Shown: positions 1 to 64,000 of the stretch, in pieces
How positions within the stretch are numbered: the stretch's first letter is position 1
How the letters are laid out: each line of letters opens with the position of its first letter
Assembly (NCBI RefSeq): GCF_002095395.1
Contig: NZ_MJEI01000096.1
Span: 62,001 to 126,000 of the forward strand
Source of the DNA: Williamsia sp. 1135
GTDB taxonomy: Bacteria > Actinomycetota > Actinomycetes > Mycobacteriales > Mycobacteriaceae
Direction: 5' to 3'
DNA length: 64,000 bases
The notes under the pieces: model-generated
The model's database searches: none
The model's input: the letters and a program-made list of their open reading frames with translations, nothing else
Told to the model about the DNA's origin: nothing
Translations under genes and position numbers: made by a program

Positions 1-347
1 TGATCGCCGGGATCCGGCGAGCACGCGAGATCGTGGCGCAACCTGCGATGGCGGACTGGGCCGGCGACGAGCTCTTCCCCGGCATAGACGTGCAGTCCGA
101 CGAGGACCTCGCCGAGTACATCCGGCTGACCCACAACACCGTCTATCACGTCGCAGGGAGTGTTCGGATGGGCGCGGTCGACGACGACGAGTCGCCGCTC
201 GATCCCGAACTCCGGGTCAAAGGCGTCGACGGTCTCCGCGTCGCCGACGCCTCCGTGTTTCCCGAGCACACCACCGTCAACCCGAACATCACGGTGATGA
301 TGGTCGGCGAGCGGTGCGCCGATCTGATCAAGGCCGCGCGAGACTAG
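1..347 (+). CDS. GMC-family oxidoreductase, C-terminal fragment (5' end outside window)
   Basis: Reading frame 3 is open from the left edge and ends in TAG at 345-347, so only about the last 114 residues are here. The segment HNTVYHVAGSVRMG followed by TTVNPNITVMMVGER is the C-terminal signature of FAD-dependent GMC (glucose-methanol-choline) alcohol oxidoreductases. The first histidine region lies by the active site and the NPN segment contacts the flavin. The substrate cannot be told from this piece; choline-dehydrogenase-like members end this way. The stop codon overlaps the stop of the convergent hydrolase gene in the sequence CTAG. Confidence 0.85.
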   Translation, partial: IAGIRRAREIVAQPAMADWAGDELFPGIDVQSDEDLAEYIRLTHNTVYHVAGSVRMGAVDDDESPLDPELRVKGVDGLRVADASVFPEHTTVNPNITVMMVGERCADLIKAARD

Positions 348-1513
348 GGAGTTCCGCGCTCACGTCCGGCGGCGGCGTCGGCGACGGCCGAATCACCGTC
401 GCGCAGTTCGAGCTCTGCCAGGAACGGATCGATCGCGTCCTCGATCGCCCGGTTGTACTGCTCCGGTTGCTGCCCTGGATTCGCGTGCCCGGTCCCGGGC
501 ATGCGAACCACCAGCAGCCGGCCGTCGGGGCCGCCGGTGCGGTCGAAGAGCGCCCGCTGGCTGTAGTCGACGTCGACCACCGGATCAGCGTCACCGAAGA
601 TCGGCCGGAGGAAGACGAACGCCGGGTTGTTGTCGTCGTCGGAGGTCAGCGTCTCGAGATCGTCCTGAGCGCCGGAGGCGACGATCGCCCGGAACTGCGA
701 TTCGATCAGACCGTTGCTGGCGGTGTTCTTCGACAGGATCTTCCCGTGCAGCACCTCGTCGACGACGCGGGTGAGCTCGCCCACGTCGACGAATCGGTTG
801 CGGCCGGACGACGGGAACAGGTAGCGATCCCTACGTGCCACGGTCTCGACCAGCAGGCGCAGCGATCGACTCTCCCGGGCTCCGGGTAGCCAACCCATCC
901 AGCGCAGCATGTCCTCCCCGGCGTCTCGGCTCTGCGCGCGGACGGCGTGCAGATTGATCGGAGTGCAGTCGAGTATGACGGCCTTCAACTCGAGATCGGT
1001 GTCTTCGGCGATGTGCTCGGCGACCTCGAGTGCGATGATCCCGCCCATACTGTGGCCGGCCAGCACGAGCCGATCGACTCCTTCGCGCAGTGCATGCTGG
1101 GCGATGATCCGGCTGATCACCGCGGTGTCGAGACCGGAGTTGTCGTACTGCACCGCCCAGACCTGACCGATCCTGGTGAACGAGGGCAACTTGATGGCGG
1201 TGGCGCTTGCGTCGAGATTGCCGAGGCCGACGAGATCGACGACCGCGGTGTCCTGGTCGAGCGGGTCCTGCGCGTCGTAGATGTGGTGTACCTGTGGCTG
1301 CGTCGACGCCAGTCTGGCGCGCTCGGGTGCGACGTCGTACACCCAATACTGGGTGCACACGATGACCACGGCCAGCAGTGCGACACCGAGCTGAACGAAC
1401 AAGCGGCCGGATGCTCTGCCTTTGCCCAGTCGGGTCTCGCGCAGCCGTTTTATACGGCGGTCATCGTCCCATTCGGTGACCGGCCGCTGAGCGGGGCGCA
1501 GGTCGGAAGCCAT
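344..1513 (-). CDS. Membrane-anchored alpha/beta hydrolase
   Basis: The 389-residue protein has a charged N-terminus, one membrane segment near residues 38-58 (LFVQLGVALLAVVIVCTQYW) and an extracytoplasmic alpha/beta-hydrolase domain. The nucleophile elbow is GHSMGG. A GDADPVV segment and a late GTGHANPGQ segment supply the likely acid and histidine. The substrate is unknown (esterase, lipase or peptidase). The start is supported by a TAGACT -10 hexamer ending 7 nt before the ATG, which implies a leaderless transcript. It is divergent from the FGE gene. Confidence 0.75.
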   Translation of the reverse strand: MASDLRPAQRPVTEWDDDRRIKRLRETRLGKGRASGRLFVQLGVALLAVVIVCTQYWVYDVAPERARLASTQPQVHHIYDAQDPLDQDTAVVDLVGLGNLDASATAIKLPSFTRIGQVWAVQYDNSGLDTAVISRIIAQHALREGVDRLVLAGHSMGGIIALEVAEHIAEDTDLELKAVILDCTPINLHAVRAQSRDAGEDMLRWMGWLPGARESRSLRLLVETVARRDRYLFPSSGRNRFVDVGELTRVVDEVLHGKILSKNTASNGLIESQFRAIVASGAQDDLETLTSDDDNNPAFVFLRPIFGDADPVVDVDYSQRALFDRTGGPDGRLLVVRMPGTGHANPGQQPEQYNRAIEDAIDPFLAELELRDGDSAVADAAAGRERGTP

Positions 1514-1649
1514 TGCTTCCAGTCTAGGCGCGTGTGGGCGCTGCCGAAGCGGGCGTCGAATCGTTTGACGGCCAACACATCACGCTCACCGCCACCACCG
1601 GTGACCTCCGGCAACAGGCAGATCCGGCCGCTGCCAATACAGTGGCCCC

Positions 1650-2585
1650 ATGACAGATGGTTGCTGTTCGCCGAGCCGGCGCCCGGCCGAAGGTGATTCC
1701 GCCGCTGCTCTGACCCCGCGCGCGAACCCGATGGTGTCCGATTCACTGATCACGGTGCCGGCGCAGACGTTCCGGATGGGCGACGACTCGCACTGGGCGT
1801 ACCCCGCGGACGGGGAGGGGCCCGTGCACGAGGTGTCGCTGTCGGCGTTCCGGCTCGACCGATACGCGGTGACCAATGCGCGCTTCGCCGAGTTCATCGC
1901 CGCGACCGGATGGCGTACCGACGCCGAGAAGTACGAGTGGTCGTTCGTCTTCGACGGCTTTTTACCCGCTGACTTCCCGCCCACCCGCGGGGTCGAGGGC
2001 ACCCCGTGGTGGCGGCAGGTGTTCGGTGCGGATTGGAACCATCCAGAAGGTCCACAGTCCGACATCGACGACCGGCCGGACCATCCGGTGGTCCATGTCT
2101 CGTGGAACGATGCCCGCGCGTTTTGTGCCTGGTCGGGCACCCGGTTGGCGACCGAGGCCGAGTGGGAAGCGGGCGCGCGGGGCGGGTTGACCGGCATGCC
2201 GTTTCCGTGGGGTGACGAGCTCGAACCCGCGGGTGCGCACCGGATGAACGTCTTCCAAGGCGTGTTCCCCGGCGATAACACCGCGGCGGACGGCTTCCTC
2301 GGCACCGCTCCGGTCGACGCGTATGAGCCGAACGGGTACGGGCTGCACAGCATGACGGGCAACGTGTGGGAGTGGTGCGCCGACTGGCGTGACCCCTCGT
2401 ACTACGCGCACTCGCCCGCGCAGAATCCGACGGGGCCGGCCGCCGGAGCGGAGCGTATCCAGCGCGGGGGGTCGTATCTGTGCCACGCGTCGTACTGTCG
2501 GCGGTACCGGGTGTCGGCGCGAATCGGCAGTGCGCCCGACAGCTCCTCGGGGAACGTCGGGTTCCGGGTCGCCGCGGACGTCTGA
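1650..2585 (+). CDS. Formylglycine-generating enzyme (sulfatase-activating, FGE/SUMF1 family)
   Basis: The 311-residue protein has the full FGE-sulfatase fold signature: HPVVHVSWNDARAFCAW, RLATEAEWEAGARGG, GNVWEWCADW, and near the C-terminus GGSYLCHASYCRRYR. The two cysteines of CHASYC (about residues 278 and 283) have the spacing of the copper-binding catalytic pair of the Streptomyces enzyme. FGE oxidises the cysteine of the CxPxR motif of type I sulfatases to formylglycine. The start is taken at 1650, where TACAGT lies 6 nt upstream (leaderless); an internal ATG at 1731 is the alternative. No sulfatase gene is in the window, so its client must lie elsewhere. Confidence 0.88.
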   Translation: MTDGCCSPSRRPAEGDSAAALTPRANPMVSDSLITVPAQTFRMGDDSHWAYPADGEGPVHEVSLSAFRLDRYAVTNARFAEFIAATGWRTDAEKYEWSFVFDGFLPADFPPTRGVEGTPWWRQVFGADWNHPEGPQSDIDDRPDHPVVHVSWNDARAFCAWSGTRLATEAEWEAGARGGLTGMPFPWGDELEPAGAHRMNVFQGVFPGDNTAADGFLGTAPVDAYEPNGYGLHSMTGNVWEWCADWRDPSYYAHSPAQNPTGPAAGAERIQRGGSYLCHASYCRRYRVSARIGSAPDSSSGNVGFRVAADV

Positions 2586-2590
2586 CCCCG

Positions 2591-3160
2591 TCAGTGGGTG
2601 AGGATCACCTTGACGATGGTGATGATCGTGGCCACGGCCGCCACCCCGACCCCGGATGCGATTGTGCGCCACGATACTTTGCTCGACTGCAATCGCTCCA
2701 CCACGAGTCCGAGGAATCCGATTCGGACGATGATGATGGCCGCTGCGCACAGCTGGGCGCCGGGTGGATCGAACAATGCGATCACCTCGAACGACCCGAT
2801 CAGCAAGATTATGAACGGCACCGTGCCGGAGGTGATGATTGGGAACGCATCGCGCAGTGCCGCAGCGAAGTCCATCTTCGACGGCTCCGGGCCTTCGGTC
2901 TCGCCCGGCCGTCGTGCGGTGACCCCGTGGGACAACCACTCGGCGAAGAGATGGGCGAAGAAGGTCGACAACGTGGTTCCGAGTACGAGCCAGGCCGCCT
3001 CACGTTCCTCCACCGCACGTGTCTCGGACACCACCACGACTGACAGCACGAGGATGTTGCCGTAGGCGAACGCCGATATCCGGCGGGCGGCACGAGCGGG
3101 TGGCAATCTGCGGCCACCGTCGCGGCGGGTCAGCGACGTGAAAAACCCGGGTTCTCTCAC
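2591..3160 (-). CDS. Small multi-pass membrane protein of unknown function
   Basis: About 189 residues with four to five hydrophobic segments, among them FAYGNILVLSVVVV, AAWLVLGTTLSTFFAHLFAEWL, TVPFIILLIGSFEVIALF, AAAIIIVRIGFLGLVV and a C-terminal ATIITIVKVIL. No enzymatic motif is visible. I chose the GTG at 3160 because AAGGA lies 10 nt upstream. An in-frame ATG at 3235 would add 25 residues but has no ribosome-binding site and runs under the 5' region of the opposite-strand gene. Its stop is 5 bp from the convergent FGE stop. Confidence 0.6.
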   Translation of the reverse strand: MREPGFFTSLTRRDGGRRLPPARAARRISAFAYGNILVLSVVVVSETRAVEEREAAWLVLGTTLSTFFAHLFAEWLSHGVTARRPGETEGPEPSKMDFAAALRDAFPIITSGTVPFIILLIGSFEVIALFDPPGAQLCAAAIIIVRIGFLGLVVERLQSSKVSWRTIASGVGVAAVATIITIVKVILTH

Positions 3161-3336
3161 GATCTGGTGGTCCTTCTCGTCCGAGTGCTGCTGTGGCGAG
3201 GACGCGTACTGCCGCCCCGGTTGATGTCGACACATCGTACAAAGGCCGGGCCGGTACTCGCGCAGTATCGTCGGTGCGCGCGTCCGTGTTGTTCGTGCGC
3301 TCCTGCGATGTCCGCGGGTGTCCGTATCATCGCGCC

Positions 3337-3711
3337 ATGGACCCCGACGCCGCCCGCGAAGCTCTCGCGACAGAGCGGACCGAGGCCGCGGAGCTGATCG
3401 AGACGATGTCGGTTCGCCTACGGTCGGTGGTCGAGGCCGGTGCAGGCGAGAGCTCAGACGACGAACACGATCCGGAAGGATCGACCCTGGCGTTCGAGCG
3501 TGGCCAGCTCGTCGCGCAGATCGAGAGATCGAAGGCACTGGTTCTCGACATCGACGCTGCGCTGCTCCGGGTCGAAGGCGGGACGTACGGCATCTGTGAA
3601 CGGTGTGGATCCGCGATCGCGGAGGCCCGGCTGGAGGCACTTCCCGCAGCGCGACTGTGCATCACCTGCGCTTCGGCGGCGGACTCGTCGCGGCGCTGGG
3701 GGATACGCTGA
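3337..3711 (+). CDS. DksA/TraR-type C4 zinc-finger protein
   Basis: A 124-residue protein with an acidic helical N-terminus and a C-terminal four-cysteine finger, CERCGSAI...CITC, typical of the DksA/TraR family. Such proteins reach through the RNA polymerase secondary channel; small actinobacterial members are poorly studied and may act differently. The ATG at 3337 is supported by TATCAT ending exactly 6 nt upstream, pointing to a leaderless mRNA. The reading frame stays open further upstream, but that part does not look like the family. Confidence 0.8.
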   Translation: MDPDAAREALATERTEAAELIETMSVRLRSVVEAGAGESSDDEHDPEGSTLAFERGQLVAQIERSKALVLDIDAALLRVEGGTYGICERCGSAIAEARLEALPAARLCITCASAADSSRRWGIR

Positions 3712-3750
3712 CGACCGGAGCTTCGCGGCGACGCGCCGCGACGACCATTC

Positions 3751-4113
3751 GTGAAGACGGGGATCATGGGCACATTTCAGAAGATCGCAGCAGTGGTGAA
3801 CACGGGATTCGGGGTCGTCGCGCGTATCCCCGTGCTCGACAAGATCATCGGCAAGGCGATCACCACCATCACCTACACCGGTCGCAAGTCGGGTAAGACC
3901 TTCTCCATCCCGGTCGCATACAAACGTTCCGGCGACGAGGTGGTCATCGCCGTCGCGATGCCCGACAAGAAGACCTGGTGGCGCAACTTCTCCGGCGAGG
4001 GCGCACCGATCTCGATCAAGCTCGACGGCGTCGACCGCCCGGGGCACGGGGTGAGCCGCCGCAACGACAAAGGCCAGGTGTCGGTGAAGGTGACGCTGGA
4101 GTCGTCCATCTGA
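3751..4113 (+). CDS. Small FDOR/nitroreductase-like (split-barrel) protein
   Basis: A 120-residue protein with ITTITYTGRKSGKTFSIPVAYKRSGDEVVIAVAMPDKKTWWRNF. This resembles the TGRKSG...P...WxxN pattern of the deazaflavin(F420)-dependent nitroreductase (DUF385) group, though shorter than typical members. Cofactor use is inferred and uncertain. It may start at GTG 3751 or at ATG 3766. It follows the DksA-like gene by 39 nt. Confidence 0.55.
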   Translation: MKTGIMGTFQKIAAVVNTGFGVVARIPVLDKIIGKAITTITYTGRKSGKTFSIPVAYKRSGDEVVIAVAMPDKKTWWRNFSGEGAPISIKLDGVDRPGHGVSRRNDKGQVSVKVTLESSI

Positions 4114-4172
4114 GAAAAGCCTTACCCGCCAGGTAATCGCTGGGCCCGGGTCGGGCGGTGCAGCCTTGTTTC

Positions 4173-4607
4173 ATGGACGACAGGGTGCAGGACCTCAGAC
4201 CAGATCCGAGACAGCCGGCGCTGCTGCGCCGCGCATTCGCTGTCGCGGCCGCCGGACGTCTCGCATGGGGCGTTGCGGCGCTCGTGTCGCCGGGCGCAAA
4301 CCTACGCGCTGCCGGGGTCCCGGAACTCCAGACGCCAGAGGTGACCTATTTGACGAGGGTGTTCGGTGCCCGCGCAGTGGCCATCGGAGTCGGTTACCTC
4401 CAGGGAGATACTCCGGCGCGAGCGCGATGGCAACGGCTCGGGCTTCTCGTCGATTCTCTCGACACGGTCGGCGGGCTGAATGCGTTGCGGAGTATCGACG
4501 ACGCACCACGCCGCCGCGCGGCCGTACTCCTGGTGGCCATCACGGGCACCTATACGGCTCTGGGGATTGCCGGCTCCGTGCACGCGTTGCTGTCCGATCG
4601 CCACTGA
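4173..4607 (+). CDS. Small membrane protein, DUF4267-like
   Basis: A 144-residue protein with three or four weakly hydrophobic helices (FAVAAAGRLAWGVAALV, YLTRVFGARAVAIGVGY, VLLVAITGTYTALGIAGSVHALL). The spacing resembles DUF4267-type integral membrane proteins of actinobacteria; no function can be assigned. The ATG at 4173 has CAGCCT 6 nt upstream, a weak -10. The TGA stop forms part of the bidirectional terminator downstream. Confidence 0.55.
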   Translation: MDDRVQDLRPDPRQPALLRRAFAVAAAGRLAWGVAALVSPGANLRAAGVPELQTPEVTYLTRVFGARAVAIGVGYLQGDTPARARWQRLGLLVDSLDTVGGLNALRSIDDAPRRRAAVLLVAITGTYTALGIAGSVHALLSDRH

Positions 4608-4673
4608 AAACCGGCCCATACGAAAGCTCCGAGGGAACATTTCCCTCGGAGCTCTCCTATGGAGCGGTTTTCA
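4605..4673. terminator. Bidirectional terminator: nested inverted repeats
   Basis: A perfect 13-bp stem (4625-4637 with 4641-4653, AGCTCCGAGGGAA, 3-nt loop) sits inside a second 9-bp inverted repeat TGAAAACCG/CGGTTTTCA (4605-4613 with 4665-4673). It lies between two convergent genes and its outer arms give A-rich/T-rich flanks on both strands, as expected for a bidirectional intrinsic terminator. Confidence 0.85.
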
Positions 4674-4683
4674 GGGCGCCGGC

Positions 4684-6024
4684 TCAGTTGAACGTGCAGC
4701 CGTTGACCGGTTTGTCGGCGAAACGGTCCAGCAGGTAGTCGATCACCCCGTTGGTGACGATGCCGTCGATGACCTCGGGCCCGAAATGGTTGGGAATGAC
4801 CAATCCCGGCCCGATCGGGGGTAGTTCGTTGGTGCGGAACGTGACGTCGGCGCCGCCGTCGCACCAACTCGTGGCGAGTGCTTTCACCTGATTGTGAGGA
4901 ATGGTGTCGTCGTTGATACCTGCGGTGAGCAAGACGGGTGTGCTCGGCGTCAGCGTTCCGATTCGCTGCTGCTCGAAAATGGGTGCGGCCTCGGGGATGG
5001 TCTCGAGATTCGCCAGCAATGATCGGCCGTCTCTGGTCAGCGAGCTCGTCCGCAGGAAGGGGTGCTTGAGGATCACATCGCCTATGCACTCCGTGCTGAG
5101 TTGATCGAGCAGCACCTGACCCGCGGGTGAGGTCCGTTCGCGTAGGGGCTCTTTCAGATTCGGATGCCGCGCGACGAATCCGTTGATGGCGAAGCCGATC
5201 GCGCCCCCGATGAGGTTTCCGTCGTCGATCTTGGTCAGCACGGCGAGTAGATCAGCGGGTGGTGCACCCGACCAGGTTCCCTTGAGGTTCAACTCGGGCG
5301 CGTAGGTCGGCTGGAGTTCGGCTGCGGCGGCGGTGGCACCGCCACCCTGCGAGTAGCCCCAGAACGCGATCGGCGTCTGCGGTCCGGTGCCGCTGATCGC
5401 GTTCGCGGCCCGTGCTGCGTCGAGGACCGCGTGTGCCTCTTCGATGCGATTGACGTACGTGTGGACGCCCGGAGTGCCCAGCCCGATGTAGTCGGTGACG
5501 AAGACCCTTGCTCCCAACGCGTTCCACCGTGCCGCAGCGGGCGCTTCCTGATTCGCGGACAGGGACAGCTGATCGGGTTCCAGGAGTAGACCGGTGGAGA
5601 ATGCCAGGGAGGGCGCGCAGTGGTCGCCTTGGCCCATGGTGCCGGGGGCGATCACGATGGTGGGCCGCTCGCCTGCGCCCTGCCACGGTTGGGTCGAGTC
5701 GATGAAGGTTCCGGTCACCACGGTGGGATCCCCGGTCTCCAGCTGCGACGTGTACATCACTCGCTTCGCCGAGCCCGGCCACGGGCCGTTGAGGCCGGGT
5801 ACGGACACGAGCAGCGGCATCGGTTCGGTACGAACCACCGAACCGGGCGTACTCGAGACGTCCGTGGGCGGTTGGTAGAACGCGGTCACCGGCGCTGCGG
5901 TCGCCTGCGGGACTGCGGTGTTCATACCGACAGCGGTCGCGATCGAGAGCAACACGGCGAGTACCCCTGCTCGGCCGCGCCGGCGACGTGGCGACCGGTT
6001 GGAGGTCGAATCGTCGTTGGTCAT
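4684..6024 (-). CDS. Secreted lipase (LIP / triacylglycerol lipase family)
   Basis: A 446-residue protein with an arginine-rich N-terminus and a hydrophobic signal segment (AGVLAVLLSIATAVGMNTAV) ending near ATAAP. The mature part is an alpha/beta hydrolase with the nucleophile in GYSQGG, the acid region TAGINDDTIPHNQ and a late histidine in IPNHFG, matching the secretory lipase (LIP) family. It is expected to hydrolyse acylglycerols or other lipid esters outside the cell. It lies 56 bp downstream of the cholesterol-oxidase-like gene on the same strand and is probably co-transcribed, which suggests joint use of sterol esters or lipids. GAAAG precedes the ATG. Confidence 0.8.
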   Translation of the reverse strand: MTNDDSTSNRSPRRRRGRAGVLAVLLSIATAVGMNTAVPQATAAPVTAFYQPPTDVSSTPGSVVRTEPMPLLVSVPGLNGPWPGSAKRVMYTSQLETGDPTVVTGTFIDSTQPWQGAGERPTIVIAPGTMGQGDHCAPSLAFSTGLLLEPDQLSLSANQEAPAAARWNALGARVFVTDYIGLGTPGVHTYVNRIEEAHAVLDAARAANAISGTGPQTPIAFWGYSQGGGATAAAAELQPTYAPELNLKGTWSGAPPADLLAVLTKIDDGNLIGGAIGFAINGFVARHPNLKEPLRERTSPAGQVLLDQLSTECIGDVILKHPFLRTSSLTRDGRSLLANLETIPEAAPIFEQQRIGTLTPSTPVLLTAGINDDTIPHNQVKALATSWCDGGADVTFRTNELPPIGPGLVIPNHFGPEVIDGIVTNGVIDYLLDRFADKPVNGCTFN

Positions 6025-6080
6025 GGTGCTTTCCTGTCCCCGGTCAGTGTGTGCAAATGTTGCTCGATCACGCGTGGCCG

Positions 6081-7667
6081 TCATATCGCGGCACCCACGT
6101 CGCGGACGACGATCTGGTCGAGCGCGCGCTCGGCCACCGCAGCGATGGTCATCGATGGGTTGCAGGCCGCGGAGTTGCCCGGCATCAGCGCGCCGTCGAG
6201 AACGTACAACCCGGGTTGGCCGTGTACCCGGCCCTCGAGGTCGCAGACCGATCCCATGCTCGCGCCACCGAGGGGATGCCAGGTGGACGGGAATGCCAGG
6301 TTGGTATCGGTGAGAATGCCTGCCGGTCCGGCGATCTTGCGCACGGCGGGTCCGATGTGACCGTTCTGGATGGCAGAATCGGCGTCCGTCGGCCAGCGCA
6401 GGCGCGCGTCGTCGGCGGCGGAGTCGTAGTAGAACCGGCCACGCCCTCGGCTGACCCCGTAGCCGACCATCATCGTGCTCCGCGCGTCGAACGACAGTGG
6501 TGGCACGGAGGCCTGGATGACGGTGAACGCGGATTCCGGGTTGTCCCAGTTCTTGCTGCCGTAGACGACCGGGCCACCCTGTGGTGCACCGAATTCGGTC
6601 TCCAGGTTGGTCCAGACGTAGATCCGGTCCGCGTTCGAGCCCCAGTTGCCGCCCAGATCGTCCGGCATGTCGGGGATCTGACCTTTGGCGGCAGCGCACA
6701 TCAGCAGCTTGGTGGTGTTCATGCTGCCCGCGGCCATGATCAGCGCCTTGGTGGTCAGGATCTTGTTCTCGAGCACCTTTCCGGAGGTGTCGGTCCGCTC
6801 GACGTGGACGATCCACCGGCCGTCCTTGGCCCGCTCGACATCGGTGACCTGATGCAGCGTCTGTACCGTCGCGAGACCGGTTGCCTCCGCTGCGGCGATG
6901 TAGGTGACGTCTACCGAGTGCTTGCCGCCGTTGTTGACCCCGAGTGCACCGGATCCGTTCGAATACGACGGCTTCATCTTGCCCGCGACCTCGTCGAGGG
7001 CGAAGTTCCAGTCGATCGGCATCGGGATCTTCGACACCGGGAGCCCGGCTCGCCTGACGTTGTCGGCAAACACTCTCGGCGCCCGATAGTTCTCGCTCGC
7101 GATCAACTCGTCCGGAGCGACCTGCAGTTGCAGCATCCGGGCCACACGCGGGTAGTGGACCCGGTTCATCAGCGCCCAGTCGAGCTCCTGCGGGAAGTGT
7201 GTGTTGAACACGGATTCCGCGGGCTGCAACGTCATCCCCTGATAGACCAGCGACCCGCCGCCGACGCCTGCCGCGCACAACGTCGTCATGTTGTCGCCGA
7301 CAACAGCTTCTAGGAGCCCGACGTAGGGGTCGAACACCGCGGGCCTGCCGAAGAGCTGCGGATCGGACTTGTGCCAAAGAATCCGCTTGTCCGGGGCGGT
7401 GGCGTCGGGGAAGGTGTTGGCGTTCGGACCTGTGGGCCAGCGTTTTCCGCGCTCGAGCACCGTCACCGGAACACCGGCCTCGGCCAGGCGCAGGGCGGCG
7501 ACACCGCCGCCGAAGCCGGACCCGATGACCACCGCACGGTGGTCTTCGCGGGTCAGCGGGACCGCGGCGGGATTCGGCGCGGCCTGCGCAAGCACCCTGG
7601 AGCCGGCCAGCGCAACACCCGCGGCGGCCGCACCGGTCAGAAAGGTACGGCGTTTGATGGCAGAAAT
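6081..7667 (-). CDS. Cholesterol-oxidase-like GMC flavoenzyme with Tat signal; probable ATT start
   Basis: The body matches class I cholesterol oxidases and related GMC enzymes: the FAD dinucleotide motif VVIGSGFGGGVAALRLAEAG, GVGGGSLVYQGMT, and the C-terminal HPLGGASMG and CNPSMTIAA blocks. These enzymes oxidise and isomerise 3-beta-hydroxysterols. Read upstream of the first GTG (7595), the frame encodes IKRRTFLTGAAAAGVALAG, a textbook Tat signal, but contains no ATG, GTG or TTG. An ATT at 7667 would give MSAIKRRTFL, with GGGGG 7 nt upstream. Either this rare start is used or a base is missing; starting at 7595 would lose the export signal. Total 528 residues. The exact sterol substrate is not proven. 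Confidence 0.8.
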   Translation of the reverse strand: MSAIKRRTFLTGAAAAGVALAGSRVLAQAAPNPAAVPLTREDHRAVVIGSGFGGGVAALRLAEAGVPVTVLERGKRWPTGPNANTFPDATAPDKRILWHKSDPQLFGRPAVFDPYVGLLEAVVGDNMTTLCAAGVGGGSLVYQGMTLQPAESVFNTHFPQELDWALMNRVHYPRVARMLQLQVAPDELIASENYRAPRVFADNVRRAGLPVSKIPMPIDWNFALDEVAGKMKPSYSNGSGALGVNNGGKHSVDVTYIAAAEATGLATVQTLHQVTDVERAKDGRWIVHVERTDTSGKVLENKILTTKALIMAAGSMNTTKLLMCAAAKGQIPDMPDDLGGNWGSNADRIYVWTNLETEFGAPQGGPVVYGSKNWDNPESAFTVIQASVPPLSFDARSTMMVGYGVSRGRGRFYYDSAADDARLRWPTDADSAIQNGHIGPAVRKIAGPAGILTDTNLAFPSTWHPLGGASMGSVCDLEGRVHGQPGLYVLDGALMPGNSAACNPSMTIAAVAERALDQIVVRDVGAAI

Positions 7668-7742
7668 GACATGACCCCCATTGGCTGTCGCACTTCGCTG
7701 CGTCCGGAGACCCTTGCGGTCCCGACCCCCACAGCGTGCTCA

Positions 7743-7772
7743 AACCTAGACACTCTGAGCACAGAGTGTCAA
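7743..7772 (-). promoter_or_regulatory. Promoter with palindromic operator in its spacer (sterol oxidase/lipase unit)
   Basis: On the minus strand TTGACA (7772-7767) and TAGGTT (7748-7743) are separated by 18 bp, a good housekeeping-type promoter about 70 nt before the oxidase start. The perfect inverted repeat GACACTCTG-(4 nt)-CAGAGTGTC (7749-7770) fills the spacer and overlaps the -35 box, so a bound dimer would exclude RNA polymerase. The TetR gene ending at 7818 is the obvious candidate regulator; binding is inferred. Confidence 0.75.
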
Positions 7773-7777
7773 GAATT

Positions 7778-7793
7778 ACTGCAGACCTGCAGT
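7778..7793. promoter_or_regulatory. Second palindrome upstream of the oxidase promoter
   Basis: ACTGCAG-(2)-CTGCAGT is a perfect 7-bp-arm inverted repeat 6 bp upstream of the -35 box. It could bind a second dimer or an activator. Its sequence is unrelated to the spacer palindrome. Confidence 0.4.
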
Positions 7794-7817
7794 GTGCCCG
7801 GTGTCACGGGAAAACAG

Positions 7818-8387
7818 TCACGGGTATGAGGGCAGCGCAGGCCCGAGCCAGCGCGTCAGGAACTTTCGTAGATCGTCATCGGAATGGATCGCCTCGTCGT
7901 CGAACAACACGACGGACAGTCCCAGGCGCAGCGAGATCTCGACGATGTCGTCGAGATTCGCCTTCACGGCGGCATTGCGTTCGGCCAGGGGTGAGAGGAG
8001 TTCGTGAGCAATGGGTCTGGCTCGGGTCATCATCCCGGTGTCGAAAACGGGATTGCCTTCACCGGCCGTCCAGAGGGTGGCGAGAAGTTGATCGTCGCGG
8101 ACGAGTGCGCGACCGCTGACGATCAGTTCGACGATGTACTCGACCGGTGACTCGATCGCTTCCATGCGAGATCGGATGGCAGACAGGATCTCCAGCGCGA
8201 CTCCGGCGATCGCCTGCGACACCAGATCCTCGCGCGATCCGAAGATCGAGTAGACGGTCTGTCGTGAGACCCCCGCGGCCGACGCGACCGCCGCGATGTT
8301 CACCGCCTCGAATCCGCCGCTCCCGATCAGGCCGAGAGTGGCGTCGAGGATTTTCTGGCGCGACCGCATCCGGTCATTATCAACCAC
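7818..8387 (-). CDS. TetR-family transcriptional regulator
   Basis: A 189-residue protein with the N-terminal TetR helix-turn-helix (FEAVNIAAVASAAGVSRQTVYSIFGSREDLV, about residues 26-56) and a helical ligand-binding C-terminal domain. GTG 8387 and ATG 8369 are both possible starts. It sits directly upstream of, and on the same strand as, the oxidase/lipase genes, whose promoter holds a perfect palindrome. The likely role is a repressor released by a sterol or fatty-acyl ligand; this is inference from position. Confidence 0.82.
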   Translation of the reverse strand: MVDNDRMRSRQKILDATLGLIGSGGFEAVNIAAVASAAGVSRQTVYSIFGSREDLVSQAIAGVALEILSAIRSRMEAIESPVEYIVELIVSGRALVRDDQLLATLWTAGEGNPVFDTGMMTRARPIAHELLSPLAERNAAVKANLDDIVEISLRLGLSVVLFDDEAIHSDDDLRKFLTRWLGPALPSYP

Positions 8388-8413
8388 GTCGGGCCGGGTG
8401 AGAGGATGGTCGC

Positions 8414-9208
8414 GTGGATGTGCGGGTGCGAAACAACGTGACGATCTCCGGGGTGGAAGACGGCCCGACCGTAATGCTCGCGCACGGCTTCGGATGTGAC
8501 CAGCATCTGTGGCGCCTGGTTGCCAAGCAGTTGGATCCGCACTTTCGGGTGGTCATGTTCGATCACGTCGGGTCTGGTTCGTCCGATCCGGCGGCCTGGG
8601 ACGCGCAGCGCTATGCCTCACTCGACGGTTATGCGCAGGACGTGCTCGATCTTGTCCGAGACCTGGATCTACGTGACGTCGTGTTCGTCGGTCACTCGGT
8701 GGCCGCCATGATCGGGGTACTGGCCGTGGCGTCGGATCCGTCCCGCTTCTCGAAGTTGGTGCTGCTGACGCCGTCACCGCGTTATCTCGACGATGACGGG
8801 TACCGCGGCGGTTTCACCAGGCGCGACATCGACGAACTGCTCGAATCCCTGGAGAGCAACTATTTGGGTTGGTCGCGGCAGCTGGCCCCGGTGATCATGG
8901 GAACCCCGGAGCGCCCGGAACTCGGCGACGAACTGACCGATAGCTTCTGCCGTACCGATCCCTCCCGCGCCCGCGTGTTCGCGCGCACCACATTCTTGTC
9001 CGACAACCGGGCCGACCTCGGCCGCGTGAGGGTGCCCACCCTGGTGATCGAATGTGCCCACGACTCGCTGGCTCCTCGCGAGGTCGGTGCCTACGTCCAC
9101 GAGCACATCGCCGGGAGTCGACTGGTGACCCTCGATGCCGCCGGACACTGTCCGCAGCTCAGTGCGCCGGACGCAACCGCGGACGCGATAGCGGTATTCG
9201 CCAGGTGA
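8414..9208 (+). CDS. rsbQ: RsbQ-like alpha/beta hydrolase (energy-stress activator)
   Basis: A 264-residue hydrolase beginning with VRNNVTISGVEDGPTVMLAHGFGCDQHLWR and carrying GHSVAAMIGVLA around Ser95, the elbow typical of RsbQ rather than of general esterases. The acid (ECAHDSLAP) and histidine (DAAGHCPQ) are present. In Bacillus RsbQ is the partner of the phosphatase RsbP in energy-stress activation of sigma-B, and possibly makes or delivers a small hydrophobic ligand to its PAS domain. Here it overlaps the RsbP-like gene by 4 nt, which supports the same pairing. AGAGGA lies 7 nt before the GTG start. Confidence 0.82.
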   Translation: MDVRVRNNVTISGVEDGPTVMLAHGFGCDQHLWRLVAKQLDPHFRVVMFDHVGSGSSDPAAWDAQRYASLDGYAQDVLDLVRDLDLRDVVFVGHSVAAMIGVLAVASDPSRFSKLVLLTPSPRYLDDDGYRGGFTRRDIDELLESLESNYLGWSRQLAPVIMGTPERPELGDELTDSFCRTDPSRARVFARTTFLSDNRADLGRVRVPTLVIECAHDSLAPREVGAYVHEHIAGSRLVTLDAAGHCPQLSAPDATADAIAVFAR

Positions 9209-10398
9209 TCGACGGCCTGAGTGGTTCCGGCGAGCTCGAAGACCTCTTCGAAAACGCGCCGTGCGGCTTCTTGTCGATGTCGCCGGAAGGCCGCATCGTA
9301 AAGGTCAACACGACCCTGTGCGGATGGTTGGACCGCCCACCGAGTTCGCTGATCGGTGCATCGTTCACCACGATCCTGACCGCCGGCGGCCGGATCCACT
9401 ACGAAACCCACTTCCGCCCGGTATTGCAGATGAGCGGACAGCTCGACGGGATCGCGGTCGATCTGGTGCGCGCCGACGATTCTCGGCTGCCGGTCTTCGT
9501 CGATGCCAACGCGAAGACCGACGCGGCCGGCAACGTGGTCCTGATCCGGGTGACCGTGCAGGATGCCCGTGAAAGGCGTTCGTACGAGAATGAACTCCTC
9601 GAGGAACGGCGCCGGGCCGAGCGCGAGCGTGCGCGGGTGGAGGTTCTCGCCGCGACCCTGCAGCGAGCGATGCTGCCACCGTCCCTGTCGCCGCCGGATG
9701 GGTTGGAAGCCGCTGCGTACCATCACCCGGCCTCGGCCGACGACGTCGGCGGCGACTTCTACGACCTGTTCCCGCTGTCGTCCACGCAGTGGGGATTCTT
9801 CCTGGGGGACGTGTCGGGCAAGGGCGCCGGAGCGGCGGCGGTGACGTCGCTGACCCGCTACACCTTGCGCTCCGCTGCGGTCTACGACGCCGATCCGGTT
9901 GCCGTGCTACACAACCTCGACACCGTCTTGAGCCACGAATACCACGGCGACGACCCTCATTTCTGCACGGTGATCTTCGGAGTGCTGACCGCACGGGAGG
10001 GCGAGGCCGACCGCAGCGGGGGATGGGACGTCGAGCTGGCCAGTGGCGGCCACCCACCGGCCCTACTGTTGCGGGCCGATGGCACGGCGCTGCACATCAG
10101 CACTGCGGGCGGCCAGTTCGTCGGAATACTCTCCGAGGCCACATTCGTCTCCGCGCGAGTTCGACTCGATGTCGGCGACACCCTGGTGCTCTACACCGAC
10201 GGGCTCACCGAAGCCCGTACCGGCGTCGGTACTGCGCGGTACGACGACGACGGTGCGCTGCTCGAGTTCGCGAACGCGCAGGCCCCGGCATCCGCCGCCG
10301 ACATCGTGGCGGCGCTGGAACAACTACTCGCCGGCTTCGGGTCAGGTCTCGACGACGACACCGCGATACTCGCATTGGGTGTGCCGACCGATCGGTGA
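9205..10398 (+). CDS. rsbP: RsbP-like PAS domain-PP2C phosphatase
   Basis: A 397-residue protein that starts at a GTG overlapping the rsbQ stop (GTGA), so translation is probably coupled. Residues about 8-120 form a PAS domain (LFENAPCGFLSMSPEGRIVKVN). A basic coiled-coil linker follows (ELLEERRRAERERARVE), then a SpoIIE/PP2C serine phosphatase domain with ADDVGGDFYD, GDVSGKGAGAAA, ASGGHPPALL and DDDTAILAL metal-binding motifs. RsbP dephosphorylates the anti-anti-sigma factor RsbV. No rsbV, rsbW or sigma factor gene lies in the window, so the target is encoded elsewhere. Confidence 0.85.
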   Translation: MIDGLSGSGELEDLFENAPCGFLSMSPEGRIVKVNTTLCGWLDRPPSSLIGASFTTILTAGGRIHYETHFRPVLQMSGQLDGIAVDLVRADDSRLPVFVDANAKTDAAGNVVLIRVTVQDARERRSYENELLEERRRAERERARVEVLAATLQRAMLPPSLSPPDGLEAAAYHHPASADDVGGDFYDLFPLSSTQWGFFLGDVSGKGAGAAAVTSLTRYTLRSAAVYDADPVAVLHNLDTVLSHEYHGDDPHFCTVIFGVLTAREGEADRSGGWDVELASGGHPPALLLRADGTALHISTAGGQFVGILSEATFVSARVRLDVGDTLVLYTDGLTEARTGVGTARYDDDGALLEFANAQAPASAADIVAALEQLLAGFGSGLDDDTAILALGVPTDR

Positions 10399-10501
10399 AT
10401 CCGGTTCGCCGATCATGGTGTTCCCGACCACCGCGGTCTCGGCGCCGATGAGCGCCCTACTCGACGATCGGCGTACGCGTTTGCGGGCGTAACCTGGGCC
10501 G

Positions 10502-10654
10502 ATGACCTCCAAGAAAGAGCACCCCGATTCCGGCGAGCCGACCGACGAGCCCAAGGGCGGACGGCCGGGGCCCGTCGACGAGGGCGGCACGGGCGGCATG
10601 GCGACCCGCGAGGTCGCGCCGGAGATCGTGCACAAGAAGGACAGACAAGACTGA
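10502..10654 (+). CDS. Small charged hypothetical protein (50 residues)
   Basis: An ORF encoding MTSKKEHPDSGEPTDEP... and ending IVHKKDRQD, rich in Lys, Asp, Glu, Pro and Gly with no hydrophobic segment, so probably disordered. A TAACCT hexamer ends 6 nt before the ATG, the same leaderless-promoter geometry as in many neighbours, and this is the main argument that it is real. It lies between rsbP and the YihY-like gene. Function unknown. Confidence 0.5.
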   Translation: MTSKKEHPDSGEPTDEPKGGRPGPVDEGGTGGMATREVAPEIVHKKDRQD

Positions 10655-10707
10655 CAGCTGCCCCGACCCACACCACTGCGTCATCGTGAACGCAGTAGCG
10701 TTCCCTC

Positions 10708-11589
10708 ATGACTCAAGCGCTCGCGTCGGTGGTGGAATCCGGCGCCGCCCGGATCAGGTCGCTCCCGGGTGGTTCGCTGCTCCTGCAGATCGTGTCGGAC
10801 CTCGCCCGCAGTGAGATCGCCGACCGGGCGATGACCCTTGCGGGACAGGCCTTCACCTCGATTCTCCCGGTGATGATCCTGCTGTCCGCGATCCCGGGCA
10901 AGGGCGTTCTCGACGATGCGCTCGCGGGGTACGACCTCACCTCCGGCGACCTGGCGCTCGGTTCCCCGGGGGCGCAGGATGCCGCCGTGACCTTTGGGGT
11001 GCTCGGTGCGGTGATGACTCTCGTGAGCGCCACCTCGTTCTCCCGCGCCCTGGACCGGATGTACTCCCGGGTGTGGGGCGTGCCGCGGCTGTCCCTGAGA
11101 CAAAGCTGGCGTTGGCTGGTCGTCATCGTCGCCGTTGCGATCGGCGTGGCGATCCAGACAGTGCTGCCCTCGCTCCGCGACGTCTGGTCGGTCCGCGCGG
11201 CCGTCGACCTCGGTGTCGAGCTGGCGCTCGGGTACATGCTGTGGGCTGTCCTGTGGTTCGGGATCGCCTGGCTGCTCACCTCGGGCCGCATCAACACGCG
11301 GTGCCTGCTGCTCAACGCCGGCATCACGGCCGCGGGGCTCACCGTCCTGGTCGTCGCCACGCATATCGGGTTGTCTCGGGTGCTGGCCTCGGCCACCAAC
11401 CAGTTCGGCATCCTCGGTGTCATCTTCACGGTGATCAGCTGGCTGTTCGTCTTCTCTGCGATCGTCATCGCGGCGACCGTGATCGTCCATGCCTTGTTCG
11501 TCGAAGAAGGTGTGCTCGGACGGTGGCTACACGTCGGCGACGATCCCGGCCCTCGGGTCGACCCGCCGCGGGCGGTGGCCGCCGACTGA
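10708..11589 (+). CDS. YihY/BrkB-like integral membrane protein
   Basis: A 293-residue protein with about six membrane helices (AGQAFTSILPVMILLSAI, TFGVLGAVMTLVSATSF, WLVVIVAVAIGVAI, ALGYMLWAVLWFGIAWLL, AGITAAGLTVLVVATHIGL, ILGVIFTVISWLFVFSAIVIAATVIVH). The pattern SFSRALDRMYSRVWG between helices is typical of the YihY/virulence-factor BrkB family, whose function is unclear. TAGCGT ends 6 nt before the ATG. A strong terminator follows the stop. Confidence 0.72.
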   Translation: MTQALASVVESGAARIRSLPGGSLLLQIVSDLARSEIADRAMTLAGQAFTSILPVMILLSAIPGKGVLDDALAGYDLTSGDLALGSPGAQDAAVTFGVLGAVMTLVSATSFSRALDRMYSRVWGVPRLSLRQSWRWLVVIVAVAIGVAIQTVLPSLRDVWSVRAAVDLGVELALGYMLWAVLWFGIAWLLTSGRINTRCLLLNAGITAAGLTVLVVATHIGLSRVLASATNQFGILGVIFTVISWLFVFSAIVIAATVIVHALFVEEGVLGRWLHVGDDPGPRVDPPRAVAAD

Positions 11590-11606
11590 CGGGGTGTGGG
11601 CACACG

Positions 11607-11638
11607 AAAAGGCCGCCGACCCGATGGTCGGCGGCCTT
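11607..11638 (+). terminator. Intrinsic terminator after the YihY-like gene
   Basis: A perfect 10-bp GC-rich stem, GGCCGCCGAC (11611-11620) with GTCGGCGGCC (11627-11636), 6-nt loop, preceded by AAAA and followed by TT. It lies 20 bp after the stop codon. Confidence 0.8.
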
Positions 11639-11901
11639 CTCGATGCCAGGGACGGTGCCCGCCAATGCGCCTCTCGGCAAGTGGCCGCTCTCGGCGGCTT
11701 ATGGGGTGGTACCCGGGGCTTGATCCGGACACCGTCAGGTCTTACAACCGGATGAGCGAGGGATCTATTCCACCGTGATCGTGAACCGGCCCGAGATGCG
11801 CGGGACCGCTCCCAGCGAACCCACAGGGGGTGTGCAGGGTGCGTCGGGATTGCCCCGATATCCATGGATACACACGACAACAGCCCCTGAAGGAGTCATC
11901 G
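11639..11901. other. Upstream region of the dioxygenase gene with 12-bp palindrome
   Basis: Together with the terminator this makes a gene-free stretch of about 310 bp. The only element seen is the perfect palindrome TATCCATGGATA (11859-11870), 31 bp before the next ATG, a possible operator or promoter-proximal site. No convincing ORF or RNA was found in the rest. Confidence 0.35.
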
Positions 11902-12861
11902 ATGAGCAAACGCCGGATGTTCGGCCGCGACCCCGAGGTGCACGAGCACGACCTCGGCCTCTCGCACGATATGAAGACGATGTCGCGCCGCGGAGCCTTG
12001 GCCCTGTTCGGCGCGGCAGGCGCCACTGCCGCTCTCGCGGCGTGCGGTTCCCCGTCGTCTACGTCGACGACGGCGTCATCCTCTGCGACGGCCGGCGCGG
12101 GGACGGCCACCTCGACCGCTGACGCGGTGGGTGAGTGCGTCGCCGCAGCGCCCGGCGAAACCGCCGGACCGTACCCGGGCGACGGGTCGAACGGTCCCAA
12201 CGTCCTGGTCGAATCGGGAATCGTCCGCAAAGACATCACCAGCAGCTTCGGCACGTCGACGGGTACAGCCGAGGGTGTCCCGGTCACCATCACGATGGCG
12301 CTGCAGGATCTGACGAAGAACTGCGATCCGGGCGCCGGTATGGCGGTCTACCTCTGGCACTGTGACCGTGATGGCGAGTATTCGCTGTACGGAAAAGCGA
12401 TCACCGACCAGAACTATCTGCGCGGTGTGCAGGTTGCCGGTGCCGACGGCACGGTGTCGTTCACCTCGATCTTCCCGGCTGCGTATTCCGGCCGGTGGCC
12501 CCACATCCACTTCGAGGTCTACGACTCTCTGGAAGTCGCGATCGCAGGAGAGAACGCCCGGCTCACGTCGCAGATCGCGCTGCCGCAGGAGGCCTGCGAC
12601 ACGGTCTTCGCCGGTGCGGAAGGGTACGAGAAGAGCGTCACCAACATGACCCGCACCACCTTGTCGTCCGACAACGTGTTCGGTGACGGCTGGGATGCCG
12701 AACTCGCCACCGCGACCGGCAGTGTCTCCAGCGGCTACGACATCGCGATCACCATCGGTGTGGCCGCGAAGTCGGAGAACGCCCAGGCAGCCCCGCCTGC
12801 TGGTGGTGGCGGACCGGGCGGCGCAGGCGGTCCCGGTGGTGAACCCCCAGCCATGCCCTGA
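11902..12861 (+). CDS. Tat-exported intradiol dioxygenase-like lipoprotein
   Basis: The 319-residue protein starts at the ATG with AAGGAG 6 nt upstream. Residues about 25-50, MSRRGALALFGAAGATAALAACG, combine a twin-arginine motif with a lipobox (LAAC), so it is predicted to be exported folded and lipidated. The catalytic part has AVYLWHCDRDGEYSLYG, YLRGVQ and GRWPHIHFEVY (around residue 200), giving tyrosine and histidine ligands like those of the Fe(III) of protocatechuate/catechol dioxygenases. The C-terminus is a Gly/Pro-rich tail. Cell-surface members of this family have no firmly known substrate. A 21-bp repeat array begins right after the stop. Confidence 0.78.
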   Translation: MSKRRMFGRDPEVHEHDLGLSHDMKTMSRRGALALFGAAGATAALAACGSPSSTSTTASSSATAGAGTATSTADAVGECVAAAPGETAGPYPGDGSNGPNVLVESGIVRKDITSSFGTSTGTAEGVPVTITMALQDLTKNCDPGAGMAVYLWHCDRDGEYSLYGKAITDQNYLRGVQVAGADGTVSFTSIFPAAYSGRWPHIHFEVYDSLEVAIAGENARLTSQIALPQEACDTVFAGAEGYEKSVTNMTRTTLSSDNVFGDGWDAELATATGSVSSGYDIAITIGVAAKSENAQAAPPAGGGGPGGAGGPGGEPPAMP

Positions 12862-12865
12862 CCCC

Positions 12866-12967
12866 CGCCGACCGTGCCGATACAGCCGCTGACCGTGCCG
12901 AAACAGCCGCCGACCGTGCCGAAACAGCCGCTGACCGTGCCGAAACAGCCGCCGACCGTGCCGAAAA
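12866..12967 (+). repeat. 21-bp tandem repeat array, 5 units (family A)
   Basis: Five head-to-tail units of 21 bp with the core ACCGTGCCGAAACAGCCG followed by CTG or CCG in alternation (cores at 12871, 12892, 12913, 12934, 12955; the first unit has GATACAG). The array starts 4 bp after the dioxygenase stop and ends at the stop of the convergent helix-hairpin-helix gene. Related arrays are at 24437-24540, 24590-24660 and 44944-44985. Confidence 0.9.
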
Positions 12968-12968
12968 G

Positions 12969-13181
12969 TCAGGTCGCGAACGACAGCCCGCGGTCGGTGA
13001 GCTCTTCGTCGAGGATGCGGATGGCCTTCGGCCCGACGCCGTGGATCTGCAGCAGTTGTTTGGCCGTGACCTCGGTCAGTTGACGGAACGTCGTATAGCC
13101 GTGGACAGCGAGTTGCCGTCGCGCGACTTTGCCGAGCCGTAGCGGGAACTCGGTTGTCGGACCGGGCTCTTCGATCGCCAC
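12969..13181 (-). CDS. Small helix-hairpin-helix protein (70 residues)
   Basis: A 70-residue protein, LRLGKVARRQLAVHGY..., whose second half TVTAKQLLQIHGVGPKAIRIL-like segment (TAKQLLQIHGVGPKAIRIL) is a helix-hairpin-helix of the kind in the RNA polymerase alpha C-terminal domain and DNA-repair proteins. Non-specific DNA binding is expected; the role is unknown. GTG 13181 was chosen because AAGGA lies 9 nt upstream and homologous-looking sequence begins there; the frame is open far upstream but without family features. Confidence 0.72.
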   Translation of the reverse strand: MAIEEPGPTTEFPLRLGKVARRQLAVHGYTTFRQLTEVTAKQLLQIHGVGPKAIRILDEELTDRGLSFAT

Positions 13182-13309
13182 CGTGAGACATCCTTTGCGC
13201 CGAGTGGACTGCGAACCGAGGCGGGTGCCACGATCGGAGTTTACGTTGGACGTTGCCGACGCGGTGTCGGTCGCAGAATCACTGGCCGGGCACCGGCATG
13301 GAGGCCACG

Positions 13310-14428
13310 ATGCAGGACGTGCTCGCAGAGCTGATGCAGATCTGGCGCAGCGGCGGGACCGCCGGTGTCGGCACCGTTGTCCGGACTTTCCGTTCGGCGC
13401 CTCGGCCGCCCGGTGCGTCGATGGTGGTCGCACCGGACGGCACCGTCAGCGGGTCGGTGTCCGGCGGCTGCGTCGAGGGAGCGGTCTACGACTCGGCGTC
13501 CGCCGTTGCGGAGTCGGGGATACCGTCGCTGGAGCGCTATGGGGTGAGCGACGACGACGCGTTCGCGGTCGGCCTGACCTGCGGCGGAATCCTGGACATC
13601 TTCACCGAATCCGTATCTCAGACAACGTTTCCCGAACTCGGTGACATTGCCGACGACATCGAGCAGCACCGTCCGGTGGCCATCGCGACCGTGGTCTCGC
13701 ATGTCGACGCCTCGTGGGTGGGTCGCCGGCTGATCGTCCGCACCGACACCGCGCAGGGGTCACTCGGCTCCGGTCGGATGGACAACGCGGTGGTCGACGA
13801 CGCGCGGGGATTGTTGGCCGCCGGCCGCAGCGAGGTGCTGACCTACGGTCCCGACGGTCAACGCCGGGGCGAGGGTATGGCCGTGTTCGTCGCTGCTCAC
13901 GCCCCCCGTCCACGGATGCTCGTGTTCGGGGCCATCGATTTCGCCGCGGCGGTCGCACAGCAGGGCTCGTTTCTGGGCTACCGCGTGACGGTCTGCGATG
14001 CCCGCGCAGTCTTTGCGACGTCCGCACGTTTCCCGACAGCCGACGAGGTTGTCGTCGAGTGGCCGCACCGGTATCTGTCCGCTCAGCTCGCGACCGGATC
14101 GCTCGACGCCAGGACCGTCATCTGCGTCCTCACGCATGACCCGAAGTTCGACGTCCCGTTGCTCGAGGTGGCGCTGCAGATGCCGGAGGTCGCGTTCGTC
14201 GGCGCGATGGGCTCGAGGCGTACCCATCTCGACAGGCTCGACCGGTTACGCGAAGCGGGGCTGACGCATGAACAGATCGATCGGCTCTCCAGTCCGATCG
14301 GACTCGACCTCGGCGCCCGGACGCCGGCGGAGACCGCGGTGTCCATAGCGGCCGAGATCATCGCGAAACGCTGGGGCGGCGGCGGTCGTCCACTCACCGA
14401 GATCGACGGCCGGATTCACCACGAGTGA
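13310..14428 (+). CDS. XdhC/CoxI-family protein
   Basis: A 372-residue protein with the N-terminal XdhC/CoxI segment (GTVVRTFRSAPRPPGASMVV..GSVSGGCVEGAVYD...LTCGG) and the C-terminal Rossmann-like domain with VGAMGSRRTHLDRLDRL and SPIGLDLGARTPAETAVSIAAEI. XdhC binds, sulfurates and inserts the molybdenum cofactor into xanthine-dehydrogenase-type enzymes. No molybdo-hydroxylase gene is adjacent, though cofactor synthesis genes occur at 31-36 kb. ATG 13310 follows GGAGG at 13300-13304. Confidence 0.82.
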   Translation: MQDVLAELMQIWRSGGTAGVGTVVRTFRSAPRPPGASMVVAPDGTVSGSVSGGCVEGAVYDSASAVAESGIPSLERYGVSDDDAFAVGLTCGGILDIFTESVSQTTFPELGDIADDIEQHRPVAIATVVSHVDASWVGRRLIVRTDTAQGSLGSGRMDNAVVDDARGLLAAGRSEVLTYGPDGQRRGEGMAVFVAAHAPRPRMLVFGAIDFAAAVAQQGSFLGYRVTVCDARAVFATSARFPTADEVVVEWPHRYLSAQLATGSLDARTVICVLTHDPKFDVPLLEVALQMPEVAFVGAMGSRRTHLDRLDRLREAGLTHEQIDRLSSPIGLDLGARTPAETAVSIAAEIIAKRWGGGGRPLTEIDGRIHHE

Positions 14429-14495
14429 CCCGATGATGGGTCGTTCTGGCGGTCGCGACCTGCGCAAATGATCGCCAAAACGACCCATCATCGGG
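14429..14495. repeat. Long imperfect palindrome (family B, copy 1)
   Basis: Arms 14429-14454 and 14470-14495 are complementary over 26 positions with 2 mismatches; the outer arm starts CCCGATGATGGG. It fills the gap between convergent genes and could act as a bidirectional terminator. Related palindromes lie near 28528, 37370 and 50287. Confidence 0.8.
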
Positions 14496-14504
14496 GATGG
14501 CGGG

Positions 14505-15237
14505 CTATTCGGCGCTGGGTGGTGGTGTGAAACCGGCGGGCCAGATGGTTGCGCTGTCGTACGAGACTCCGTCGAAGTCCGCGCCGGACAGATTGGCCCC
14601 GGTCAGATCCACCCCGGCGAAGGTGGCATCGACGAACTTCGCATCGGTGAGATCGATGTCGGCGAGGCTCACCTCGACCAGGCCCGTCTGGCTGAAGTCG
14701 GCACCGGGCGCCTTGGCTCCGGCCAATTCGGTCAGTACCACCGGTTGTCCGGGGGCCGGCGACTGCGCGAGCTCGTTGTTGATCACCACGTATCGCAGGT
14801 CCGCGCCGGTCAGGTCGGCACCCTTGAGATTGACACCGATGGCCAGCACGCCGGTGAGGTCGGCATAGGCGAGGTTCGCGCCTTCGAGATTGGTCTGCAG
14901 CAGATCACATCCGCTGAGCTTGGCCTCCCCGAAGTTCGCGCGGGGCAGGTCGAGCCCGGCCAGGCTCAGCCCGGCCAGATCGATGGCGAAGAACGGCCGC
15001 TCCACAGTGGGGTCGGCGATCGAGCGCCCACGGACGAAGCGCAGATTCTCGAGCCGCTCGGCGCGAGCGTTCTCCTGCCGGGAGATCTCGTGATCGCGAT
15101 CGGCGCGCACGTCGTCGATGAGTTTTTGCCCGACGATGGTGCCCACGCTGACGACCACCCGCCACGATCCCCGAGATCAGGACGTCGCGGACCCACCATC
15201 GCGGTTCGCGGGTGGACCGCCTGGAATCCGACGACAT
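14505..15237 (-). CDS. Pentapeptide-repeat protein with N-terminal membrane segment; apparent frameshift
   Basis: The frame that ends at 14505 encodes about 30 tandem A(D/N)LXX pentapeptides (LPRANFGEAKLSGCDLLQTN..., LTDAKFVDATFAGVDLTGAN), which fold into a quadrilateral beta-helix. In that frame the protein would start at GTG 15158, inside a hydrophobic segment. The other frame upstream reads MSSDSRRSTREPRWWVRDVLISGIVA from ATG 15237, with GAGG 8 nt upstream. Removing one base of the CCC at 15158-15160 joins them as ISGIVAVVVSVGTIVG, a complete membrane helix, giving 243 residues. So the gene is either frameshifted or misread there. Confidence 0.7.
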
Positions 15238-15286
15238 CTGCTCATCCTCACGCACTCCGGGGGCCGCGTTCGCCCGAACTCCGTCC

Positions 15287-15317
15287 ATCGGCGGGTCCCG
15301 GTCGGGGACCCGCCGAT
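15287..15317 (-). terminator. Hairpin downstream of the flavin monooxygenase gene
   Basis: A perfect 13-bp stem ATCGGCGGGTCCC (15287-15299) with its complement (15305-15317), 5-nt loop, 11 bp after the monooxygenase stop on the minus strand. There is no clear T-run, so termination efficiency is uncertain. Confidence 0.65.
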
Positions 15318-15327
15318 CCGACGCGAT

Positions 15328-16941
15328 CTATCGGAAGGTCTTCTTCAGGTGAACGACGAGATCGTCGCTGGAGACCGCGCCTGCGCTGTACCCCAAATAG
15401 CCGTCCGGCCGGATCACGAAGAGCGAACGATCCTGGGCGCCATAGGCTTCGACGAAGGTCCCAGCGGTGTCGCGGATGACCGGCAGTACGGTAGGCGCGA
15501 CTTCGGCGCCCGGGGAGGCGACGAGGTAGATGTCGAGTTCACCGTGAGCAGCCGACTGCGCGGTCTCGACCACGCGCTCGATCTCGAGGAGATCGTCGGT
15601 GGTCGTTGCCCCGTCTAGGTGGATGACGACGGTGTGCCGCAACCGGTCCAGTAGCGAGAACAACCGGATCGGGTCGGTGACCATGTCCCTGGTGAGACCC
15701 TTGGCGTCCGGAGCGCGCACCCCTGGCCGGAGGATCGCCTCGTCGGAGGACTTTTCGATGAGGGGGCTGTCCGCGTACTCGATGAGGAGCTGGGCCTCGC
15801 GGCGCATGACATAGGCGGGGTCGTTTTCTCCCGCGCCGATACCCTCACGGGCGCTGCGGACGGTACGGCCGACAACCTCCTCGCCGACGGGTCGGCGTTC
15901 GGCGTCGTAGCTGGCGGTCAACCCGTCCGAGGCCTTGCCCTGGACGGCCAAGGCCACCTTCCAGGCGATGTTGTGGGCGTCCTGGATGCCGGTGTTCATG
16001 CCCTGCCCGCCGGTGGGCGGATGAATGTGCGCGGCGTCGCCTGCGACGAAGACCCGACCGTGACCGTAGGAATCCACGATGCGGTGGCTGATCCGGAACA
16101 CCGACGACCAGCGCAGATTTCGTGCGGTGGTCGGTTCGGGGGAGAGGCGATCGAGAACGGCCTGGACGTGAGAGAGTTCGGGCTTCTTCTCACCCTCGAA
16201 TCCATGTGCGACAGCGCCGCGTTCGGGTTTCGCGGTAGCGAGTTCGTCGGGGACCAACATTGACATCCGGTACCTACCCCGGCCGTACAGGGGGATGCAG
16301 ACGAGCAGATCATCGGTCTTTCCGTCGGTCTGGTGCATGGCCCGGATTCCGTAGCCGGCGGGCTGCGACCAATCGACCTCGACATCGCCGAGCATGTACT
16401 GCTCTTCGAAGGCCGCGCCCTCGAAGGTCAGGCCGAGGGTCTTCCGGGTGACGCTGTGCGCTCCGTCCGCGCCGATGAGGTACTGGGCGGTGACCGTCTC
16501 TTCGCCGTCGGGAGTGGACAGGGTCGCGGTGACGCCGTCCGTGTTCTGCTCGAAACCGGTCAGAGCCTTGCCGCGCTCGATCGGCTGCTCGAGGGTTGCG
16601 AGTCGTTCCCGCAGGATGCGTTCGGTGACGTACTGGGGGATCGAGGCGAAGCCGAACGGCACATCGTCCGGAAGTTCGAGGTCGATCCGTCCCGCTTCCT
16701 CGCCGTTGACGAACACAACCTGGCCGCGCATCTGTGTCGAGGAGTCCAGGATCTGACGCAATACACCCATGCCCTCGAAGACCTCGAGCGTCCGAGGCTG
16801 AACCCCGACTGCCTTCGCATACTGCGGTGGCTCGAGCAGGGGGTCGACGATTCGGCACCGGACGCCACGCCGTCGCAGCTCGATCGCGGCGGTCAACCCG
16901 ACCGGTCCGGCTCCGACCACGAGGACTTCTGTTTCTGCCAC
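15328..16941 (-). CDS. FAD-dependent aromatic monooxygenase (group A, PheA/TfdB-like)
   Basis: A 537-residue protein with the three flavin motifs of group A hydroxylases: GAGPVGLTAAIELRRRG near the N-terminus, the DG motif LIGADGAHSVTRK and the GD motif GRVFVAGDAAHIHPP followed by GGQGMNTGIQDAHNIAWK. The last 150 residues look like the thioredoxin-like dimerisation domain of phenol hydroxylases. It would hydroxylate an aromatic substrate with NAD(P)H and O2; which substrate is unknown. It is transcribed away from yceI with a palindrome between the two genes. Confidence 0.82.
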   Translation of the reverse strand: MAETEVLVVGAGPVGLTAAIELRRRGVRCRIVDPLLEPPQYAKAVGVQPRTLEVFEGMGVLRQILDSSTQMRGQVVFVNGEEAGRIDLELPDDVPFGFASIPQYVTERILRERLATLEQPIERGKALTGFEQNTDGVTATLSTPDGEETVTAQYLIGADGAHSVTRKTLGLTFEGAAFEEQYMLGDVEVDWSQPAGYGIRAMHQTDGKTDDLLVCIPLYGRGRYRMSMLVPDELATAKPERGAVAHGFEGEKKPELSHVQAVLDRLSPEPTTARNLRWSSVFRISHRIVDSYGHGRVFVAGDAAHIHPPTGGQGMNTGIQDAHNIAWKVALAVQGKASDGLTASYDAERRPVGEEVVGRTVRSAREGIGAGENDPAYVMRREAQLLIEYADSPLIEKSSDEAILRPGVRAPDAKGLTRDMVTDPIRLFSLLDRLRHTVVIHLDGATTTDDLLEIERVVETAQSAAHGELDIYLVASPGAEVAPTVLPVIRDTAGTFVEAYGAQDRSLFVIRPDGYLGYSAGAVSSDDLVVHLKKTFR

Positions 16942-17092
16942 TGCGCTACCGCCTGTCTCGAGTTTCGCTTCCCGCCCCGACTCAGATTATGCAAGGAAAC
17001 GGACAGCCGGGAGTGCTTCCGGTCACATTCTGGCAGCGTCGACGCAGGTCAATCGCACTCGAATGATCGATCGGGTCATCCGGGAATGTATT

Positions 17093-17106
17093 CGGACCAA
17101 GGTCCG
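17093..17106. promoter_or_regulatory. Palindrome in the yceI promoter spacer
   Basis: CGGACC-AA-GGTCCG is a perfect 14-bp palindrome that ends 2 bp before a TAGACT -10 box (17109-17114), in the region divergent between the monooxygenase and yceI genes. The geometry fits an operator that blocks the yceI promoter, perhaps for the TetR encoded at 17808-18431 or a distant regulator. Confidence 0.5.
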
Positions 17107-17154
17107 TTTAGACTCTCTGTAGGCCCAAAACGCACTTCACCAAGGAGCAATCAC

Positions 17155-17706
17155 ATGAGCACCACACTCACCACCACCGATCTGGAAGCCGGCACCTGGA
17201 CCATCGACCCGGTGCACTCGTCCGTCTCCTTCTCCGTTCGTCACCTCATGGTCAGCAAGGTGCGCGGCAAGTTCGAGACCTTCTCGGGCGCCATCACCGT
17301 CGACGAGAACGGCGCTCCTTCGGTCACCGCCGAGATCGACGTCAACTCGATCAACACCGGCAACGAAGGCCGCGACGGCCACATCAAATCTGCTGACTTC
17401 TTCGAGGTCGAGAAGTACCCGACCGCGACCTTCACGAGCACCTCGGTCAAGGCCGACGGCGACGACTACGCCCTCGAGGGTGACTTCACCCTCCATGGCG
17501 TGACCCGCCCGGTCACCCTCAAGCTCGAGTTCAACGGTGTCAACCCCGGCATGGGCAACGGCCCGGTCGCAGGCTTCGAGGCTTCGGTTGTGCTCAACCG
17601 CAAGGACTTCGGTATCGACATCGACATGCCCCTCGAGACCGGCGGCAGCGTCGTCGGCGACAAGGTCACCATCACCCTCGAGATCGAGGCCGGCAAAGCT
17701 GCCTGA
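17155..17706 (+). CDS. YceI-family lipid-binding lipocalin-like protein
   Basis: A 183-residue protein starting WTIDPVHSSVSFSVRHLMVSKVRG and containing AEIDVNSINTGNEGRDGHIKS and FTLHGVTRPVTL, diagnostic of YceI proteins. They form an elongated barrel that binds an isoprenoid or other amphiphile. No signal peptide is seen, so a cytoplasmic location is likely. AAGGAG lies 7 nt before the ATG, and the promoter -10 TAGACT is about 40 nt upstream. Confidence 0.88.
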   Translation: MSTTLTTTDLEAGTWTIDPVHSSVSFSVRHLMVSKVRGKFETFSGAITVDENGAPSVTAEIDVNSINTGNEGRDGHIKSADFFEVEKYPTATFTSTSVKADGDDYALEGDFTLHGVTRPVTLKLEFNGVNPGMGNGPVAGFEASVVLNRKDFGIDIDMPLETGGSVVGDKVTITLEIEAGKAA

Positions 17707-17754
17707 TCTCGCCTGAAACCACCTGGTCCGATCCCCCCGTCGGATCAGGTTCAG

Positions 17755-17800
17755 CGGCGGCCGCGCGTACCGGAAGATCCCGGTGCCGCGGCCGCCGTTT
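17755..17800 (+). terminator. Terminator between yceI and the convergent TetR gene
   Basis: An 11-bp stem CGGCGGCCGCG (17755-17765) pairs with 17787-17797, with an inner ACCGG/CCGGT stem in the loop, and is followed by TTT. A weaker hairpin (CTGGTCCGA/TCGGATCAG) precedes it at about 17723-17748. Confidence 0.75.
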
Positions 17801-17807
17801 CCATCTG

Positions 17808-18431
17808 TCAGTGGGCCGTGAGTCCGGCCAGCAGCAGATCGACGAGGCCGCCGAGGTAGTGCTCGTCGACGGGTTCGCGACTGAGCAGCACCCGCGTGTA
17901 TATAGGTGCGTGGAGCACCTCGAGTGCCAATGCGAAGTCGGGTTGAACGGTGTCGACAATCTCGCCGCGAGCGATGGCCCGCGCAAAGATCACTGCCAGC
18001 ACATCGAGTCTGGCCTCGACCATGCGGCGCCGTGCCTCGTCGAGAGGGTCGATGTCCACCGGCATCGCCGCCAGTCGCAGGAGTGCCTTCATCTGCGGAC
18101 TCGTGAGAGAGGTGTGCAGATCGGCGCACATCGCGATGAGATCGCCGCGGAGCGAACCCGTGTCCGGAGAGGCGATCGATGGATCGAAATGATCGATGAG
18201 GGCGTCTGTGACCAACTGCTCTTTGGTCTTCCACCGCCGGTAGATCGAGGTCACGTGGACGCCGGCACGCTCGGCGACGTGAGCGATGGTCAGACCGTCG
18301 AAACCGACGTTGAGCAGCTCATGAACCGCGGCTGACATCACGCCGTCGCGGACAGCGGCCCCCCGACGATGCGACCGGGTCGTGCTCGGTCGCTCCGGTG
18401 CGGGGGGAGGGGGCTGCGTCACCTGCTCCAC
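17808..18431 (-). CDS. TetR-family transcriptional regulator
   Basis: A 207-residue protein with a Pro/Arg-rich N-terminal extension, a TetR helix-turn-helix (FDGLTIAHVAERAGVHVTSIYRRWKTKEQLV, about residues 46-76) and a helical C-terminal domain ending in the YTRVLLSREPVDEHYLGGLVDLLLAGL region. The GTG start lies 3 bp from a near-perfect 22-bp inverted repeat, which suggests autoregulation. It is divergent from the adenylate cyclase gene. Confidence 0.8.
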   Translation of the reverse strand: MEQVTQPPPPAPERPSTTRSHRRGAAVRDGVMSAAVHELLNVGFDGLTIAHVAERAGVHVTSIYRRWKTKEQLVTDALIDHFDPSIASPDTGSLRGDLIAMCADLHTSLTSPQMKALLRLAAMPVDIDPLDEARRRMVEARLDVLAVIFARAIARGEIVDTVQPDFALALEVLHAPIYTRVLLSREPVDEHYLGGLVDLLLAGLTAH

Positions 18432-18433
18432 TC

Positions 18434-18455
18434 TAACGCAACTCCAGTTGCATTA
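18434..18455. promoter_or_regulatory. Probable TetR operator between TetR and cyclase genes
   Basis: TAACGCAACT-CC-AGTTGCATTA is an inverted repeat with 10-bp arms and one mismatch. It starts 3 bp from the TetR start codon and ends just before TATACT (18458-18463), a likely -10 for rightward transcription. A dimer bound here would affect both genes. Confidence 0.6.
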
Positions 18456-18535
18456 TGTATACTCACCGGCGAGACTTCCGTTGCGGTCGGGGCCACGTCC
18501 GGGGCACGATCAGCGGCGAGAGAAGGCGGACCTCG

Positions 18536-20218
18536 ATGGCACGACCGAGCGCTCGACGATCCGGGGTCTCCGGTGCGCTGAGCGCGGTCGTGCACCTCGA
18601 CGATTTTCTGATCGGTGTGCCCGACCCGAGTCAGGACGGCCCGGACAGTCGTAGACACGTCGCGAACCGGTTCATCATCCTCGCGGTCCTCGGACTCGCA
18701 ATCAGCAACATCATCGCCGCGATCGAGACCGTGGTGATGATCCAGTTGGTGATGACCGGCGGCGAGCTGAGCGTCTCGGGGATGATCAGCGGGTCCAACC
18801 TGCCCGTTCTCATCATCGCGGTGGTGACGGCGCTCGCCGTGGGCGGCGCCCTCAGCATCTACCTGCTGTACCCACAGCTGACCTGGTTCGTCAAAGCCGT
18901 ACCCGCGACCCCGGCCGAGCGTCGATCGATCCAGTTGATGCCGCTGCAGCAGGCGGGAGCAGCGCTGCTCACCTGGGCTGTCGGAGCCATCGTCTACATC
19001 CCGATCGGGCTGGGCGGTTCGGCGGTCGAGTTCGTCGTCTACGGTTCCGCATTCCTGATGGCGGGCACGTCGGCCGGTTGCCTCAGTTACCTGTTCGTGG
19101 AGCGGATGTCGCGGCCGCTGGTCGCCATTGCGCTGCGCGGCGGGGTGCTCGGCGGCGCGATACTCGGCGTGCGTGAACGTCTGCTGGCGGTGTGGATCGT
19201 CTTCTGTGCCATCCCGTTGTTCGGCATCATCGCGATCAACGTCGGCCGGCTGGCGGGTTGGCTGCCGGACAACCGCATGCTGATCGACACGCCGGCGGTG
19301 GTGCTCGCCATCTTCTGCCTGCTCGGCGGAATCCGGGCCACCGTCTTGGTCTCACGATCGATCACCGACCCGCTGCGCGAGATCCGGACCGGTATGGAGC
19401 AGGTGCAGTCGGGTCAGGTTCACCCTGTGGTGGACGTCTACGACTCGTCCGAGCTGGGAATCCTGCAGCAGGGCTTCAACGACATGGTGGCCGGGCTCGC
19501 CGAACGAGAGCAGATCAGGGAACTCTTCGAACGCCATGTCGGGGACGGCGTCGCCCGACTGGCGTTGGAACAGGGCGCGGGCTTCCACGGTGAGAACGCG
19601 TTCGTCGGCGTGCTGTTCGTCGACATCCAGGGGTCGACGAAGCTCGCCGAGCGCGAGAAACCCGAAACCGTCGCCACCCTCCTGAACAGCTTCTTCGCCA
19701 TCGTCGCAGAGGTCGTCGACCGTCATGACGGCTTCATCAACAAGTTCGAGGGCGACGCCGCACTGGCCATCTTCGGTGCTCCCAGCGCGGTCGACGACCC
19801 CGCGGGCGCGGCGCTGGCCGCTGCCCGTGATCTCTATGCGGAACTGGAGGTTCTTCGGCCGCTTCGATTTTCGATAGGCGTCTCCGCAGGCACCGTCTTC
19901 GCAGGCAACATCGGCGCTGTCACCCGATACGAGTACACCGTGGTCGGTGACGCCGTCAACGAATCGGCCAGGCTGTCCGAGGCCGCCAAGTCGGTGCGGT
20001 CGCACGTGCTGGCCAGCGGATCCGCGATGGATGCGTCGAAAGATGAATCCGCGCAATGGAATTCGATCGGTTCGCTGGTGCTGCGTGGTCGTGCGGTGCC
20101 GACCAAGCTCTACACCATTGCCGCCGGCGCGGATCCGGCCGAATGGAGCCTCAAGGCGCTCGTCGGCAGCGTGATCAAGATCCCCGGCATGATGCTCGGA
20201 CTACGTGAGCGTCGGTAA
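18536..20218 (+). CDS. Membrane-bound class III adenylate cyclase with HAMP domain
   Basis: A 560-residue protein with six predicted membrane helices in about the first 290 residues, a HAMP linker (SRSITDPLREIRTGMEQVQSG) and a C-terminal class III cyclase domain. Visible catalytic elements are FVDIQGSTKLAE (first metal Asp), FEGDAALAIFG (second metal Asp) and YTVVGDAVNESARL (transition-state region). The layout matches the mycobacterial Rv1318c-Rv1320c group. The product is expected to be cAMP from ATP. AGAAGG precedes the ATG. Confidence 0.85.
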   Translation: MARPSARRSGVSGALSAVVHLDDFLIGVPDPSQDGPDSRRHVANRFIILAVLGLAISNIIAAIETVVMIQLVMTGGELSVSGMISGSNLPVLIIAVVTALAVGGALSIYLLYPQLTWFVKAVPATPAERRSIQLMPLQQAGAALLTWAVGAIVYIPIGLGGSAVEFVVYGSAFLMAGTSAGCLSYLFVERMSRPLVAIALRGGVLGGAILGVRERLLAVWIVFCAIPLFGIIAINVGRLAGWLPDNRMLIDTPAVVLAIFCLLGGIRATVLVSRSITDPLREIRTGMEQVQSGQVHPVVDVYDSSELGILQQGFNDMVAGLAEREQIRELFERHVGDGVARLALEQGAGFHGENAFVGVLFVDIQGSTKLAEREKPETVATLLNSFFAIVAEVVDRHDGFINKFEGDAALAIFGAPSAVDDPAGAALAAARDLYAELEVLRPLRFSIGVSAGTVFAGNIGAVTRYEYTVVGDAVNESARLSEAAKSVRSHVLASGSAMDASKDESAQWNSIGSLVLRGRAVPTKLYTIAAGADPAEWSLKALVGSVIKIPGMMLGLRERR

Positions 20219-20240
20219 AGACCTTCCAACACAAGGAGAC

Positions 20241-20273
20241 ATGCACGTGAACACAGGTACGTTGAAGCTATGA
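20241..20273 (+). CDS. Possible 10-residue leader peptide ahead of the SDR gene
   Basis: ATG 20241 follows a strong AAGGAG by 3 nt and encodes MHVNTGTLKL. Its TGA overlaps the SDR start codon (ATGA), a coupling arrangement. It may be fortuitous, because the SDR gene also has a leaderless-type promoter (TACGTT, 6 nt before its ATG) inside this mini-ORF. Confidence 0.25.
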   Translation: MHVNTGTLKL

Positions 20274-21154
20274 CGTGGACTACTGCTGACATCCCAGACC
20301 AGACCGGACGCAAAATCCTCATCACCGGGGCCAACAGTGGCCTGGGTGAAGAGGCCGCACTCGCGCTCGGCGCCGCGGGCGCCGAGGTGATCCTCGCCTG
20401 CCGCACCGTGTCCAAGGCCGAACCGGTAGCAGCCCGGATCGGAGCGGGTGCGTCGATCACCGAACTCGATCTCGCCGACCTGAGTTCGGTGCAGGCCTGT
20501 GCCGAGCGCACCGGCCCGATCGATGTGCTGATCAACAACGCAGGCGTGATGGCCGTGCCCGAGGCTCGTACGGCCGAGGGTTACGAGATGCAGTTCGGCA
20601 CAAATCATCTCGGACACTTCGCCCTGACGGGACTGCTGCTCCCCAAGATCTCCGATCGGGTGGTGACCATGTCGTCGTCCATGCACCAGATTGGCAAGAT
20701 CAACCTCGAGGATCCCAACTACCGCGAGCGCAGGTACAGCCGCTGGCCCGCGTATGGACAGTCGAAGCTGGCGAATCTGTTGTTCGGCTACGAACTCGCG
20801 GCGAGGCTGAGGGCATCCGGATCATCGGTGAAATCCATTGTGGCCCACCCGGGATACGCGGCGACCGAGCTACAATCCCATACCGACTCGATCTGGGACC
20901 GGTTCATGGGGATCGGAAATCTGGCGGCCCAGTCCGCGGCCGATGGTGCGCTGCCCGGACTGTATGCCGCGACCTCCCCGCAGGCGCGCTCCGGCGCGTT
21001 CTACGGACCCACTAAGTTCGGCGGCATGCGGGGCGCACCAGGACCCGCGAAATCGAACAAGCGCTCTCACGACGAGCTTGTCGCAGCCGGTCTGTGGGAC
21101 CTGTCCGAGTCGCTCACCGGTGTGCACTACGCATTCTCCGGTGCCGAGCGCTGA
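20270..21154 (+). CDS. Short-chain dehydrogenase/reductase
   Basis: A 294-residue classical/atypical SDR: TGANSGLG cofactor motif near residues 20-27, the ACR segment that binds the NADP ribose phosphate, NNAGVM, the catalytic Ser in MSSSMHQ, and YGQSKLAN (YxxxK). The pattern resembles the retinol dehydrogenase/WWOX-like oxidoreductases often seen in mycolata. The substrate is unknown. TACGTT lies 6 nt before the ATG. Confidence 0.85.
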   Translation: MTWTTADIPDQTGRKILITGANSGLGEEAALALGAAGAEVILACRTVSKAEPVAARIGAGASITELDLADLSSVQACAERTGPIDVLINNAGVMAVPEARTAEGYEMQFGTNHLGHFALTGLLLPKISDRVVTMSSSMHQIGKINLEDPNYRERRYSRWPAYGQSKLANLLFGYELAARLRASGSSVKSIVAHPGYAATELQSHTDSIWDRFMGIGNLAAQSAADGALPGLYAATSPQARSGAFYGPTKFGGMRGAPGPAKSNKRSHDELVAAGLWDLSESLTGVHYAFSGAER

Positions 21155-21186
21155 CCGGCGTCGACGACCCGCTCTGAGGCTCTGCT

Positions 21187-21873
21187 TCAGCGCACGCCGT
21201 GGGGGCGGAATTGCACACTGATCCTGGGTCCGACCCCGGTGGTCTTCGGGACGGCGTGCTGCCACGTGCGCTGGCAACTCCCGCCCATCACCAGTAGGTC
21301 GCCGTGACCCACGGTGAACCTCAGCGATCGGCCACCGCCCGTGGGCCGCAGCAGCAGCGGTCGCGGTGATCCGAGGGAGAGGATCGCGACCATCGTGTCC
21401 TCGGTCTTGCCGCGACCGATGGTATCGCCGTGCCAGGCGACACTGTCATTTCCGTTGCGGTACAGGCACAGTCCGGCTGAGCTGAAACCCTCAGGCAACT
21501 CGTCGCGGTAGAAGTCGGTGAGAGCGCCGCGGCATGTCTCCAGCAACGGATGTGGGAAAGTGCGGCGATCCTCGTAGTGGCTGACCAGTCGCGGTACCGG
21601 CAGGACGCGGTCGTACATGACCCGCCGTTCTTCGCGCCACGCAGCATCTGATTCCAGACGGTCGAACAATTCGTCGGCGCCGGTGACCCAGCCCGGCCTC
21701 AGATCGACCCAGGCTCCAGCGGTGAGTGTCCGCCGGGCGACGACACCGGCGAGCGGGGCCAATCCGGGGGTGTGGTCGCCGACTGCTGAGTTTTGTTCGC
21801 TTTCGTCTGCTGCGTCCTCCTCGAACAGCGATGCCTGGCGACCGGGGTGCATACGTCTCAGACTACCTGCCAT
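21187..21873 (-). CDS. AlkB-like 2-oxoglutarate/Fe(II) dioxygenase
   Basis: A 228-residue protein with the AlkB-type jelly roll: HxD iron ligands in VAWHGDTIGRG, the distal histidine in QRTWQHAVPK and the 2-oxoglutarate-binding arginines in PRISVQFRP. The GDLLVMGG segment precedes the distal histidine as in AlkB. It is expected to remove alkyl groups from nucleic-acid bases by oxidation. About 40 disordered residues precede the domain. Confidence 0.84.
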   Translation of the reverse strand: MAGSLRRMHPGRQASLFEEDAADESEQNSAVGDHTPGLAPLAGVVARRTLTAGAWVDLRPGWVTGADELFDRLESDAAWREERRVMYDRVLPVPRLVSHYEDRRTFPHPLLETCRGALTDFYRDELPEGFSSAGLCLYRNGNDSVAWHGDTIGRGKTEDTMVAILSLGSPRPLLLRPTGGGRSLRFTVGHGDLLVMGGSCQRTWQHAVPKTTGVGPRISVQFRPHGVR

Positions 21874-21992
21874 CGAACATACATACGAACAGTTTCTGGT
21901 CCGGGCGCTGCGGGTGGCGACTCGATTGCAAAATATCCTTTACTATTGGCTGATACATTTCCCGATTGATCGTCCCGACAACAGAAAGAGCC

Positions 21993-22067
21993 ATGGTCAG
22001 CGCACGGTGCAGTAGCACACCGCCCGAGTCCCTCACGAACATCGAAGCGGGGTCGAGCCCGCGTTGA
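21993..22067 (+). CDS. Possible 24-residue upstream ORF ahead of the CNNM transporter gene
   Basis: An ATG with AAAGAG 5 nt upstream opens a 24-codon ORF (MVSARCSSTPPESL...) whose TGA overlaps the TTG start of the transporter gene (TTGA). It could couple or attenuate transporter translation. The upstream sequence is unusually A/T-rich (AAAATATCCTTTACTATT, TACATT -10-like), consistent with a promoter there. Confidence 0.35.
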   Translation: MVSARCSSTPPESLTNIEAGSSPR

Positions 22068-23425
22068 CGGTTCTGACCATCGCGTTCGGAATTCTCGTAG
22101 TCCTTCTCATCACCGCACTCACGGGTTACTTCGTAGCCCAGGAGTTCGCGTTCATGTCGGTCGATCGCTCCCGGCTCAAGGCCGGAGCCGAGGCCGGCGA
22201 TTCCGGTGCGGCACGGGCTCTGTCGGTGACCCGCCGCACGTCGTTCATGCTCTCGGGTGCCCAGCTCGGGATCACTGTGACCGGTCTGCTGGTCGGCTAC
22301 GTCGCCGAGCCGCTGATCGGCCGGGGCCTCGGCGAACTACTCGGTGGGGTCGGGATTCCGACGGCGGTCGGGATTGCCGTCGGTGTGGTCTTGGCCGTGC
22401 TGTTCTCGACGTTCGTGCAGATGCTCTTCGGCGAGCTGTTCCCGAAGAACCTGGCCATCGCGCGACCAGAACCGGTTGCCCGGTGGCTGGCGAGGTCGAC
22501 CACCATTTACCTGCGATTGTTCGGCTGGCTGATCTGGCTGTTCGACCAGTCGTCGAATCTGCTGCTGAAGGCGTTGCGGATCGAACCCGTGCACGACGTC
22601 GAGCACTCGGCGACGGCCCGCGACCTCGAACACATCGTGGCGCAGTCCCGCGATGCCGGGGAACTGCCTGCCGAACTGTCGACCCTGCTCGATCGGATTC
22701 TCGACTTCCCGACGAGGACCGCCGAACATGCCATGATCCCGCGCTCACGAGTCGACACCGTCCGTGCCGACACTCCGGCCTCGGAGGTGCTGGCGAAGAT
22801 GGGGGCCGGGCACACGCGCTACCCCGTGATCGGGGAAGGCGCCGACGAATTGTGCGGTGTCATCCATCTGCACGATCTCCTCGGCGATTCGGTCGACGGT
22901 ACGGCCGCCGGTCGGATGCGGCCCGCGGTCGTCGTACCCACGACGTTGCCGTTGCCGCAGGTTCTGGCACAGCTCTCGGATCAGTCGGAGGAGATGGCGC
23001 TCGTGGTGGATGAGTACGGCGGTTTCGCCGGCGTGATCACCACCGAAGACATGGCCGAGGAACTCGTCGGCGAGATCGTCGACGAACACGATCCCGAAGG
23101 TGTCAGCGTGGTGGAGGGTTCGCCCGAGTCGGGGTGGACGATGACCGGCGACATGCACATCGACGAAGTGCAGCGAGTGCTCGGATTCGACCTGCCCGAA
23201 GGCGATTTCGAGACCCTCGCCGGCGCGGTCGTCGCCCGGTTCGAAGGGTTGCCCGCGATCGGTGAGGTCGTCCGGATCCCCCTCCCGGCCGACCCGTCGG
23301 ACTTGCTAGACGACGACGCGGCGCCGCAACGCGCCCTGGTCGCCGAGGTACTGGAGATCGACAAGCACGTGCCTGCATCGCTGTTCGTGACGCTGGCCAT
23401 CGACGAAGGATCTGACGATGAGTGA
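22064..23425 (+). CDS. CNNM/CorC (HlyC)-type transporter with CBS pair
   Basis: A 453-residue protein with an N-terminal CNNM/DUF21 membrane domain (four helices, about residues 1-190), two CBS repeats (about 205-335, with HTRYPVIGEGADELCGVIHLHDL and MALVVDEYGGFAGVITTEDMAEELVGEI) and a C-terminal CorC_HlyC domain. Members move or sense Mg2+/Co2+ or related cations. It starts with TTG at 22064, where a short upstream ORF ends. It overlaps the next gene by 8 nt. Confidence 0.85.
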   Translation: MTVLTIAFGILVVLLITALTGYFVAQEFAFMSVDRSRLKAGAEAGDSGAARALSVTRRTSFMLSGAQLGITVTGLLVGYVAEPLIGRGLGELLGGVGIPTAVGIAVGVVLAVLFSTFVQMLFGELFPKNLAIARPEPVARWLARSTTIYLRLFGWLIWLFDQSSNLLLKALRIEPVHDVEHSATARDLEHIVAQSRDAGELPAELSTLLDRILDFPTRTAEHAMIPRSRVDTVRADTPASEVLAKMGAGHTRYPVIGEGADELCGVIHLHDLLGDSVDGTAAGRMRPAVVVPTTLPLPQVLAQLSDQSEEMALVVDEYGGFAGVITTEDMAEELVGEIVDEHDPEGVSVVEGSPESGWTMTGDMHIDEVQRVLGFDLPEGDFETLAGAVVARFEGLPAIGEVVRIPLPADPSDLLDDDAAPQRALVAEVLEIDKHVPASLFVTLAIDEGSDDE

Positions 23426-24431
23426 TCCGTGGATCGTTCTCGCCGTCACCGTGGGGCTCATCGCCGCGAGTGCGTTCTTCGTCGCAGTCGAGTTCGCGCT
23501 GATCGCCGCACGGCGGCACCGCCTCGAAGACGCCGCACCCGGCAGCCGGTCGGCGCGCGCGGCGCTACGCAGTTCCAGCGAGCTCTCGGTGTTGCTCGCC
23601 GGTTCGCAGCTCGGTATCACCGTCTGCACGCTCGCGCTCGGTGCAGTCACCAAACCTGCTGTGCGCCACTGGCTCACCCCGATCTTCGATGACTGGGGTG
23701 CGCCCCTCTGGCTGGCCGACGTGCTCGGATTCGTGCTCGCGCTGATCATCGTCACGTTCTTGCATCTCGTGGTCGGGGAGATGGCGCCCAAGTCCTGGGC
23801 GATCGCTCATCCGGAAAAATCTGCGACCCTGCTGGCCATCCCGATGCGCGGGTTCATGTGGCTTACAAGGCCATTGCTCAACCTGCTGAATCAGATGGCC
23901 AACGCGCTCCTGCGCACGGTCGGCGTGACGCCGGTGGATCAGGTTGACACGGGCCAGGATTCAGCCGCCCTGAAGCACCTCGTCGAACACTCGGCGACGG
24001 TGGGAACGCTCGACGAGCGGTATCACGGACAGCTGGCGGTCGCGCTGGAGCTCGAGCACCTGTCCGTCGGCGAACTCGTACCCGTAACCGCTGCACCGAG
24101 CACGGTCGACATCGGTGCGAGCGCGGCAGACGTGCGCGGCGCCGGTCATCGCAGCGGACATCTGCGACTGCTGGTCAGCGGCGCCGGCGGCATCGAAGGC
24201 GTGGTGCACGTGCGGGACAGCGTGGATGCGCCCGCACATACGACCGCGTCGGACCTGATGCGTCCGGTGCTGACGTTGGCCGCGGCGACTCCCGTGTACG
24301 AGGCACTCGGCACGATGCGGGAGAGCCGCAATCACCTTGCTGTCGTAGTCGATGACGCCGGGTTCCGCGGGGTGCTGACCATCAACGACGTCCTGGCCGA
24401 GCTGATGCCCACCCCAGCGGTGCCCGCCTAG
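23418..24431 (+). CDS. Second CNNM-domain transporter with CBS pair
   Basis: A 337-residue paralogue of the preceding gene: a DUF21 membrane domain (AASAFFVAVEFALIAARRHRL, SQLGITVCTLALGAV, VVGEMAPKSWAI) and two CBS repeats ending LAVVVDDAGFRGVLTINDVLAEL. It lacks the C-terminal CorC_HlyC domain of its partner. The 8-nt overlap suggests stoichiometric production, perhaps of a hetero-oligomer. Paired genes of this kind occur in mycobacteria (Rv1841c/Rv1842c). Confidence 0.83.
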   Translation: MSDPWIVLAVTVGLIAASAFFVAVEFALIAARRHRLEDAAPGSRSARAALRSSSELSVLLAGSQLGITVCTLALGAVTKPAVRHWLTPIFDDWGAPLWLADVLGFVLALIIVTFLHLVVGEMAPKSWAIAHPEKSATLLAIPMRGFMWLTRPLLNLLNQMANALLRTVGVTPVDQVDTGQDSAALKHLVEHSATVGTLDERYHGQLAVALELEHLSVGELVPVTAAPSTVDIGASAADVRGAGHRSGHLRLLVSGAGGIEGVVHVRDSVDAPAHTTASDLMRPVLTLAAATPVYEALGTMRESRNHLAVVVDDAGFRGVLTINDVLAELMPTPAVPA

Positions 24432-24436
24432 ACCTC

Positions 24437-24540
24437 CGCCGACCGTGCCGGTAACGCCGCCGACCGTGCCGAAACAGCCGCCGACCGTGCCGAAACAGCC
24501 GCCGACCGTGCCGAAACAGCCGCCGACCGTGCCAAAACTC
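24437..24540 (+). repeat. 21-bp tandem repeat array, 5 units, forward (family A)
   Basis: GACCGTGCC recurs at 24441, 24462, 24483, 24504 and 24525, exactly 21 bp apart, with the same ACCGTGCCGAAACAGCCG core as at 12866-12967. The first and last units are degenerate. It begins just after the transporter stop and reads in that gene's direction. Confidence 0.9.
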
Positions 24541-24589
24541 CTCGGCTGAGGTCGCACCGGCGCCATTCCGGCACGCTCGCTGGGCTTTT

Positions 24590-24660
24590 CGGCACGGTGA
24601 ACGGTTGTTTCTGCACGGTCGACGGTTGTTTGGGCACGGTGAACGGTTGTTTCGGCACGC
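24590..24660 (-). repeat. 21-bp tandem repeat array, 4 units, inverted (family A)
   Basis: Four reverse-complement units (GCACGGT or GCACG at 24592, 24613, 24634 and 24655), again 21 bp apart, end 15 bp from the stop of the minus-strand aminotransferase gene. Each unit therefore reads in the direction of the gene it follows. With the forward array 50 bp away it forms a large inverted repeat. Confidence 0.88.
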
Positions 24661-24675
24661 TCGATGGCGCCTGGG

Positions 24676-25851
24676 TCAGGCGAGCGCTCGGAGTCGGTCT
24701 GCAGCTTGCGCGATCACGTCGTCTTTCTTGGCGAAAGCGAAGCGGACCAGATGATTCCAGGGTTCGGGGTGATCGACGAAGGCGCTGACCGGCACCGCGG
24801 CTACACCGATGCGGCCGGGGAGGTCGCGGCACAGCGCAGCGCCGTCGTGGTAGCCGAGCGGCCGCGGGTCGGCACAGACGAAGTAGGTTCCCTCGCTCCG
24901 GTGTACACCGAATCCGACATCCGTCAGCGCCGCCGAGATCAGGTCGCGTTTGCGCTGTAGTGCCGCCGCCGATCCCGCAACCCAGTCCATCTGCGACTCC
25001 AGGGCCACCGCCACCGCCGGCTGAAACGGGCCACTGCCGACGTAGCTCATGAACTGTTTCGCAGCCCGGGCCGCGGCAACGAGTTCGGCCGGACCGCTGA
25101 TCCAGCCCACCTTCCAGCCGGTGACGTTGAAGGTCTTACCCGCCGACGAGACCCGTAATGTCCGTTCTTTCATGCCGGGCAGGGTGGCGAGCGGGGTGTG
25201 CTGACGGCCGTCGAACAGCAGATGCTCGTAGACCTCGTCGGTCAATGCGACCACGTCGTTGTCGATACAGACCGCGGCTATGGCTGCGAGGTCGTCGGCG
25301 GAAAGAACGGTGCCCGTAGGGTTGTGGGGACTGTTGATCACCACCAGCGCGGTCTTCGGGGTCACGGCTGCCGCCAGGGCGTCGCGGTCGAAGGTGAAGC
25401 CGTCGCCGTCCGCGACCAGTGGCACGGTCACGCGCTTGGCTCCCGCCATGGCGGTCGCGGCGGCGTAGGCGTCGTAATAGGGCTCGATCATGACGACCTC
25501 GGAGCCCGGCTCCACAAGGCCGACGACGGCGCCCGCGATAGCCTCGGTGGCGCCGACGGTGATCAGCACCTCGGTATCCGGGTTGTACTGCAGCCCATAA
25601 TGTTCGAGTTGATGCTTGGCCACGGCAGCCCGCAACGCGGGGATCCCGGGGCCGGGGGGATATTGATTCTGTCCGGTGCCGATCGCGTCCTGCGCGGCGG
25701 CGAGCATGGCGGCGGGGCCGTCTGTGTCAGGAAAACCCTGGCCGAGATTGATGGCGTCATGCGTGACCGACAGCTGCGACATCTCGGCGAAGATCGTGGA
25801 TGAAAACGGTTGTAACCGTGCGACGGTCCGCATGCCACGCTTAGCAGTCAT
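24676..25851 (-). CDS. dapC: PLP-dependent class I/II aminotransferase (DapC-like)
   Basis: A 391-residue fold-type I aminotransferase with NLGQGFPDTDGP, VINSPHNPTGTVL, ALTDEVYEHLLFDG and the PLP lysine in SSAGKTFNVTGWKVGW. By position beside the XPB helicase it matches M. tuberculosis Rv0858c, reported as N-succinyl-diaminopimelate aminotransferase of lysine/peptidoglycan synthesis. By sequence alone, kynurenine or methionine aminotransferase activity cannot be excluded. TAAGCT lies 6 nt before the ATG. Confidence 0.78.
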   Translation of the reverse strand: MTAKRGMRTVARLQPFSSTIFAEMSQLSVTHDAINLGQGFPDTDGPAAMLAAAQDAIGTGQNQYPPGPGIPALRAAVAKHQLEHYGLQYNPDTEVLITVGATEAIAGAVVGLVEPGSEVVMIEPYYDAYAAATAMAGAKRVTVPLVADGDGFTFDRDALAAAVTPKTALVVINSPHNPTGTVLSADDLAAIAAVCIDNDVVALTDEVYEHLLFDGRQHTPLATLPGMKERTLRVSSAGKTFNVTGWKVGWISGPAELVAAARAAKQFMSYVGSGPFQPAVAVALESQMDWVAGSAAALQRKRDLISAALTDVGFGVHRSEGTYFVCADPRPLGYHDGAALCRDLPGRIGVAAVPVSAFVDHPEPWNHLVRFAFAKKDDVIAQAADRLRALA

Positions 25852-25994
25852 TCGGCCAGCTTACCTATTTGCGATCGCGATCAATCGGTTTGGTAAAGCA
25901 GAATTTTTGGGACACCAGGGTGGAATCGACCGGCGGGAGGGCTGTCCGGCCAGTACGCTCACAGCGCAGGCATCCACGTCACCGGAGGTATCTC

Positions 25995-26822
25995 GTGTCC
26001 GATCAAGGCCCATATCCCGGTGCGCCCGGGCCGTTCAATCAGCCCGGCGGCGGGAACCAGTACAACCCTCCCGGCGGCGGAAATCCTTACAATCAACCAC
26101 CCGGTCCGCAGGGACAACCCGGTTACCCGCCACCTGGCGGCCAGCCGAACTACCCGCCCAACCCGCAACAGGGCGGGCAGCCGTATCCCGCCGGCGGGCA
26201 GCAATACGGACAGCCCGGCCAGCCGTACGGCGGTGGGCAACCGCCCTACGGCGGCGGTGTGCCCCAGTACGGCGGCTCGAATTACAACACCCCGCCACCG
26301 AAGAAAAAGAAGACGATCTGGATCATCATCGGATCGTTGGTGGCGCTCGTCGTCGCCGCAGTCGTCGCCCTGGTAGTCGTCGGCGTCGTGCTCACCGATG
26401 ACATCAGTGACGTGAAGGCGGGCGATTGCGTGACCGTCACCGGCTCGAACTCCGATGCCGACTTCGACAAGGTCGACTGTGGGGACACGGATCCGCTGAA
26501 CTTCTATGTCGCCGAGACGCTCGACTCCACCGACGGCTCATGCGGGGGAGAGCAGTACTCCGAGCTCACCCAGACCGGCGACGAGACCACCAAACTCTGT
26601 CTCGTCCCGAACTTCGAACAGGGCAAATGCTACGAGATCCCGATCTCGTCGTTGACCGGCATGAAAGAGGTGGCCTGCGGTGCAGGCGACAGCAGCCAGC
26701 TCAACCGGACGGTGAAAGTCACGGCGAGGGTCGACTCCGTGACCGTTCCCGACTGCGACGACCCCGTCACCTTCGACAAGCCGAAGCCGCTGGGTTACTG
26801 CCTGGGTGACCCCACCGAGTAG
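25995..26822 (+). CDS. Proline-rich single-pass membrane protein, LppU/SCO3897-like
   Basis: A 275-residue protein. Residues 1-105 are a Pro/Gly/Gln/Tyr-rich cytoplasmic segment with repeats such as QPGGGN and YPPPGGQP. A KKKK stop signal and one membrane helix (IWIIIGSLVALVVAAVVALVVVGVVL) follow, then an extracytoplasmic domain with six cysteines probably forming disulfides (GDCVTV, VDCGD, GKCYEIP). The extracellular part resembles the LppU/SCO3897 family of unknown function. GTG 25995 follows GGAGGT by 5 nt. Confidence 0.75.
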   Translation: MSDQGPYPGAPGPFNQPGGGNQYNPPGGGNPYNQPPGPQGQPGYPPPGGQPNYPPNPQQGGQPYPAGGQQYGQPGQPYGGGQPPYGGGVPQYGGSNYNTPPPKKKKTIWIIIGSLVALVVAAVVALVVVGVVLTDDISDVKAGDCVTVTGSNSDADFDKVDCGDTDPLNFYVAETLDSTDGSCGGEQYSELTQTGDETTKLCLVPNFEQGKCYEIPISSLTGMKEVACGAGDSSQLNRTVKVTARVDSVTVPDCDDPVTFDKPKPLGYCLGDPTE

Positions 26823-26849
26823 CGATCACCGAAGAGACGGGGGCTGGGG

Positions 26850-28502
26850 TCAGCCGACCGCCGGCCCGAGCAGGTCGTCGGCATCGGTGATCCGATACGC
26901 GTAGCCCTGCTCGGCGAGGAAGCGCTGCCGGTGGGCGGCGTAGTCGGCGTCGACGGTGTCGCGCGAGACCACCGAGTAGAAGTGGGCCTGCCCGCCATCG
27001 GCTTTCGGACGCAGAAGCCGACCCAGTCGCTGCGCCTCCTCCTGTCGCGACCCGAAGGTTCCCGACACCTGCACGGCGACCGACGCCTCGGGCAGGTCGA
27101 TGGAGAAGTTGGCGACCTTCGAGACCACCAGCGTCTGGATCTCACCGGTGCGGAACTGCGCGAACAGCACCTCGCGATCTTTGTTTTTCGTCGATCCCTT
27201 GATGACCGGTGCGTCGAGGGCTTCGCCCAGTTCGTCGAGCTGATCGAGGTACGCCCCGATGATCAGCGTCTGGGAATCCTTGTGATTCTTGAGGATCGAC
27301 TTCACCACGTTGATCTTGGTGTGCGCGGTGGAGCAGAGCTTGTACTTCTCCTCGGGCTCGGCGACCGCGTATTCGAGGCGTTCGTTGTCGGTCAGGGTCA
27401 CCCGCACCTCGATGCATTCGGCAGGCGCGATCCAGCCCTGGGCCTCGATGTCCTTCCACGGCGCGTCGTAGCGCTTCGGTCCGATCAGGCTGAAGACGTC
27501 ACCTTCCCGGCCGTCCTCGCGGACCAGCGTCGCGGTGAGACCGAGGCGGCGGCGGGACTGCAGATCGGCGGTCATCCGGAACACCGGTGCCGGCAGCAGG
27601 TGGACCTCGTCGTAGATGATCAGACCCCAGTCGCGGGAATCGAAGAGGTCGAGGTTGCGGTACTCGCCCTTCGATTTACGGGTCATCACCTGATAGGTCG
27701 CGATGGTTACCGGCCGAATCTCCTTGCGCTCGCCGGAGTACTCGCCGATCTCTTCCTCGGTCAGCGAGGTCCGCGCGATCAGCTCTCGTTTCCACTGCCG
27801 CCCGGCGACCGTGTTGGTGACCAGGATCAGGGTGGTGGCCTGGGCGGTGGCCATCGCGGCGGCCCCGACCATCGTCTTGCCCGCACCACAGGGCAGGACC
27901 ACGACGCCCGAACCGCCCGCCCAGAACGACTCGGCCGCGAGCTGCTGGTAGTCGCGCAGCTCCCAGCCGTTCTCATCCAGGGAGATCGCATGGGCTTCGC
28001 CGTCGACGTAGCCCGCGAGGTCCTCGGCGGGCCAGCCGACCTTGAGCAGGATCTGCTTGAGGCGCCCGCGTTCGGAGGCGTGCACGATGACGGTGTCGTC
28101 GTCGACCCGCGCCCCGAGCATCGGCGCAACCTTCTTGTTCCGCATGATTTCGACCAGGACGGCCCGGTCATTGCTCACCAGCGTCAGGCCGTGGACGGGA
28201 CTCTTCACCAGCTGGAGCCGGCCGAAGCGGCCCATGGTGTCGACGACGTCCATCAGCAGGGGTTGCGGCACCGCGTACCGGGAGAAGCTGACCAGGGCAT
28301 CGACGACCTGCTCGGCGTCATGTCCGGCGGCCCGCGCGTTCCACAGAGCGAGCGGGGTCACGCGGTAGGTGTGCACGTGTTCGGGAGCCCGTTCGAGCTC
28401 GGCGAAGGGTGCGATCGCCGCCCGCGCCTGCGCCGCCTGGGGGTGGTCGACCTCGAGTAGCAGGGTCTTATCGGATTGCACGATCAATGGTCCATCGGTC
28501 AC
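26850..28502 (-). CDS. DNA repair helicase of the XPB/ERCC3 family
   Basis: A 550-residue superfamily 2 helicase: N-terminal damage-recognition-like domain, then motif I VLPCGAGKTMVGAAA, the DEVH box (YDEVHLLPAPVF), motif III GLTATLVREDG and motif VI QRLGRLLRPK. Bacterial XPB (Rv0861c in M. tuberculosis) is a 3'-to-5' DNA helicase whose repair role in vivo is not settled. It is followed upstream on the same strand by the large gene at 28594, with a palindromic repeat in the 91-bp gap. Confidence 0.9.
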   Translation of the reverse strand: MTDGPLIVQSDKTLLLEVDHPQAAQARAAIAPFAELERAPEHVHTYRVTPLALWNARAAGHDAEQVVDALVSFSRYAVPQPLLMDVVDTMGRFGRLQLVKSPVHGLTLVSNDRAVLVEIMRNKKVAPMLGARVDDDTVIVHASERGRLKQILLKVGWPAEDLAGYVDGEAHAISLDENGWELRDYQQLAAESFWAGGSGVVVLPCGAGKTMVGAAAMATAQATTLILVTNTVAGRQWKRELIARTSLTEEEIGEYSGERKEIRPVTIATYQVMTRKSKGEYRNLDLFDSRDWGLIIYDEVHLLPAPVFRMTADLQSRRRLGLTATLVREDGREGDVFSLIGPKRYDAPWKDIEAQGWIAPAECIEVRVTLTDNERLEYAVAEPEEKYKLCSTAHTKINVVKSILKNHKDSQTLIIGAYLDQLDELGEALDAPVIKGSTKNKDREVLFAQFRTGEIQTLVVSKVANFSIDLPEASVAVQVSGTFGSRQEEAQRLGRLLRPKADGGQAHFYSVVSRDTVDADYAAHRQRFLAEQGYAYRITDADDLLGPAVG

Positions 28503-28527
28503 AAGGGTCCATTGTCCACGACAGCCG

Positions 28528-28591
28528 GTTTTGGTGGCTTTTGGCGACGGCGACCTGGGGATTCACCCACCAAAACCCACCAAGATCGGGA
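28528..28591. repeat. Imperfect palindrome (family B, copy 2)
   Basis: GGTTTTGGTGGCTTTTGGCG pairs imperfectly with CCACCAAAACCCACCAAGATC. Its centre GACCTGGGGATT is nearly identical to that of the copy at 50287-50352, 22 kb away. Located between two same-strand genes. Confidence 0.75.
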
Positions 28592-28593
28592 GG

Positions 28594-30924
28594 TCAGTCG
28601 ACGATTTCGACCGTGGTGATCCGGTGCAGCGAGAACCGGTGCTCTTCTTCGCTGCCCGGTTCGACCGCGACGACCTGCCCCGCGCCGATCATCCGGGGCG
28701 CGACGATGTGCTTGCTGGCGAACCCTTGCGCGTTGACGTAACCAAGACGCACCGTGCGTTTGGTGTTCAGGGCGGTCTGCAGCAGGGCCGCGGCGGGCGT
28801 GCCGCCGCCGGTGACCGCAGAGCCTCCGGCGCCGATCCTGGTGGCCACGGCTGCGTTGGCCGCATCCTGTGATCGCATGTGGGTGACGACGGTGGCCAGA
28901 CGGTCCCGGGTCGGGGGTACGAGTGTCGACGTGCGGGCCGTCCGGCGTTCCCGGGGTGTCGGCAGCCGGGCGCCACGCGTGCGCAGATCCACCAGTGCGC
29001 CGGTCGTGTCTTCACCCGCCGGGGCAAAACCAGCTGCGCGGAGAGCTTCGAGGACCTCGATCAACGGGTCGGTGCTCACCGCGACCGTCGGTGCCAAAGC
29101 CCTCAGGGAGAGCTGCTCGGCGACAGGGGAACTGAGAACCGCTGCCAGCATGGTCGCGTCCTCGCACCGGATGAACGACGTGGCGACGCCGACCCGCAAC
29201 TGACCGTGCTTGCGTGCCACATCGTCGATCAGGTACGTGATCGACTGTGGGACCGGCGTTTTCGAATGTGTGGTGAAGAAGGTGACCAGCTCGGTCCCGG
29301 TGCGGCCGGCGTCGAGTGCGCGCCGGACCGACGACTCGGAGACGCGATAGACCGATGCGGCGCCGCCGGATTCGAGGTCGGCGACCAAGGCGAGGTCGGC
29401 GGCGAGTTCAGGTGCGAGTGGTCCGGGAGCGGTGACTGTCTGATCGGCCTGGGCGAGGAAGAAATCGATGGGCGGCGGAATCGATCGCGCCATCGCCGCC
29501 ACGGTGTGCTTCTCCACGTCGTCGGCGGCACCCGCTGCGATCAGGTGGCGCCCCGCCGACGTCAGTGCGCCGTGGGCGACCAACCCCAGAGCCTGTGCCT
29601 CGGAGAGGGTTTCGGTGATCGTCGTTCGCGGCATTCGGCGCACCCATCGCGGGTGTCGCCAGGCGATGTACCTGGCCACCGACACCGGCGTGACGTCGGC
29701 ACCGGCCTGTGCCGCACCGAGTGCCTCGAGCACCAGCAGCCGTTCGGCCCGGGCGGCACCTTCGGCCATCTCACCGACCAAGGCCCCGATGGGTGTGCCT
29801 TCGGGGGTGCGACCGCCGATCTGCCACGGCCGGCGCTGCAGGTTCACCCACGCCGACGCGATCGAGAACCAACGTCGCTCGGCGGCCTGATGGATCCAGC
29901 TGTCTGTCGATGAGGTGGGCGCCCAGGACGGTTCGACCCCGTCGGAGATGTCGGGGACGGGGAATCCGGAGTCGATGAGCCGTAGCTCGGCCAGTACCTC
30001 CAGCACCAGGCCGATGCGTTTCTCGTCGACGCCGACCAGCTTCGCCAGCCGGCGGATCTCCCGCACGCCCATCCCGCCCGCCCGCAGCATCGCCGCGGGT
30101 TGTACTCCCAGGGTGTCGAGGGTGTCGGCGGCATGCCGGAGGAACTCCAGGGCTTCACCGGCGGCCGCGGCGTCGACCTCGCCGAGGGCGATTTTCCGGC
30201 CCCCGGCGCCGGTCAGCTCCGGTGGCCGGAGATCGGCCGGCTCGGACGGGTCTTCGCCGCGGATCAATTGGCCGACGACCACCGGCAACTCCACGGTCTG
30301 ATCGTCGACGACGACCAGCAGATCCTCGCGCACCAACCGCGGCACCGGACGATCCGAGTCGGGGCCGAGCGCGGCGTCGCGGGTGCGTCCGAGACCGGGG
30401 CCCGAGGCCAGCGTGCCGAGCAGCTCTCGTTCACGCTCGGGAAGTGCGGCGATCTTCTCCCGGATCTCCTCGAGGGTCAGGGTGTTGATCGCGGCCGTCG
30501 CCAGCCGTGAACGCCAGGGCCAGGCCGCGGCCAGGTGCGGGCCTGTGACCAGGGCCTCGGGGGGTCCCCAGAGCAGGGCGAGGTCGATGAGTCTGTCGAT
30601 CCGGGCGCGGATGTCTGCCGGATCCGACCGGCCGGACAGCGCTTCGACGATGGCTGCGGTGGACACCGGGGAGGGGCCGAGGGCGCTCACCGTCTCGAGT
30701 ATTGCGATCGCCGGCAGGTCCAGTTCTTCGCCACTGCGGTTGACCGATGCGGCCGACAGGGCACGCTGCGCGAGCACCGCGACGCCGGGCGGTGGCGGGC
30801 TCGCCAGGTCGGGACGCGAATGCATGAGGTCGAGCAGCTGGTCGTCGTCGCGGCCCGCGAGGTCGTCGGCCAGACTGGTTGGCGCCTCGGTCTTCATCCA
30901 GCCGATGATATGCGGGTGGTTCAT
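28594..30924 (-). CDS. Large XPB-partner protein (helicase-associated domain) with C-terminal WYL-like segment
   Basis: A 776-residue protein homologous by position to Rv0862c. The middle holds winged-helix-like segments and the XPB/Ssl2 N-terminal-type (Helicase_C_3) region near residues 470-650 (PPIDFFLAQADQTVTAPGPLAPELAADLALVADLESGG...). No Walker motifs are visible. The last 65 residues, TKRTVRLGYVNAQGF...VAPRMIGAGQVVAVEPGSEE..HRFSLHRITTVEIVD, look like a WYL ligand/nucleic-acid sensing domain. ATG 30924 or 30897 may be the start; neither has a good ribosome-binding site. A role in XPB-dependent repair is inferred. Confidence 0.72.
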   Translation of the reverse strand: MNHPHIIGWMKTEAPTSLADDLAGRDDDQLLDLMHSRPDLASPPPPGVAVLAQRALSAASVNRSGEELDLPAIAILETVSALGPSPVSTAAIVEALSGRSDPADIRARIDRLIDLALLWGPPEALVTGPHLAAAWPWRSRLATAAINTLTLEEIREKIAALPERERELLGTLASGPGLGRTRDAALGPDSDRPVPRLVREDLLVVVDDQTVELPVVVGQLIRGEDPSEPADLRPPELTGAGGRKIALGEVDAAAAGEALEFLRHAADTLDTLGVQPAAMLRAGGMGVREIRRLAKLVGVDEKRIGLVLEVLAELRLIDSGFPVPDISDGVEPSWAPTSSTDSWIHQAAERRWFSIASAWVNLQRRPWQIGGRTPEGTPIGALVGEMAEGAARAERLLVLEALGAAQAGADVTPVSVARYIAWRHPRWVRRMPRTTITETLSEAQALGLVAHGALTSAGRHLIAAGAADDVEKHTVAAMARSIPPPIDFFLAQADQTVTAPGPLAPELAADLALVADLESGGAASVYRVSESSVRRALDAGRTGTELVTFFTTHSKTPVPQSITYLIDDVARKHGQLRVGVATSFIRCEDATMLAAVLSSPVAEQLSLRALAPTVAVSTDPLIEVLEALRAAGFAPAGEDTTGALVDLRTRGARLPTPRERRTARTSTLVPPTRDRLATVVTHMRSQDAANAAVATRIGAGGSAVTGGGTPAAALLQTALNTKRTVRLGYVNAQGFASKHIVAPRMIGAGQVVAVEPGSEEEHRFSLHRITTVEIVD

Positions 30925-30939
30925 GGCAGAATGACGCCC

Positions 30940-31119
30940 GTGGCTGAAAAGAAGAAGTACGTCGACAATGGCTGGCCGGTAGTTCCTGAAGGCGAGCACG
31001 CGATCAGCGAGTTCGCGGCCAACGTGTCCGGGTCGCTGTCGCCGTTCGGTGATGTGGAGTTCCCACTGCCCGTCGAGGATCTCCCGTACATCCACCCGAA
31101 GACCTCCGTCAATCGCTGA
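30940..31119 (+). CDS. Small conserved protein (59 residues) preceding moaC
   Basis: AEKKKYVDNGWPVVPEGEHAISEF... ending HPKTSVNR. It matches the small gene (Rv0863) found at this position in mycobacteria, function unknown. GTG 30940 is preferred because CAGAAT lies 7 nt upstream (leaderless); ATG 30931 would add MTP. It is divergent from the XPB-partner gene and its stop is 4 nt before the moaC start. Confidence 0.68.
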   Translation: MAEKKKYVDNGWPVVPEGEHAISEFAANVSGSLSPFGDVEFPLPVEDLPYIHPKTSVNR

Positions 31120-31123
31120 TCCG

Positions 31124-31630
31124 TTGGCGACGTCGGCCGAGGGCGGACGCCTCAGTCATCTCGACGATGCCGGGGCGGCCCGCATGGTCGATGTGGGCGG
31201 CAAACCCGCGACGACGCGAAAAGCTGTGGCCACCGGCACTTTTCGGACCACAGCCGAAGTGATCACGTTGCTGTCGTCCAACGGGTTGCCCAAGGGTGAC
31301 GCTCTCGCCACGGCCCGGATCGCGGGGATCATGGCGGCGAAGAAGACCTCTGAACTCATCCCGCTCTGCCATCAGGTGGCGCTCAGTTCCGTGAGTGTCG
31401 AATTCTACCTCGGCAAGGAGTCGATCGGCGTCCGGGCCACGGCTGTGACCACCGACCGCACCGGTGTCGAGATGGAAGCGTTGACCGCCGTTGCAGTGAC
31501 GGGTCTCACTCTCCACGACATGGTCAAAGCGGTCGATCCACGCGCATCGATGACCGACATCGGTCTGTTCGAAAAGACCGGCGGCAAGAAGGGGCACTGG
31601 AAACGTGACCCGGAGTCGGGCGATGACTGA
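31124..31630 (+). CDS. moaC: MoaC, cyclic pyranopterin monophosphate synthase
   Basis: A 168-residue protein with all MoaC signatures: LSHLDDAGAARMVDVG, KKTSELIPLCHQVALSSV, VEMEALTAVAVTGLTLHDMVKAVD and DIGLFEKTGGKKGHW. MoaC acts with the radical-SAM enzyme MoaA in the first step of molybdenum-cofactor synthesis, turning the 3',8-cyclo-GTP intermediate into cyclic pyranopterin monophosphate. The most likely start is TTG 31124, four nt after the preceding stop; no clear Shine-Dalgarno sequence is seen, so coupling is probable. It overlaps mog by 8 nt. Confidence 0.9.
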   Translation: MATSAEGGRLSHLDDAGAARMVDVGGKPATTRKAVATGTFRTTAEVITLLSSNGLPKGDALATARIAGIMAAKKTSELIPLCHQVALSSVSVEFYLGKESIGVRATAVTTDRTGVEMEALTAVAVTGLTLHDMVKAVDPRASMTDIGLFEKTGGKKGHWKRDPESGDD

Positions 31631-32099
31631 CCCGAGCGCTGTGGTCGTGGTCGCCTCGACCCGAGCAGCCGGCGGTGTCTACCCCGACCGCTGCGGACCG
31701 ATCATCGCCACCTGGCTGCGGGAGCGCGGCTATATGGTGCCCGACCCGATCGTCGTCCCTGACGGAGATCCGGTGGGCGGCGCCCTACGCGAGGCCATCT
31801 CGCAAGGGGCCGCCGTCGTGATCACCACGGGCGGTACCGGATTGAGCCCCACCGATCACACGCCCGAGCAGACCGCCGCTGTACTCGACCGGCAGATCCC
31901 GGGCCTCGCCGCCGCCATCCGCCGCAGTGGGCTGCCGAAGGTGCCCACCGCCGTCCTCTCACGAGGCCTCGCCGGCACCGTGGGTCGCACGCTGATCGTG
32001 AACCTGCCCGGCTCGACCGGCGGGGTGAAGGACGGCCTCGAGGTGCTGGATCCGGTGCTCGCCCACGCCGTCGACCAGATCAATGGAGGCGATCACTGA
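31623..32099 (+). CDS. mog: MogA/MoaB-like molybdopterin adenylyltransferase
   Basis: A 158-residue MoCF-domain protein: [37 protein letters not shown] (the GGTG substrate-binding motif), [29 protein letters not shown]. It adenylates molybdopterin before molybdenum insertion. ATG 31623 overlaps the moaC end; the stop TGA shares one base with the moaE ATG. Confidence 0.88.
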
Positions 32100-32536
32100 T
32101 GTCTGCCGTCGTCGCGCGAGCGGCCGTCACAGAAGAGCCGTTGTCGACCGCCTTTCACGAGCAACTCGCGGCCGATGCCGCCGGTGGCACCGCTGGGGCG
32201 ATCGTGAGCTTCGTCGGCGCTGTACGCAACCACGACGGTGGCCGGGACGTGACCGCGCTGAACTACAGTGCCCACCCCACCGCGGCCGACGTCGTCGCGA
32301 AGGTGGTCGCCGACGTGGCGGCGGGCGCCGAGGGGGTACGGGCGGTCGCGGTGTCGCACCGGGTCGGTGACCTCCTGATCGGTGACGCCGCACTGGTGGT
32401 CGCCGTCGCCGCCGACCATCGTGGCGCCGCCTTCGCCACCTGTTCACTCCTCGTCGATGAGGTGAAAGCCCAACTCCCGGTCTGGAAACACCAGATCTTC
32501 GCCGATGGTTCCGACGAGTGGGTCGGATCGGCCTGA
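32099..32536 (+). CDS. moaE: MoaE, molybdopterin synthase large subunit
   Basis: A 145-residue protein with [76 protein letters not shown], the MoaE core with the catalytic lysines. It pairs with the sulfur carrier MoaD, which is encoded 2 kb away on the other strand (34560-34808). Third gene of the moaC-mog-moaE operon. Confidence 0.9.
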
Positions 32537-32594
32537 CGTTCTCCCCTCACGGGTCGCGATTGAAGTTCGCGCAGTTGCCCGGTACGGTCCGACC

Positions 32595-33356
32595 ATGAAA
32601 ACCAAGGGTTGCCTAACACGCGCGCTGTCTGCCATGGTCCTGCTGACCGCCGTCGGCTCGCTGTCCATACCGGCTGCGTCGGCCGACGGAGTTCCGGCGG
32701 GGGAGCGCATCGTCGTCCTGGTGCCCGGCCAGCAGGCGACTCCTGGGACCACGAGCCTGGATCAGTACGAGGACATGGCAGCCGAGCTCACCGCGCAGGG
32801 GTACACCGTGCACACGGTCGATGTGAAAGGCCTTGATCTCCCCGCCGACACCCGCGTCGTCGAGGCCGCGGTCGCGAAAGCCACCGCAGGCGTTGACGCC
32901 GAATCGGTGGCGATCGTCGGCCACAGCTACGGTGGACTCTCGGCCCGTAGTTATCTGAAGACCCTCGGTGGATCAGACGTGGTCGACACCTACATCGCCA
33001 TCGGCACCCCGCAGTACGGATCTCCCGGTGGCTGCGCGCAACTGCCCGGATTCGGTTGGGACGGCTGCCCGGTGACCCCGTTCATCGCCGACCTCATCAC
33101 CGGCGACGACACCCCGGGCGACACGGCGTACTACTCGATCCGCAGCGACGAGGAACTGGCGGACGGTCGTCTCGATGGCGGCCAATACCGGGTTGCACCG
33201 ATTCCTGACCTCGTCCATGAGGTCGAACCGGCCGATCCGCGGGTCGTCGTTGCAGTCTCGGAGATCCTCGCCGGCCACAGTCCTGCTGAGTTCGTCGACG
33301 AGGCCGAGGGGGACATCACGCTCGAGAAGACGCTGTTCCCGGCACCCACCCGCTGA
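32595..33356 (+). CDS. Secreted alpha/beta hydrolase (esterase/lipase)
   Basis: A 253-residue protein with a Sec signal peptide (RALSAMVLLTAVGSLSIPAASA, cleavage near residue 30) and a lipase fold: nucleophile elbow GHSYGGLS, then GTPQYGSPGGCAQLPGFGWDGC with a probable disulfide, and histidine candidates in AGHSP. The pattern resembles EstA/LipA-type triacylglycerol lipases. TACGGT lies 6 nt before the ATG. A strong terminator follows. Confidence 0.78.
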   Translation: MKTKGCLTRALSAMVLLTAVGSLSIPAASADGVPAGERIVVLVPGQQATPGTTSLDQYEDMAAELTAQGYTVHTVDVKGLDLPADTRVVEAAVAKATAGVDAESVAIVGHSYGGLSARSYLKTLGGSDVVDTYIAIGTPQYGSPGGCAQLPGFGWDGCPVTPFIADLITGDDTPGDTAYYSIRSDEELADGRLDGGQYRVAPIPDLVHEVEPADPRVVVAVSEILAGHSPAEFVDEAEGDITLEKTLFPAPTR

Positions 33357-33388
33357 CCCATTCTTGGAACCGTAGAGAAGGAATGGAA

Positions 33389-33429
33389 AAGGGCCCCGCA
33401 CGGACTCAGATGTCGCGTGCGGGGCCCTT
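33389..33429. terminator. Bidirectional terminator between the esterase and rpf genes
   Basis: A perfect 14-bp stem, AAGGGCCCCGCACG (33389-33402) with 33416-33429, 13-nt loop, A-rich before and T-containing after, between convergent genes. Confidence 0.85.
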
Positions 33430-33446
33430 CGTCTGGGTCTCCGTGA

Positions 33447-34243
<797 letters not shown>

Positions 34244-34474
34244 TTGTGTTCTCGGTTCGCGGGACGAGGTTGGGCGCGGCGAGCCGGGAATATTCAATTG
34301 CGTTGCGGTCGATCAGATCAACCGAGTCAGACGGTACGTGTTAATTCGGGTCGACACACATCTTTGTGAGGTGAGGTGTTTGACGTGTCGGGAGGCCATT
34401 TCGCGTTCATTTCGTATTCGCGCTGCTCATCGCTATGACTGTCGTCCCGTGTCCGTACCGTGACCGTACCGTTA
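34244..34474 (-). other. rpf promoter region, no gene seen
   Basis: About 230 bp between the riboswitch and the Crp-like box. No ORF with coding character was found. It must contain the rpf promoter; several TANNNT candidates exist (for example TACCGT at about 34337-34332) and none can be singled out. Confidence 0.5.
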
Positions 34475-34490
34475 TGTGATGAAGGTCACT
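34475..34490. promoter_or_regulatory. Crp-like box far upstream of rpf
   Basis: TGTGA-TGAAGG-TCACT matches the Crp consensus TGTGA-N6-TCACA at 9 of 10 positions. M. tuberculosis rpfA is a known target of the cAMP receptor protein Rv3676. The site is about 230 bp above the riboswitch and 70 bp from the moaD stop. Confidence 0.65.
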
Positions 34491-34559
34491 GTGTCATCCG
34501 AAGGAATGAGGCGGCGTTGTGGGTCGATCGACCCGATCGCCAACCCTCAATCGATGGTC

Positions 34560-34808
34560 TCATCCGCCCGCGAAGGGTGGGAGCACGTCCACGGTGTCGC
34601 CGCTCGACAGCACGCGCGAGCGGTCGCGAACGGCAATTGACTCATGCAGATACGAGCATCGGTTAAGTACGTTGGCCAATTCTGGATTCTGTTGACCCAA
34701 CACATTTTCCAGATCGGCAAGTGTGGCTTTGTCAGTGAGCTTCACCACAGTTTGTTCAGTCCCTGCTGCAGCTTGGGCTGCGGCGAAGAAACGGACGCAG
34801 ATCTCCAT
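34560..34808 (-). CDS. moaD: MoaD, molybdopterin synthase small subunit
   Basis: An 82-residue ubiquitin-fold protein starting ICVRFFAAAQAAAG and ending DTVDVLPPFAGG; the C-terminal Gly-Gly carries the thiocarboxylate used by MoaE. ATG 34808 is one base after the moaA stop (TGA-G-ATG), so the two are translated together. Confidence 0.9.
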   Translation of the reverse strand: MEICVRFFAAAQAAAGTEQTVVKLTDKATLADLENVLGQQNPELANVLNRCSYLHESIAVRDRSRVLSSGDTVDVLPPFAGG

Positions 34809-34809
34809 C

Positions 34810-35901
34810 TCAGCCGCCGATCGCAGACATCGGTCGGGACGGCTGCAGGAAGCCCGGTTCGTTCACGCCGTGGCCCGGGAGCTTGCCCCAGGTGGATTCG
34901 CGCCACCGCAGCGCGATTTCTTCATCTGAAGAAGAAGTTGACTTCAGCAAATCGGCCAGATCCGTCTCGTCGGTGGCGAAGAGGCAGTTACGCAGTTGTC
35001 CGTCCGCGGTCAGGCGGGTGCGGTCGCAGTCACCGCAGAACGGCCGCGTGACCGATGCGATGACCCCGACGCGGGCCGGCTTCCCGTCGGCACCGAGGTA
35101 CCCCTCGACGGTCCAGCGCTGCGCGGGCGCGGCGCCTCGTGGTGCGGCATCCGGGCGCAGATCGAACTCCCGTTGCAGCCGCTCCAGGATCTGGTCCGCG
35201 GTGATCATGGTGGTGCGCGACCAGTGATGCTCGGCGTCGAGAGGCATCTGCTCGATGATGCGGAGTTCGTAGCCGCGGTCCAGGCACATCCGGAGCAGCG
35301 CGGCGGCATCGTCGAGACCGTGCTCGGTGTCGAGGACGGCGTTCACCTTCACCGGGAACAGGCCGGCCGTTGCCGCTGCCTCCAGTCCGGCGAGCACGTC
35401 GGGTAGCCGGTCGCGACGCGTGATCGCGGCGAATCTGGCCGCATCGACCGTGTCGAGCGATACGTTCACCCGGTTCAGTCCGGCGTCGGCCAGCCGCTTG
35501 GCCTGATGTTTCAGGCCCAGGCCATTGGTGGTGAGCGCGATCTCGGGACGTGGGTCCAGTGCGGCGACGGCCTCGATGATGTCGGGCAGGTCTTTTCGTA
35601 GCAACGGTTCACCGCCGGTGAAGCGCACTGCTTCGACGCCTAGATGCCGCACGCCGATCGAGACCGCCCGAACGATTTCCTCGGCGGTCAGAACTTTGTC
35701 CCGCGCAAGCCAATCGAGTCCCTCTGCGGGCATGCAGTAGGTGCAGCGTAGGTTGCAGCGGTCGGTGACCGAGACGCGCAGATCACGTACGGCGCGCCCA
35801 AAGGTGTCGACCATGGGTCCGCTGGTGGGCATGGCGGCGTCGCGCAGAACGGGCTTCTGCGCGGACAAGCCGCTCGGCATGCCGAGAGCGATGACAGTCA
35901 C
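34810..35901 (-). CDS. moaA: MoaA, GTP 3',8-cyclase (radical SAM)
   Basis: A 363-residue protein with the N-terminal radical-SAM cluster motif CNLRCTYC, the SAM-binding FTGGEPLLR, the C-terminal cluster motif CGDCDRTRLTADGQLRNC and the terminal Gly-Gly. It forms 3',8-cyclo-GTP, the first intermediate of molybdenum cofactor. GTG 35901 is preferred because TACGCT lies 7 nt upstream (leaderless); an ATG at 35880 is possible. Operon with moaD. Confidence 0.92.
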   Translation of the reverse strand: MTVIALGMPSGLSAQKPVLRDAAMPTSGPMVDTFGRAVRDLRVSVTDRCNLRCTYCMPAEGLDWLARDKVLTAEEIVRAVSIGVRHLGVEAVRFTGGEPLLRKDLPDIIEAVAALDPRPEIALTTNGLGLKHQAKRLADAGLNRVNVSLDTVDAARFAAITRRDRLPDVLAGLEAAATAGLFPVKVNAVLDTEHGLDDAAALLRMCLDRGYELRIIEQMPLDAEHHWSRTTMITADQILERLQREFDLRPDAAPRGAAPAQRWTVEGYLGADGKPARVGVIASVTRPFCGDCDRTRLTADGQLRNCLFATDETDLADLLKSTSSSDEEIALRWRESTWGKLPGHGVNEPGFLQPSRPMSAIGG

Positions 35902-36001
35902 AGCCCCCAGCGTACGGTTTGTGTCGGTTGATGGTCGGGCCGCCGGGGGTGATGGCCGTGGCCGCATCCGTACATGCGGACGCCGTCGCCGTCTGAGTCC
36001 G

Positions 36002-36529
36002 CTACTGCGGAGTCGATGCCTTTTTCCGTTCCAGGGCGCGGAAGGTGCTCGCGTGAAAGACCAGCGGTTCGTGGACCGGGTCGGCGCGCAAGGCGTTGAC
36101 CTTGAGCAACACCAGGCTGTGGTCGCCTGCGGGAATTTCGTTGTAGATGGTGCAGGAGAGCTGGGCGACGGCCCCGCCGATGAACAGTGCCCCGTCCTCG
36201 GTCGTCTCGAGATCGAGCCCGGTGAAGCGGCGATCCGCGGCTCCGGCGAGCTGCTTGCACTCGGCGTCCTGATCATGGGCGAAGACCGACACCCCGAGTA
36301 CCGGCGCATTACGGAGTTTCGGCCACGTGGTCGACTCGTTCTGCACGCACAGCGACACCAACGGCGGGTCGAGTGAGACCGTGGCAAATGAGCTGGCGGC
36401 CAGGCCGATCGATTGATCACCGGACTGATGGCAGACCGCCACCACACCGGTCGGGAAACAGCTGTAGGCGCGCCGTAAGGCCGATCCATCGCTGGTCGGC
36501 GTCAGGGCTCCGTCGATTGGTGTCGTCAT
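36002..36529 (-). CDS. Flavin reductase-like FMN-binding protein
   Basis: A 175-residue split-barrel flavin reductase: LRRAYSCFPTGVVAVCHQ, GLAASSFATVSLDPPLVSLCVQ, FTGLDLETTEDGALFIGGAVAQLSCT and DHSLVLLKVNAL. Such proteins reduce flavin with NAD(P)H for a partner monooxygenase, or bind FMN. No partner is adjacent. ATG 36529 gives the family-like start TTPIDG. Confidence 0.82.
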   Translation of the reverse strand: MTTPIDGALTPTSDGSALRRAYSCFPTGVVAVCHQSGDQSIGLAASSFATVSLDPPLVSLCVQNESTTWPKLRNAPVLGVSVFAHDQDAECKQLAGAADRRFTGLDLETTEDGALFIGGAVAQLSCTIYNEIPAGDHSLVLLKVNALRADPVHEPLVFHASTFRALERKKASTPQ

Positions 36530-36542
36530 GTCACCGACCAGC

Positions 36543-36788
36543 CTAGTTCGCCGGGGTGTCGCCGGTCGGGTTGCGCCGCTCGGCACGCTGCCGTCGGCCT
36601 GATCGCAGGGCAAAAATCAGCCCGAATAAAAATCCGAGGGGCGCGCACATGGTTAGTAGATAGACGAACAGCGGTGCGCTCTCACCGGTGATCGGCGTCA
36701 TCAAGAACAGCACGGCCAGTGCGATGAGCCCGATCGCGAAGAGCCCCAGTGCCACCCGCAGGAGCAGGTTGCCGTCGGTTTTGCGCAT
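36543..36788 (-). CDS. Small two-helix membrane protein (Rv0870c-like)
   Basis: An 81-residue protein with two membrane helices (LLRVALGLFAIGLIALAVLFLM and LFVYLLTMCAPLGFLFGLIFAL) and a basic C-terminus. It corresponds by position to the small membrane protein upstream of the cold-shock gene in mycobacteria. Function unknown. TACCGT lies 7 nt before the ATG. Confidence 0.72.
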   Translation of the reverse strand: MRKTDGNLLLRVALGLFAIGLIALAVLFLMTPITGESAPLFVYLLTMCAPLGFLFGLIFALRSGRRQRAERRNPTGDTPAN

Positions 36789-36943
36789 GTGGTCAACGGT
36801 AGTGCAGTCCGCCGGGGGCGGGAAAACCCCTGTGCTGCCCGCGGGGGCCAGGGGCTAGACTGACCCAAACGCGTCTGGCTGGACCTACCGTCACAGCGGG
36901 CGCTTTCGTTTTGTTTGATGACGAGCAGATGAGGGTGAGCGCA

Positions 36944-37360
36944 GTGCCCAGCGGCAAGGTGAAGTGGTACGACGCGGAGAAGGGCTTCGGCTTTCTCTCG
37001 CAAGATGAGGGCGAAGACGTCTACGTGCGTTCGTCCGCGCTCCCCGATGGGATCGAGGCGCTCAAGCCCGGCCAGAAGGTCGAGTTCGGGATGGCCGCGG
37101 GACGTCGTGGGCCGCAGGCGTTGTCGGTGAAGGTGCTCGATCCGGCCCCGAGCGTCGCCAAGAACACGCGCGAGGCCGCACGCAAAGATCAGCCGAAGAA
37201 GCACACCACCGACGAACTGCACGGCATGATCGCCGACCTCGTCACGCTGCTCGAGGGCAAGGTGCAGCCGGATCTGCGCAAGGGGCGTTACCCCGATCGC
37301 AAGACCGCGCAGATGATCTCCGAGGTCGTGCGGGCCGTGGCCCGCGAGCTCGAGAACTAG
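36944..37360 (+). CDS. Cold-shock domain protein with C-terminal extension (CspB-like)
   Basis: A 138-residue protein: cold-shock domain in residues 1-66 ([30 protein letters not shown], with RNP-like aromatic residues), then about 70 extra residues with basic and helical character ([45 protein letters not shown]). It binds single-stranded nucleic acid. GTG 36944 follows GAGG by 9 nt. A TAGACT -10 at 36853 would give a 5' UTR of about 85 nt. Confidence 0.85.
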
Positions 37361-37369
37361 CCCGACCTC

Positions 37370-37431
37370 CGATCTTGGTGGGTTCTGGCGAGCGTTTCCC
37401 CTGGTCACGCGCGCCACAACCCACCATTTCC
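37370..37431. repeat. Imperfect palindrome (family B, copy 3)
   Basis: GATCTTGGTGGGTTCTGGCG and its partner CGCCACAACCCACCATTTCC form a stem with a few mismatches, between the convergent cold-shock and DUF2771 genes. Confidence 0.8.
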
Positions 37432-37446
37432 GGTTGCGGCTGGGTG

Positions 37447-37980
37447 TTACTGACTCTGAGCGGGCACCTCGACGCCGTCCGGGAGGGTGTCGATTCCCCA
37501 GATTCCGCGGGGTACGAAGCCGAACTCGTCCTCGACCTGTGAAGGTTGCTTGATCTCGATGGCGGCCAGGATCCGGTCGCGAGTCGAGTCGAGCGTGATC
37601 GTTCGTGCCGAATCACTGGGGTAGAAGACCTCGTCGCCGATGTCCGAACCCTCGGCGGTGAGGTACTGCACCACCAGGGTCCACGGACCGACCGCCAGCT
37701 CTGCCGACAGGGACAGCATCACGGTGTCTCCGACCTTCACCGGAACTCGTGCCGGCGGGTCGAGCGCCTCCTGGTTGCACTTCTGCATGTCGATGCTGCA
37801 GTACTTGAGCGGCTCCACCCGGACGAGCTTGTCTCCGCTGGCCACCTGCACGTACGGGGTGTCGTCGGCCTCGTGTCCCGACGCCAGCACTGCCACGGAA
37901 CTGGCGACGACGGCGACGAAGAGGACAGCGACGATCGAGAAGATGGCGAAGAACTTCTTTTCGCCCGAGGACAATCTCAT
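37447..37980 (-). CDS. DUF2771 membrane-anchored protein
   Basis: A 177-residue protein with one N-terminal membrane helix (FFAIFSIVAVLFVAVVASSVAVLA) and an extracytoplasmic beta-rich domain with a probable disulfide (YCSIDMQKCN). It matches DUF2771 (Rv0875c), function unknown. It overlaps the preceding transporter gene by 4 nt (ATGA), so the two products may work together. Confidence 0.8.
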   Translation of the reverse strand: MRLSSGEKKFFAIFSIVAVLFVAVVASSVAVLASGHEADDTPYVQVASGDKLVRVEPLKYCSIDMQKCNQEALDPPARVPVKVGDTVMLSLSAELAVGPWTLVVQYLTAEGSDIGDEVFYPSDSARTITLDSTRDRILAAIEIKQPSQVEDEFGFVPRGIWGIDTLPDGVEVPAQSQ

Positions 37981-39851
37981 GCGCCGTGTGCACCTTTGTT
38001 CCAGGCCTCGCGGGTTTTCGGATCGATGTGGATCGCGCCGGTCGGCATTGTCATGTCTGGTCGTTTGCCGCCGAAGCCGGGGACGAGTGTCGACCCTCGG
38101 TTGGTGACGAAGGTCTGGATGAATCCGAGTGCCAGCAGTCCCGCGACCACACCGAAGCCGATGGTGAGGTTGGGCGGCAGCAGGACTCCGAGCGATGCGC
38201 CGAACACCCAGCTCATCTGCAGCACGGTTTCGGAGCGACCGAAGGCAGAGGCCCGGGACTCGTCGGGCAGGTCATCCTGGATCGATGAATCGAGGCACAC
38301 CTTGCCGATGGCGCTGGTGCCCGAGGCGATCAGTGCCGCGATGGCGATCAGCAGCAGGTTGCTGAAGATGGCGGCCACCGCCGCGACGACCATGCAGGCC
38401 CCGGTGACGATGACGATGATGTTCTGGGGGTTCTTCAGCTCGAGGCGGGTGCCGGTCGCGTTGCCGATGAAGTTGCCGATACCGGCCGCGGCTCCGACGG
38501 CGCCCAGCATCGCGACCTGCGCCCATCCGCTGCCCCCGCCCTGCTGCGACTTGGCGTAGAACGCGATGAACAGGGTCAGGAACCCGGTGAGGATGCGGAT
38601 GGTGCCGTTGCCCCACAGGCCCACCAGGACGTTGCGCCCCAGGGGCTGACGCATGCTGGCCGCGAGCGCCTTGACCGGCGACTGTTTCTCACCGGGCGGC
38701 TCGGTCGCCGCAGGACCGGAATCGGGCCGGTACAGCGGGTCGCGGGCGGGTTCACCGTGGTAGGTGAGTGTGGTCGGGACCTCACCGGCAGTGACCTCCA
38801 CCCACGACGGGATCCGCATGCACAGCACGGCGCCGACGACGGTGATGATGGCCAACCACACCATCGCTCCCGGGAGATGCAGCGGCAGCACCTTGCCGAG
38901 CAGGACCTCGCACAGCGCTGCGACGCCGCCGCCGATGATGGTTCCGCCGACCAGTCCGAAGGTGGTCAGCCGGGAGTTCACCCGCACGAGGTCGATGGAC
39001 GGGGGTAGGACACGGGGCGTGACAGCGGACTTCAGGACTCCAAAGGACTTGGACAGCACCAGCATTCCGAGAGCGCACGGATAGAGCACCCACGGGTCGT
39101 ACGTCAGTTGACTGGTGGCGGCGTCCCACCCGCAGTTGGCCATGATCAACACGGCCAGGAGTGTGCGTCCGACGAACGTCCCGGCCATCGCGATACGGCG
39201 GCCGCGTTGCAGTTTGTCGAGCATCGGCCCGATCAGCGGTGCGATGATCGCGAACGGCGCGATGGTCAGCAGCAGATAGAGGCCGACCTTGCCCTTGGAC
39301 TCGGCGCTCGCCGCGGCGAAGAACAGGGTGTTCGCCAGGGCGATGGTCATGGCGGCGTCGACGGCGAAGTTGACGACGGTCGGGTAGGTGAGCGCGGTCA
39401 GACCCGAACGGTCGGCGCCGTCGGCCGTGGCGGCCTGGTGGATCTTGCCGATGCCCTTGGACGTCAGTTCGCGCCCGCGCAGCGCGGCCACCCGCGTGAC
39501 CGTGAGCTTGCGAGGCATCGCACGCTGGTTGTCGTCGCGGTGGTAGTCGGTCTCGTCGAGCGGCGGCAGATGCGGATTGTGCGAGGTCTGCTGCCGGGTC
39601 TCGTGGCGGGTTGCACCCGGCGAGGGATAGGCCGCGGTCGGCGGGTTGCCGGGGGGCGAGTTGCCGGGGGGCGAGGGCCCGGCCGGAGGTGGGCCCGGCG
39701 GTCGTTGTCGAGGCGGCGGGGGGCCCTGGCGCGGTGGCCTCGGGCCGGCGGCACCGTCGACCGGATAGTTTGCTGCTCCCGGGTGCGCGCCGGGCGACGG
39801 GCGAGGAGGCTGCCTCGGGTCGCGTGGTGCATTTCCTCGGTTCACTTCCAC
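37977..39851 (-). CDS. MFS transporter with long proline-rich N-terminus (Rv0876c-like)
   Basis: A 624-residue protein. Residues 1-100 are almost purely Pro, Gly, Arg and Ala with PPP runs and are probably disordered. About 12 membrane helices follow from near residue 155, interrupted by a central loop of about 60 residues. The closing segment has the conserved NRGSTLVPGF. No substrate motif is recognised. The start is a GTG. Operon with DUF2771. Confidence 0.8.
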   Translation of the reverse strand: MEVNRGNAPRDPRQPPRPSPGAHPGAANYPVDGAAGPRPPRQGPPPPRQRPPGPPPAGPSPPGNSPPGNPPTAAYPSPGATRHETRQQTSHNPHLPPLDETDYHRDDNQRAMPRKLTVTRVAALRGRELTSKGIGKIHQAATADGADRSGLTALTYPTVVNFAVDAAMTIALANTLFFAAASAESKGKVGLYLLLTIAPFAIIAPLIGPMLDKLQRGRRIAMAGTFVGRTLLAVLIMANCGWDAATSQLTYDPWVLYPCALGMLVLSKSFGVLKSAVTPRVLPPSIDLVRVNSRLTTFGLVGGTIIGGGVAALCEVLLGKVLPLHLPGAMVWLAIITVVGAVLCMRIPSWVEVTAGEVPTTLTYHGEPARDPLYRPDSGPAATEPPGEKQSPVKALAASMRQPLGRNVLVGLWGNGTIRILTGFLTLFIAFYAKSQQGGGSGWAQVAMLGAVGAAAGIGNFIGNATGTRLELKNPQNIIVIVTGACMVVAAVAAIFSNLLLIAIAALIASGTSAIGKVCLDSSIQDDLPDESRASAFGRSETVLQMSWVFGASLGVLLPPNLTIGFGVVAGLLALGFIQTFVTNRGSTLVPGFGGKRPDMTMPTGAIHIDPKTREAWNKGAHGA

Positions 39852-39926
39852 GATTGTTCCCTATCCCCGGTTGGCCGACCAACCCTCGGGCGCCTGCGGC
39901 GAGTTGCGATACGGCACACTGGAGGG

Positions 39927-40718
39927 GTGAACGCGGTAACCGAGCAGGCAGACACAGCAACTGATCACGAACAGGCAGATCAGCAGCGCGTGGCAACGTT
40001 GCTGGCCGGGGCCGTCTCGCAGGCGCGGGAGGCCATCGACGCAGAGGGTGACGAGGTCGGTGACCACCTCGACGCGGTGACCGAGGCGAGCTACACCGTC
40101 ACCCACTACTTCGCCGCCGACGTCCCCGGTTACCGGGGATGGCAGTGGTGCGTCGTGCTCGCGGGCTGTCCCGACAGCGACGACGTGACCGTCAACGAGG
40201 TCGCCCTGCTCCCCGGATCCCAGGCGCTGACCGCGCCCGACTGGGTGCCGTGGGCCGAGCGGCTCAAACCGGGCGATCTCCATCCCGGCGACCTGCTCGC
40301 CAGCCCACCCGACGACCCCCGCCTGGAACCGGGCTACGTCGACAACGGCGACGTCGATCCCGTCGACCCGGCAACACAGGTCGTCGCGGAACTGGGCCTG
40401 GGCCGCGACCGGTTGATGACTCGCGAAGCCCGCCTCGACACCGCGCAGCGTTGGGCCGAAGGCGAATACGGCCCGGACTCGCCGATGGCGCAAGGCGCTC
40501 GCCACAATTGCGTCAGCTGCGGTTTCTACCTCCCGATCGTCGGCGCACTGCGCGCGGCGTTCGGGGTGTGCGCCAACGAGTACTCCGCGGACGGGCGGGT
40601 GGTGCACGCCGATCACGGGTGCGGTGCCCACACCGACGTCAAGGCGCCCTCGGGTGCCGGCAGTCCGGCCTATGACGCCTTCGACGACGGTGCGGTCGAA
40701 ATCCACGCCAACTCCTGA
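39927..40718 (+). CDS. DUF3027 protein (Rv0877-like)
   Basis: A 263-residue soluble protein with HYFAADVPGYRGWQWCVVLAG, EVALLPGSQALTAPDWVPWAERLKPGDL and a four-cysteine site NCVSCGFYLP...FGVCANEYSADGRVVHADHGCGAH that may bind metal. This is the actinobacterial DUF3027 family, function unknown. GTG 39927 directly follows GGAGGG, too close for a normal ribosome site; CACACT 6 nt upstream suggests a leaderless mRNA. Confidence 0.82.
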   Translation: MNAVTEQADTATDHEQADQQRVATLLAGAVSQAREAIDAEGDEVGDHLDAVTEASYTVTHYFAADVPGYRGWQWCVVLAGCPDSDDVTVNEVALLPGSQALTAPDWVPWAERLKPGDLHPGDLLASPPDDPRLEPGYVDNGDVDPVDPATQVVAELGLGRDRLMTREARLDTAQRWAEGEYGPDSPMAQGARHNCVSCGFYLPIVGALRAAFGVCANEYSADGRVVHADHGCGAHTDVKAPSGAGSPAYDAFDDGAVEIHANS

Positions 40719-40723
40719 CGCCG

Positions 40724-43501
40724 GTGCCTGACGCTGCCGATGGGGGAGCCGATCTCCGATCGGGGGGTCGGGCAGCCGATCTCCGATCGGGTGCGGATCC
40801 GTTCGGGATCAACGAGATCCGGGATTCGACCCTGCAATCCTGGCTCACCTCGCCGACCCGGCTGCGTGAAGACGTCGCAGCTGAGTCCGACCTCGTCGGG
40901 GTCGGGTACCGCGATCGGCTCCTCACCGAATTGGTGGCGAATGCCGCCGATGCGGCGACGGCCGCGGGGGTCTCCGGTGTGGTGAAGGTCTGGCTCGACG
41001 GCGCAGACCTGCACGTCGCGAACACGGGAAGTCCGCTCGACGCAGGCGGGGCCGCCGCGCTGACCGCGTTGCGTTCGTCGAACAAGACCGGCTCCGGGTT
41101 GGTGGGGCGCTTCGGGGTAGGGTTCACCGCCGTCGCCGCAGTGACCCGTCACGTCCAGATCCGTTCGCGCAGTGGGTCGATCGAGTTCTCCGCCGAACGC
41201 ACACGCACTGAATTGGCGGCGCATGGGATCGAGGCCGAGGAGGTCCCGACCCTGCGGCTCGCCTGGCCGGTCGATCTCGCGCCTGCGGCCGGTTTCGACA
41301 CCGAGGTGGTACTGCGCCTGGAACCCCACGTCGACACCGCGGTGATGATGCGGGAGTTCGCCGCGGAGGCCGTCGAGCTGTTGCTGGAATTGCCTGCGGT
41401 CGAGACGATTTCGGTAGCCGATCACCTGTTCACCCGGGAGCGCGCCGATTCGGTGGTGTCGGTGGGGTCGCAGAGGTGGCTGGAATATTCGGCTCCCCAT
41501 GCCCGCTGGCTGTTGCCGATGACGGGCGACTGGCTGGTGACCCGGCAGCGTGACGTGCTCCGCGCCCCGACGAGGACGGACGTAGAACTCACGGTCCCGG
41601 CGATCTGTATCGCCGACGTGCGTCTGACCGCTGACCGTCGTGGCTTGCATCCCGATGCTGACATAGCCACCGCGGCAATCGGATACGCGGACTTTGCCGC
41701 ATCCCTGCCCATCGACCAGCGGGCGATACTCGTTCCGGAACCGGGGTTCGCCGCGAGCCGTACCGATGAGCGTCTGCGCGGCGCTCTGATCGATGAGTTG
41801 TCCTCGCGTCCGTGGCTTCCGGGCGCCGGCGGCGACGACCTGATCCCGGAGCGCGCCGAGGTGCTCCTCGACCTGACATCCGGTTTGGCGGAACTCCTCG
41901 GCGAGATCATCACCACGCTGGTCCACCCCGACCTGTCCGACCGCAGTGCCGTCACCCGGCTGCGTTCGGTGGGCGTGACCGAGATCGGTCTGGCAGATAT
42001 AGCGTCGCGGCTCACCGGTATCGACCGCGAACCTCGTTGGTGGGGAAAGCTGTACACCGAGCTGTCGGTGGTCGCCCAGGGGCAGGTCGACGAACTCGGC
42101 GCCTTGCCGGTGCCGTTGACCGATGGCCGGACATTGCCCGGCGCGCGTGGCACGGTACTGCCTCCGCCGCAGTCCGACGACCCGGACACCGATGTCGTCG
42201 CGCCGTCGTGGCTGCCCACCGTGCATCCGCAGGCGGCCCATGAGCTGCTCGGACGCCTGGGTGCCCGGCAACTGTCGGTGTCGGAGATGCTGTCTGATCC
42301 GGCGCTGCGCGGCGAGATCGAGTCCGACCCGGAGGGTGATGACCTGGCCCGTAGCGTGCTGGGTCTGCTGCGCACCGCACCGGACGCGTCGGTACCGGCC
42401 TGGCTCGGACAGCTGCTGTTGCCGACCACGGACGGCGACGAGCGTCCGGCGGACGAGCTGCTGCTGCCGAACAGCCCGCTGGCGTCGGTCCTGATCGACG
42501 ATTCGCCGTTCGGCGTCGTCGACCCGGACTGGGTCGAAACGTATGGTGCAGAGGCCTTTCGCGCGCTCGGGGTGGGATGGGGGTTCACCGTCACCCATGA
42601 GGATTACCCGACCGGCCCCGACCACGATCTTGCCGACGAAGCACGGTGGTGGGACACGATCGGCGATCCGCCGCAGACGTTTTCGGCAGTTCGCGACCTC
42701 GACCTCGTCGACCAGGGCCGGTGGCCGCAGGCTCTGAGCCTGCTCGCGGAATCTCCGGACTGTGCAGCGTTGCTGACCGATCGCCGCGGTTACACGGCCT
42801 GGTGGCTTCGCCACTACGCGGAGATCGACGACGCGCCACTGGGGCACTGGCGGGCTCCGAGCGACGACACCATGGCGGGGCTGTTGGATCCGTTGGATCA
42901 TCCGCACGCGGATGAGCTGTCCGGGGCTCTGGGCGCGGCCGACGTCGAGGACACCGATCAGGCGTTGATGCTCTTGACCCACCTGGCCGATGCCGACCGG
43001 TCGATCAGCCCGTCGGTGGCTGCCATCGCCCACACCACACTCGCGGTGGCGCTCCGGGACGGGCGAATCGACCTCGGACGGATCGACCCCCCGAGCGGGC
43101 TGCGCACCCTCGCCGGATCTGTCGCAGACGACGCGGTGGTGTTGGACGTGCCCTGGCTCGCCGCGGCACTCGACCCCGCCGTCGTGGTCGCGTTGGCACC
43201 ACCGGGGTTTTCCCTGGCGACGCAACTGGCCGACCTGTTGGACATCCCGACGGCCACCGAGCAGTACTCCGGTGGTCCCACGGAGCCGGGGGAGGCCACG
43301 ACCTGGCAGGCGCACCCGCAGGCACTGAGGTCGGCCCTGATCCAGGACAGAGCACTACCCACCGGTCCCATCCGCGTCCACGAGTCGCTGACGATCGAAC
43401 TGCGCCGCGGCGACGAGCGCAGCGAGCACCGGGTTCCCTGGTGGCGTGACGAGCACGGGATGGTCCACGTGGATGCGGGGTTCGATGTCCTCGGTGGCTG
43501 A
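40724..43501 (+). CDS. Large GHKL-ATPase protein (sacsin/Hsp90-like N-terminal domain)
   Basis: A 925-residue protein. Residues 50-200 form a GHKL-type ATPase: ELVANAADAATAAG (N box with E and N), a DGADLHVANTGSPLD loop, and GSGLVGRFGVGFTAV (G2 box). The remaining 700 residues are rich in Leu, Asp and Pro, without known motifs, ending in a small beta region with HRVPWWRDEHGMVHVDAGF. The family is conserved in actinobacteria and annotated as sacsin-N or molecular-chaperone-like; no function is proven. A 27-bp direct repeat lies in its first codons. It starts 5 nt after DUF3027 and overlaps the PAP2 gene by 17 nt. Confidence 0.78.
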   Translation: MPDAADGGADLRSGGRAADLRSGADPFGINEIRDSTLQSWLTSPTRLREDVAAESDLVGVGYRDRLLTELVANAADAATAAGVSGVVKVWLDGADLHVANTGSPLDAGGAAALTALRSSNKTGSGLVGRFGVGFTAVAAVTRHVQIRSRSGSIEFSAERTRTELAAHGIEAEEVPTLRLAWPVDLAPAAGFDTEVVLRLEPHVDTAVMMREFAAEAVELLLELPAVETISVADHLFTRERADSVVSVGSQRWLEYSAPHARWLLPMTGDWLVTRQRDVLRAPTRTDVELTVPAICIADVRLTADRRGLHPDADIATAAIGYADFAASLPIDQRAILVPEPGFAASRTDERLRGALIDELSSRPWLPGAGGDDLIPERAEVLLDLTSGLAELLGEIITTLVHPDLSDRSAVTRLRSVGVTEIGLADIASRLTGIDREPRWWGKLYTELSVVAQGQVDELGALPVPLTDGRTLPGARGTVLPPPQSDDPDTDVVAPSWLPTVHPQAAHELLGRLGARQLSVSEMLSDPALRGEIESDPEGDDLARSVLGLLRTAPDASVPAWLGQLLLPTTDGDERPADELLLPNSPLASVLIDDSPFGVVDPDWVETYGAEAFRALGVGWGFTVTHEDYPTGPDHDLADEARWWDTIGDPPQTFSAVRDLDLVDQGRWPQALSLLAESPDCAALLTDRRGYTAWWLRHYAEIDDAPLGHWRAPSDDTMAGLLDPLDHPHADELSGALGAADVEDTDQALMLLTHLADADRSISPSVAAIAHTTLAVALRDGRIDLGRIDPPSGLRTLAGSVADDAVVLDVPWLAAALDPAVVVALAPPGFSLATQLADLLDIPTATEQYSGGPTEPGEATTWQAHPQALRSALIQDRALPTGPIRVHESLTIELRRGDERSEHRVPWWRDEHGMVHVDAGFDVLGG
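40748..40791 (+). repeat. Two-copy 27-bp direct repeat in the 5' end of the GHKL gene
   Basis: GCCGATCTCCGATCGGG occurs at 40748-40764 and 40775-40791, encoding a duplicated ADLRSG segment. Each copy also contains the palindrome CCGATCTCCGATCGG. Confidence 0.75.
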
Positions 43502-44150
43502 GGTCGTCGAGACCGACACGGTGTTCGGGCCCGATCAAGCGGTCCTGGATTGGCTGGTCGATCACCGGACCGGCTTCTGGGATTCGGCGATGAAAGCGGT
43601 CACGGTCCTGGGGAACACCGGGGTGCTCACGATGATCGCCGCCCTCGTGGCCGTGGTTCTCGCGAGCAAAAGGCAGTGGAGGCCGGCGATACTGGTCTCG
43701 GTCGGCTCGCTGGTGGGGTCGCTCGTCATGTTCGGGCTCAAACAGCTCATCGCACGGCCGAGGCCACCGATCCCGGAGCGGATGGTCGAGCTGTCGAGCT
43801 ACTCGTTCCCGTCAGGGCACGCGATGACGTCCACCGTTGTCTATGGGTCCATCGCGGTCTCGGCCTACTGGTGCAGCGATTGGGTTCGCGCGCACCGTTG
43901 GGTATTGGTGGCTGCGCCGGTGCTGGCCATCGCCATCGGGATTTCCCGGGTCTACCTGGGTGCACACTGGATGACCGACGTGCTGGCGGGTTGGGCCTTC
44001 GGATCGATCTATCTCGCGTTGGCGGCGTTCCTGGTGCTCAGGACAGACCCTGCTGGGCCGCCCGGCTCCCGCGGCGGACCGCCCACTTCTGCAGGGACAC
44101 CACGAAACAGCCGAACAAACCAACTCCGAGGCCGACCAGACAAATCGTGA
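43485..44150 (+). CDS. PAP2-family membrane phosphatase
   Basis: A 221-residue protein with six membrane helices and the three lipid-phosphatase motifs KQLIARPRP, SYSFPSGHAMTS and SRVYLGAHWMTD. It is expected to dephosphorylate undecaprenyl pyrophosphate or another lipid phosphate at the outer face of the membrane. ATG 43485 overlaps the GHKL gene by 17 nt. Its last 113 bp run antisense to the DUF2530 gene. Confidence 0.85.
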   Translation: MSSVAEVVETDTVFGPDQAVLDWLVDHRTGFWDSAMKAVTVLGNTGVLTMIAALVAVVLASKRQWRPAILVSVGSLVGSLVMFGLKQLIARPRPPIPERMVELSSYSFPSGHAMTSTVVYGSIAVSAYWCSDWVRAHRWVLVAAPVLAIAIGISRVYLGAHWMTDVLAGWAFGSIYLALAAFLVLRTDPAGPPGSRGGPPTSAGTPRNSRTNQLRGRPDKS

Positions 44151-44280
44151 GCGTGTTGTCGGTCCCGAGGCCCCAGCCTGCGACGACAACAGTGGCGATC
44201 AACCACCCGAGCATGCCGACGATGATGACCGGCGCGGGGGCGGTCAGCTTGTGTGGCAATTCGGGGATGTGGCCAGCCAT
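44038..44280 (-). CDS. DUF2530 small membrane protein (Rv0879c-like)
   Basis: An 80-residue protein: HIPELPHKLTAPAPVIIVGMLGWLIATVVVAG and LTICLVGLGVGLFGCFVVSLQKWAVRRGS, two membrane helices, the DUF2530 pattern. ATG 44280 has TAGTCT 7 nt upstream. The gene overlaps the 3' end of the PAP2 gene tail to tail by 113 bp; the PAP2 residues there are low-complexity, so the DUF2530 strand looks the more constrained one. Confidence 0.75.
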   Translation of the reverse strand: MAGHIPELPHKLTAPAPVIIVGMLGWLIATVVVAGWGLGTDNTLTICLVGLGVGLFGCFVVSLQKWAVRRGSRAAQQGLS

Positions 44281-44502
44281 GACCATCAGACTAATTCGAA
44301 TTGCGCGGACAGTGCGTCCGGGCCTTGGAAGTACATCATTTCGGAAAAACTGCACATAGTTTTGCCTGCGAAGAATCCGGTGTGCGCAGGCACAGAGGTG
44401 ATCGCCCGTGACACTAAGTTAACCGTAATTCACTGGTGGGTCGAACAAATGAACATCACCCGTTTGGCATGTATTTTCTGAAAGCTGACTTATCCTGGCT
44501 GC

Positions 44503-44934
44503 GTGGACCAGAATGACGAAAAGCTCGCGAGTGACTTGGCGTTGGCCGTGGTCCGACTGACGAGGCATCTGCGAGGCCGCAGAAATGCGTCGCCGGTGTC
44601 GCTCACGCAACTGTCGGCGTTGTCGACCCTGCGGAGAGAGGGGCCGATGACCCCGGGCGCGATCGCCGCCCGCGAGCGCGTGCAGCCCCCGTCGATGACC
44701 AGGGTGATCGCATCACTGGCGGACCTGGGGCTGGTGAAGCGTGATCCGCACCCCACCGATGGCAGGCAGGTGATCGTCACCCTGTCCCCGACGGGTGATG
44801 CCGTCGTGGTCGATGAGGCGAACGCTCGTGAAGAATGGCTGCGCGCCCAGCTCAAGCGCCTCGACGACGATCAGCTCGCCACCTTGCGCAACGCAGTCGG
44901 CATCATCGAATCCATCGTCGCCGAAAGCGACTGA
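44503..44934 (+). CDS. MarR-family transcriptional regulator (Rv0880-like)
   Basis: A 143-residue protein with the MarR winged helix: VSLTQLSALSTLRREGPMTPGAIAARERVQPPSMTRVIASLADLGLVKRDPHPTDGRQVIVTLSPTG in short. Rv0880, at this position in M. tuberculosis, is a MarR regulator linked to pH response. TATCCT lies 6 nt before GTG 44503. A degenerate 21-bp repeat pair follows the stop. Confidence 0.85.
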   Translation: MDQNDEKLASDLALAVVRLTRHLRGRRNASPVSLTQLSALSTLRREGPMTPGAIAARERVQPPSMTRVIASLADLGLVKRDPHPTDGRQVIVTLSPTGDAVVVDEANAREEWLRAQLKRLDDDQLATLRNAVGIIESIVAESD

Positions 44935-44943
44935 TCACCCCGC

Positions 44944-44985
44944 GACCGGGCCGAACCGACCGTCGACCGTGCCGAAGCAGTCTGC
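44944..44985 (+). repeat. Degenerate 21-bp repeat pair (family A)
   Basis: GACCGGGCCGAA (44944) and GACCGTGCCGAAGCAG (44965), 21 bp apart, lie between the convergent MarR and Eis-like genes and read in the MarR direction. Confidence 0.65.
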
Positions 44986-44988
44986 GAC

Positions 44989-46215
44989 CTAGAAGAACGT
45001 TCCCGCGTGCGGCTTTTTGTCGGTGCTGAAGGCCTGATCGACCGCGTGCAGGGTGGGGGCATCGGCCGTCCAGAGACGCTCCGCGGCCGCGAAATCAACC
45101 GCCCGGTACCCGCCCAGGTACAGGCTGCCCAGCACCGAGATGTCCATTCGAACGGTCGGGTCGGCGTCGGTTGCGGTCACGGTGGCCTGGCTGTCGGTGA
45201 TCGACACCGCGAACTTGCCGCCTGACTCGCGGTACGTGTCGGAGACCTCGAGGACGAACTCGGTGTCATGGCCGTATTCCCGGAGGGTCAGGGCCTTCTC
45301 GACGTCGAGGATCCGCAGCCACATGCTGTCGCGGATTGCGGTGACCGCCGGGGCCCGCAGGTCCGTCAGCTTCAACGGCAGCGGGTCGTCGACCGGCGTG
45401 GTGGCGGTGATGGCCGGGATCAGGTCGAGTCCGACAAGCACGCGCCACAGGTCTGTGTGCGCCTCATCGGTGACTGCGAAGATCTCGTAAACCTCTGCGA
45501 TAGAGGTATTTTCGGTCTCATGGTGGATTCGGTAGCTCGCGTACCCGTCGGCGTGCAGCAGGTAGTGCAGACCGCTGCGACCGTTCCGCAGCATCGGCCG
45601 GTCGGCGAAGATCATGTTCCACCACACCGGAGCTCGCATGATGGCTCCGGGTCTGGTCGAGACCCACCGGTTGTGGAGCTCGGGTACGCGGTCGCGAATC
45701 TGATCGGGCTCGCCGAACCGCACGCGGGAATCGGCAGGCGCCGGCGCGCGGAACTCGGCCCGGCGCAGATCAACTCGCCAGGAATGCTCGAATGAGGCAG
45801 GGCCGTAACCGAAGCGTTCGTAGATGGTGCCCTCGGATGCGGTGAGGATGGAGAAGACGGACTCCTCCTGCTCCCACTGCTCGAAGAGCTCGGTGATCAT
45901 CATCCGCAGGATGCCGCGCCTGCGATGGGTCGACGCCACCGACACCCAGGACAGCCCGGGCAGACTCGCGCGGTACCCGCCCGGCACCGACATCACCATC
46001 CGGTAGAACATCGCGATGCCGACCAGAACCGGACGGTCGGGGTCGACGTTGTCGTGTACCACCACGACGTCGCCGTCGTCGACTTTGGAGCGGATGTCTG
46101 CCAGCGCCTCGTCGTCGAGGGGTTCGATGAAGGCGAACGCCCGGGCGTCGGCGGTCGCGATGTCTTGCCAGTCCGAATCGATTGCGCGACGAAGAGTCAG
46201 GTTCCCGTTGCTCAC
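44989..46215 (-). CDS. Eis-like GNAT acetyltransferase
   Basis: A 408-residue protein with the tripartite Eis layout: N-terminal GNAT domain (VSVASTHRRRGILRMMITELFEQWEQ, acetyl-CoA loop), a second degenerate GNAT domain, and a C-terminal SCP2-like domain ending in Phe-Phe. The free C-terminal carboxylate acts as general base in Eis. Family members acetylate aminoglycosides or protein lysines at several positions. The substrate here is unknown. The start is a GTG. Confidence 0.82.
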   Translation of the reverse strand: MSNGNLTLRRAIDSDWQDIATADARAFAFIEPLDDEALADIRSKVDDGDVVVVHDNVDPDRPVLVGIAMFYRMVMSVPGGYRASLPGLSWVSVASTHRRRGILRMMITELFEQWEQEESVFSILTASEGTIYERFGYGPASFEHSWRVDLRRAEFRAPAPADSRVRFGEPDQIRDRVPELHNRWVSTRPGAIMRAPVWWNMIFADRPMLRNGRSGLHYLLHADGYASYRIHHETENTSIAEVYEIFAVTDEAHTDLWRVLVGLDLIPAITATTPVDDPLPLKLTDLRAPAVTAIRDSMWLRILDVEKALTLREYGHDTEFVLEVSDTYRESGGKFAVSITDSQATVTATDADPTVRMDISVLGSLYLGGYRAVDFAAAERLWTADAPTLHAVDQAFSTDKKPHAGTFF

Positions 46216-46256
46216 CCATCCAACTTGTCACACCCGACGTCGGGCAGACTAGCCGG

Positions 46257-47120
46257 ATGCCCGGATCGCAACCTTCCCGCGCCGACGCCCCACCCGATCT
46301 CGCGGTGACCGTGGTCGATATCGACGACCCGGCGGACCCGCGGGTCGACGACTTCCGGGATCTGAACTCCGTCGATCGGCGCCCTGATCTGCCGATCCTG
46401 CCCGGCGGTAGCCCCGGGAAGGGGCTGGTGATCGCCGAGGGAGTGCTGGTGGCCGAGCGGATGGTCGCCTCGCGCTTCGCGACACACGCTTTCCTCGGGG
46501 TCGACAAGAGGCTGCGCGAACTCGGCCCCACCGACCCGACCTTGGCCGGTGTCCCGTTCTATCGCGCGAGCGCCGCGGTGATGGCCGACATCGTCGGGTT
46601 CCATCTCAACCGCGGGGTCCTGGCGGTGGCCCGTCGGCCGGTCCCTCTCGAGGTGCCGGACGTGATCGCGACGGCGCGCACGATCGCCGTGCTCGAAGGC
46701 GTCAACGACCACGAGAACATCGGCAGCATCTTCCGCAACGCTGCCGGCCTCGGTGTCGATGCGGTGATCTTCGGCGGCGCATGTGCCGATCCGCTGTATC
46801 GCCGCTCGGTGCGGGTGTCGATGGGGCATGCGCTGCTCGTCCCGTTCGCGCACGCCGCGAACTGGCCATCAGACCTGGACATCCTGCGCGACAACAACTT
46901 CCGCATCATCTCGATGACACCGGATGCCGCCGCGATCCCTCTGTCCGACGCGGTGGACGCCGAGCGGGTGGCGTTCATGGTGGGCGCAGAAGGGCCGGGA
47001 CTTTCCGAGACCGCAATGCGCGCAGGCGATGTGCGGGCAAGGATCCCGATGGCCCGCGGCACCGATTCGCTCAACGTCGCGACAGCGGCCGCGCTGGCCT
47101 TCTACGAACGAGCGCGTTAG
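46257..47120 (+). CDS. SpoU/TrmH-family RNA 2'-O-methyltransferase (Rv0881-like)
   Basis: A 287-residue SPOUT enzyme with an N-terminal substrate-binding domain and the three SpoU motifs: NDHENIGSIFRNAAGLGV, MVGAEGPGLSE and IPMARGTDSLNVATAAALAF. It transfers methyl from SAM to a ribose in rRNA or tRNA; which site is unknown. Its TAG overlaps the stop (TAA) of the convergent gene. Confidence 0.87.
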   Translation: MPGSQPSRADAPPDLAVTVVDIDDPADPRVDDFRDLNSVDRRPDLPILPGGSPGKGLVIAEGVLVAERMVASRFATHAFLGVDKRLRELGPTDPTLAGVPFYRASAAVMADIVGFHLNRGVLAVARRPVPLEVPDVIATARTIAVLEGVNDHENIGSIFRNAAGLGVDAVIFGGACADPLYRRSVRVSMGHALLVPFAHAANWPSDLDILRDNNFRIISMTPDAAAIPLSDAVDAERVAFMVGAEGPGLSETAMRAGDVRARIPMARGTDSLNVATAAALAFYERAR

Positions 47121-47896
47121 TTCTTGTGGCCGAAGCCGAACCAGCGAGCCACACGTCCGGGAGCGCTGGGCTCTGATTCCTGCGGCGTGCCGGTATTGCC
47201 GGTAGGTGCGGCGGGTGTCGAAAGCCCCAGTTCCACATCGGCTTCCGTCGGCTCGTAGCCCTTCGGGCGGATCGCGAAGCCCGAGACGGTGATGGTGGCC
47301 GGATCGGTGTCGGAGTCTTCGAGCGGCGTGGTGAAGCGAAATCCCAGCCACTCGCGGATTGCCTGTTCGGCGAACTCCTGGGGGTGGAAGGGGAGGGCCT
47401 GTGGATCGGGTTGTGCGCCATCGGCGTAGACCAGTGGATGTTCGCCCGACCAGAACGGACCCTCGAAAACGAAGGGCAGACCGTTGTTTTCGAGGATGTC
47501 GACGGGATTCGCAGAGAACGACCGGCGCAATTCACCGGCGTCCCAGCGGGCGAAAGCGCCCAGTGATGACTCGGGGTCCGTATGCAGCACTATCGTCGAA
47601 TCCGACGGCAGTGCGGCGATCCAGGACTCCGGCAGGGTCGACGGTGTCGTCGAGGCGAGGACGGGGCTCGTCACCACCGTCAGTGCGCCGTAGGTTCCGA
47701 TGAACAGCTGGTCGGTCTCGGGATTTGCGGCCTCTGCCAGCGTGGTTTCGCCGATCGGCACCGCAGTCAGATCTGGGAGCAGTGCGGCAGCGATCGCTCC
47801 GGCCGTTGCCGGGTCGTGGCGCAGGCCCTGCCTGATCTCCGCTGCCGGATCGCTGGAATTGACGAACCAGAGCATGGATGCTGCTTTCGCTGCCAA
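47117..47896 (-). CDS. Conserved actinobacterial protein (DUF6928-like)
   Basis: A 259-residue soluble protein: AAKAASMLWFVNSSDPAAEIRQG, VPIGETTLAEAANPETDQLFIGTYGALTVVTSP, FEGPFWSGEHPL, FHPQEFAEQAIREWLGFRF, then a charged tail ending ARWFGFGHKN. It resembles a family of unknown function in mycolata; the DUF number is tentative. TTG 47896 is preceded by AAAGG at 8 nt. It is followed on the same strand after sepH. Confidence 0.65.
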   Translation of the reverse strand: MAAKAASMLWFVNSSDPAAEIRQGLRHDPATAGAIAAALLPDLTAVPIGETTLAEAANPETDQLFIGTYGALTVVTSPVLASTTPSTLPESWIAALPSDSTIVLHTDPESSLGAFARWDAGELRRSFSANPVDILENNGLPFVFEGPFWSGEHPLVYADGAQPDPQALPFHPQEFAEQAIREWLGFRFTTPLEDSDTDPATITVSGFAIRPKGYEPTEADVELGLSTPAAPTGNTGTPQESEPSAPGRVARWFGFGHKN

Positions 47897-47951
47897 TGCA
47901 AGCCTTTCGTGTGGTCCGACCGATTTTGCGTACCGATCAACTTAACCTGTG

Positions 47952-48977
47952 TCAGGTGTTCCCACTGCTGCGGACCCCGAGAAGTACGTCCTCCCAGGCC
48001 GGGACGGACGGTTTCCGGTTGCCGCGACCGCGTTTGCGGGACGGGGGTGACTTCTCGTCGTGGACCGACGCGTCGCCGGTGTCGTCTGCGGGCGCAGACT
48101 CCTCTGCGGACTCGACGTCCACCTCCACCTCGACCTCGGGCTCGGGTGGTGCCGGGCGCGGAGCCGGCCTGGGCGCATTCCGGCGGGCCTGGGCATCGGT
48201 CACCGTATCGGCGTCGACGGTCACGGCCTCGGTGCCGTCGGATTTCACCGTCAGCCGCGCCGAGCGTGAGACGGGGGAGATCGGTGCCACCTGGGAGGCC
48301 TGCGGAGGGGTGTAGTCGAACGCCAGCTCCGGATGGTCGGAGTCGTCGTCCTCGACCGGCAGCGGTGCGACCGGCTGGACACTCCGCAGTGGCCTGCTGA
48401 TGTCCGGATCGATGAGCTCATCGGCGACCTCGTCGATCGCCTCGACGGTGCCCGAGTTGGAACCCGGCACATATCGCCAGTGGGCCCGGTTCACCGACCG
48501 CCCGACGCGCCAGCTGACCTGGACCACCCATCGGTTGTCCTCGGCCTTCCAGGCGTCCCAGTCGGTGTCGTCGGGGTTGTGTCCTCGCGCCCCGAGTGCT
48601 GCCGAAACGACCTCGGACAGCGTCGAGAGCGCAGGACCGTCGTAGCGCAGGGGATGGGCGGCGGCGGCGAGCTCGGCGGCGCGGGCGCGTTCGAGCAGCA
48701 CGGGGTGGGCGAATCGTTCGATCCGATCCATACCGACGCCGGCAGCCGCAGCGACCTGGGCTACGGAGGCGCCCGCCCGGATTCGTGACTGGATCTCGCG
48801 GGGACGCAACGTGCTTTCCATCTCGATCTCTATCTGACCCATGCGTGTCAGGTCGCCGCGCGCAGCGGCTCGCAATGTGTCGTCAGCAGGGATACGGAAC
48901 TTCTCGCCCGACTCGGTGTCCTGACAGATCACCTTTTTGCCGTCCGGCTCCAGGCCGATGACTCGAAGCTCACGCAT
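47952..48977 (-). CDS. sepH: SepH, FtsZ-interacting cell-division protein (DUF3071)
   Basis: A 341-residue protein beginning RELRVIGLEPDGKKVICQD, with the DUF3071 domain in about residues 1-165 including the helix-turn-helix-like IQSRIRAGASVAQVAAAAGV and WVVQVSWRVGRSVNRAHWRYVPG, and an acidic, Pro/Arg-rich disordered tail ending WEDVLLGVR. SepH stimulates FtsZ assembly in Streptomyces and mycobacteria. ATG 48977 follows GGAGG. Confidence 0.88.
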   Translation of the reverse strand: MRELRVIGLEPDGKKVICQDTESGEKFRIPADDTLRAAARGDLTRMGQIEIEMESTLRPREIQSRIRAGASVAQVAAAAGVGMDRIERFAHPVLLERARAAELAAAAHPLRYDGPALSTLSEVVSAALGARGHNPDDTDWDAWKAEDNRWVVQVSWRVGRSVNRAHWRYVPGSNSGTVEAIDEVADELIDPDISRPLRSVQPVAPLPVEDDDSDHPELAFDYTPPQASQVAPISPVSRSARLTVKSDGTEAVTVDADTVTDAQARRNAPRPAPRPAPPEPEVEVEVDVESAEESAPADDTGDASVHDEKSPPSRKRGRGNRKPSVPAWEDVLLGVRSSGNT

Positions 48978-49123
48978 CTGCTCCTCCTTCACGTCTCGGA
49001 GCCAGCCTCTACATTTGCGTCGGTCTGCATTAGCGTCAGCGTAATGCAGTGTAGTGAAATCGCCTGCCGTGACACGCGGAAAAATGCCAGCTCAGCGGGG
49101 GTCTTCTGCAGCCCGACCGGCGA

Positions 49124-50266
<1,143 letters not shown>

Positions 50267-50286
50267 CTAGAGACCGCCCCCAGACC

Positions 50287-50352
50287 CCGATGATGGTGGG
50301 TTTTGGTGAGCGCGACGTGGGGATTTGCTCGCCAGAACCCACCAAGATCGGG
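50287..50352. repeat. Imperfect palindrome (family B, copy 4)
   Basis: CCCGATGATGGTGGGTTTTG-type left arm and CCAGAACCCACCAAGATCGG right arm form a 26-bp stem with four mismatches; the centre GACGTGGGGATT matches copy 2. Located between the same-strand serC and citA genes. Confidence 0.82.
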
Positions 50353-50358
50353 TTCGGG

Positions 50359-51486
50359 CTACTTCGGGGCGATGGCGTCCCAGCCCTCGACGTCCTCGGG
50401 ACGACGGGGAGCCGCGCCGACGTACAGCGCTGCGGGACGGACCAGCTTGCCCAGCCGCTTCTGCTCCATGATGTGGGCGCACCAGCCGGCGGTCCGGCCG
50501 CAGGTGAACATCGCGGGCATCATGTGCGGCGGCACCTCGGCGAAGTCGAGGATGACGGCGGCCCAGAACTCGACGTTGGTCTCGATGGCGCGGTCGGGAC
50601 GCCGCTCGCGCAATTCGGTCAGAGCGGCCTGCTCGAGTGCGGCGGCGACCTCATACCGCGGTGCGTTCAACTCCTGTGCGGTGCGGCGCAGCACCCGGGC
50701 GCGGGGGTCCTCGGCGCGGTAGACGCGGTGTCCGAACCCCATGAGCTTCTCTTTGCGGTCGAGGATGCCCTTGACCAGGGCCCGGGCGTCGCCGGACTTC
50801 TCCACTTCTTCGATCATCGGGAGCACTCGGGCGGGGGCGCCGCCGTGCAGCGGCCCCGACATCGCGCCGATGGCCCCGGACAGGGACGCCGCGACGTCGG
50901 CGCCGGTGGAGGCGATGACGCGGGCGGTGAAGGTGGAGGCGTTCATGCCGTGTTCGGCGGCGCTGACCCAGTAGGCGTCGATGGCCCGGATGTGCGCGGG
51001 GTCGGGCTCGCCCTTCCAGCGGGTCATGAATCGTGCTGTGACGGTGTCACATTCGTCGATCGTCGCCTGCGGCACTGCGGGACGGTGGATGCCACGCGCC
51101 GACTGGGCGACGTAGGACAGGGCCATCACCGAGGCGCGCGCCAGGTTGTTGCGGGCGGTGGTGTCGTCGATGTCGAGGAGCGGCTGGTAGCCCCAGATCG
51201 GCGCGAGCATCGCCAGGCCGGCCTGCACGTCGACGCGGACATCACCGGTGTGGATGGGGAGTGGGAACGGTTCGGCGGGAGGCAGTCCGTCACCGAACTT
51301 GCCGTCGACCAGCAACGCCCACACATCGGAGAAGGTGACCTGGTTCTCGACGAGGTCTTCGATGTCGACGCCCCGGTATCGGAGGTTGCCGCCGTTCTTG
51401 TCCGGTTCGGCGATCTGGGTCGTGAAGGCGGTGACACCCTCGAGGCCCTCGACGAAACCTTCGGGTATTTCCACGTTGACTGCCAT
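50359..51486 (-). CDS. citA: Citrate synthase 2 (CitA)
   Basis: A 375-residue citrate synthase of the short actinobacterial type, with the catalytic histidines in AEHGMNAS and GPLHGGAP and the MGFGHRVYRAEDPR block before the catalytic aspartate. It condenses oxaloacetate and acetyl-CoA and is close to Rv0889c in position and length. A second, longer citrate synthase is at 58467-59789. GAGGAG precedes the ATG. Confidence 0.9.
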   Translation of the reverse strand: MAVNVEIPEGFVEGLEGVTAFTTQIAEPDKNGGNLRYRGVDIEDLVENQVTFSDVWALLVDGKFGDGLPPAEPFPLPIHTGDVRVDVQAGLAMLAPIWGYQPLLDIDDTTARNNLARASVMALSYVAQSARGIHRPAVPQATIDECDTVTARFMTRWKGEPDPAHIRAIDAYWVSAAEHGMNASTFTARVIASTGADVAASLSGAIGAMSGPLHGGAPARVLPMIEEVEKSGDARALVKGILDRKEKLMGFGHRVYRAEDPRARVLRRTAQELNAPRYEVAAALEQAALTELRERRPDRAIETNVEFWAAVILDFAEVPPHMMPAMFTCGRTAGWCAHIMEQKRLGKLVRPAALYVGAAPRRPEDVEGWDAIAPK

Positions 51487-51584
51487 CGAACCGGACTCCT
51501 CTTGCCATGTGCGCCATTGCCGTACTTGTTAGGACTGTAGTGGGCCGAAGAGTTTCCGGTTACCCGGGAGTAGCGTTATTTGCC

Positions 51585-52292
51585 GTGGGTAGCGAACCAA
51601 TCGATATGGCGAACATGCGGGTGTCGTACGCGGCGAGTGGCGGGGACGACGCGGCGGGCAAGGACGGGGTGAAAGGGAACCTCGATCCGAGCTGGCTCGC
51701 AGGCGATCCGCCCTGGACAGCGCTGTTCTCGCAGTGGCTCACCGAGGCGATCGACGCGCAGGTCGCCGAGCCCAACGCGATGGTGCTCGGCACCGTCGAC
51801 GCCGACGGTCATCCGTCGACCCGGACGGTCCTGTGTAAAGGCGCCGACGCGGCGGGCGTCGTCTTCTTCACCGGCTACGACTCCGACAAGGGTGCCCATC
51901 TCGCGGCGGTCCCGTATGCGTCGGTGACGTTCCCGTGGATCGCGATGGAGCGGCAGGTGCATTTCCGGGGTGCCGTCGAGGTGATCCCTGCCGAGCAGAC
52001 CGAGAACTACTGGGTCAAACGTCCGCGTGGATCGCAGCTCAGTGCCTATTCGTCCGAGCAGTCGGCGCCGATCGAATCCCGGAACGCACTGGAGGAGAAG
52101 GCTGCCCGAACCGCCGCCGAGTTCGGTGGCGTAGATGGCGAGCAGCCGGTACCGGTGCCGCCGCGCTGGGGCGGATATCGGCTCGTGCCGACCGAGGTCG
52201 AGTTCTGGCAGGGCAGGGCAAACCGTTTGCACAATCGGGTCCGCGCCACCCTGGTCGACGGCCGGTGGTCCGCAGTGCGACTGCAGCCGTAG
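51585..52292 (+). CDS. pdxH: Pyridoxamine 5'-phosphate oxidase PdxH
   Basis: A 235-residue FMN enzyme: EPNAMVLGTVDADGHPSTRTVLCKG, FFTGYDSDKGAHLAAVPYASVTFPW, RQVHFRGAVEVI, VKRPRGSQLSAYSSEQS and the C-terminal VEFWQGRANRLHNRV. It makes pyridoxal 5'-phosphate, the cofactor of the SerC and DapC-like enzymes nearby. Start GTG 51585 has TAGCGT 8 nt upstream; ATG 51606 is possible. The next gene starts directly after its stop. Confidence 0.88.
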   Translation: MGSEPIDMANMRVSYAASGGDDAAGKDGVKGNLDPSWLAGDPPWTALFSQWLTEAIDAQVAEPNAMVLGTVDADGHPSTRTVLCKGADAAGVVFFTGYDSDKGAHLAAVPYASVTFPWIAMERQVHFRGAVEVIPAEQTENYWVKRPRGSQLSAYSSEQSAPIESRNALEEKAARTAAEFGGVDGEQPVPVPPRWGGYRLVPTEVEFWQGRANRLHNRVRATLVDGRWSAVRLQP

Positions 52293-53561
52293 GTGGCCCG
52301 CCGCTTCCTCGCCGACACCACTCCGCTCGCGCAGCCGGATTTCCGGCGGCTGTGGTGGGCGAACATCGTCACCGTCATCGGCGCGCAACTCACCGTCGTC
52401 GCGGTCCCGGCGCAGATCTATCAACTCACCGGAAGCTCCGCGTACGTCGGATTGACGGGTCTGTTCGGCCTGGTACCGCTGGTGGTGTTCGGACTCTGGG
52501 GCGGCGCCCTGGCCGACGCGATGGATCGCCGCATCCTGCTCATCATCACGACCATCGGCCTGATCGGTACCAGCGCACTGTTTTTCGTGCAGTCGTTCCT
52601 CGGGTTCGGCAACGCCTGGCTGATCCTGTGTCTGTTCGCGGTCCAGCAGGCATTCTTCGCCGTCAATCAGCCGACCCGCACAGCGATCCTCCCGAAGTTG
52701 TTGCCGGTGGCGCAGTTACCCGCCGCGAACTCACTGAACATGACGGTGATGCAGGCCGGCGCCATCGCCGGGCCGCTGGTGGGCGGTGCGATGATCCCCA
52801 TCCTCGGCTATTCGCTCCTCTACTTCGTCGACGCACTGTTCTTGTTCGCGACGATGTGGGCCGTCATACGGCTGCCGTCGCTGCGGCCGGGTGATGGACT
52901 CACCAAGGCGCAGACTCCCGGACTCAAATCCGTGATCGACGGATTCCGGTATCTCGCCGGGCACAAGGTCCTGATGGCGTCCTTCCTGGTGGACCTCATC
53001 GCGATGATCTTCGGCATGCCGCGGGCATTGTTCCCGCAGATGGCTCATGAGAGTTTCGGCGGTCCCGACGGCGGTGGTGTCGCGTTCGCGCTGCTGTTCT
53101 CCGCGATCGCCATCGGGTCGGTGATCGGCGGTGTCTTCTCGGGGTGGGTCTCCCGCGTCGAACGGCAGGGTCGCGCCGTCATCATCTGCATCCTGATCTG
53201 GGGCGTGGCCATCATCGGGGTCGGCGTCAGTGTCGGATTCGCCGGTGGCACGGCACTTCCCATGCTGCCGGTCGCGGTCACCCTGTTGATGATCGGCGGA
53301 GCCGCGGACATGGCCTCGGCGGCTTTCCGCCAGTCGATGCTGCAGGCCGCGGCGAGCGACGAGGTCCGCGGCCGCTTGCAAGGCGTCTTCATCGTGGTGG
53401 TGGCCGGCGGTCCCCGGATCGCCGACGTCGCTCATGGCGCCGCGGCAGCCTCGGTCGGCACCGCAGTGGCGACCGCGGGCGGCGGCGTTCTCGTCGTCAT
53501 CGGCACCGTGATCGCAGCCCTCGCGATCCCGGCGTTCGTCCGCTACCGCATCACCCGCTGA
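52293..53561 (+). CDS. MFS exporter, EntS-like
   Basis: A 422-residue protein with 12 membrane helices and the EntS/MFS_3 pattern (DFRRLWWANIVTVIGAQLTVVAVPAQIYQLTGSSAYVGL; NQPTRTAILPKLLP; AASDEVRGRLQGVFIV). Relatives export siderophores such as enterobactin, or drugs; the substrate here is unknown and no siderophore gene is nearby. GTG 52293 abuts the pdxH stop with zero spacing, so translation depends on coupling. Confidence 0.82.
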   Translation: MARRFLADTTPLAQPDFRRLWWANIVTVIGAQLTVVAVPAQIYQLTGSSAYVGLTGLFGLVPLVVFGLWGGALADAMDRRILLIITTIGLIGTSALFFVQSFLGFGNAWLILCLFAVQQAFFAVNQPTRTAILPKLLPVAQLPAANSLNMTVMQAGAIAGPLVGGAMIPILGYSLLYFVDALFLFATMWAVIRLPSLRPGDGLTKAQTPGLKSVIDGFRYLAGHKVLMASFLVDLIAMIFGMPRALFPQMAHESFGGPDGGGVAFALLFSAIAIGSVIGGVFSGWVSRVERQGRAVIICILIWGVAIIGVGVSVGFAGGTALPMLPVAVTLLMIGGAADMASAAFRQSMLQAAASDEVRGRLQGVFIVVVAGGPRIADVAHGAAAASVGTAVATAGGGVLVVIGTVIAALAIPAFVRYRITR

Positions 53562-53577
53562 CCCACCAATTCCGGGG

Positions 53578-54918
53578 CTACCGGGCGGCGGCGGTGCGGG
53601 CCCGGCTCGAGTCTTTGAGCAGGCCGGCGGTGTAGCCGACGACCATCGGATCCGACATCGCCTTCCAGCGTGGCGCCAGTAGCTTCATGTACCGCTCGAC
53701 GTACAGCAACTGCTTGCCGACGAGGACGAGCTCGCGGGGGAGCCGGGCGTCATAGGTCTTGGCCATCGAGGCCAGCTGCCGGCCGAGGTTCGCGTATGAC
53801 ATGTCGCCGAGCTCGGTGCCGCCGATCGGCGCTGCGACCCTACGTAGGTCCTTGGCGGTCTCCCGAACAGTTCCGGGCTTGCCGAACGTGCCCATGGAGG
53901 CCAGTGCCTGACCGGCGGCCTCGTAGTCGCTGCGCATCATGTTGCCGAGTAGCGAACGCACGATCATGCGGGTCTCATCGTCGAAGCGGCCGACGATGCC
54001 CCAGTCCAGGAACACGATTCGGCCCTGCGCGTCGACCAACACGTTCCCGGCATGGAGGTCGCCGTGGAAGATGCCGTCGGTGAACGCGGACTCGAGCAAC
54101 GACATCAGCAGGGTCTTGACGATCGCGGCGGGATCGTGGCCCGCTCGGCGGATGGCCTTGACGTCGTCGATGCGAATGGCATCGACGTACTCGAGGGTGA
54201 GGACCTTCTCGGTTGTGTAGTCCCAATACACCTGCGGGACACGAACCTTGTCGGCGAAACGCGAGCCGGAGATGGCGCTCGTCCACTCCTCCATGGCCGC
54301 GGCCTCGGTGCGGAAGTCGAGCTCGGAATTGAGGTTCGCCGTGAAGTCCTCGATGACGGCCTTGGCGCTGAGCATGCGACCGTACGACGAGAACTCCGCG
54401 ATGGCGGCCGCCCGCTGCAGTATTTGCAGGTCGGCAGCAAGCCTGGACTTGATGCCGGGGCGCTGGATCTTGACGACGACGGACTCGCCGGTCAGCAGAG
54501 TTGCGGTGTGGACCTGGGAGATCGACGCCGACGCGATGGGCTGGGGATCGAACTCGGCGAAGATCTCGTCGGGGTCGCTGCCGAGCTGGGCCGTCAGCAA
54601 TGCCCGGACCTCGGTGGGGTCGGCGGCCGGCACCCGGTCGAGGAGCGAGCGGAACTCGTCGGAGAGGACCTTGGGGAACACTCCGGGACTCGACGCGATG
54701 AGCTGCCCCAGTTTGACGTAGGTCGGGCCGAGCGCTGCGAAGGTGTTGCGCGTCTCTCCGGCGCCCTTGGAGGCCAGGTCACCTGCTCCGGGTACGCGAG
54801 CGGCGAAGCGGGCTCCACCGCACACGGCTTGCCACGCGGTGGCCCCGATACGGGCCGCCTCGGTGGTGAGCGACACCTTTTGCAGGGTCAGGGGTGCTTT
54901 CTCGGTCGTGATCGTCAT
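53578..54918 (-). CDS. ABC1/AarF (UbiB-like) atypical kinase
   Basis: A 446-residue protein with the ABC1 signatures: LGPTYVKLGQLIASSPGVFP (KxGQ motif), the alanine-rich loop IASASISQVHTATL, the VVVKIQRPG lysine, the catalytic HGDLHAGNVLV and DWGIVGRF. Members use ATP to support lipid or quinone processes. Mycolata make menaquinone, so the role is not ubiquinone synthesis. No C-terminal membrane helix is evident. GGAGG precedes the ATG. Confidence 0.85.
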   Translation of the reverse strand: MTITTEKAPLTLQKVSLTTEAARIGATAWQAVCGGARFAARVPGAGDLASKGAGETRNTFAALGPTYVKLGQLIASSPGVFPKVLSDEFRSLLDRVPAADPTEVRALLTAQLGSDPDEIFAEFDPQPIASASISQVHTATLLTGESVVVKIQRPGIKSRLAADLQILQRAAAIAEFSSYGRMLSAKAVIEDFTANLNSELDFRTEAAAMEEWTSAISGSRFADKVRVPQVYWDYTTEKVLTLEYVDAIRIDDVKAIRRAGHDPAAIVKTLLMSLLESAFTDGIFHGDLHAGNVLVDAQGRIVFLDWGIVGRFDDETRMIVRSLLGNMMRSDYEAAGQALASMGTFGKPGTVRETAKDLRRVAAPIGGTELGDMSYANLGRQLASMAKTYDARLPRELVLVGKQLLYVERYMKLLAPRWKAMSDPMVVGYTAGLLKDSSRARTAAAR

Positions 54919-55286
54919 AGGTCCTCCGCATGCGACTTCTTGCCTGGCGCGGCCCGGGTGGGGCCACAGTTACTCGATTGCCGGAATGCTCCGCGTGAGT
55001 TTAGGGCATCAGGCCGATATCGCCAGGTCGATCAATATCCGCAGGCCGCAGTTGTTACCGCGCTGCGCTGTTTTCGTACTGATAAGGAGTCGAAAACGCA
55101 GGCCACGGTGTTAACGCGCCACGCCGACGATTGCCTGTGTCGTCGCTAACACTTTCTGCGCCGCCCACCCCGAGATCTGCCGGCTTTCCGCAACGCTGCC
55201 GGTGTTGCAGAGCCGGTACCCGTACACGAAGCCGGCACCAAGACTGCGACGCCGGTGGTTCACGCGACGAGTAGGGGATGCCCTGA
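54919..55286. other. Gene-poor intergenic region (368 bp)
   Basis: No convincing gene or RNA. The sequence is less G+C-rich than the surroundings at 55040-55140. A 64-codon minus-strand ORF (55111-55305, overlapping the oxygenase stop) was considered but has no family resemblance and no ribosome-binding site. Confidence 0.4.
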
Positions 55287-56307
55287 TCAGTGCGGGACGG
55301 GACATACCCCGGTCTCGTTGGCCTCCCAGGGCAGATTCGCCCGCCGAGCCGTGGTGACCGGGCAGTAGTGCATCGATCCGCCGCGTACCGCTTCGGGCGG
55401 CAGGTTGCGGGTCGGCGTCTCGAGCAGTGGTGCGTCGACGGGCACCGTGCCCGCCAGGCGATCGCACACGTCGCGGCAGCGCGGATGTTTCCGGTAGCGC
55501 TCGGGCAACGCGTTCATGAAGATGTTGACGGCCTTGCCGAACCGCCGGAATCGGCGTTCGTCGGTGTCCGACCACGTGAAGCCCATCATCTCTCGGACAG
55601 CCGGGTGATACAGCCCGACGGTCAGCCAGGTGAAGAACTTCTCGGTCGGCTTGACCATCACCTTCCACGCGGGCCTGGGCAGGCGCGCCATCCACGGCGG
55701 TGGCGGTAGCTCGGAGATGTCGAGCACTGTCCGCACGGCAGGATGGTCTTCGAGGACGTTGCGGCACATGTGATCCCAGTACTCGAGGAACTCCTCGTAG
55801 GTGTCGGGGCACGGCCGGGTGCTCACGCCGTACATGGCGTACCAGGTCCGCGATTCCTCGAATAGTTCTCGCTTCTCGGCCTCGGTGATCGGCGGTCCGA
55901 ACACCTCCGCGCACCGGATGTTGCCGTACCAGAACGTGGCGTGAGCCCAGTAGAAGACGTCGGGGCCGAGGGCGTGATAGCGGCTGCCGTCGGGCATCGC
56001 GCCCTTGATCTCACGGTGATAGTCGCGGACCTCGCGGCCGGTGTCGGTGGTGCCGTCGAAGACGACCCCGATGATCGGGTACAGCGACCGGTTGAGGCGC
56101 TGCCAGCGTTCGCCGAAGAAGTCCGAGTGCTCCCAGACCGCGGCGCCCAGTTTCGGGTGCATGTTCTGCATCGATCCTGACCAGAGGCCGATCAGCATGC
56201 CGTGCCAGCCCCCGAAGAACTTCCAGGTCACCGAGTCGGGCCCGAGGGGGGGCTGGTTCTGCCGGACTCGACTTCGAGATCTGTTCGGATTCGTGGACGT
56301 CGGTCAT
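55287..56307 (-). CDS. MpaB-like oxygenase (DUF2236), interrupted by a G7 frameshift
   Basis: The frame ending at 55287 encodes a DUF2236/MpaB protein: FFGGWHGMLIGLWSGSMQNMHPKLGAAVWEHSDFFGERWQRL, RVRDYHREIKG-like HREIKGAMPDGSRYHALGPDVFYWAHATF (histidines likely bind haem or metal). It opens only at GTG 56231, cutting off the start. The other frame reads MTDVHESEQISKSSPAEPAPP from ATG 56307, which has GGAAGG 9 nt upstream. Deleting one G of the run of seven at 56246-56252 restores EPAPLGPDSVTWKFFGG and a 339-residue protein. Relatives include rubber- and lipid-degrading oxygenases. Confidence 0.72.
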
Positions 56308-56478
56308 CGGGCGCACCTTCCATCGACAAGCTGTCTGAGACGAAACTCTAGATCCGTCTCAGTGCGCATGTCAACCAGGTCGGGACCAAAATATCGACTG
56401 GCCAGACGCTTCGGTGAGGGTGAGTCATCGGCGCGTCACACGAGGTGGCATCGAGGCCACGGCCGCTAAGCTGCACTC

Positions 56479-57411
56479 GTGGCCGGTCACAGCATCGAAG
56501 CGAATGGATATAGCGCACAGATCGCGAGTACGGGTGCCGGCCTGAGGGCGGTCCGGTGGGGCGATCGGCTGCTCACCGAGACCTGGGAGATCGAGCCGGG
56601 GGTCAAGCCCCCGCTGTCCTGCGGACTGGTGCTGGCGCCGTGGCCCAATCGCACCGGAGATGGTCGGTACACCTATGACGGCCAGAATTATGAATTGCCG
56701 ATCACCGAAGCCGCCCGGAACAATGCCAACCACGGTTTCGTCCGCATGGTCGACTGGAACGTCCTCGATACGACCGGTTCCTCGGTCACGCTGGGGATCG
56801 CGGTCGGGCAACATCCGGGCTGGCCATTCGATCTGCAGCTGACCGTCACGTACTCGCTGGACGCAGGCGGCCTGACGGTCACGCACACCACCACCAACTC
56901 CGGGAAACAAAAAGCGCCATACGCCTTGGGGCAGCACACATTCGTGCGACTCGGCGATGTCCCCGCGGACGATTGCAAGCTGCAACTGGCGGCACGCAAG
57001 TATCAGCCCCTCGACCCCGAGCGTCAGCTTCCTGACGGTCCGCCGGTCGACGCGGCGGGCACCGACTTCGATTTCTCCACGCCACAACCGGTCTCGGGAC
57101 ATTGGCTCGACACCCCGTTCACCGACATGGCCGACGTGGCGGGCTTCATCACGCACCGACTGATCGGTCCGGACGGGGACGCGACCGAACTGTGGACCGA
57201 TCTCAATTTCCCATGGGTGCAAGCTTTTACCGCCGATCCCGCACACGACCAGCCGTATCCGGGACGTGGCCGTGCCGTGGCGATCGAGCCGATGACGGCG
57301 CCGCCGAACGCCCTCGCGAGCGGCACCGATCTGATCGAACTGGAACCGGGTCAGATCTGGACCGGACGCTGGGGTCTGCGATACCGCGGCGCCGGGGACA
57401 ATCGGGAATGA
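56479..57411 (+). CDS. Aldose 1-epimerase (galactose mutarotase) family
   Basis: A 310-residue protein: GLVLAPWPNRTGDGRYTYDG, NNANHGFVRMVDW, ALGQHTFVRLG and the late PMTAPPNALASGTDLIELEPG, with histidine and glutamate candidates for the mutarotase reaction. It interconverts alpha and beta aldose anomers or acts on a related sugar phosphate. TAAGCT lies 6 nt before GTG 56479. A PfkB kinase follows 30 nt downstream, suggesting a sugar-utilisation pair. Confidence 0.85.
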   Translation: MAGHSIEANGYSAQIASTGAGLRAVRWGDRLLTETWEIEPGVKPPLSCGLVLAPWPNRTGDGRYTYDGQNYELPITEAARNNANHGFVRMVDWNVLDTTGSSVTLGIAVGQHPGWPFDLQLTVTYSLDAGGLTVTHTTTNSGKQKAPYALGQHTFVRLGDVPADDCKLQLAARKYQPLDPERQLPDGPPVDAAGTDFDFSTPQPVSGHWLDTPFTDMADVAGFITHRLIGPDGDATELWTDLNFPWVQAFTADPAHDQPYPGRGRAVAIEPMTAPPNALASGTDLIELEPGQIWTGRWGLRYRGAGDNRE

Positions 57412-57441
57412 CCGGGAGCAACTGACTGGAATGGGTACGCG

Positions 57442-58356
57442 GTGAAGGAAATCGTTGTCTGCGGGGAAGGCCTCGTCGACCTGGTGCCCGCGGGCGCCGG
57501 CCCGCTCAGCCCGTTGGTCCCCGCCCTCGGCGGTGGGCCGTTCAACGTGGCCATCACCCTGGGTCGTCTCGGCTCCGCGGTGTCCCTGATCTCGCGGTTG
57601 TCGGACGATCCGTACGGTGACGCGCTCGCCCATGCGCTGCGGGCGGCAGGGGTGAATCTGTCTCTGCTGCAGCGCGGTTCCGAGTCCACGACCCTCGCCC
57701 TGACGAGCATCGCCGAGGACGGGTCCGCCCAGTACAGCTTCTACCTCGAGAACACCGCCGACCGCCTCGTCATCGACCCGGGTGAGTTGCCCCGCACGGT
57801 CGGTGCGCTGGCTTTCGGCACCTTGTCGATGGTGCTCGAGCCCGGCGCGAGCGTCTACGAGGCACTGCTGCACCGCAGTCACGCCGAGGGCCGGTTGACC
57901 CTGCTCGACCCCAACATCCGCGCGGGTGTCATCGACGACCCCGACGCGTATCGGGCCCGGTTCGATTCCTGGTTGCCCTCCCTGGACATCCTCAAGGTCT
58001 CCGACGATGACGCGGAGTGGCTCGCCCCGCGCGGCGACGGACCGGAGCAGTGGATCGAGGCGGGGGTCGGCGCCGTGCTGATGACTCGTGGAGCCGATGG
58101 TCTCAGCGTCCTCACCGAGAGGTTCTCGGTCGAGGTTCCGGCGCCCGCGGCCACCGTCGTCGACACCATCGGCGCCGGGGACACGATTTGCGGTGCGCTG
58201 CTGCACTGGCTCGATACGCACCGGCTGCTGGAGCCGAGATCGGTCCGGCAGATGTCGCAAAATGACTGGTCGGAGGCGTTGGGTTTCGCTGCCACCGCAG
58301 CCGCGGTGACCGTCTCGCGGCCCGGGGCAGACCCTCCATGGGCGGGCGAGCTTTAA
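57442..58356 (+). CDS. PfkB-family carbohydrate kinase (fructokinase-like)
   Basis: A 304-residue ribokinase-fold enzyme: GGGPFNVAITLGRLG, SRLSDDPYGDALAHALRAAGV, LLDPNIRAG and the signature DTIGAGDTICGALLHWL with the catalytic Asp. It phosphorylates a sugar such as fructose, using ATP. It is probably co-transcribed with the mutarotase gene. Confidence 0.85.
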   Translation: MKEIVVCGEGLVDLVPAGAGPLSPLVPALGGGPFNVAITLGRLGSAVSLISRLSDDPYGDALAHALRAAGVNLSLLQRGSESTTLALTSIAEDGSAQYSFYLENTADRLVIDPGELPRTVGALAFGTLSMVLEPGASVYEALLHRSHAEGRLTLLDPNIRAGVIDDPDAYRARFDSWLPSLDILKVSDDDAEWLAPRGDGPEQWIEAGVGAVLMTRGADGLSVLTERFSVEVPAPAATVVDTIGAGDTICGALLHWLDTHRLLEPRSVRQMSQNDWSEALGFAATAAAVTVSRPGADPPWAGEL

Positions 58357-58416
58357 ACCGACTAGGTTGTTAGGCGGATCGCGCGACCAGTTCGGGCGAC
58401 CCCGGAGGTCAAACAC

Positions 58417-58443
58417 CTGCATCGGTTCACGAGACCGGTGCAG
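58417..58443 (+). promoter_or_regulatory. Hairpin in the gltA 5' leader
   Basis: CTGCATCGGT (58417-58426) pairs with ACCGGTGCAG (58434-58443), 10 bp with one G-U and a 7-nt loop, ending 23 nt before the start codon. With a TAGGTT -10 at 58369, the leader would be about 85 nt. It could tune translation or stability. Confidence 0.4.
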
Positions 58444-58466
58444 CCCGTCGAAAAGGGGAGGACCAA

Positions 58467-59789
58467 GTGTCCGCCGAAACAGTGTCTGCCAATGGAAACG
58501 CAGCGGAGGCCAACGCCTCGTTCGTGTATCCCGGTGGAGAGATCAAGCTTCCCATCGTCAAGGCGACCGAGGGCAGCGACGGCGTCGGTTTGGGCAAGTT
58601 CCTTGCCGAGACCGGACTGACCACATTCGATGGTGGATTCGTCAACACCGCGTCGACCAAGTCCGCGATCACCTACATCGACGGTGATGCCGGCATCCTG
58701 CGTTACCGGGGTTACCCGATCGAGCAACTCGCCAAGGGTTCGAGCTTCCTCGAGGTGAGCTACCTGCTCATCAACGGTGAACTGCCGACCCCGTCCGAGC
58801 TCGCCGACTTCACGGACAAGATCCAGCGCCACACGCTGTTGCACGAGGACCTCAAACGGTTCTTCGACGGATTCCCGCGCAACGCACACCCCATGCCGGT
58901 GCTCTCCAGCGCGGTCAATGCGCTGAGCGCCTACTACCAGGACTCGCTGGATCCGAAAGACCCCGAGCAGGTCGAGCTTTCGACGATCCGCTTGCTGGCG
59001 AAGCTGCCCACGATCGCTGCGTACGCGTACAAGAAGTCGGTCGGGCAGCCGTTCCTGTACCCGGACAACTCGCTCAACCTCGTCGAGAACTTCCTCCGGA
59101 TGACCTTCGGCTTCCCGGCCGAGCCCTATGTCGTCAATCCGGATGTGGTCAAGGCCCTCGACATGCTGTTCATCCTGCATGCCGATCACGAGCAGAACTG
59201 CTCGACTTCGACCGTGCGCCTCGTGGGCTCGTCGCAGGCCAACCTGTTCACGTCGATCTCCGGCGGGATCAACGCACTCTGGGGCCCGCTGCACGGCGGC
59301 GCCAACCAGGCCGTGCTCGAGATGCTCGACGAGATCAAGGCCTCCGGTGGCGACACCAAGGAGTTCATGAACAAGGTCAAGAACAAGGAAGACGGCGTGA
59401 AGCTCATGGGCTTCGGGCACCGGGTGTACAAGAACTACGACCCGCGTGCCGCGATCGTCAAAGAGACTGCCGACCAGATCCTCGAACTCCTCGGAGTCAA
59501 CGATGACCTGCTCGACATCGCCAAGGGGCTCGAGGAAGTGGCCCTGTCCGACGACTACTTCATCTCTCGCAAGCTGTACCCGAATGTGGACTTCTACACG
59601 GGCTTGATCTACCGTGCGATGGGCTTCCCGACCCGGATGTTCACTGTGCTGTTTGCTCTGGGCCGGTTGCCCGGTTGGATCGCGCATTGGCGTGAGATGA
59701 ACACCGACCCGACCGGAAAGATCGGCCGTCCGCGGCAGATCTACACCGGCTACACCGAACGCGACTACCTGAATATGGATCAACGCTGA
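58467..59789 (+). CDS. gltA: Citrate synthase (GltA, type II-like)
   Basis: A 440-residue hexamer-type citrate synthase: GDAGILRYRGYPIEQLA, AHPMPVLSSAVNALSAYY, LHADHEQNCSTSTVRLVGSSQANLFTSISGGINALWGPLHGGANQAV and MGFGHRVYKNYDPRA hold the three catalytic residues. It is the main TCA-cycle citrate synthase (gltA2-like). GTG 58467 follows GGGGAGGA. The FKBP gene starts 3 nt after its stop. Confidence 0.94.
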   Translation: MSAETVSANGNAAEANASFVYPGGEIKLPIVKATEGSDGVGLGKFLAETGLTTFDGGFVNTASTKSAITYIDGDAGILRYRGYPIEQLAKGSSFLEVSYLLINGELPTPSELADFTDKIQRHTLLHEDLKRFFDGFPRNAHPMPVLSSAVNALSAYYQDSLDPKDPEQVELSTIRLLAKLPTIAAYAYKKSVGQPFLYPDNSLNLVENFLRMTFGFPAEPYVVNPDVVKALDMLFILHADHEQNCSTSTVRLVGSSQANLFTSISGGINALWGPLHGGANQAVLEMLDEIKASGGDTKEFMNKVKNKEDGVKLMGFGHRVYKNYDPRAAIVKETADQILELLGVNDDLLDIAKGLEEVALSDDYFISRKLYPNVDFYTGLIYRAMGFPTRMFTVLFALGRLPGWIAHWREMNTDPTGKIGRPRQIYTGYTERDYLNMDQR

Positions 59790-59792
59790 ACC

Positions 59793-60152
59793 ATGACTAA
59801 ACCTGAGATCGAGTTCCCGCAAGGCCCTGCCCCAACCGAGCTGGTTGCCACCGACATCACCGTCGGTGAGGGCGCCGAAGCCGTCGCAGGCGGCATCGTC
59901 GACGTGCATTACGTCGGCGTCGAGTTCGAGACCGGTGAGGAGTTCGACTCTTCCTGGAACCGGGGCCAGTCGGCCAACTTCCCGCTCGACCGGCTCATTC
60001 CCGGCTGGCAAGAAGGCATTCCGGGTATGAAGGTCGGCGGACGCCGCCAGCTCATCGTGCCGCCATTGCTGGCATACGGCCCCGAAGGTGCCGGACACCG
60101 GTTGTCCGGCAAGACCCTGGTCTTCGTGATCGACCTCCTGGGCGTCGGCTAG
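59793..60152 (+). CDS. FKBP-type peptidyl-prolyl isomerase
   Basis: A 119-residue single-domain FKBP: VDVHYVGVEFETGEEFDSSWNRGQSANFPL, IPGWQEGIPGMKVGGRRQLIVPPLLAYGPEGAG, LVFVIDLLGV. The aromatic pocket residues (Tyr, Phe, Trp) are in place. No signal peptide, so it is cytoplasmic. It shares an operon with gltA. Confidence 0.9.
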   Translation: MTKPEIEFPQGPAPTELVATDITVGEGAEAVAGGIVDVHYVGVEFETGEEFDSSWNRGQSANFPLDRLIPGWQEGIPGMKVGGRRQLIVPPLLAYGPEGAGHRLSGKTLVFVIDLLGVG

Positions 60153-60175
60153 ACCCGAGTCAACAGTTCTTCCTC

Positions 60176-60207
60176 ATGCCCTGCGCGGTTCACGCGCAGG
60201 GCATTTG
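60176..60207 (+). terminator. Terminator after the gltA-FKBP operon
   Basis: A perfect 12-bp stem ATGCCCTGCGCG (60176-60187) with 60193-60204, 5-nt loop, then TTT. Confidence 0.85.
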
Positions 60208-60228
60208 GCGTCGGGATAGATTTGCAGG

Positions 60229-61791
60229 GTGATCGCGAACCCCTTCGTCTACGAGATCAACACCTGGCCGTGGCTGCATGACGTCGGCGAGCGATGTGGC
60301 CGCGCCGTCGGGCTCGGTGCGGTGCCCGGCGAGGAGTGGGATGCCATCGCGGCGACCGGCTGCGACGCCGTCTGGCTGATGGGTGTGTGGCGTCGGAGCC
60401 CGGCCGGTGTTGCGATCGCCCTGTCCGACAACGCGCTCGTCGACACCTTCGGCGAAGCCCTGCCGGACTACACGTCCGAGGACGTGGTCGGCTCCCCGTA
60501 CGCGGTCCGCGAATACGTGGTCGACGACCATCTGGGAGGTCCGGCCGGACTCGCCCGCGCCCGAGAGGAGTTGGCGCAGCGCGGGTTGTCGCTGATCCTC
60601 GATTTCGTGCCGAATCATGTGGCCGCCGACCACCCCTGGGTGGCCGCCCATCCCGAGGTCTTCATCCACGGCACGGCCGATGAACTGCAGCAGGATCCGT
60701 TGTCCTATCTCGAGGTCGACGGGCAGGTCCTCGCGAACGGGAAAGACCCCTACTTCGCGGCGTGGACGGACGTGGTCCAGCTCAATGCGTTCTCACCGCT
60801 GCTCCGGACGGCGGCCATCGAGACGCTGCTCCAGATCGCATCGCAGTGCGACGGTGTCCGCTGCGATATGGCGATGCTGATGATGAACGACGTCTTCGCC
60901 AGAACCTGGGGCGACCGTGCCGGACCCAGACCACGAAACGAGTACTGGCCAGTGGTCATTCGGGCCGTTCGACGTGAGCACCCGGAGTTCGTGTTCGTCG
61001 CGGAGGCCTACTGGGATCTCGAGGCCGGGCTGCAGGATCAGGGATTCGACTACTGCTACGACAAGGGTCTGTACGACAAGTTGGTGGCGCACGACGGCGC
61101 TGACCCGGTGCGTGGTCTGCTGGCCGACGACCGTCGGTATCAGCGCGGACTGATCCGGTTCCTCGAAAATCACGACGAGCCGCGTGCTGCAGCGGTGTTC
61201 GACGATGACCAGCAACGTGTCGCAGCGGTGGCAGCATTCACGACGCTGGGAGCCCGGTTGATTCACGACGGGCAGCTGCAGGGCCGGACCACGCGACTGC
61301 CCGTGCAATTGGGACGGTATCCCCACCAAGCGGATGACGGAGAGCTCGCCGATTTCTATCGACGATTGCTCGCGGTGGTGCACGACAACACCTTCCGGAC
61401 GGGACGATGGGAACTCTGCGATACCCGCGGCTGGCCCGACAACCCGACGTCGCAGGACCTGATCGCGTGGACGTGGACGGGCTCGACAGGAGACGAAGCG
61501 AAGCGGAGCTCGACCTATTCGGGAGACGAAGCGAAGCGGAGCTCGACCTATTCGTCACGGTGGCTCGTTGTGGTCAACCTGAGTGCGGAGACAGCCAGTG
61601 CAGCGGTGAGTATCGACTGGGACGATCTGCGCGGCAGGGAGTTCGAGCTGGTCGACGACACCAGGGACCTGCGGTTCATCCGAAAGGGCGACGACTTGCG
61701 GAGGGGAATGTTCGTCGAACTCGGCCCATGGCTGTGGCATCTGCTGCGCATCGACCCGATCGATTCGGCATCATCTGAGGAGCACGCGTGA
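60229..61791 (+). CDS. GH13 (alpha-amylase family) glycoside hydrolase
   Basis: A 520-residue TIM-barrel enzyme with the four GH13 regions: LDFVPNHVA (I), CDGVRCDMAML with the nucleophile Asp (II), FVFVAEAYWD with the acid Glu (III) and FLENHDEPR (IV). Around residue 422 a 33-bp tandem duplication inserts two copies of GDEAKRSSTYS between barrel and C-terminal beta domain. Substrate unknown, alpha-glucan or trehalose-like. TAGATT lies 6 nt before GTG 60229. It overlaps the next gene by 4 nt. Confidence 0.86.
   Translation: MIANPFVYEINTWPWLHDVGERCGRAVGLGAVPGEEWDAIAATGCDAVWLMGVWRRSPAGVAIALSDNALVDTFGEALPDYTSEDVVGSPYAVREYVVDDHLGGPAGLARAREELAQRGLSLILDFVPNHVAADHPWVAAHPEVFIHGTADELQQDPLSYLEVDGQVLANGKDPYFAAWTDVVQLNAFSPLLRTAAIETLLQIASQCDGVRCDMAMLMMNDVFARTWGDRAGPRPRNEYWPVVIRAVRREHPEFVFVAEAYWDLEAGLQDQGFDYCYDKGLYDKLVAHDGADPVRGLLADDRRYQRGLIRFLENHDEPRAAAVFDDDQQRVAAVAAFTTLGARLIHDGQLQGRTTRLPVQLGRYPHQADDGELADFYRRLLAVVHDNTFRTGRWELCDTRGWPDNPTSQDLIAWTWTGSTGDEAKRSSTYSGDEAKRSSTYSSRWLVVVNLSAETASAAVSIDWDDLRGREFELVDDTRDLRFIRKGDDLRRGMFVELGPWLWHLLRIDPIDSASSEEHA
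61489..61554 (+). repeat. 33-bp perfect tandem duplication inside the GH13 gene
   Basis: Two identical 33-bp copies (61489-61521, 61522-61554), rich in GAAGCGAAGCGGAG, add 22 residues in frame in a linker. The composition differs from the flanking coding sequence. Confidence 0.9.
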
Positions 61792-64000
61792 ACGAGCACC
61801 GTAAACCACCGACCGGCACCGTCGAACACGGGAGACTGGCGGAGGCCACCGGCCGTCTCGAGGACGGATTGCACGACGCGAACCCCTGGTATGAGTGGGG
61901 TCCGTACTTGTCCGAACGGGCCTGGGGGACGGTCCGTGAAGACTATTCGGACTCCGGCGACGCGTGGTCGTACTTCCCCCATGACCACGCGCGGTCCCGG
62001 GCCTATCGCTGGAACGAAGACGGCATGGCCGGGATCTCCGACATCAGCCATGACTTCTGTCTGGCGTTGTCGTTGTGGAACGGGGTCGATCCGATCCTCA
62101 AGGAAAGGATGTTCGGTCTCACCGGACCGCAGGGCAACCACGGCGAAGACGTCAAGGAGTACTGGTGGTATCTCCAAGGTCTGCCGAGTCATGCTCTGCT
62201 GCAATGGCGTTACCACTACCCCCAGGCGGAGTTCCCGTACGCGGACCTGATCGCGGAGAACGCCAGACGCGGCCGGGAGGACTTCGAGTACGAGTTGCTC
62301 GACACCGGAATCTTCGACGACAAGCGGTTCTGGATCGTCGACGTCACCTACGCGAAGGCGAGCGCGACCGATCTTCTGATGCAGGTCGATGTCACCAACA
62401 ACGGACCCGACGACGCGACCATCGATGTGCTGCCGACCGGATGGTTCCGCAATTCCTGGCGGGCGGGCGGCAATTCGGAGATTCCGGGATTGTCGTTCAC
62501 CGGCGACGCGGTGGTCCTCGATCACCATCGCCTCGGTGGATACCGGCTGCAAGCCGCCGCTGCGAGCGATGGCACACAACCGGAAGTCCTGTTCTGCGAC
62601 AACGAGACCAACATCCCGAAGATCTTCGGTGGGGACCCGATCACGGCCTACCCCAAGGACGGCATCAACGACCACGTGGTGTCCGGTGCCGCCACCGTCA
62701 ACCCGGACCGCACCGGCACCAAGGCGGCGTGGCACTACCGGCTGACGGTCCCGTCGGGGCAGACGGTGCAGCTCCGGCTCCGGCTTTCCGACGCCGATTC
62801 CGCCGACCGCGACACCGATTGGGCAGGAACCGCATTCGAGGAGACGCAGGCCGAACGGCAGGCGGACGCCGATGAGTTCTACGCCGCGCTCGCTCCCGAC
62901 GACATCGACACCGAACGGATGCGGATCGTCACCCAGGCCAGTGCCGGGCTGATCTGGAGCAAACAGATGTACTCCTACGACGTGAGCCGCTGGCTCGACG
63001 GCGACCCGGGAGAACCGGCACCGCCGGCCGGTCACAAGACCGTGCGCAACGAGGGCTGGCGGCACCTGGACGCCCGGGACATCCTCGCCATGCCCGACCC
63101 CTGGGAGTACCCGTGGTTCGCCGCGTGGGATCTGGCTTTTCACACCATCCCGTGGGCTCATCTGGATCCGGCATTCGCCAAATATCAGCTCGTCGTGCTG
63201 CTGCGGGAATGGTTCCAACATCCCAACGGTGCACTACCGGCCTACGAATGGAACTTCGACGACGTCAACCCGCCGGTCCATGCGCTGGCGGCGCTGCGGG
63301 TCTTCATCATCGACGGCGGCACCGACGTACAGTTCCTCGAGCGGGTCTTCCAGAAATTACTGCTCAACTTCACCTGGTGGCTCAACAGGGAAGATCCCCA
63401 GGGCAACAACATCTTCGGAGGCGGATTCCTCGGCCTCGACAACATCAGCCCGGTCGACCGGTCACACCTGTCACCCGGCGCTACGCTGGAACAGTCCGAT
63501 GGCACGGGCTGGATGGCGTTCTATTCGGCCGCCATGCTGAGCATCGCCCAACATCTCGCCGACACCGATTCGGTGTACGACGACATGGTCATCAAGTTCC
63601 TCGAGCAGTTCGCGCTGATCGGGGAGGCCCTCGAGAAGTCGGGGCTGTATGACCGAGAAGATGGCTTCTTCTACGACCGGTTCACCGACTCCGCGGGCAA
63701 TACCTCGGCCATCAAGGTGCAATCCCTGGTCGGGGTCATCCCGGCGTTGGCCGCGGCCACGGTGTCACTCGACGACGCGACCCGGGCGCAGCAACTGCGC
63801 AAGCGATTTCAACGGCGGTTCACCAACGTCGCGAAACGCGAGAAGCGATCCTGGCGATTCCGGACCGACGCGGCCGGCCACACCCGGATACTTCTGTCAG
63901 TGCTGAACTCCGACCAGCTACAGCGGCTGTTGCACACCGTGTTCGACGAGAAAGCGATGCTCTCGCCGTACGGCCTGCGGTCGGTGTCGAAGAAGTACGA
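61788..64000 (+). CDS. GH63-like (MGH1-type) glucosidase, 3' end outside window
   Basis: GTG 61788 overlaps the GH13 stop (GTGA); the frame is open to the right edge, 737 codons. Visible blocks are [49 protein letters not shown], the long beta-sandwich N-terminal domain, and the (alpha/alpha)6-barrel segment [34 protein letters not shown] and [17 protein letters not shown]. Relatives are annotated as glucosidases or mannosylglycerate-hydrolase-like enzymes. Coupling to the GH13 gene suggests joint alpha-glucan or compatible-solute metabolism. Confidence 0.85.

Follow-up and report, generated by a model that had tools for sequence, protein, structure and literature searches.

Four arrays of a 21-bp tandem repeat lie in the window, by which we mean the whole 64,000-nucleotide stretch of Williamsia sp. 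1135 DNA that was analysed. The first, five plus-strand units of the CCGYYG-ACCGTGCCGAA type (12865..12965; TRF span 12865-12966), starts 3 nt past the stop of a plus-strand gene (11902..12861) with weak Dioxygenase_C similarity, slightly below the Pfam cut-off. Another five-unit array on the plus strand (24436..24536; TRF span 24436-24538) lies 4 nt past the stop of a plus-strand gene with a CNNM domain and a CBS domain (23418..24431). Across an unstranded spacer of 30 bp between the innermost cores (24537..24566), it meets a facing five-unit array on the minus strand (24567..24667; TRF span 24587-24659, inverted), located behind the stop of a minus-strand class I/II aminotransferase gene (24676..25851). 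Two degenerate plus-strand units (44940..44976; TRF span 44940-44989) follow the stop of a plus-strand gene for a MarR-type regulator (44503..44934), and a minus-strand gene for a GNAT acetyltransferase with an SCP2_2 domain (44989..46215) lies beyond them. The period-21 arrays reported in a first-pass annotation were thereby confirmed, since TRF found all four and the 15-bp core gave 20 matches in the window at three or fewer mismatches, against 3.1 expected and a maximum of 7 in 100 shuffles. The inverted array, previously counted as four units, has five scored units (24567-24667), the innermost being degenerate. The spacer of this facing pair, 30 bp, is one helical turn above the commonest spacer, 20 bp.

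The unit is RCCGYYG-ASCGTGCCSWA followed by about three variable bases, with a period of 21. This retains the period of the unit as first described and corrects its phase, placing the variable bases 3' of the core, because in 145 runs CCGYYG precedes the first core of an array and nothing conserved stands before CCGYYG. In the same runs, the 17-18-bp site is conserved at unrelated loci. Within arrays the units are alike (homogenised), and their number differs between relatives: behind the dioxygenase-like gene there are 5, 2, 2, and 1 units in G000, G001, G002, and G007, respectively, the only genomes used for comparing this orthologous gap. We saw no insertion that had clear-cut ends or had duplicated its target. 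A reading as peptide repeats (21 bp being seven codons) was rejected because array starts keep no fixed reading frame with respect to the stop codon, all frames being represented (offsets of, e.g., 7, 9, 10, 14, 22, and 24). Arrays occur genome-wide in Williamsia and are enriched at gene 3' ends. In a sample of 151 genomes of the family, tandem pairs were strongly represented in seven of nine Williamsia genomes, while G006 had 7, G005 had 0, and G023 had 23; the remaining genomes had 0-3 pairs per strand, the same as the control. When named genomes were scanned for this pair, at least 116 stretches emerged, mostly single matches in unrelated phyla, which are taken as coding chance and are not a proof of absence elsewhere.

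The arrays had been described as confined to convergent gaps, which does not hold, as they are also present in co-directional and divergent ones. Gaps of 60 bp or more were counted over 1.19 Mb of contiguous sequence, composed of whole or long parts of contigs that were chosen for holding hits but were not cut down to the hits. Arrays are present in 7 of the 73 convergent gaps, 11 of the 282 co-directional ones, and 2 of the 147 divergent ones. Since all three classes contain arrays and the convergent class does so most often (Fisher p 0.017 against the remaining gaps), the convergent preference is an enrichment. For convergent gaps, agreement between the direction of an array and that of the gene before it is guaranteed; the claim stands in the informative cases, the co-directional gaps with a single array, where array orientation is that of the preceding gene in 18 of 23 (p 0.011). 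Along with the gap counts, distances to stop codons support a 3'-end position, 36 of 129 arrays starting 0-8 nt past a same-strand stop codon. When two arrays share one gap, they face each other in 30 of 31 cases. A check for hits inside genes or in random orientation, as the first-pass annotation had proposed, was also run: eight of 133 array midpoints fall in predicted ORFs, seven in short, low-scoring ORFs and one at the extreme 3' end of a longer gene, and the orientation is non-random.

In three sets of facing arrays (n = 37, 15, and 13), spacer lengths follow the helical repeat, with best periods of 10.75, 10.45, and 10.65 bp, respectively, and none of 2000 random trials was equally periodic. 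In set A, deduplication reduced 53 pairs to 40, and spacers beyond 150 bp (183, 230, and 250) were dropped. Set B, from which 265 was dropped, comes from the matches listed for G001 and G002 (150 of 202), was inspected by eye before computation, and was not deduplicated, so that it probably holds orthologous pairs (41 and 93 are present in both genomes). Set C, taken among the matches listed for G113 and G137 with a phase origin fitted by eye, shows that facing arrays of the dispersed unit from a further nuclease-bearing genus are also phased. Among off-grid facing spacers, odd helical turns, which cannot arise by losing 21-bp units, account for 11 of 15, 7 of 7, and 5 of 6 in the three sets. 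Phasing was not significant for back-to-back arrays (n = 8, p 0.24; looser set n = 25, p 0.17), and same-direction spacings other than 21 showed only slight phasing (p 0.016 at 10.5 bp, n = 42), with several (24, 35, and 45) off phase. Base concordance of facing arms was examined at 49 pairs and gave P of 0.42, 0.07, 0.77, 0.35, and 0.09 for positions 2, 5, 9, 10, and 11, respectively; for the 20-nt centres, concordance was 93/230 against 102 in shuffled data. A hairpin as the selected structure was thus not significant by either measure. The facing-array centres of G003 have a loose symmetric consensus in common. Because spacers come in helical turns and arm concordance is not significant, the arrangement points to a protein on one DNA face and not to a selected hairpin, and the earlier proposal of a protein bound to each unit on the same face is supported by the whole-turn spacing.

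Candidate partner genes lie outside the window, at G000:C52:37507-38379 and, for a second type, at G000:C30:143-928. The candidate product of about 290 aa is AbiEi-like with a C-terminal Vsr-type MTES_1575/DUF559 nuclease domain, and its gene stands between two facing arrays in the order >>> gene <<<. Both Pfam cut-offs for this domain are passed (MTES_1575, 38.9 against 38.2 bits; DUF559, 30.9 against 20.6). For AbiEi_1, the G007 protein scores 19.1 bits, under the cut-off of 22.2, and the G023 protein 23.4, over it; PADLOC AbiEi models match with best E of 2.6e-8 and 8.9e-14. EFDG, H, and D..RD, which we take to be catalytic residues, are conserved in all five aligned array-flanked proteins. 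The flanked gene had no match to the Y1 family at E up to 1, and a search of solved structures with the nuclease gave nothing significant (best relevant E 0.9). With dN/dS of 0.07-0.14 the nuclease gene is under purifying selection; the copy on C19 of G002 carries an in-frame TAG. The neighbours, inspected by eye on C52 of the own genome, C11 of G007, and C18 of G023, resemble a glycosylase-type protein, a RecQ-like helicase, an MFS transporter, and a hydrolase-like fragment.

Facing arrays are present on both sides of the gene in all eight homologues of at least 57% identity in the nine Williamsia genomes, and in a 52% relative in G023. In contiguous sequence, one of 1020 genes is flanked in this manner, namely the nuclease gene, and in all array-selected sequence five of 1969 are, three of them ordinary genes; the flanking of one protein subfamily is therefore near-exclusive, not wholly exclusive. 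In genera g34 and g9, where 41 homologues are listed, the 10 examined all carry an array on one side or both (both in seven), each locus with its own unit sequence; arrays are on one side only at the G041, G395, and G297 homologues. Over 17 loci, left and right units at one locus agree at 0.85 and units of different loci at 0.60, with poor agreement (0.62) between the left and right units of G403. Within its genus, the unit taken from the G113 gene is dispersed genome-wide in four of eight genomes, at 26-96 tandem pairs against 0 in controls. For ten remoter homologues, arrays were found at none of 20 flanks. Six genomes with the nuclease gene have 62-126 tandem pairs each, and those without a close homologue have 0 (G005), 7 (G006), and 322 (G003, the most of all). 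Searches of mobile elements gave 10 pattern stretches in viral_contigs, none a relative, no match in phages at E 1e-10, and three plasmid records with relatives at about 31-32% identity; carriage by viruses, phages, or plasmids is not supported by these searches.

The Williamsia repeats appear to be dispersed binding sites of the nuclease-like protein encoded between two facing arrays. The arrays in the window are probably gene-less copies of this gene-repeat system, with an AbiEi-like/Vsr-type nuclease protein as likely partner, and the cognate protein is most likely the one of about 290 aa with the MTES_1575/DUF559 domain. In favour of it are the phased spacers with their odd turns, the flanking of the close homologues, the left-right agreement of units at one locus, the dispersal of the G113 unit, the low dN/dS, and the binding of repeats by AbiEi-family proteins. 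That G003 has the most tandem pairs and no close homologue counts against this, as do the similarly flanked ordinary genes, the one-sided arrays of G041, G395, and G297, the poor agreement in G403, the in-frame TAG of the G002 copy, and the lack of insertions with clear-cut ends or duplicated targets.

The arrays might instead be sites of a chromosome-organising or topology protein other than the nuclease, whose gene merely regulates itself via them or sits in array-rich spots. Phasing and facing order would suit any oligomerising DNA-binding protein, and G003 is array-rich without a close nuclease homologue; however, across four genera different nuclease loci go with different unit sequences, a dispersed family found elsewhere had been predicted by the unit beside one nuclease gene, and arrays are few or absent in G005 and G006, which likewise lack a close homologue, so we consider this explanation unlikely. 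Slightly less probable still is that the arrays are transcription terminators, single ones giving C-rich, unstructured Rho-loading RNA past the stop and facing ones large two-way hairpins. The short stop-codon distances and gene-directed orientation agree with this, as do single-array RNAs, which fold at best as well as their shuffled versions and in part less well (z 0.02, 3.03, and 2.36), and the very stable hairpin of the facing pair in the window (z -9.4). Helical phasing is meaningless for RNA, however, concordance between facing arms at variable positions does not exceed chance, no hairpin-plus-T-run site was found at 12500-13200 of the window (the one gap scanned), and the flanking of one nuclease subfamily is left unexplained. 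Neutral repeats grown by slippage in non-coding gaps without a protein partner are very improbable, as within-array homogenisation and the differing unit numbers fit them but the conserved site at unrelated loci and the facing order speak against them, and helical phasing with near-exclusive flanking of one gene subfamily refutes them as a full account; slippage remains a part of array dynamics.

In the gene-repeat system, each 18-bp unit would be a putative protein binding site, and the 21-bp period with whole-turn facing spacers would place the protein on one helix face, from where it may form oligomers within one array and between arrays. Lone arrays and >>><<< pairs would then be non-autonomous satellites of the nuclease gene, tolerated mainly behind stop codons. 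The arrays, their facing order, their helical phasing, the near-exclusive flanking of one protein subfamily, the locus-specific unit sequences, and the purifying selection on the gene are shown by the sequences; we infer binding of this nuclease-like protein to the units and, with less confidence, that it may copy or move arrays through its nuclease activity, in the manner proposed for RAYT and REP. More tentatively, and with the odds rather against it, the system may form a selfish or domesticated class unrelated to REP/RAYT, in which an AbiEi-type nuclease reads facing phased arrays as a two-sided dsDNA target, cuts the spacer or array edges, and copies the >>>gene<<< locus and >>><<< satellites into gene ends, repeat and protein specificity co-evolving in at least four genera. 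If true, this second, unrelated gene-repeat pairing would open a new lineage in which to test how extragenic repeats arise and spread, assign a function to one subfamily among the numerous actinobacterial DUF559/AbiEi-like proteins, and supply a natural set of protein-site pairs that differ in specificity. Pairing a gene with dispersed repeats has precedent as an idea, and the partnership looks like a previously undescribed kind: no precedent for the molecules and array geometry was found in the literature searched, outside which lie preprints and most subscription journals, and we know of no nuclease fold of this kind that spreads repeats.

To our knowledge, a partner gene has been recognised for only a few kinds of bacterial interspersed repeat; RAYT has been proposed to copy or move REP. 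RAYT/REP is the main case, the gene being flanked by its own repeats in inverted orientation, with gene-less copies dispersed between genes, repeats matched to the gene, and copy number mostly tracking gene presence (PMC2817692). With REP/BIME/REPIN elements and RAYT (TnpA_REP), or "REPtrons", the present system shares the inverted flanking repeats (in 9 of 9 genes in Williamsia and G023 and 7 of 10 in g34 and g9), the dispersed gene-less copies, and the gene-matched repeats. It appears to work like REP/RAYT but is unrelated to it. The suggestion of a REP-like element is supported as to organisation, because arrays flank one gene subfamily, and not supported as to strict REP membership, because the arrays consist of 21-22-bp units repeated directly in tandem, with no selected palindrome, and the partner belongs to another family, matching AbiEi/MTES_1575/DUF559 profiles and not Y1/HUH; the helical spacing of facing arrays is a further difference from REP.

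At their own promoters, proteins of the AbiEi family bind repeats of 23 bp separated by 3 or 13 bp (PMC7319586). The AbiE type IV toxin-antitoxin system resembles the present one in the AbiEi-like similarity of the protein and in repeats of similar length near its own gene. Unlike AbiE, the Williamsia protein has a nuclease domain and arrays both on the two sides of its gene and dispersed through the genome, and no AbiEii partner was seen by eye beside the gene at the three loci whose neighbours were inspected (C52, G007 C11, and G023 C18). For the MTES_1575/DUF559 domain of conflict systems, a Vsr-type REase belonging to large fusion proteins has been described (PMC3710099). The array-flanked protein shares this C-terminal domain but is itself small, AbiEi-like, and tied to arrays, which most of its relatives lack (none at the 20 flanks of the ten remoter homologues). 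The MIRU of mycobacteria, a related group, are likewise intergenic tandem repeats situated close to stop codons; they differ from the Williamsia arrays in having longer units of another sequence, and we know of no cognate gene for them.

The arrays are characterized by a defined site, by a facing geometry set in helical turns, by unit sequences tied to their locus, and by a near-exclusive tie to one protein subfamily. All four arrays described in the first-pass annotation are present, with 20 core matches in the window against 3.1 expected. Across the own genome of Williamsia sp. 1135 (G000, 5.98 Mb, 107 contigs), in which the window spans C104:62001-126000, 77 core matches were detected at two or fewer mismatches, against 9 in the reversed control. 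Tandem pairs have been found in 9 of 9 genomes of the genus (4 to 137 at three or fewer mismatches; controls 0-1), and W. muralis, W. soli, W. limnetica and W. sp. 1138 are array-bearing named records. By use of a weight matrix, 133 arrays with 560 units were obtained from 2.2 Mb of six genomes, in part selected around matches, and none from the reversed sequence. Over 145 runs, the site reads RCCGYYG at its start and the core ASCGTGCCSWA at its end. Outside the arrays, a perfect 33-bp tandem duplication (2.0 copies) is located at 61489-61554 of the window. Two Hormoscilla records (L108 and L125) contain 7 and 11 tandem-pair pattern matches within 8 kb, from a repeat family that looks unrelated.

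Arrays start 0-8 nt past a same-strand stop codon in 36 of 129 cases. Their proposed confinement to convergent gaps did not hold: in 1.19 Mb of contiguous sequence, 7 of the 73 gaps between convergent genes had an array, as did 11 of the 282 co-directional gaps and 2 of the 147 divergent ones. Where a gap has two arrays, they face each other in 30 of 31 cases, and six further gaps contain this facing order twice.

The spacer that separates two facing arrays, measured from innermost core to innermost core, does not take arbitrary lengths. In set A (cut at 150 bp, deduplicated), spacers of 20, 30-31, 42, 61-62, 72-74 bp etc. were found (n=37, R(10.5) 0.74), and R was 0.63 (n=26, p = 3e-5) after removal of the spacer-20 class. 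Set B was taken among the matches listed for G001 and G002 (Williamsia) and G023 (a second genus), genomes that played no part in finding the effect, and gave R 0.956 (n=15) with a best period of 10.4-10.45 bp. Set C, among the matches listed for another genus with another unit sequence, gave R 0.87 at 10.5 (n=13; best 10.65 bp). With random uniform spacers and a scanned period, 0 of 2000 trials were as periodic as set A, B or C. Even turns could arise by loss of whole 21-bp units; odd-turn spacers are not so explained, and 11/15, 7/7 and 5/6 off-grid spacers in the three sets are no more than 2 bp away from an odd turn. RNA folding of a facing pair is possible. Since the spacers are phased and the variable positions of facing arms are concordant no more than chance, the constraint acts on the double helix and not on RNA. 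The earlier suggestion of a protein on the same DNA face is thus strengthened, the spacing pointing to a single face of the helix being occupied by a protein or oligomer.

Some pairs of facing arrays are separated by about 0.9 kb, with a gene enclosed. The same gene is enclosed on contig C52 of the own genome and on C11 of G007 (Williamsia), and its 52% relative in G023 also lies between facing arrays. The product, of about 290 residues, resembles AbiEi proteins and carries at its C-terminus an MTES_1575/DUF559 nuclease domain of Vsr type. All six remaining close homologues (57-68% identity; G004 C22, G008 C8, G001 C17, G002 C19, G000 C30 and G002 C25) have facing arrays on both sides; a one-sided array was visible beforehand at G001 C17 and G002 C19, and the other four loci were examined without prior knowledge. 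In contiguous sequence, the single gene so enclosed among 1020 is the nuclease gene. In all array-selected sequence, five of 1969 genes are enclosed, two being the nuclease gene and three encoding other products (an enoyl-CoA hydratase, a photolyase and one protein with no Pfam match). None of five remote paralogues (27-34% identity) in the examined sequence is array-flanked. The nuclease gene is under purifying selection, with dN/dS of 0.10, 0.07 and 0.14 in three pairs (dS saturated in the 0.14 pair). One array-flanked copy (G002:C19:545507-546292) has one in-frame TAG, as read by the search tool, and is possibly decayed.

A search of the family (391 genomes) listed 41 relatives at 40% identity or above in two further genera (g34 and g9). 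The flanks of 10 of these 41 were examined: tandem arrays with a period of 21-22 are present at all 10, on both sides at 7 and on one side only at G041, G395 and G297. Unit sequences differ between most of these loci. When left units are compared with the reverse complements of right units, the match within a locus is 0.85; it is 0.60 between different loci and 0.50 when the wrong strand is used (17 loci). Agreement is poor at G403 and G395. In eight other genera, ten homologues at 36-41% identity had no 21-22-bp array in 20 flanks, and the G081 flanks have short 19- and 14-bp repeats. Membership of a subfamily, and not a given level of identity, sets the boundary, since an array is present at G297 (40%) but absent at G081 (41%). 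Dispersed copies of the unit first seen at the G113 gene occur in 4 of the 8 genomes of its genus (96, 91, 69 and 26 tandem pairs; controls 0), with a single tandem pair in one additional genome. At G113 C9 and C47 and G137 C2, facing arrays 418-724 bp apart enclose no listed nuclease homologue and may hold other cargo or be remnants.

The AbiEi-like nuclease protein probably binds the array units. According to PMC7319586, members of the AbiEi family bind repeats of 23 bp at their own promoters; the gaps there measure 3 or 13 bp, which, we remark, is a difference of one turn. More tentatively, the nuclease domain may spread the arrays. The chief evidence against this gene-repeat mechanism in a simple form is G003, which has the most arrays of the Williamsia genomes (322 tandem pairs) and no close nuclease homologue. 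Several G003 arrays lie near contig ends, and the missing homologue could be an assembly gap.

The organisation is shared with that described for RAYT and REP in PMC2817692 and PMC8266576. Unlike REP, the unit is no palindrome, and unlike RAYT, the array-flanked protein matches no HUH family; the system is therefore not a REP/RAYT member, and the first-pass label REP-like is apt for organisation only. We rate it as categorically new as a gene-repeat pairing, with RAYT/REP the one precedent for its logic; a literature search with preprints and most subscription journals outside its scope found no paper describing this pairing.

Array content differs between orthologous gaps. Behind the CNNM gene, the window has 5+5 units, G002 a remnant, G001 a collapsed site and G004-G008 none. 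Behind the dioxygenase-like gene, there are 5 units in the window, 2 variant units each in G001 and G002, and 1 in G007. In the G001 3' flank of the latter gene (L418), both units share an altered core and have a period of 22 bp, which looks like joint homogenisation.
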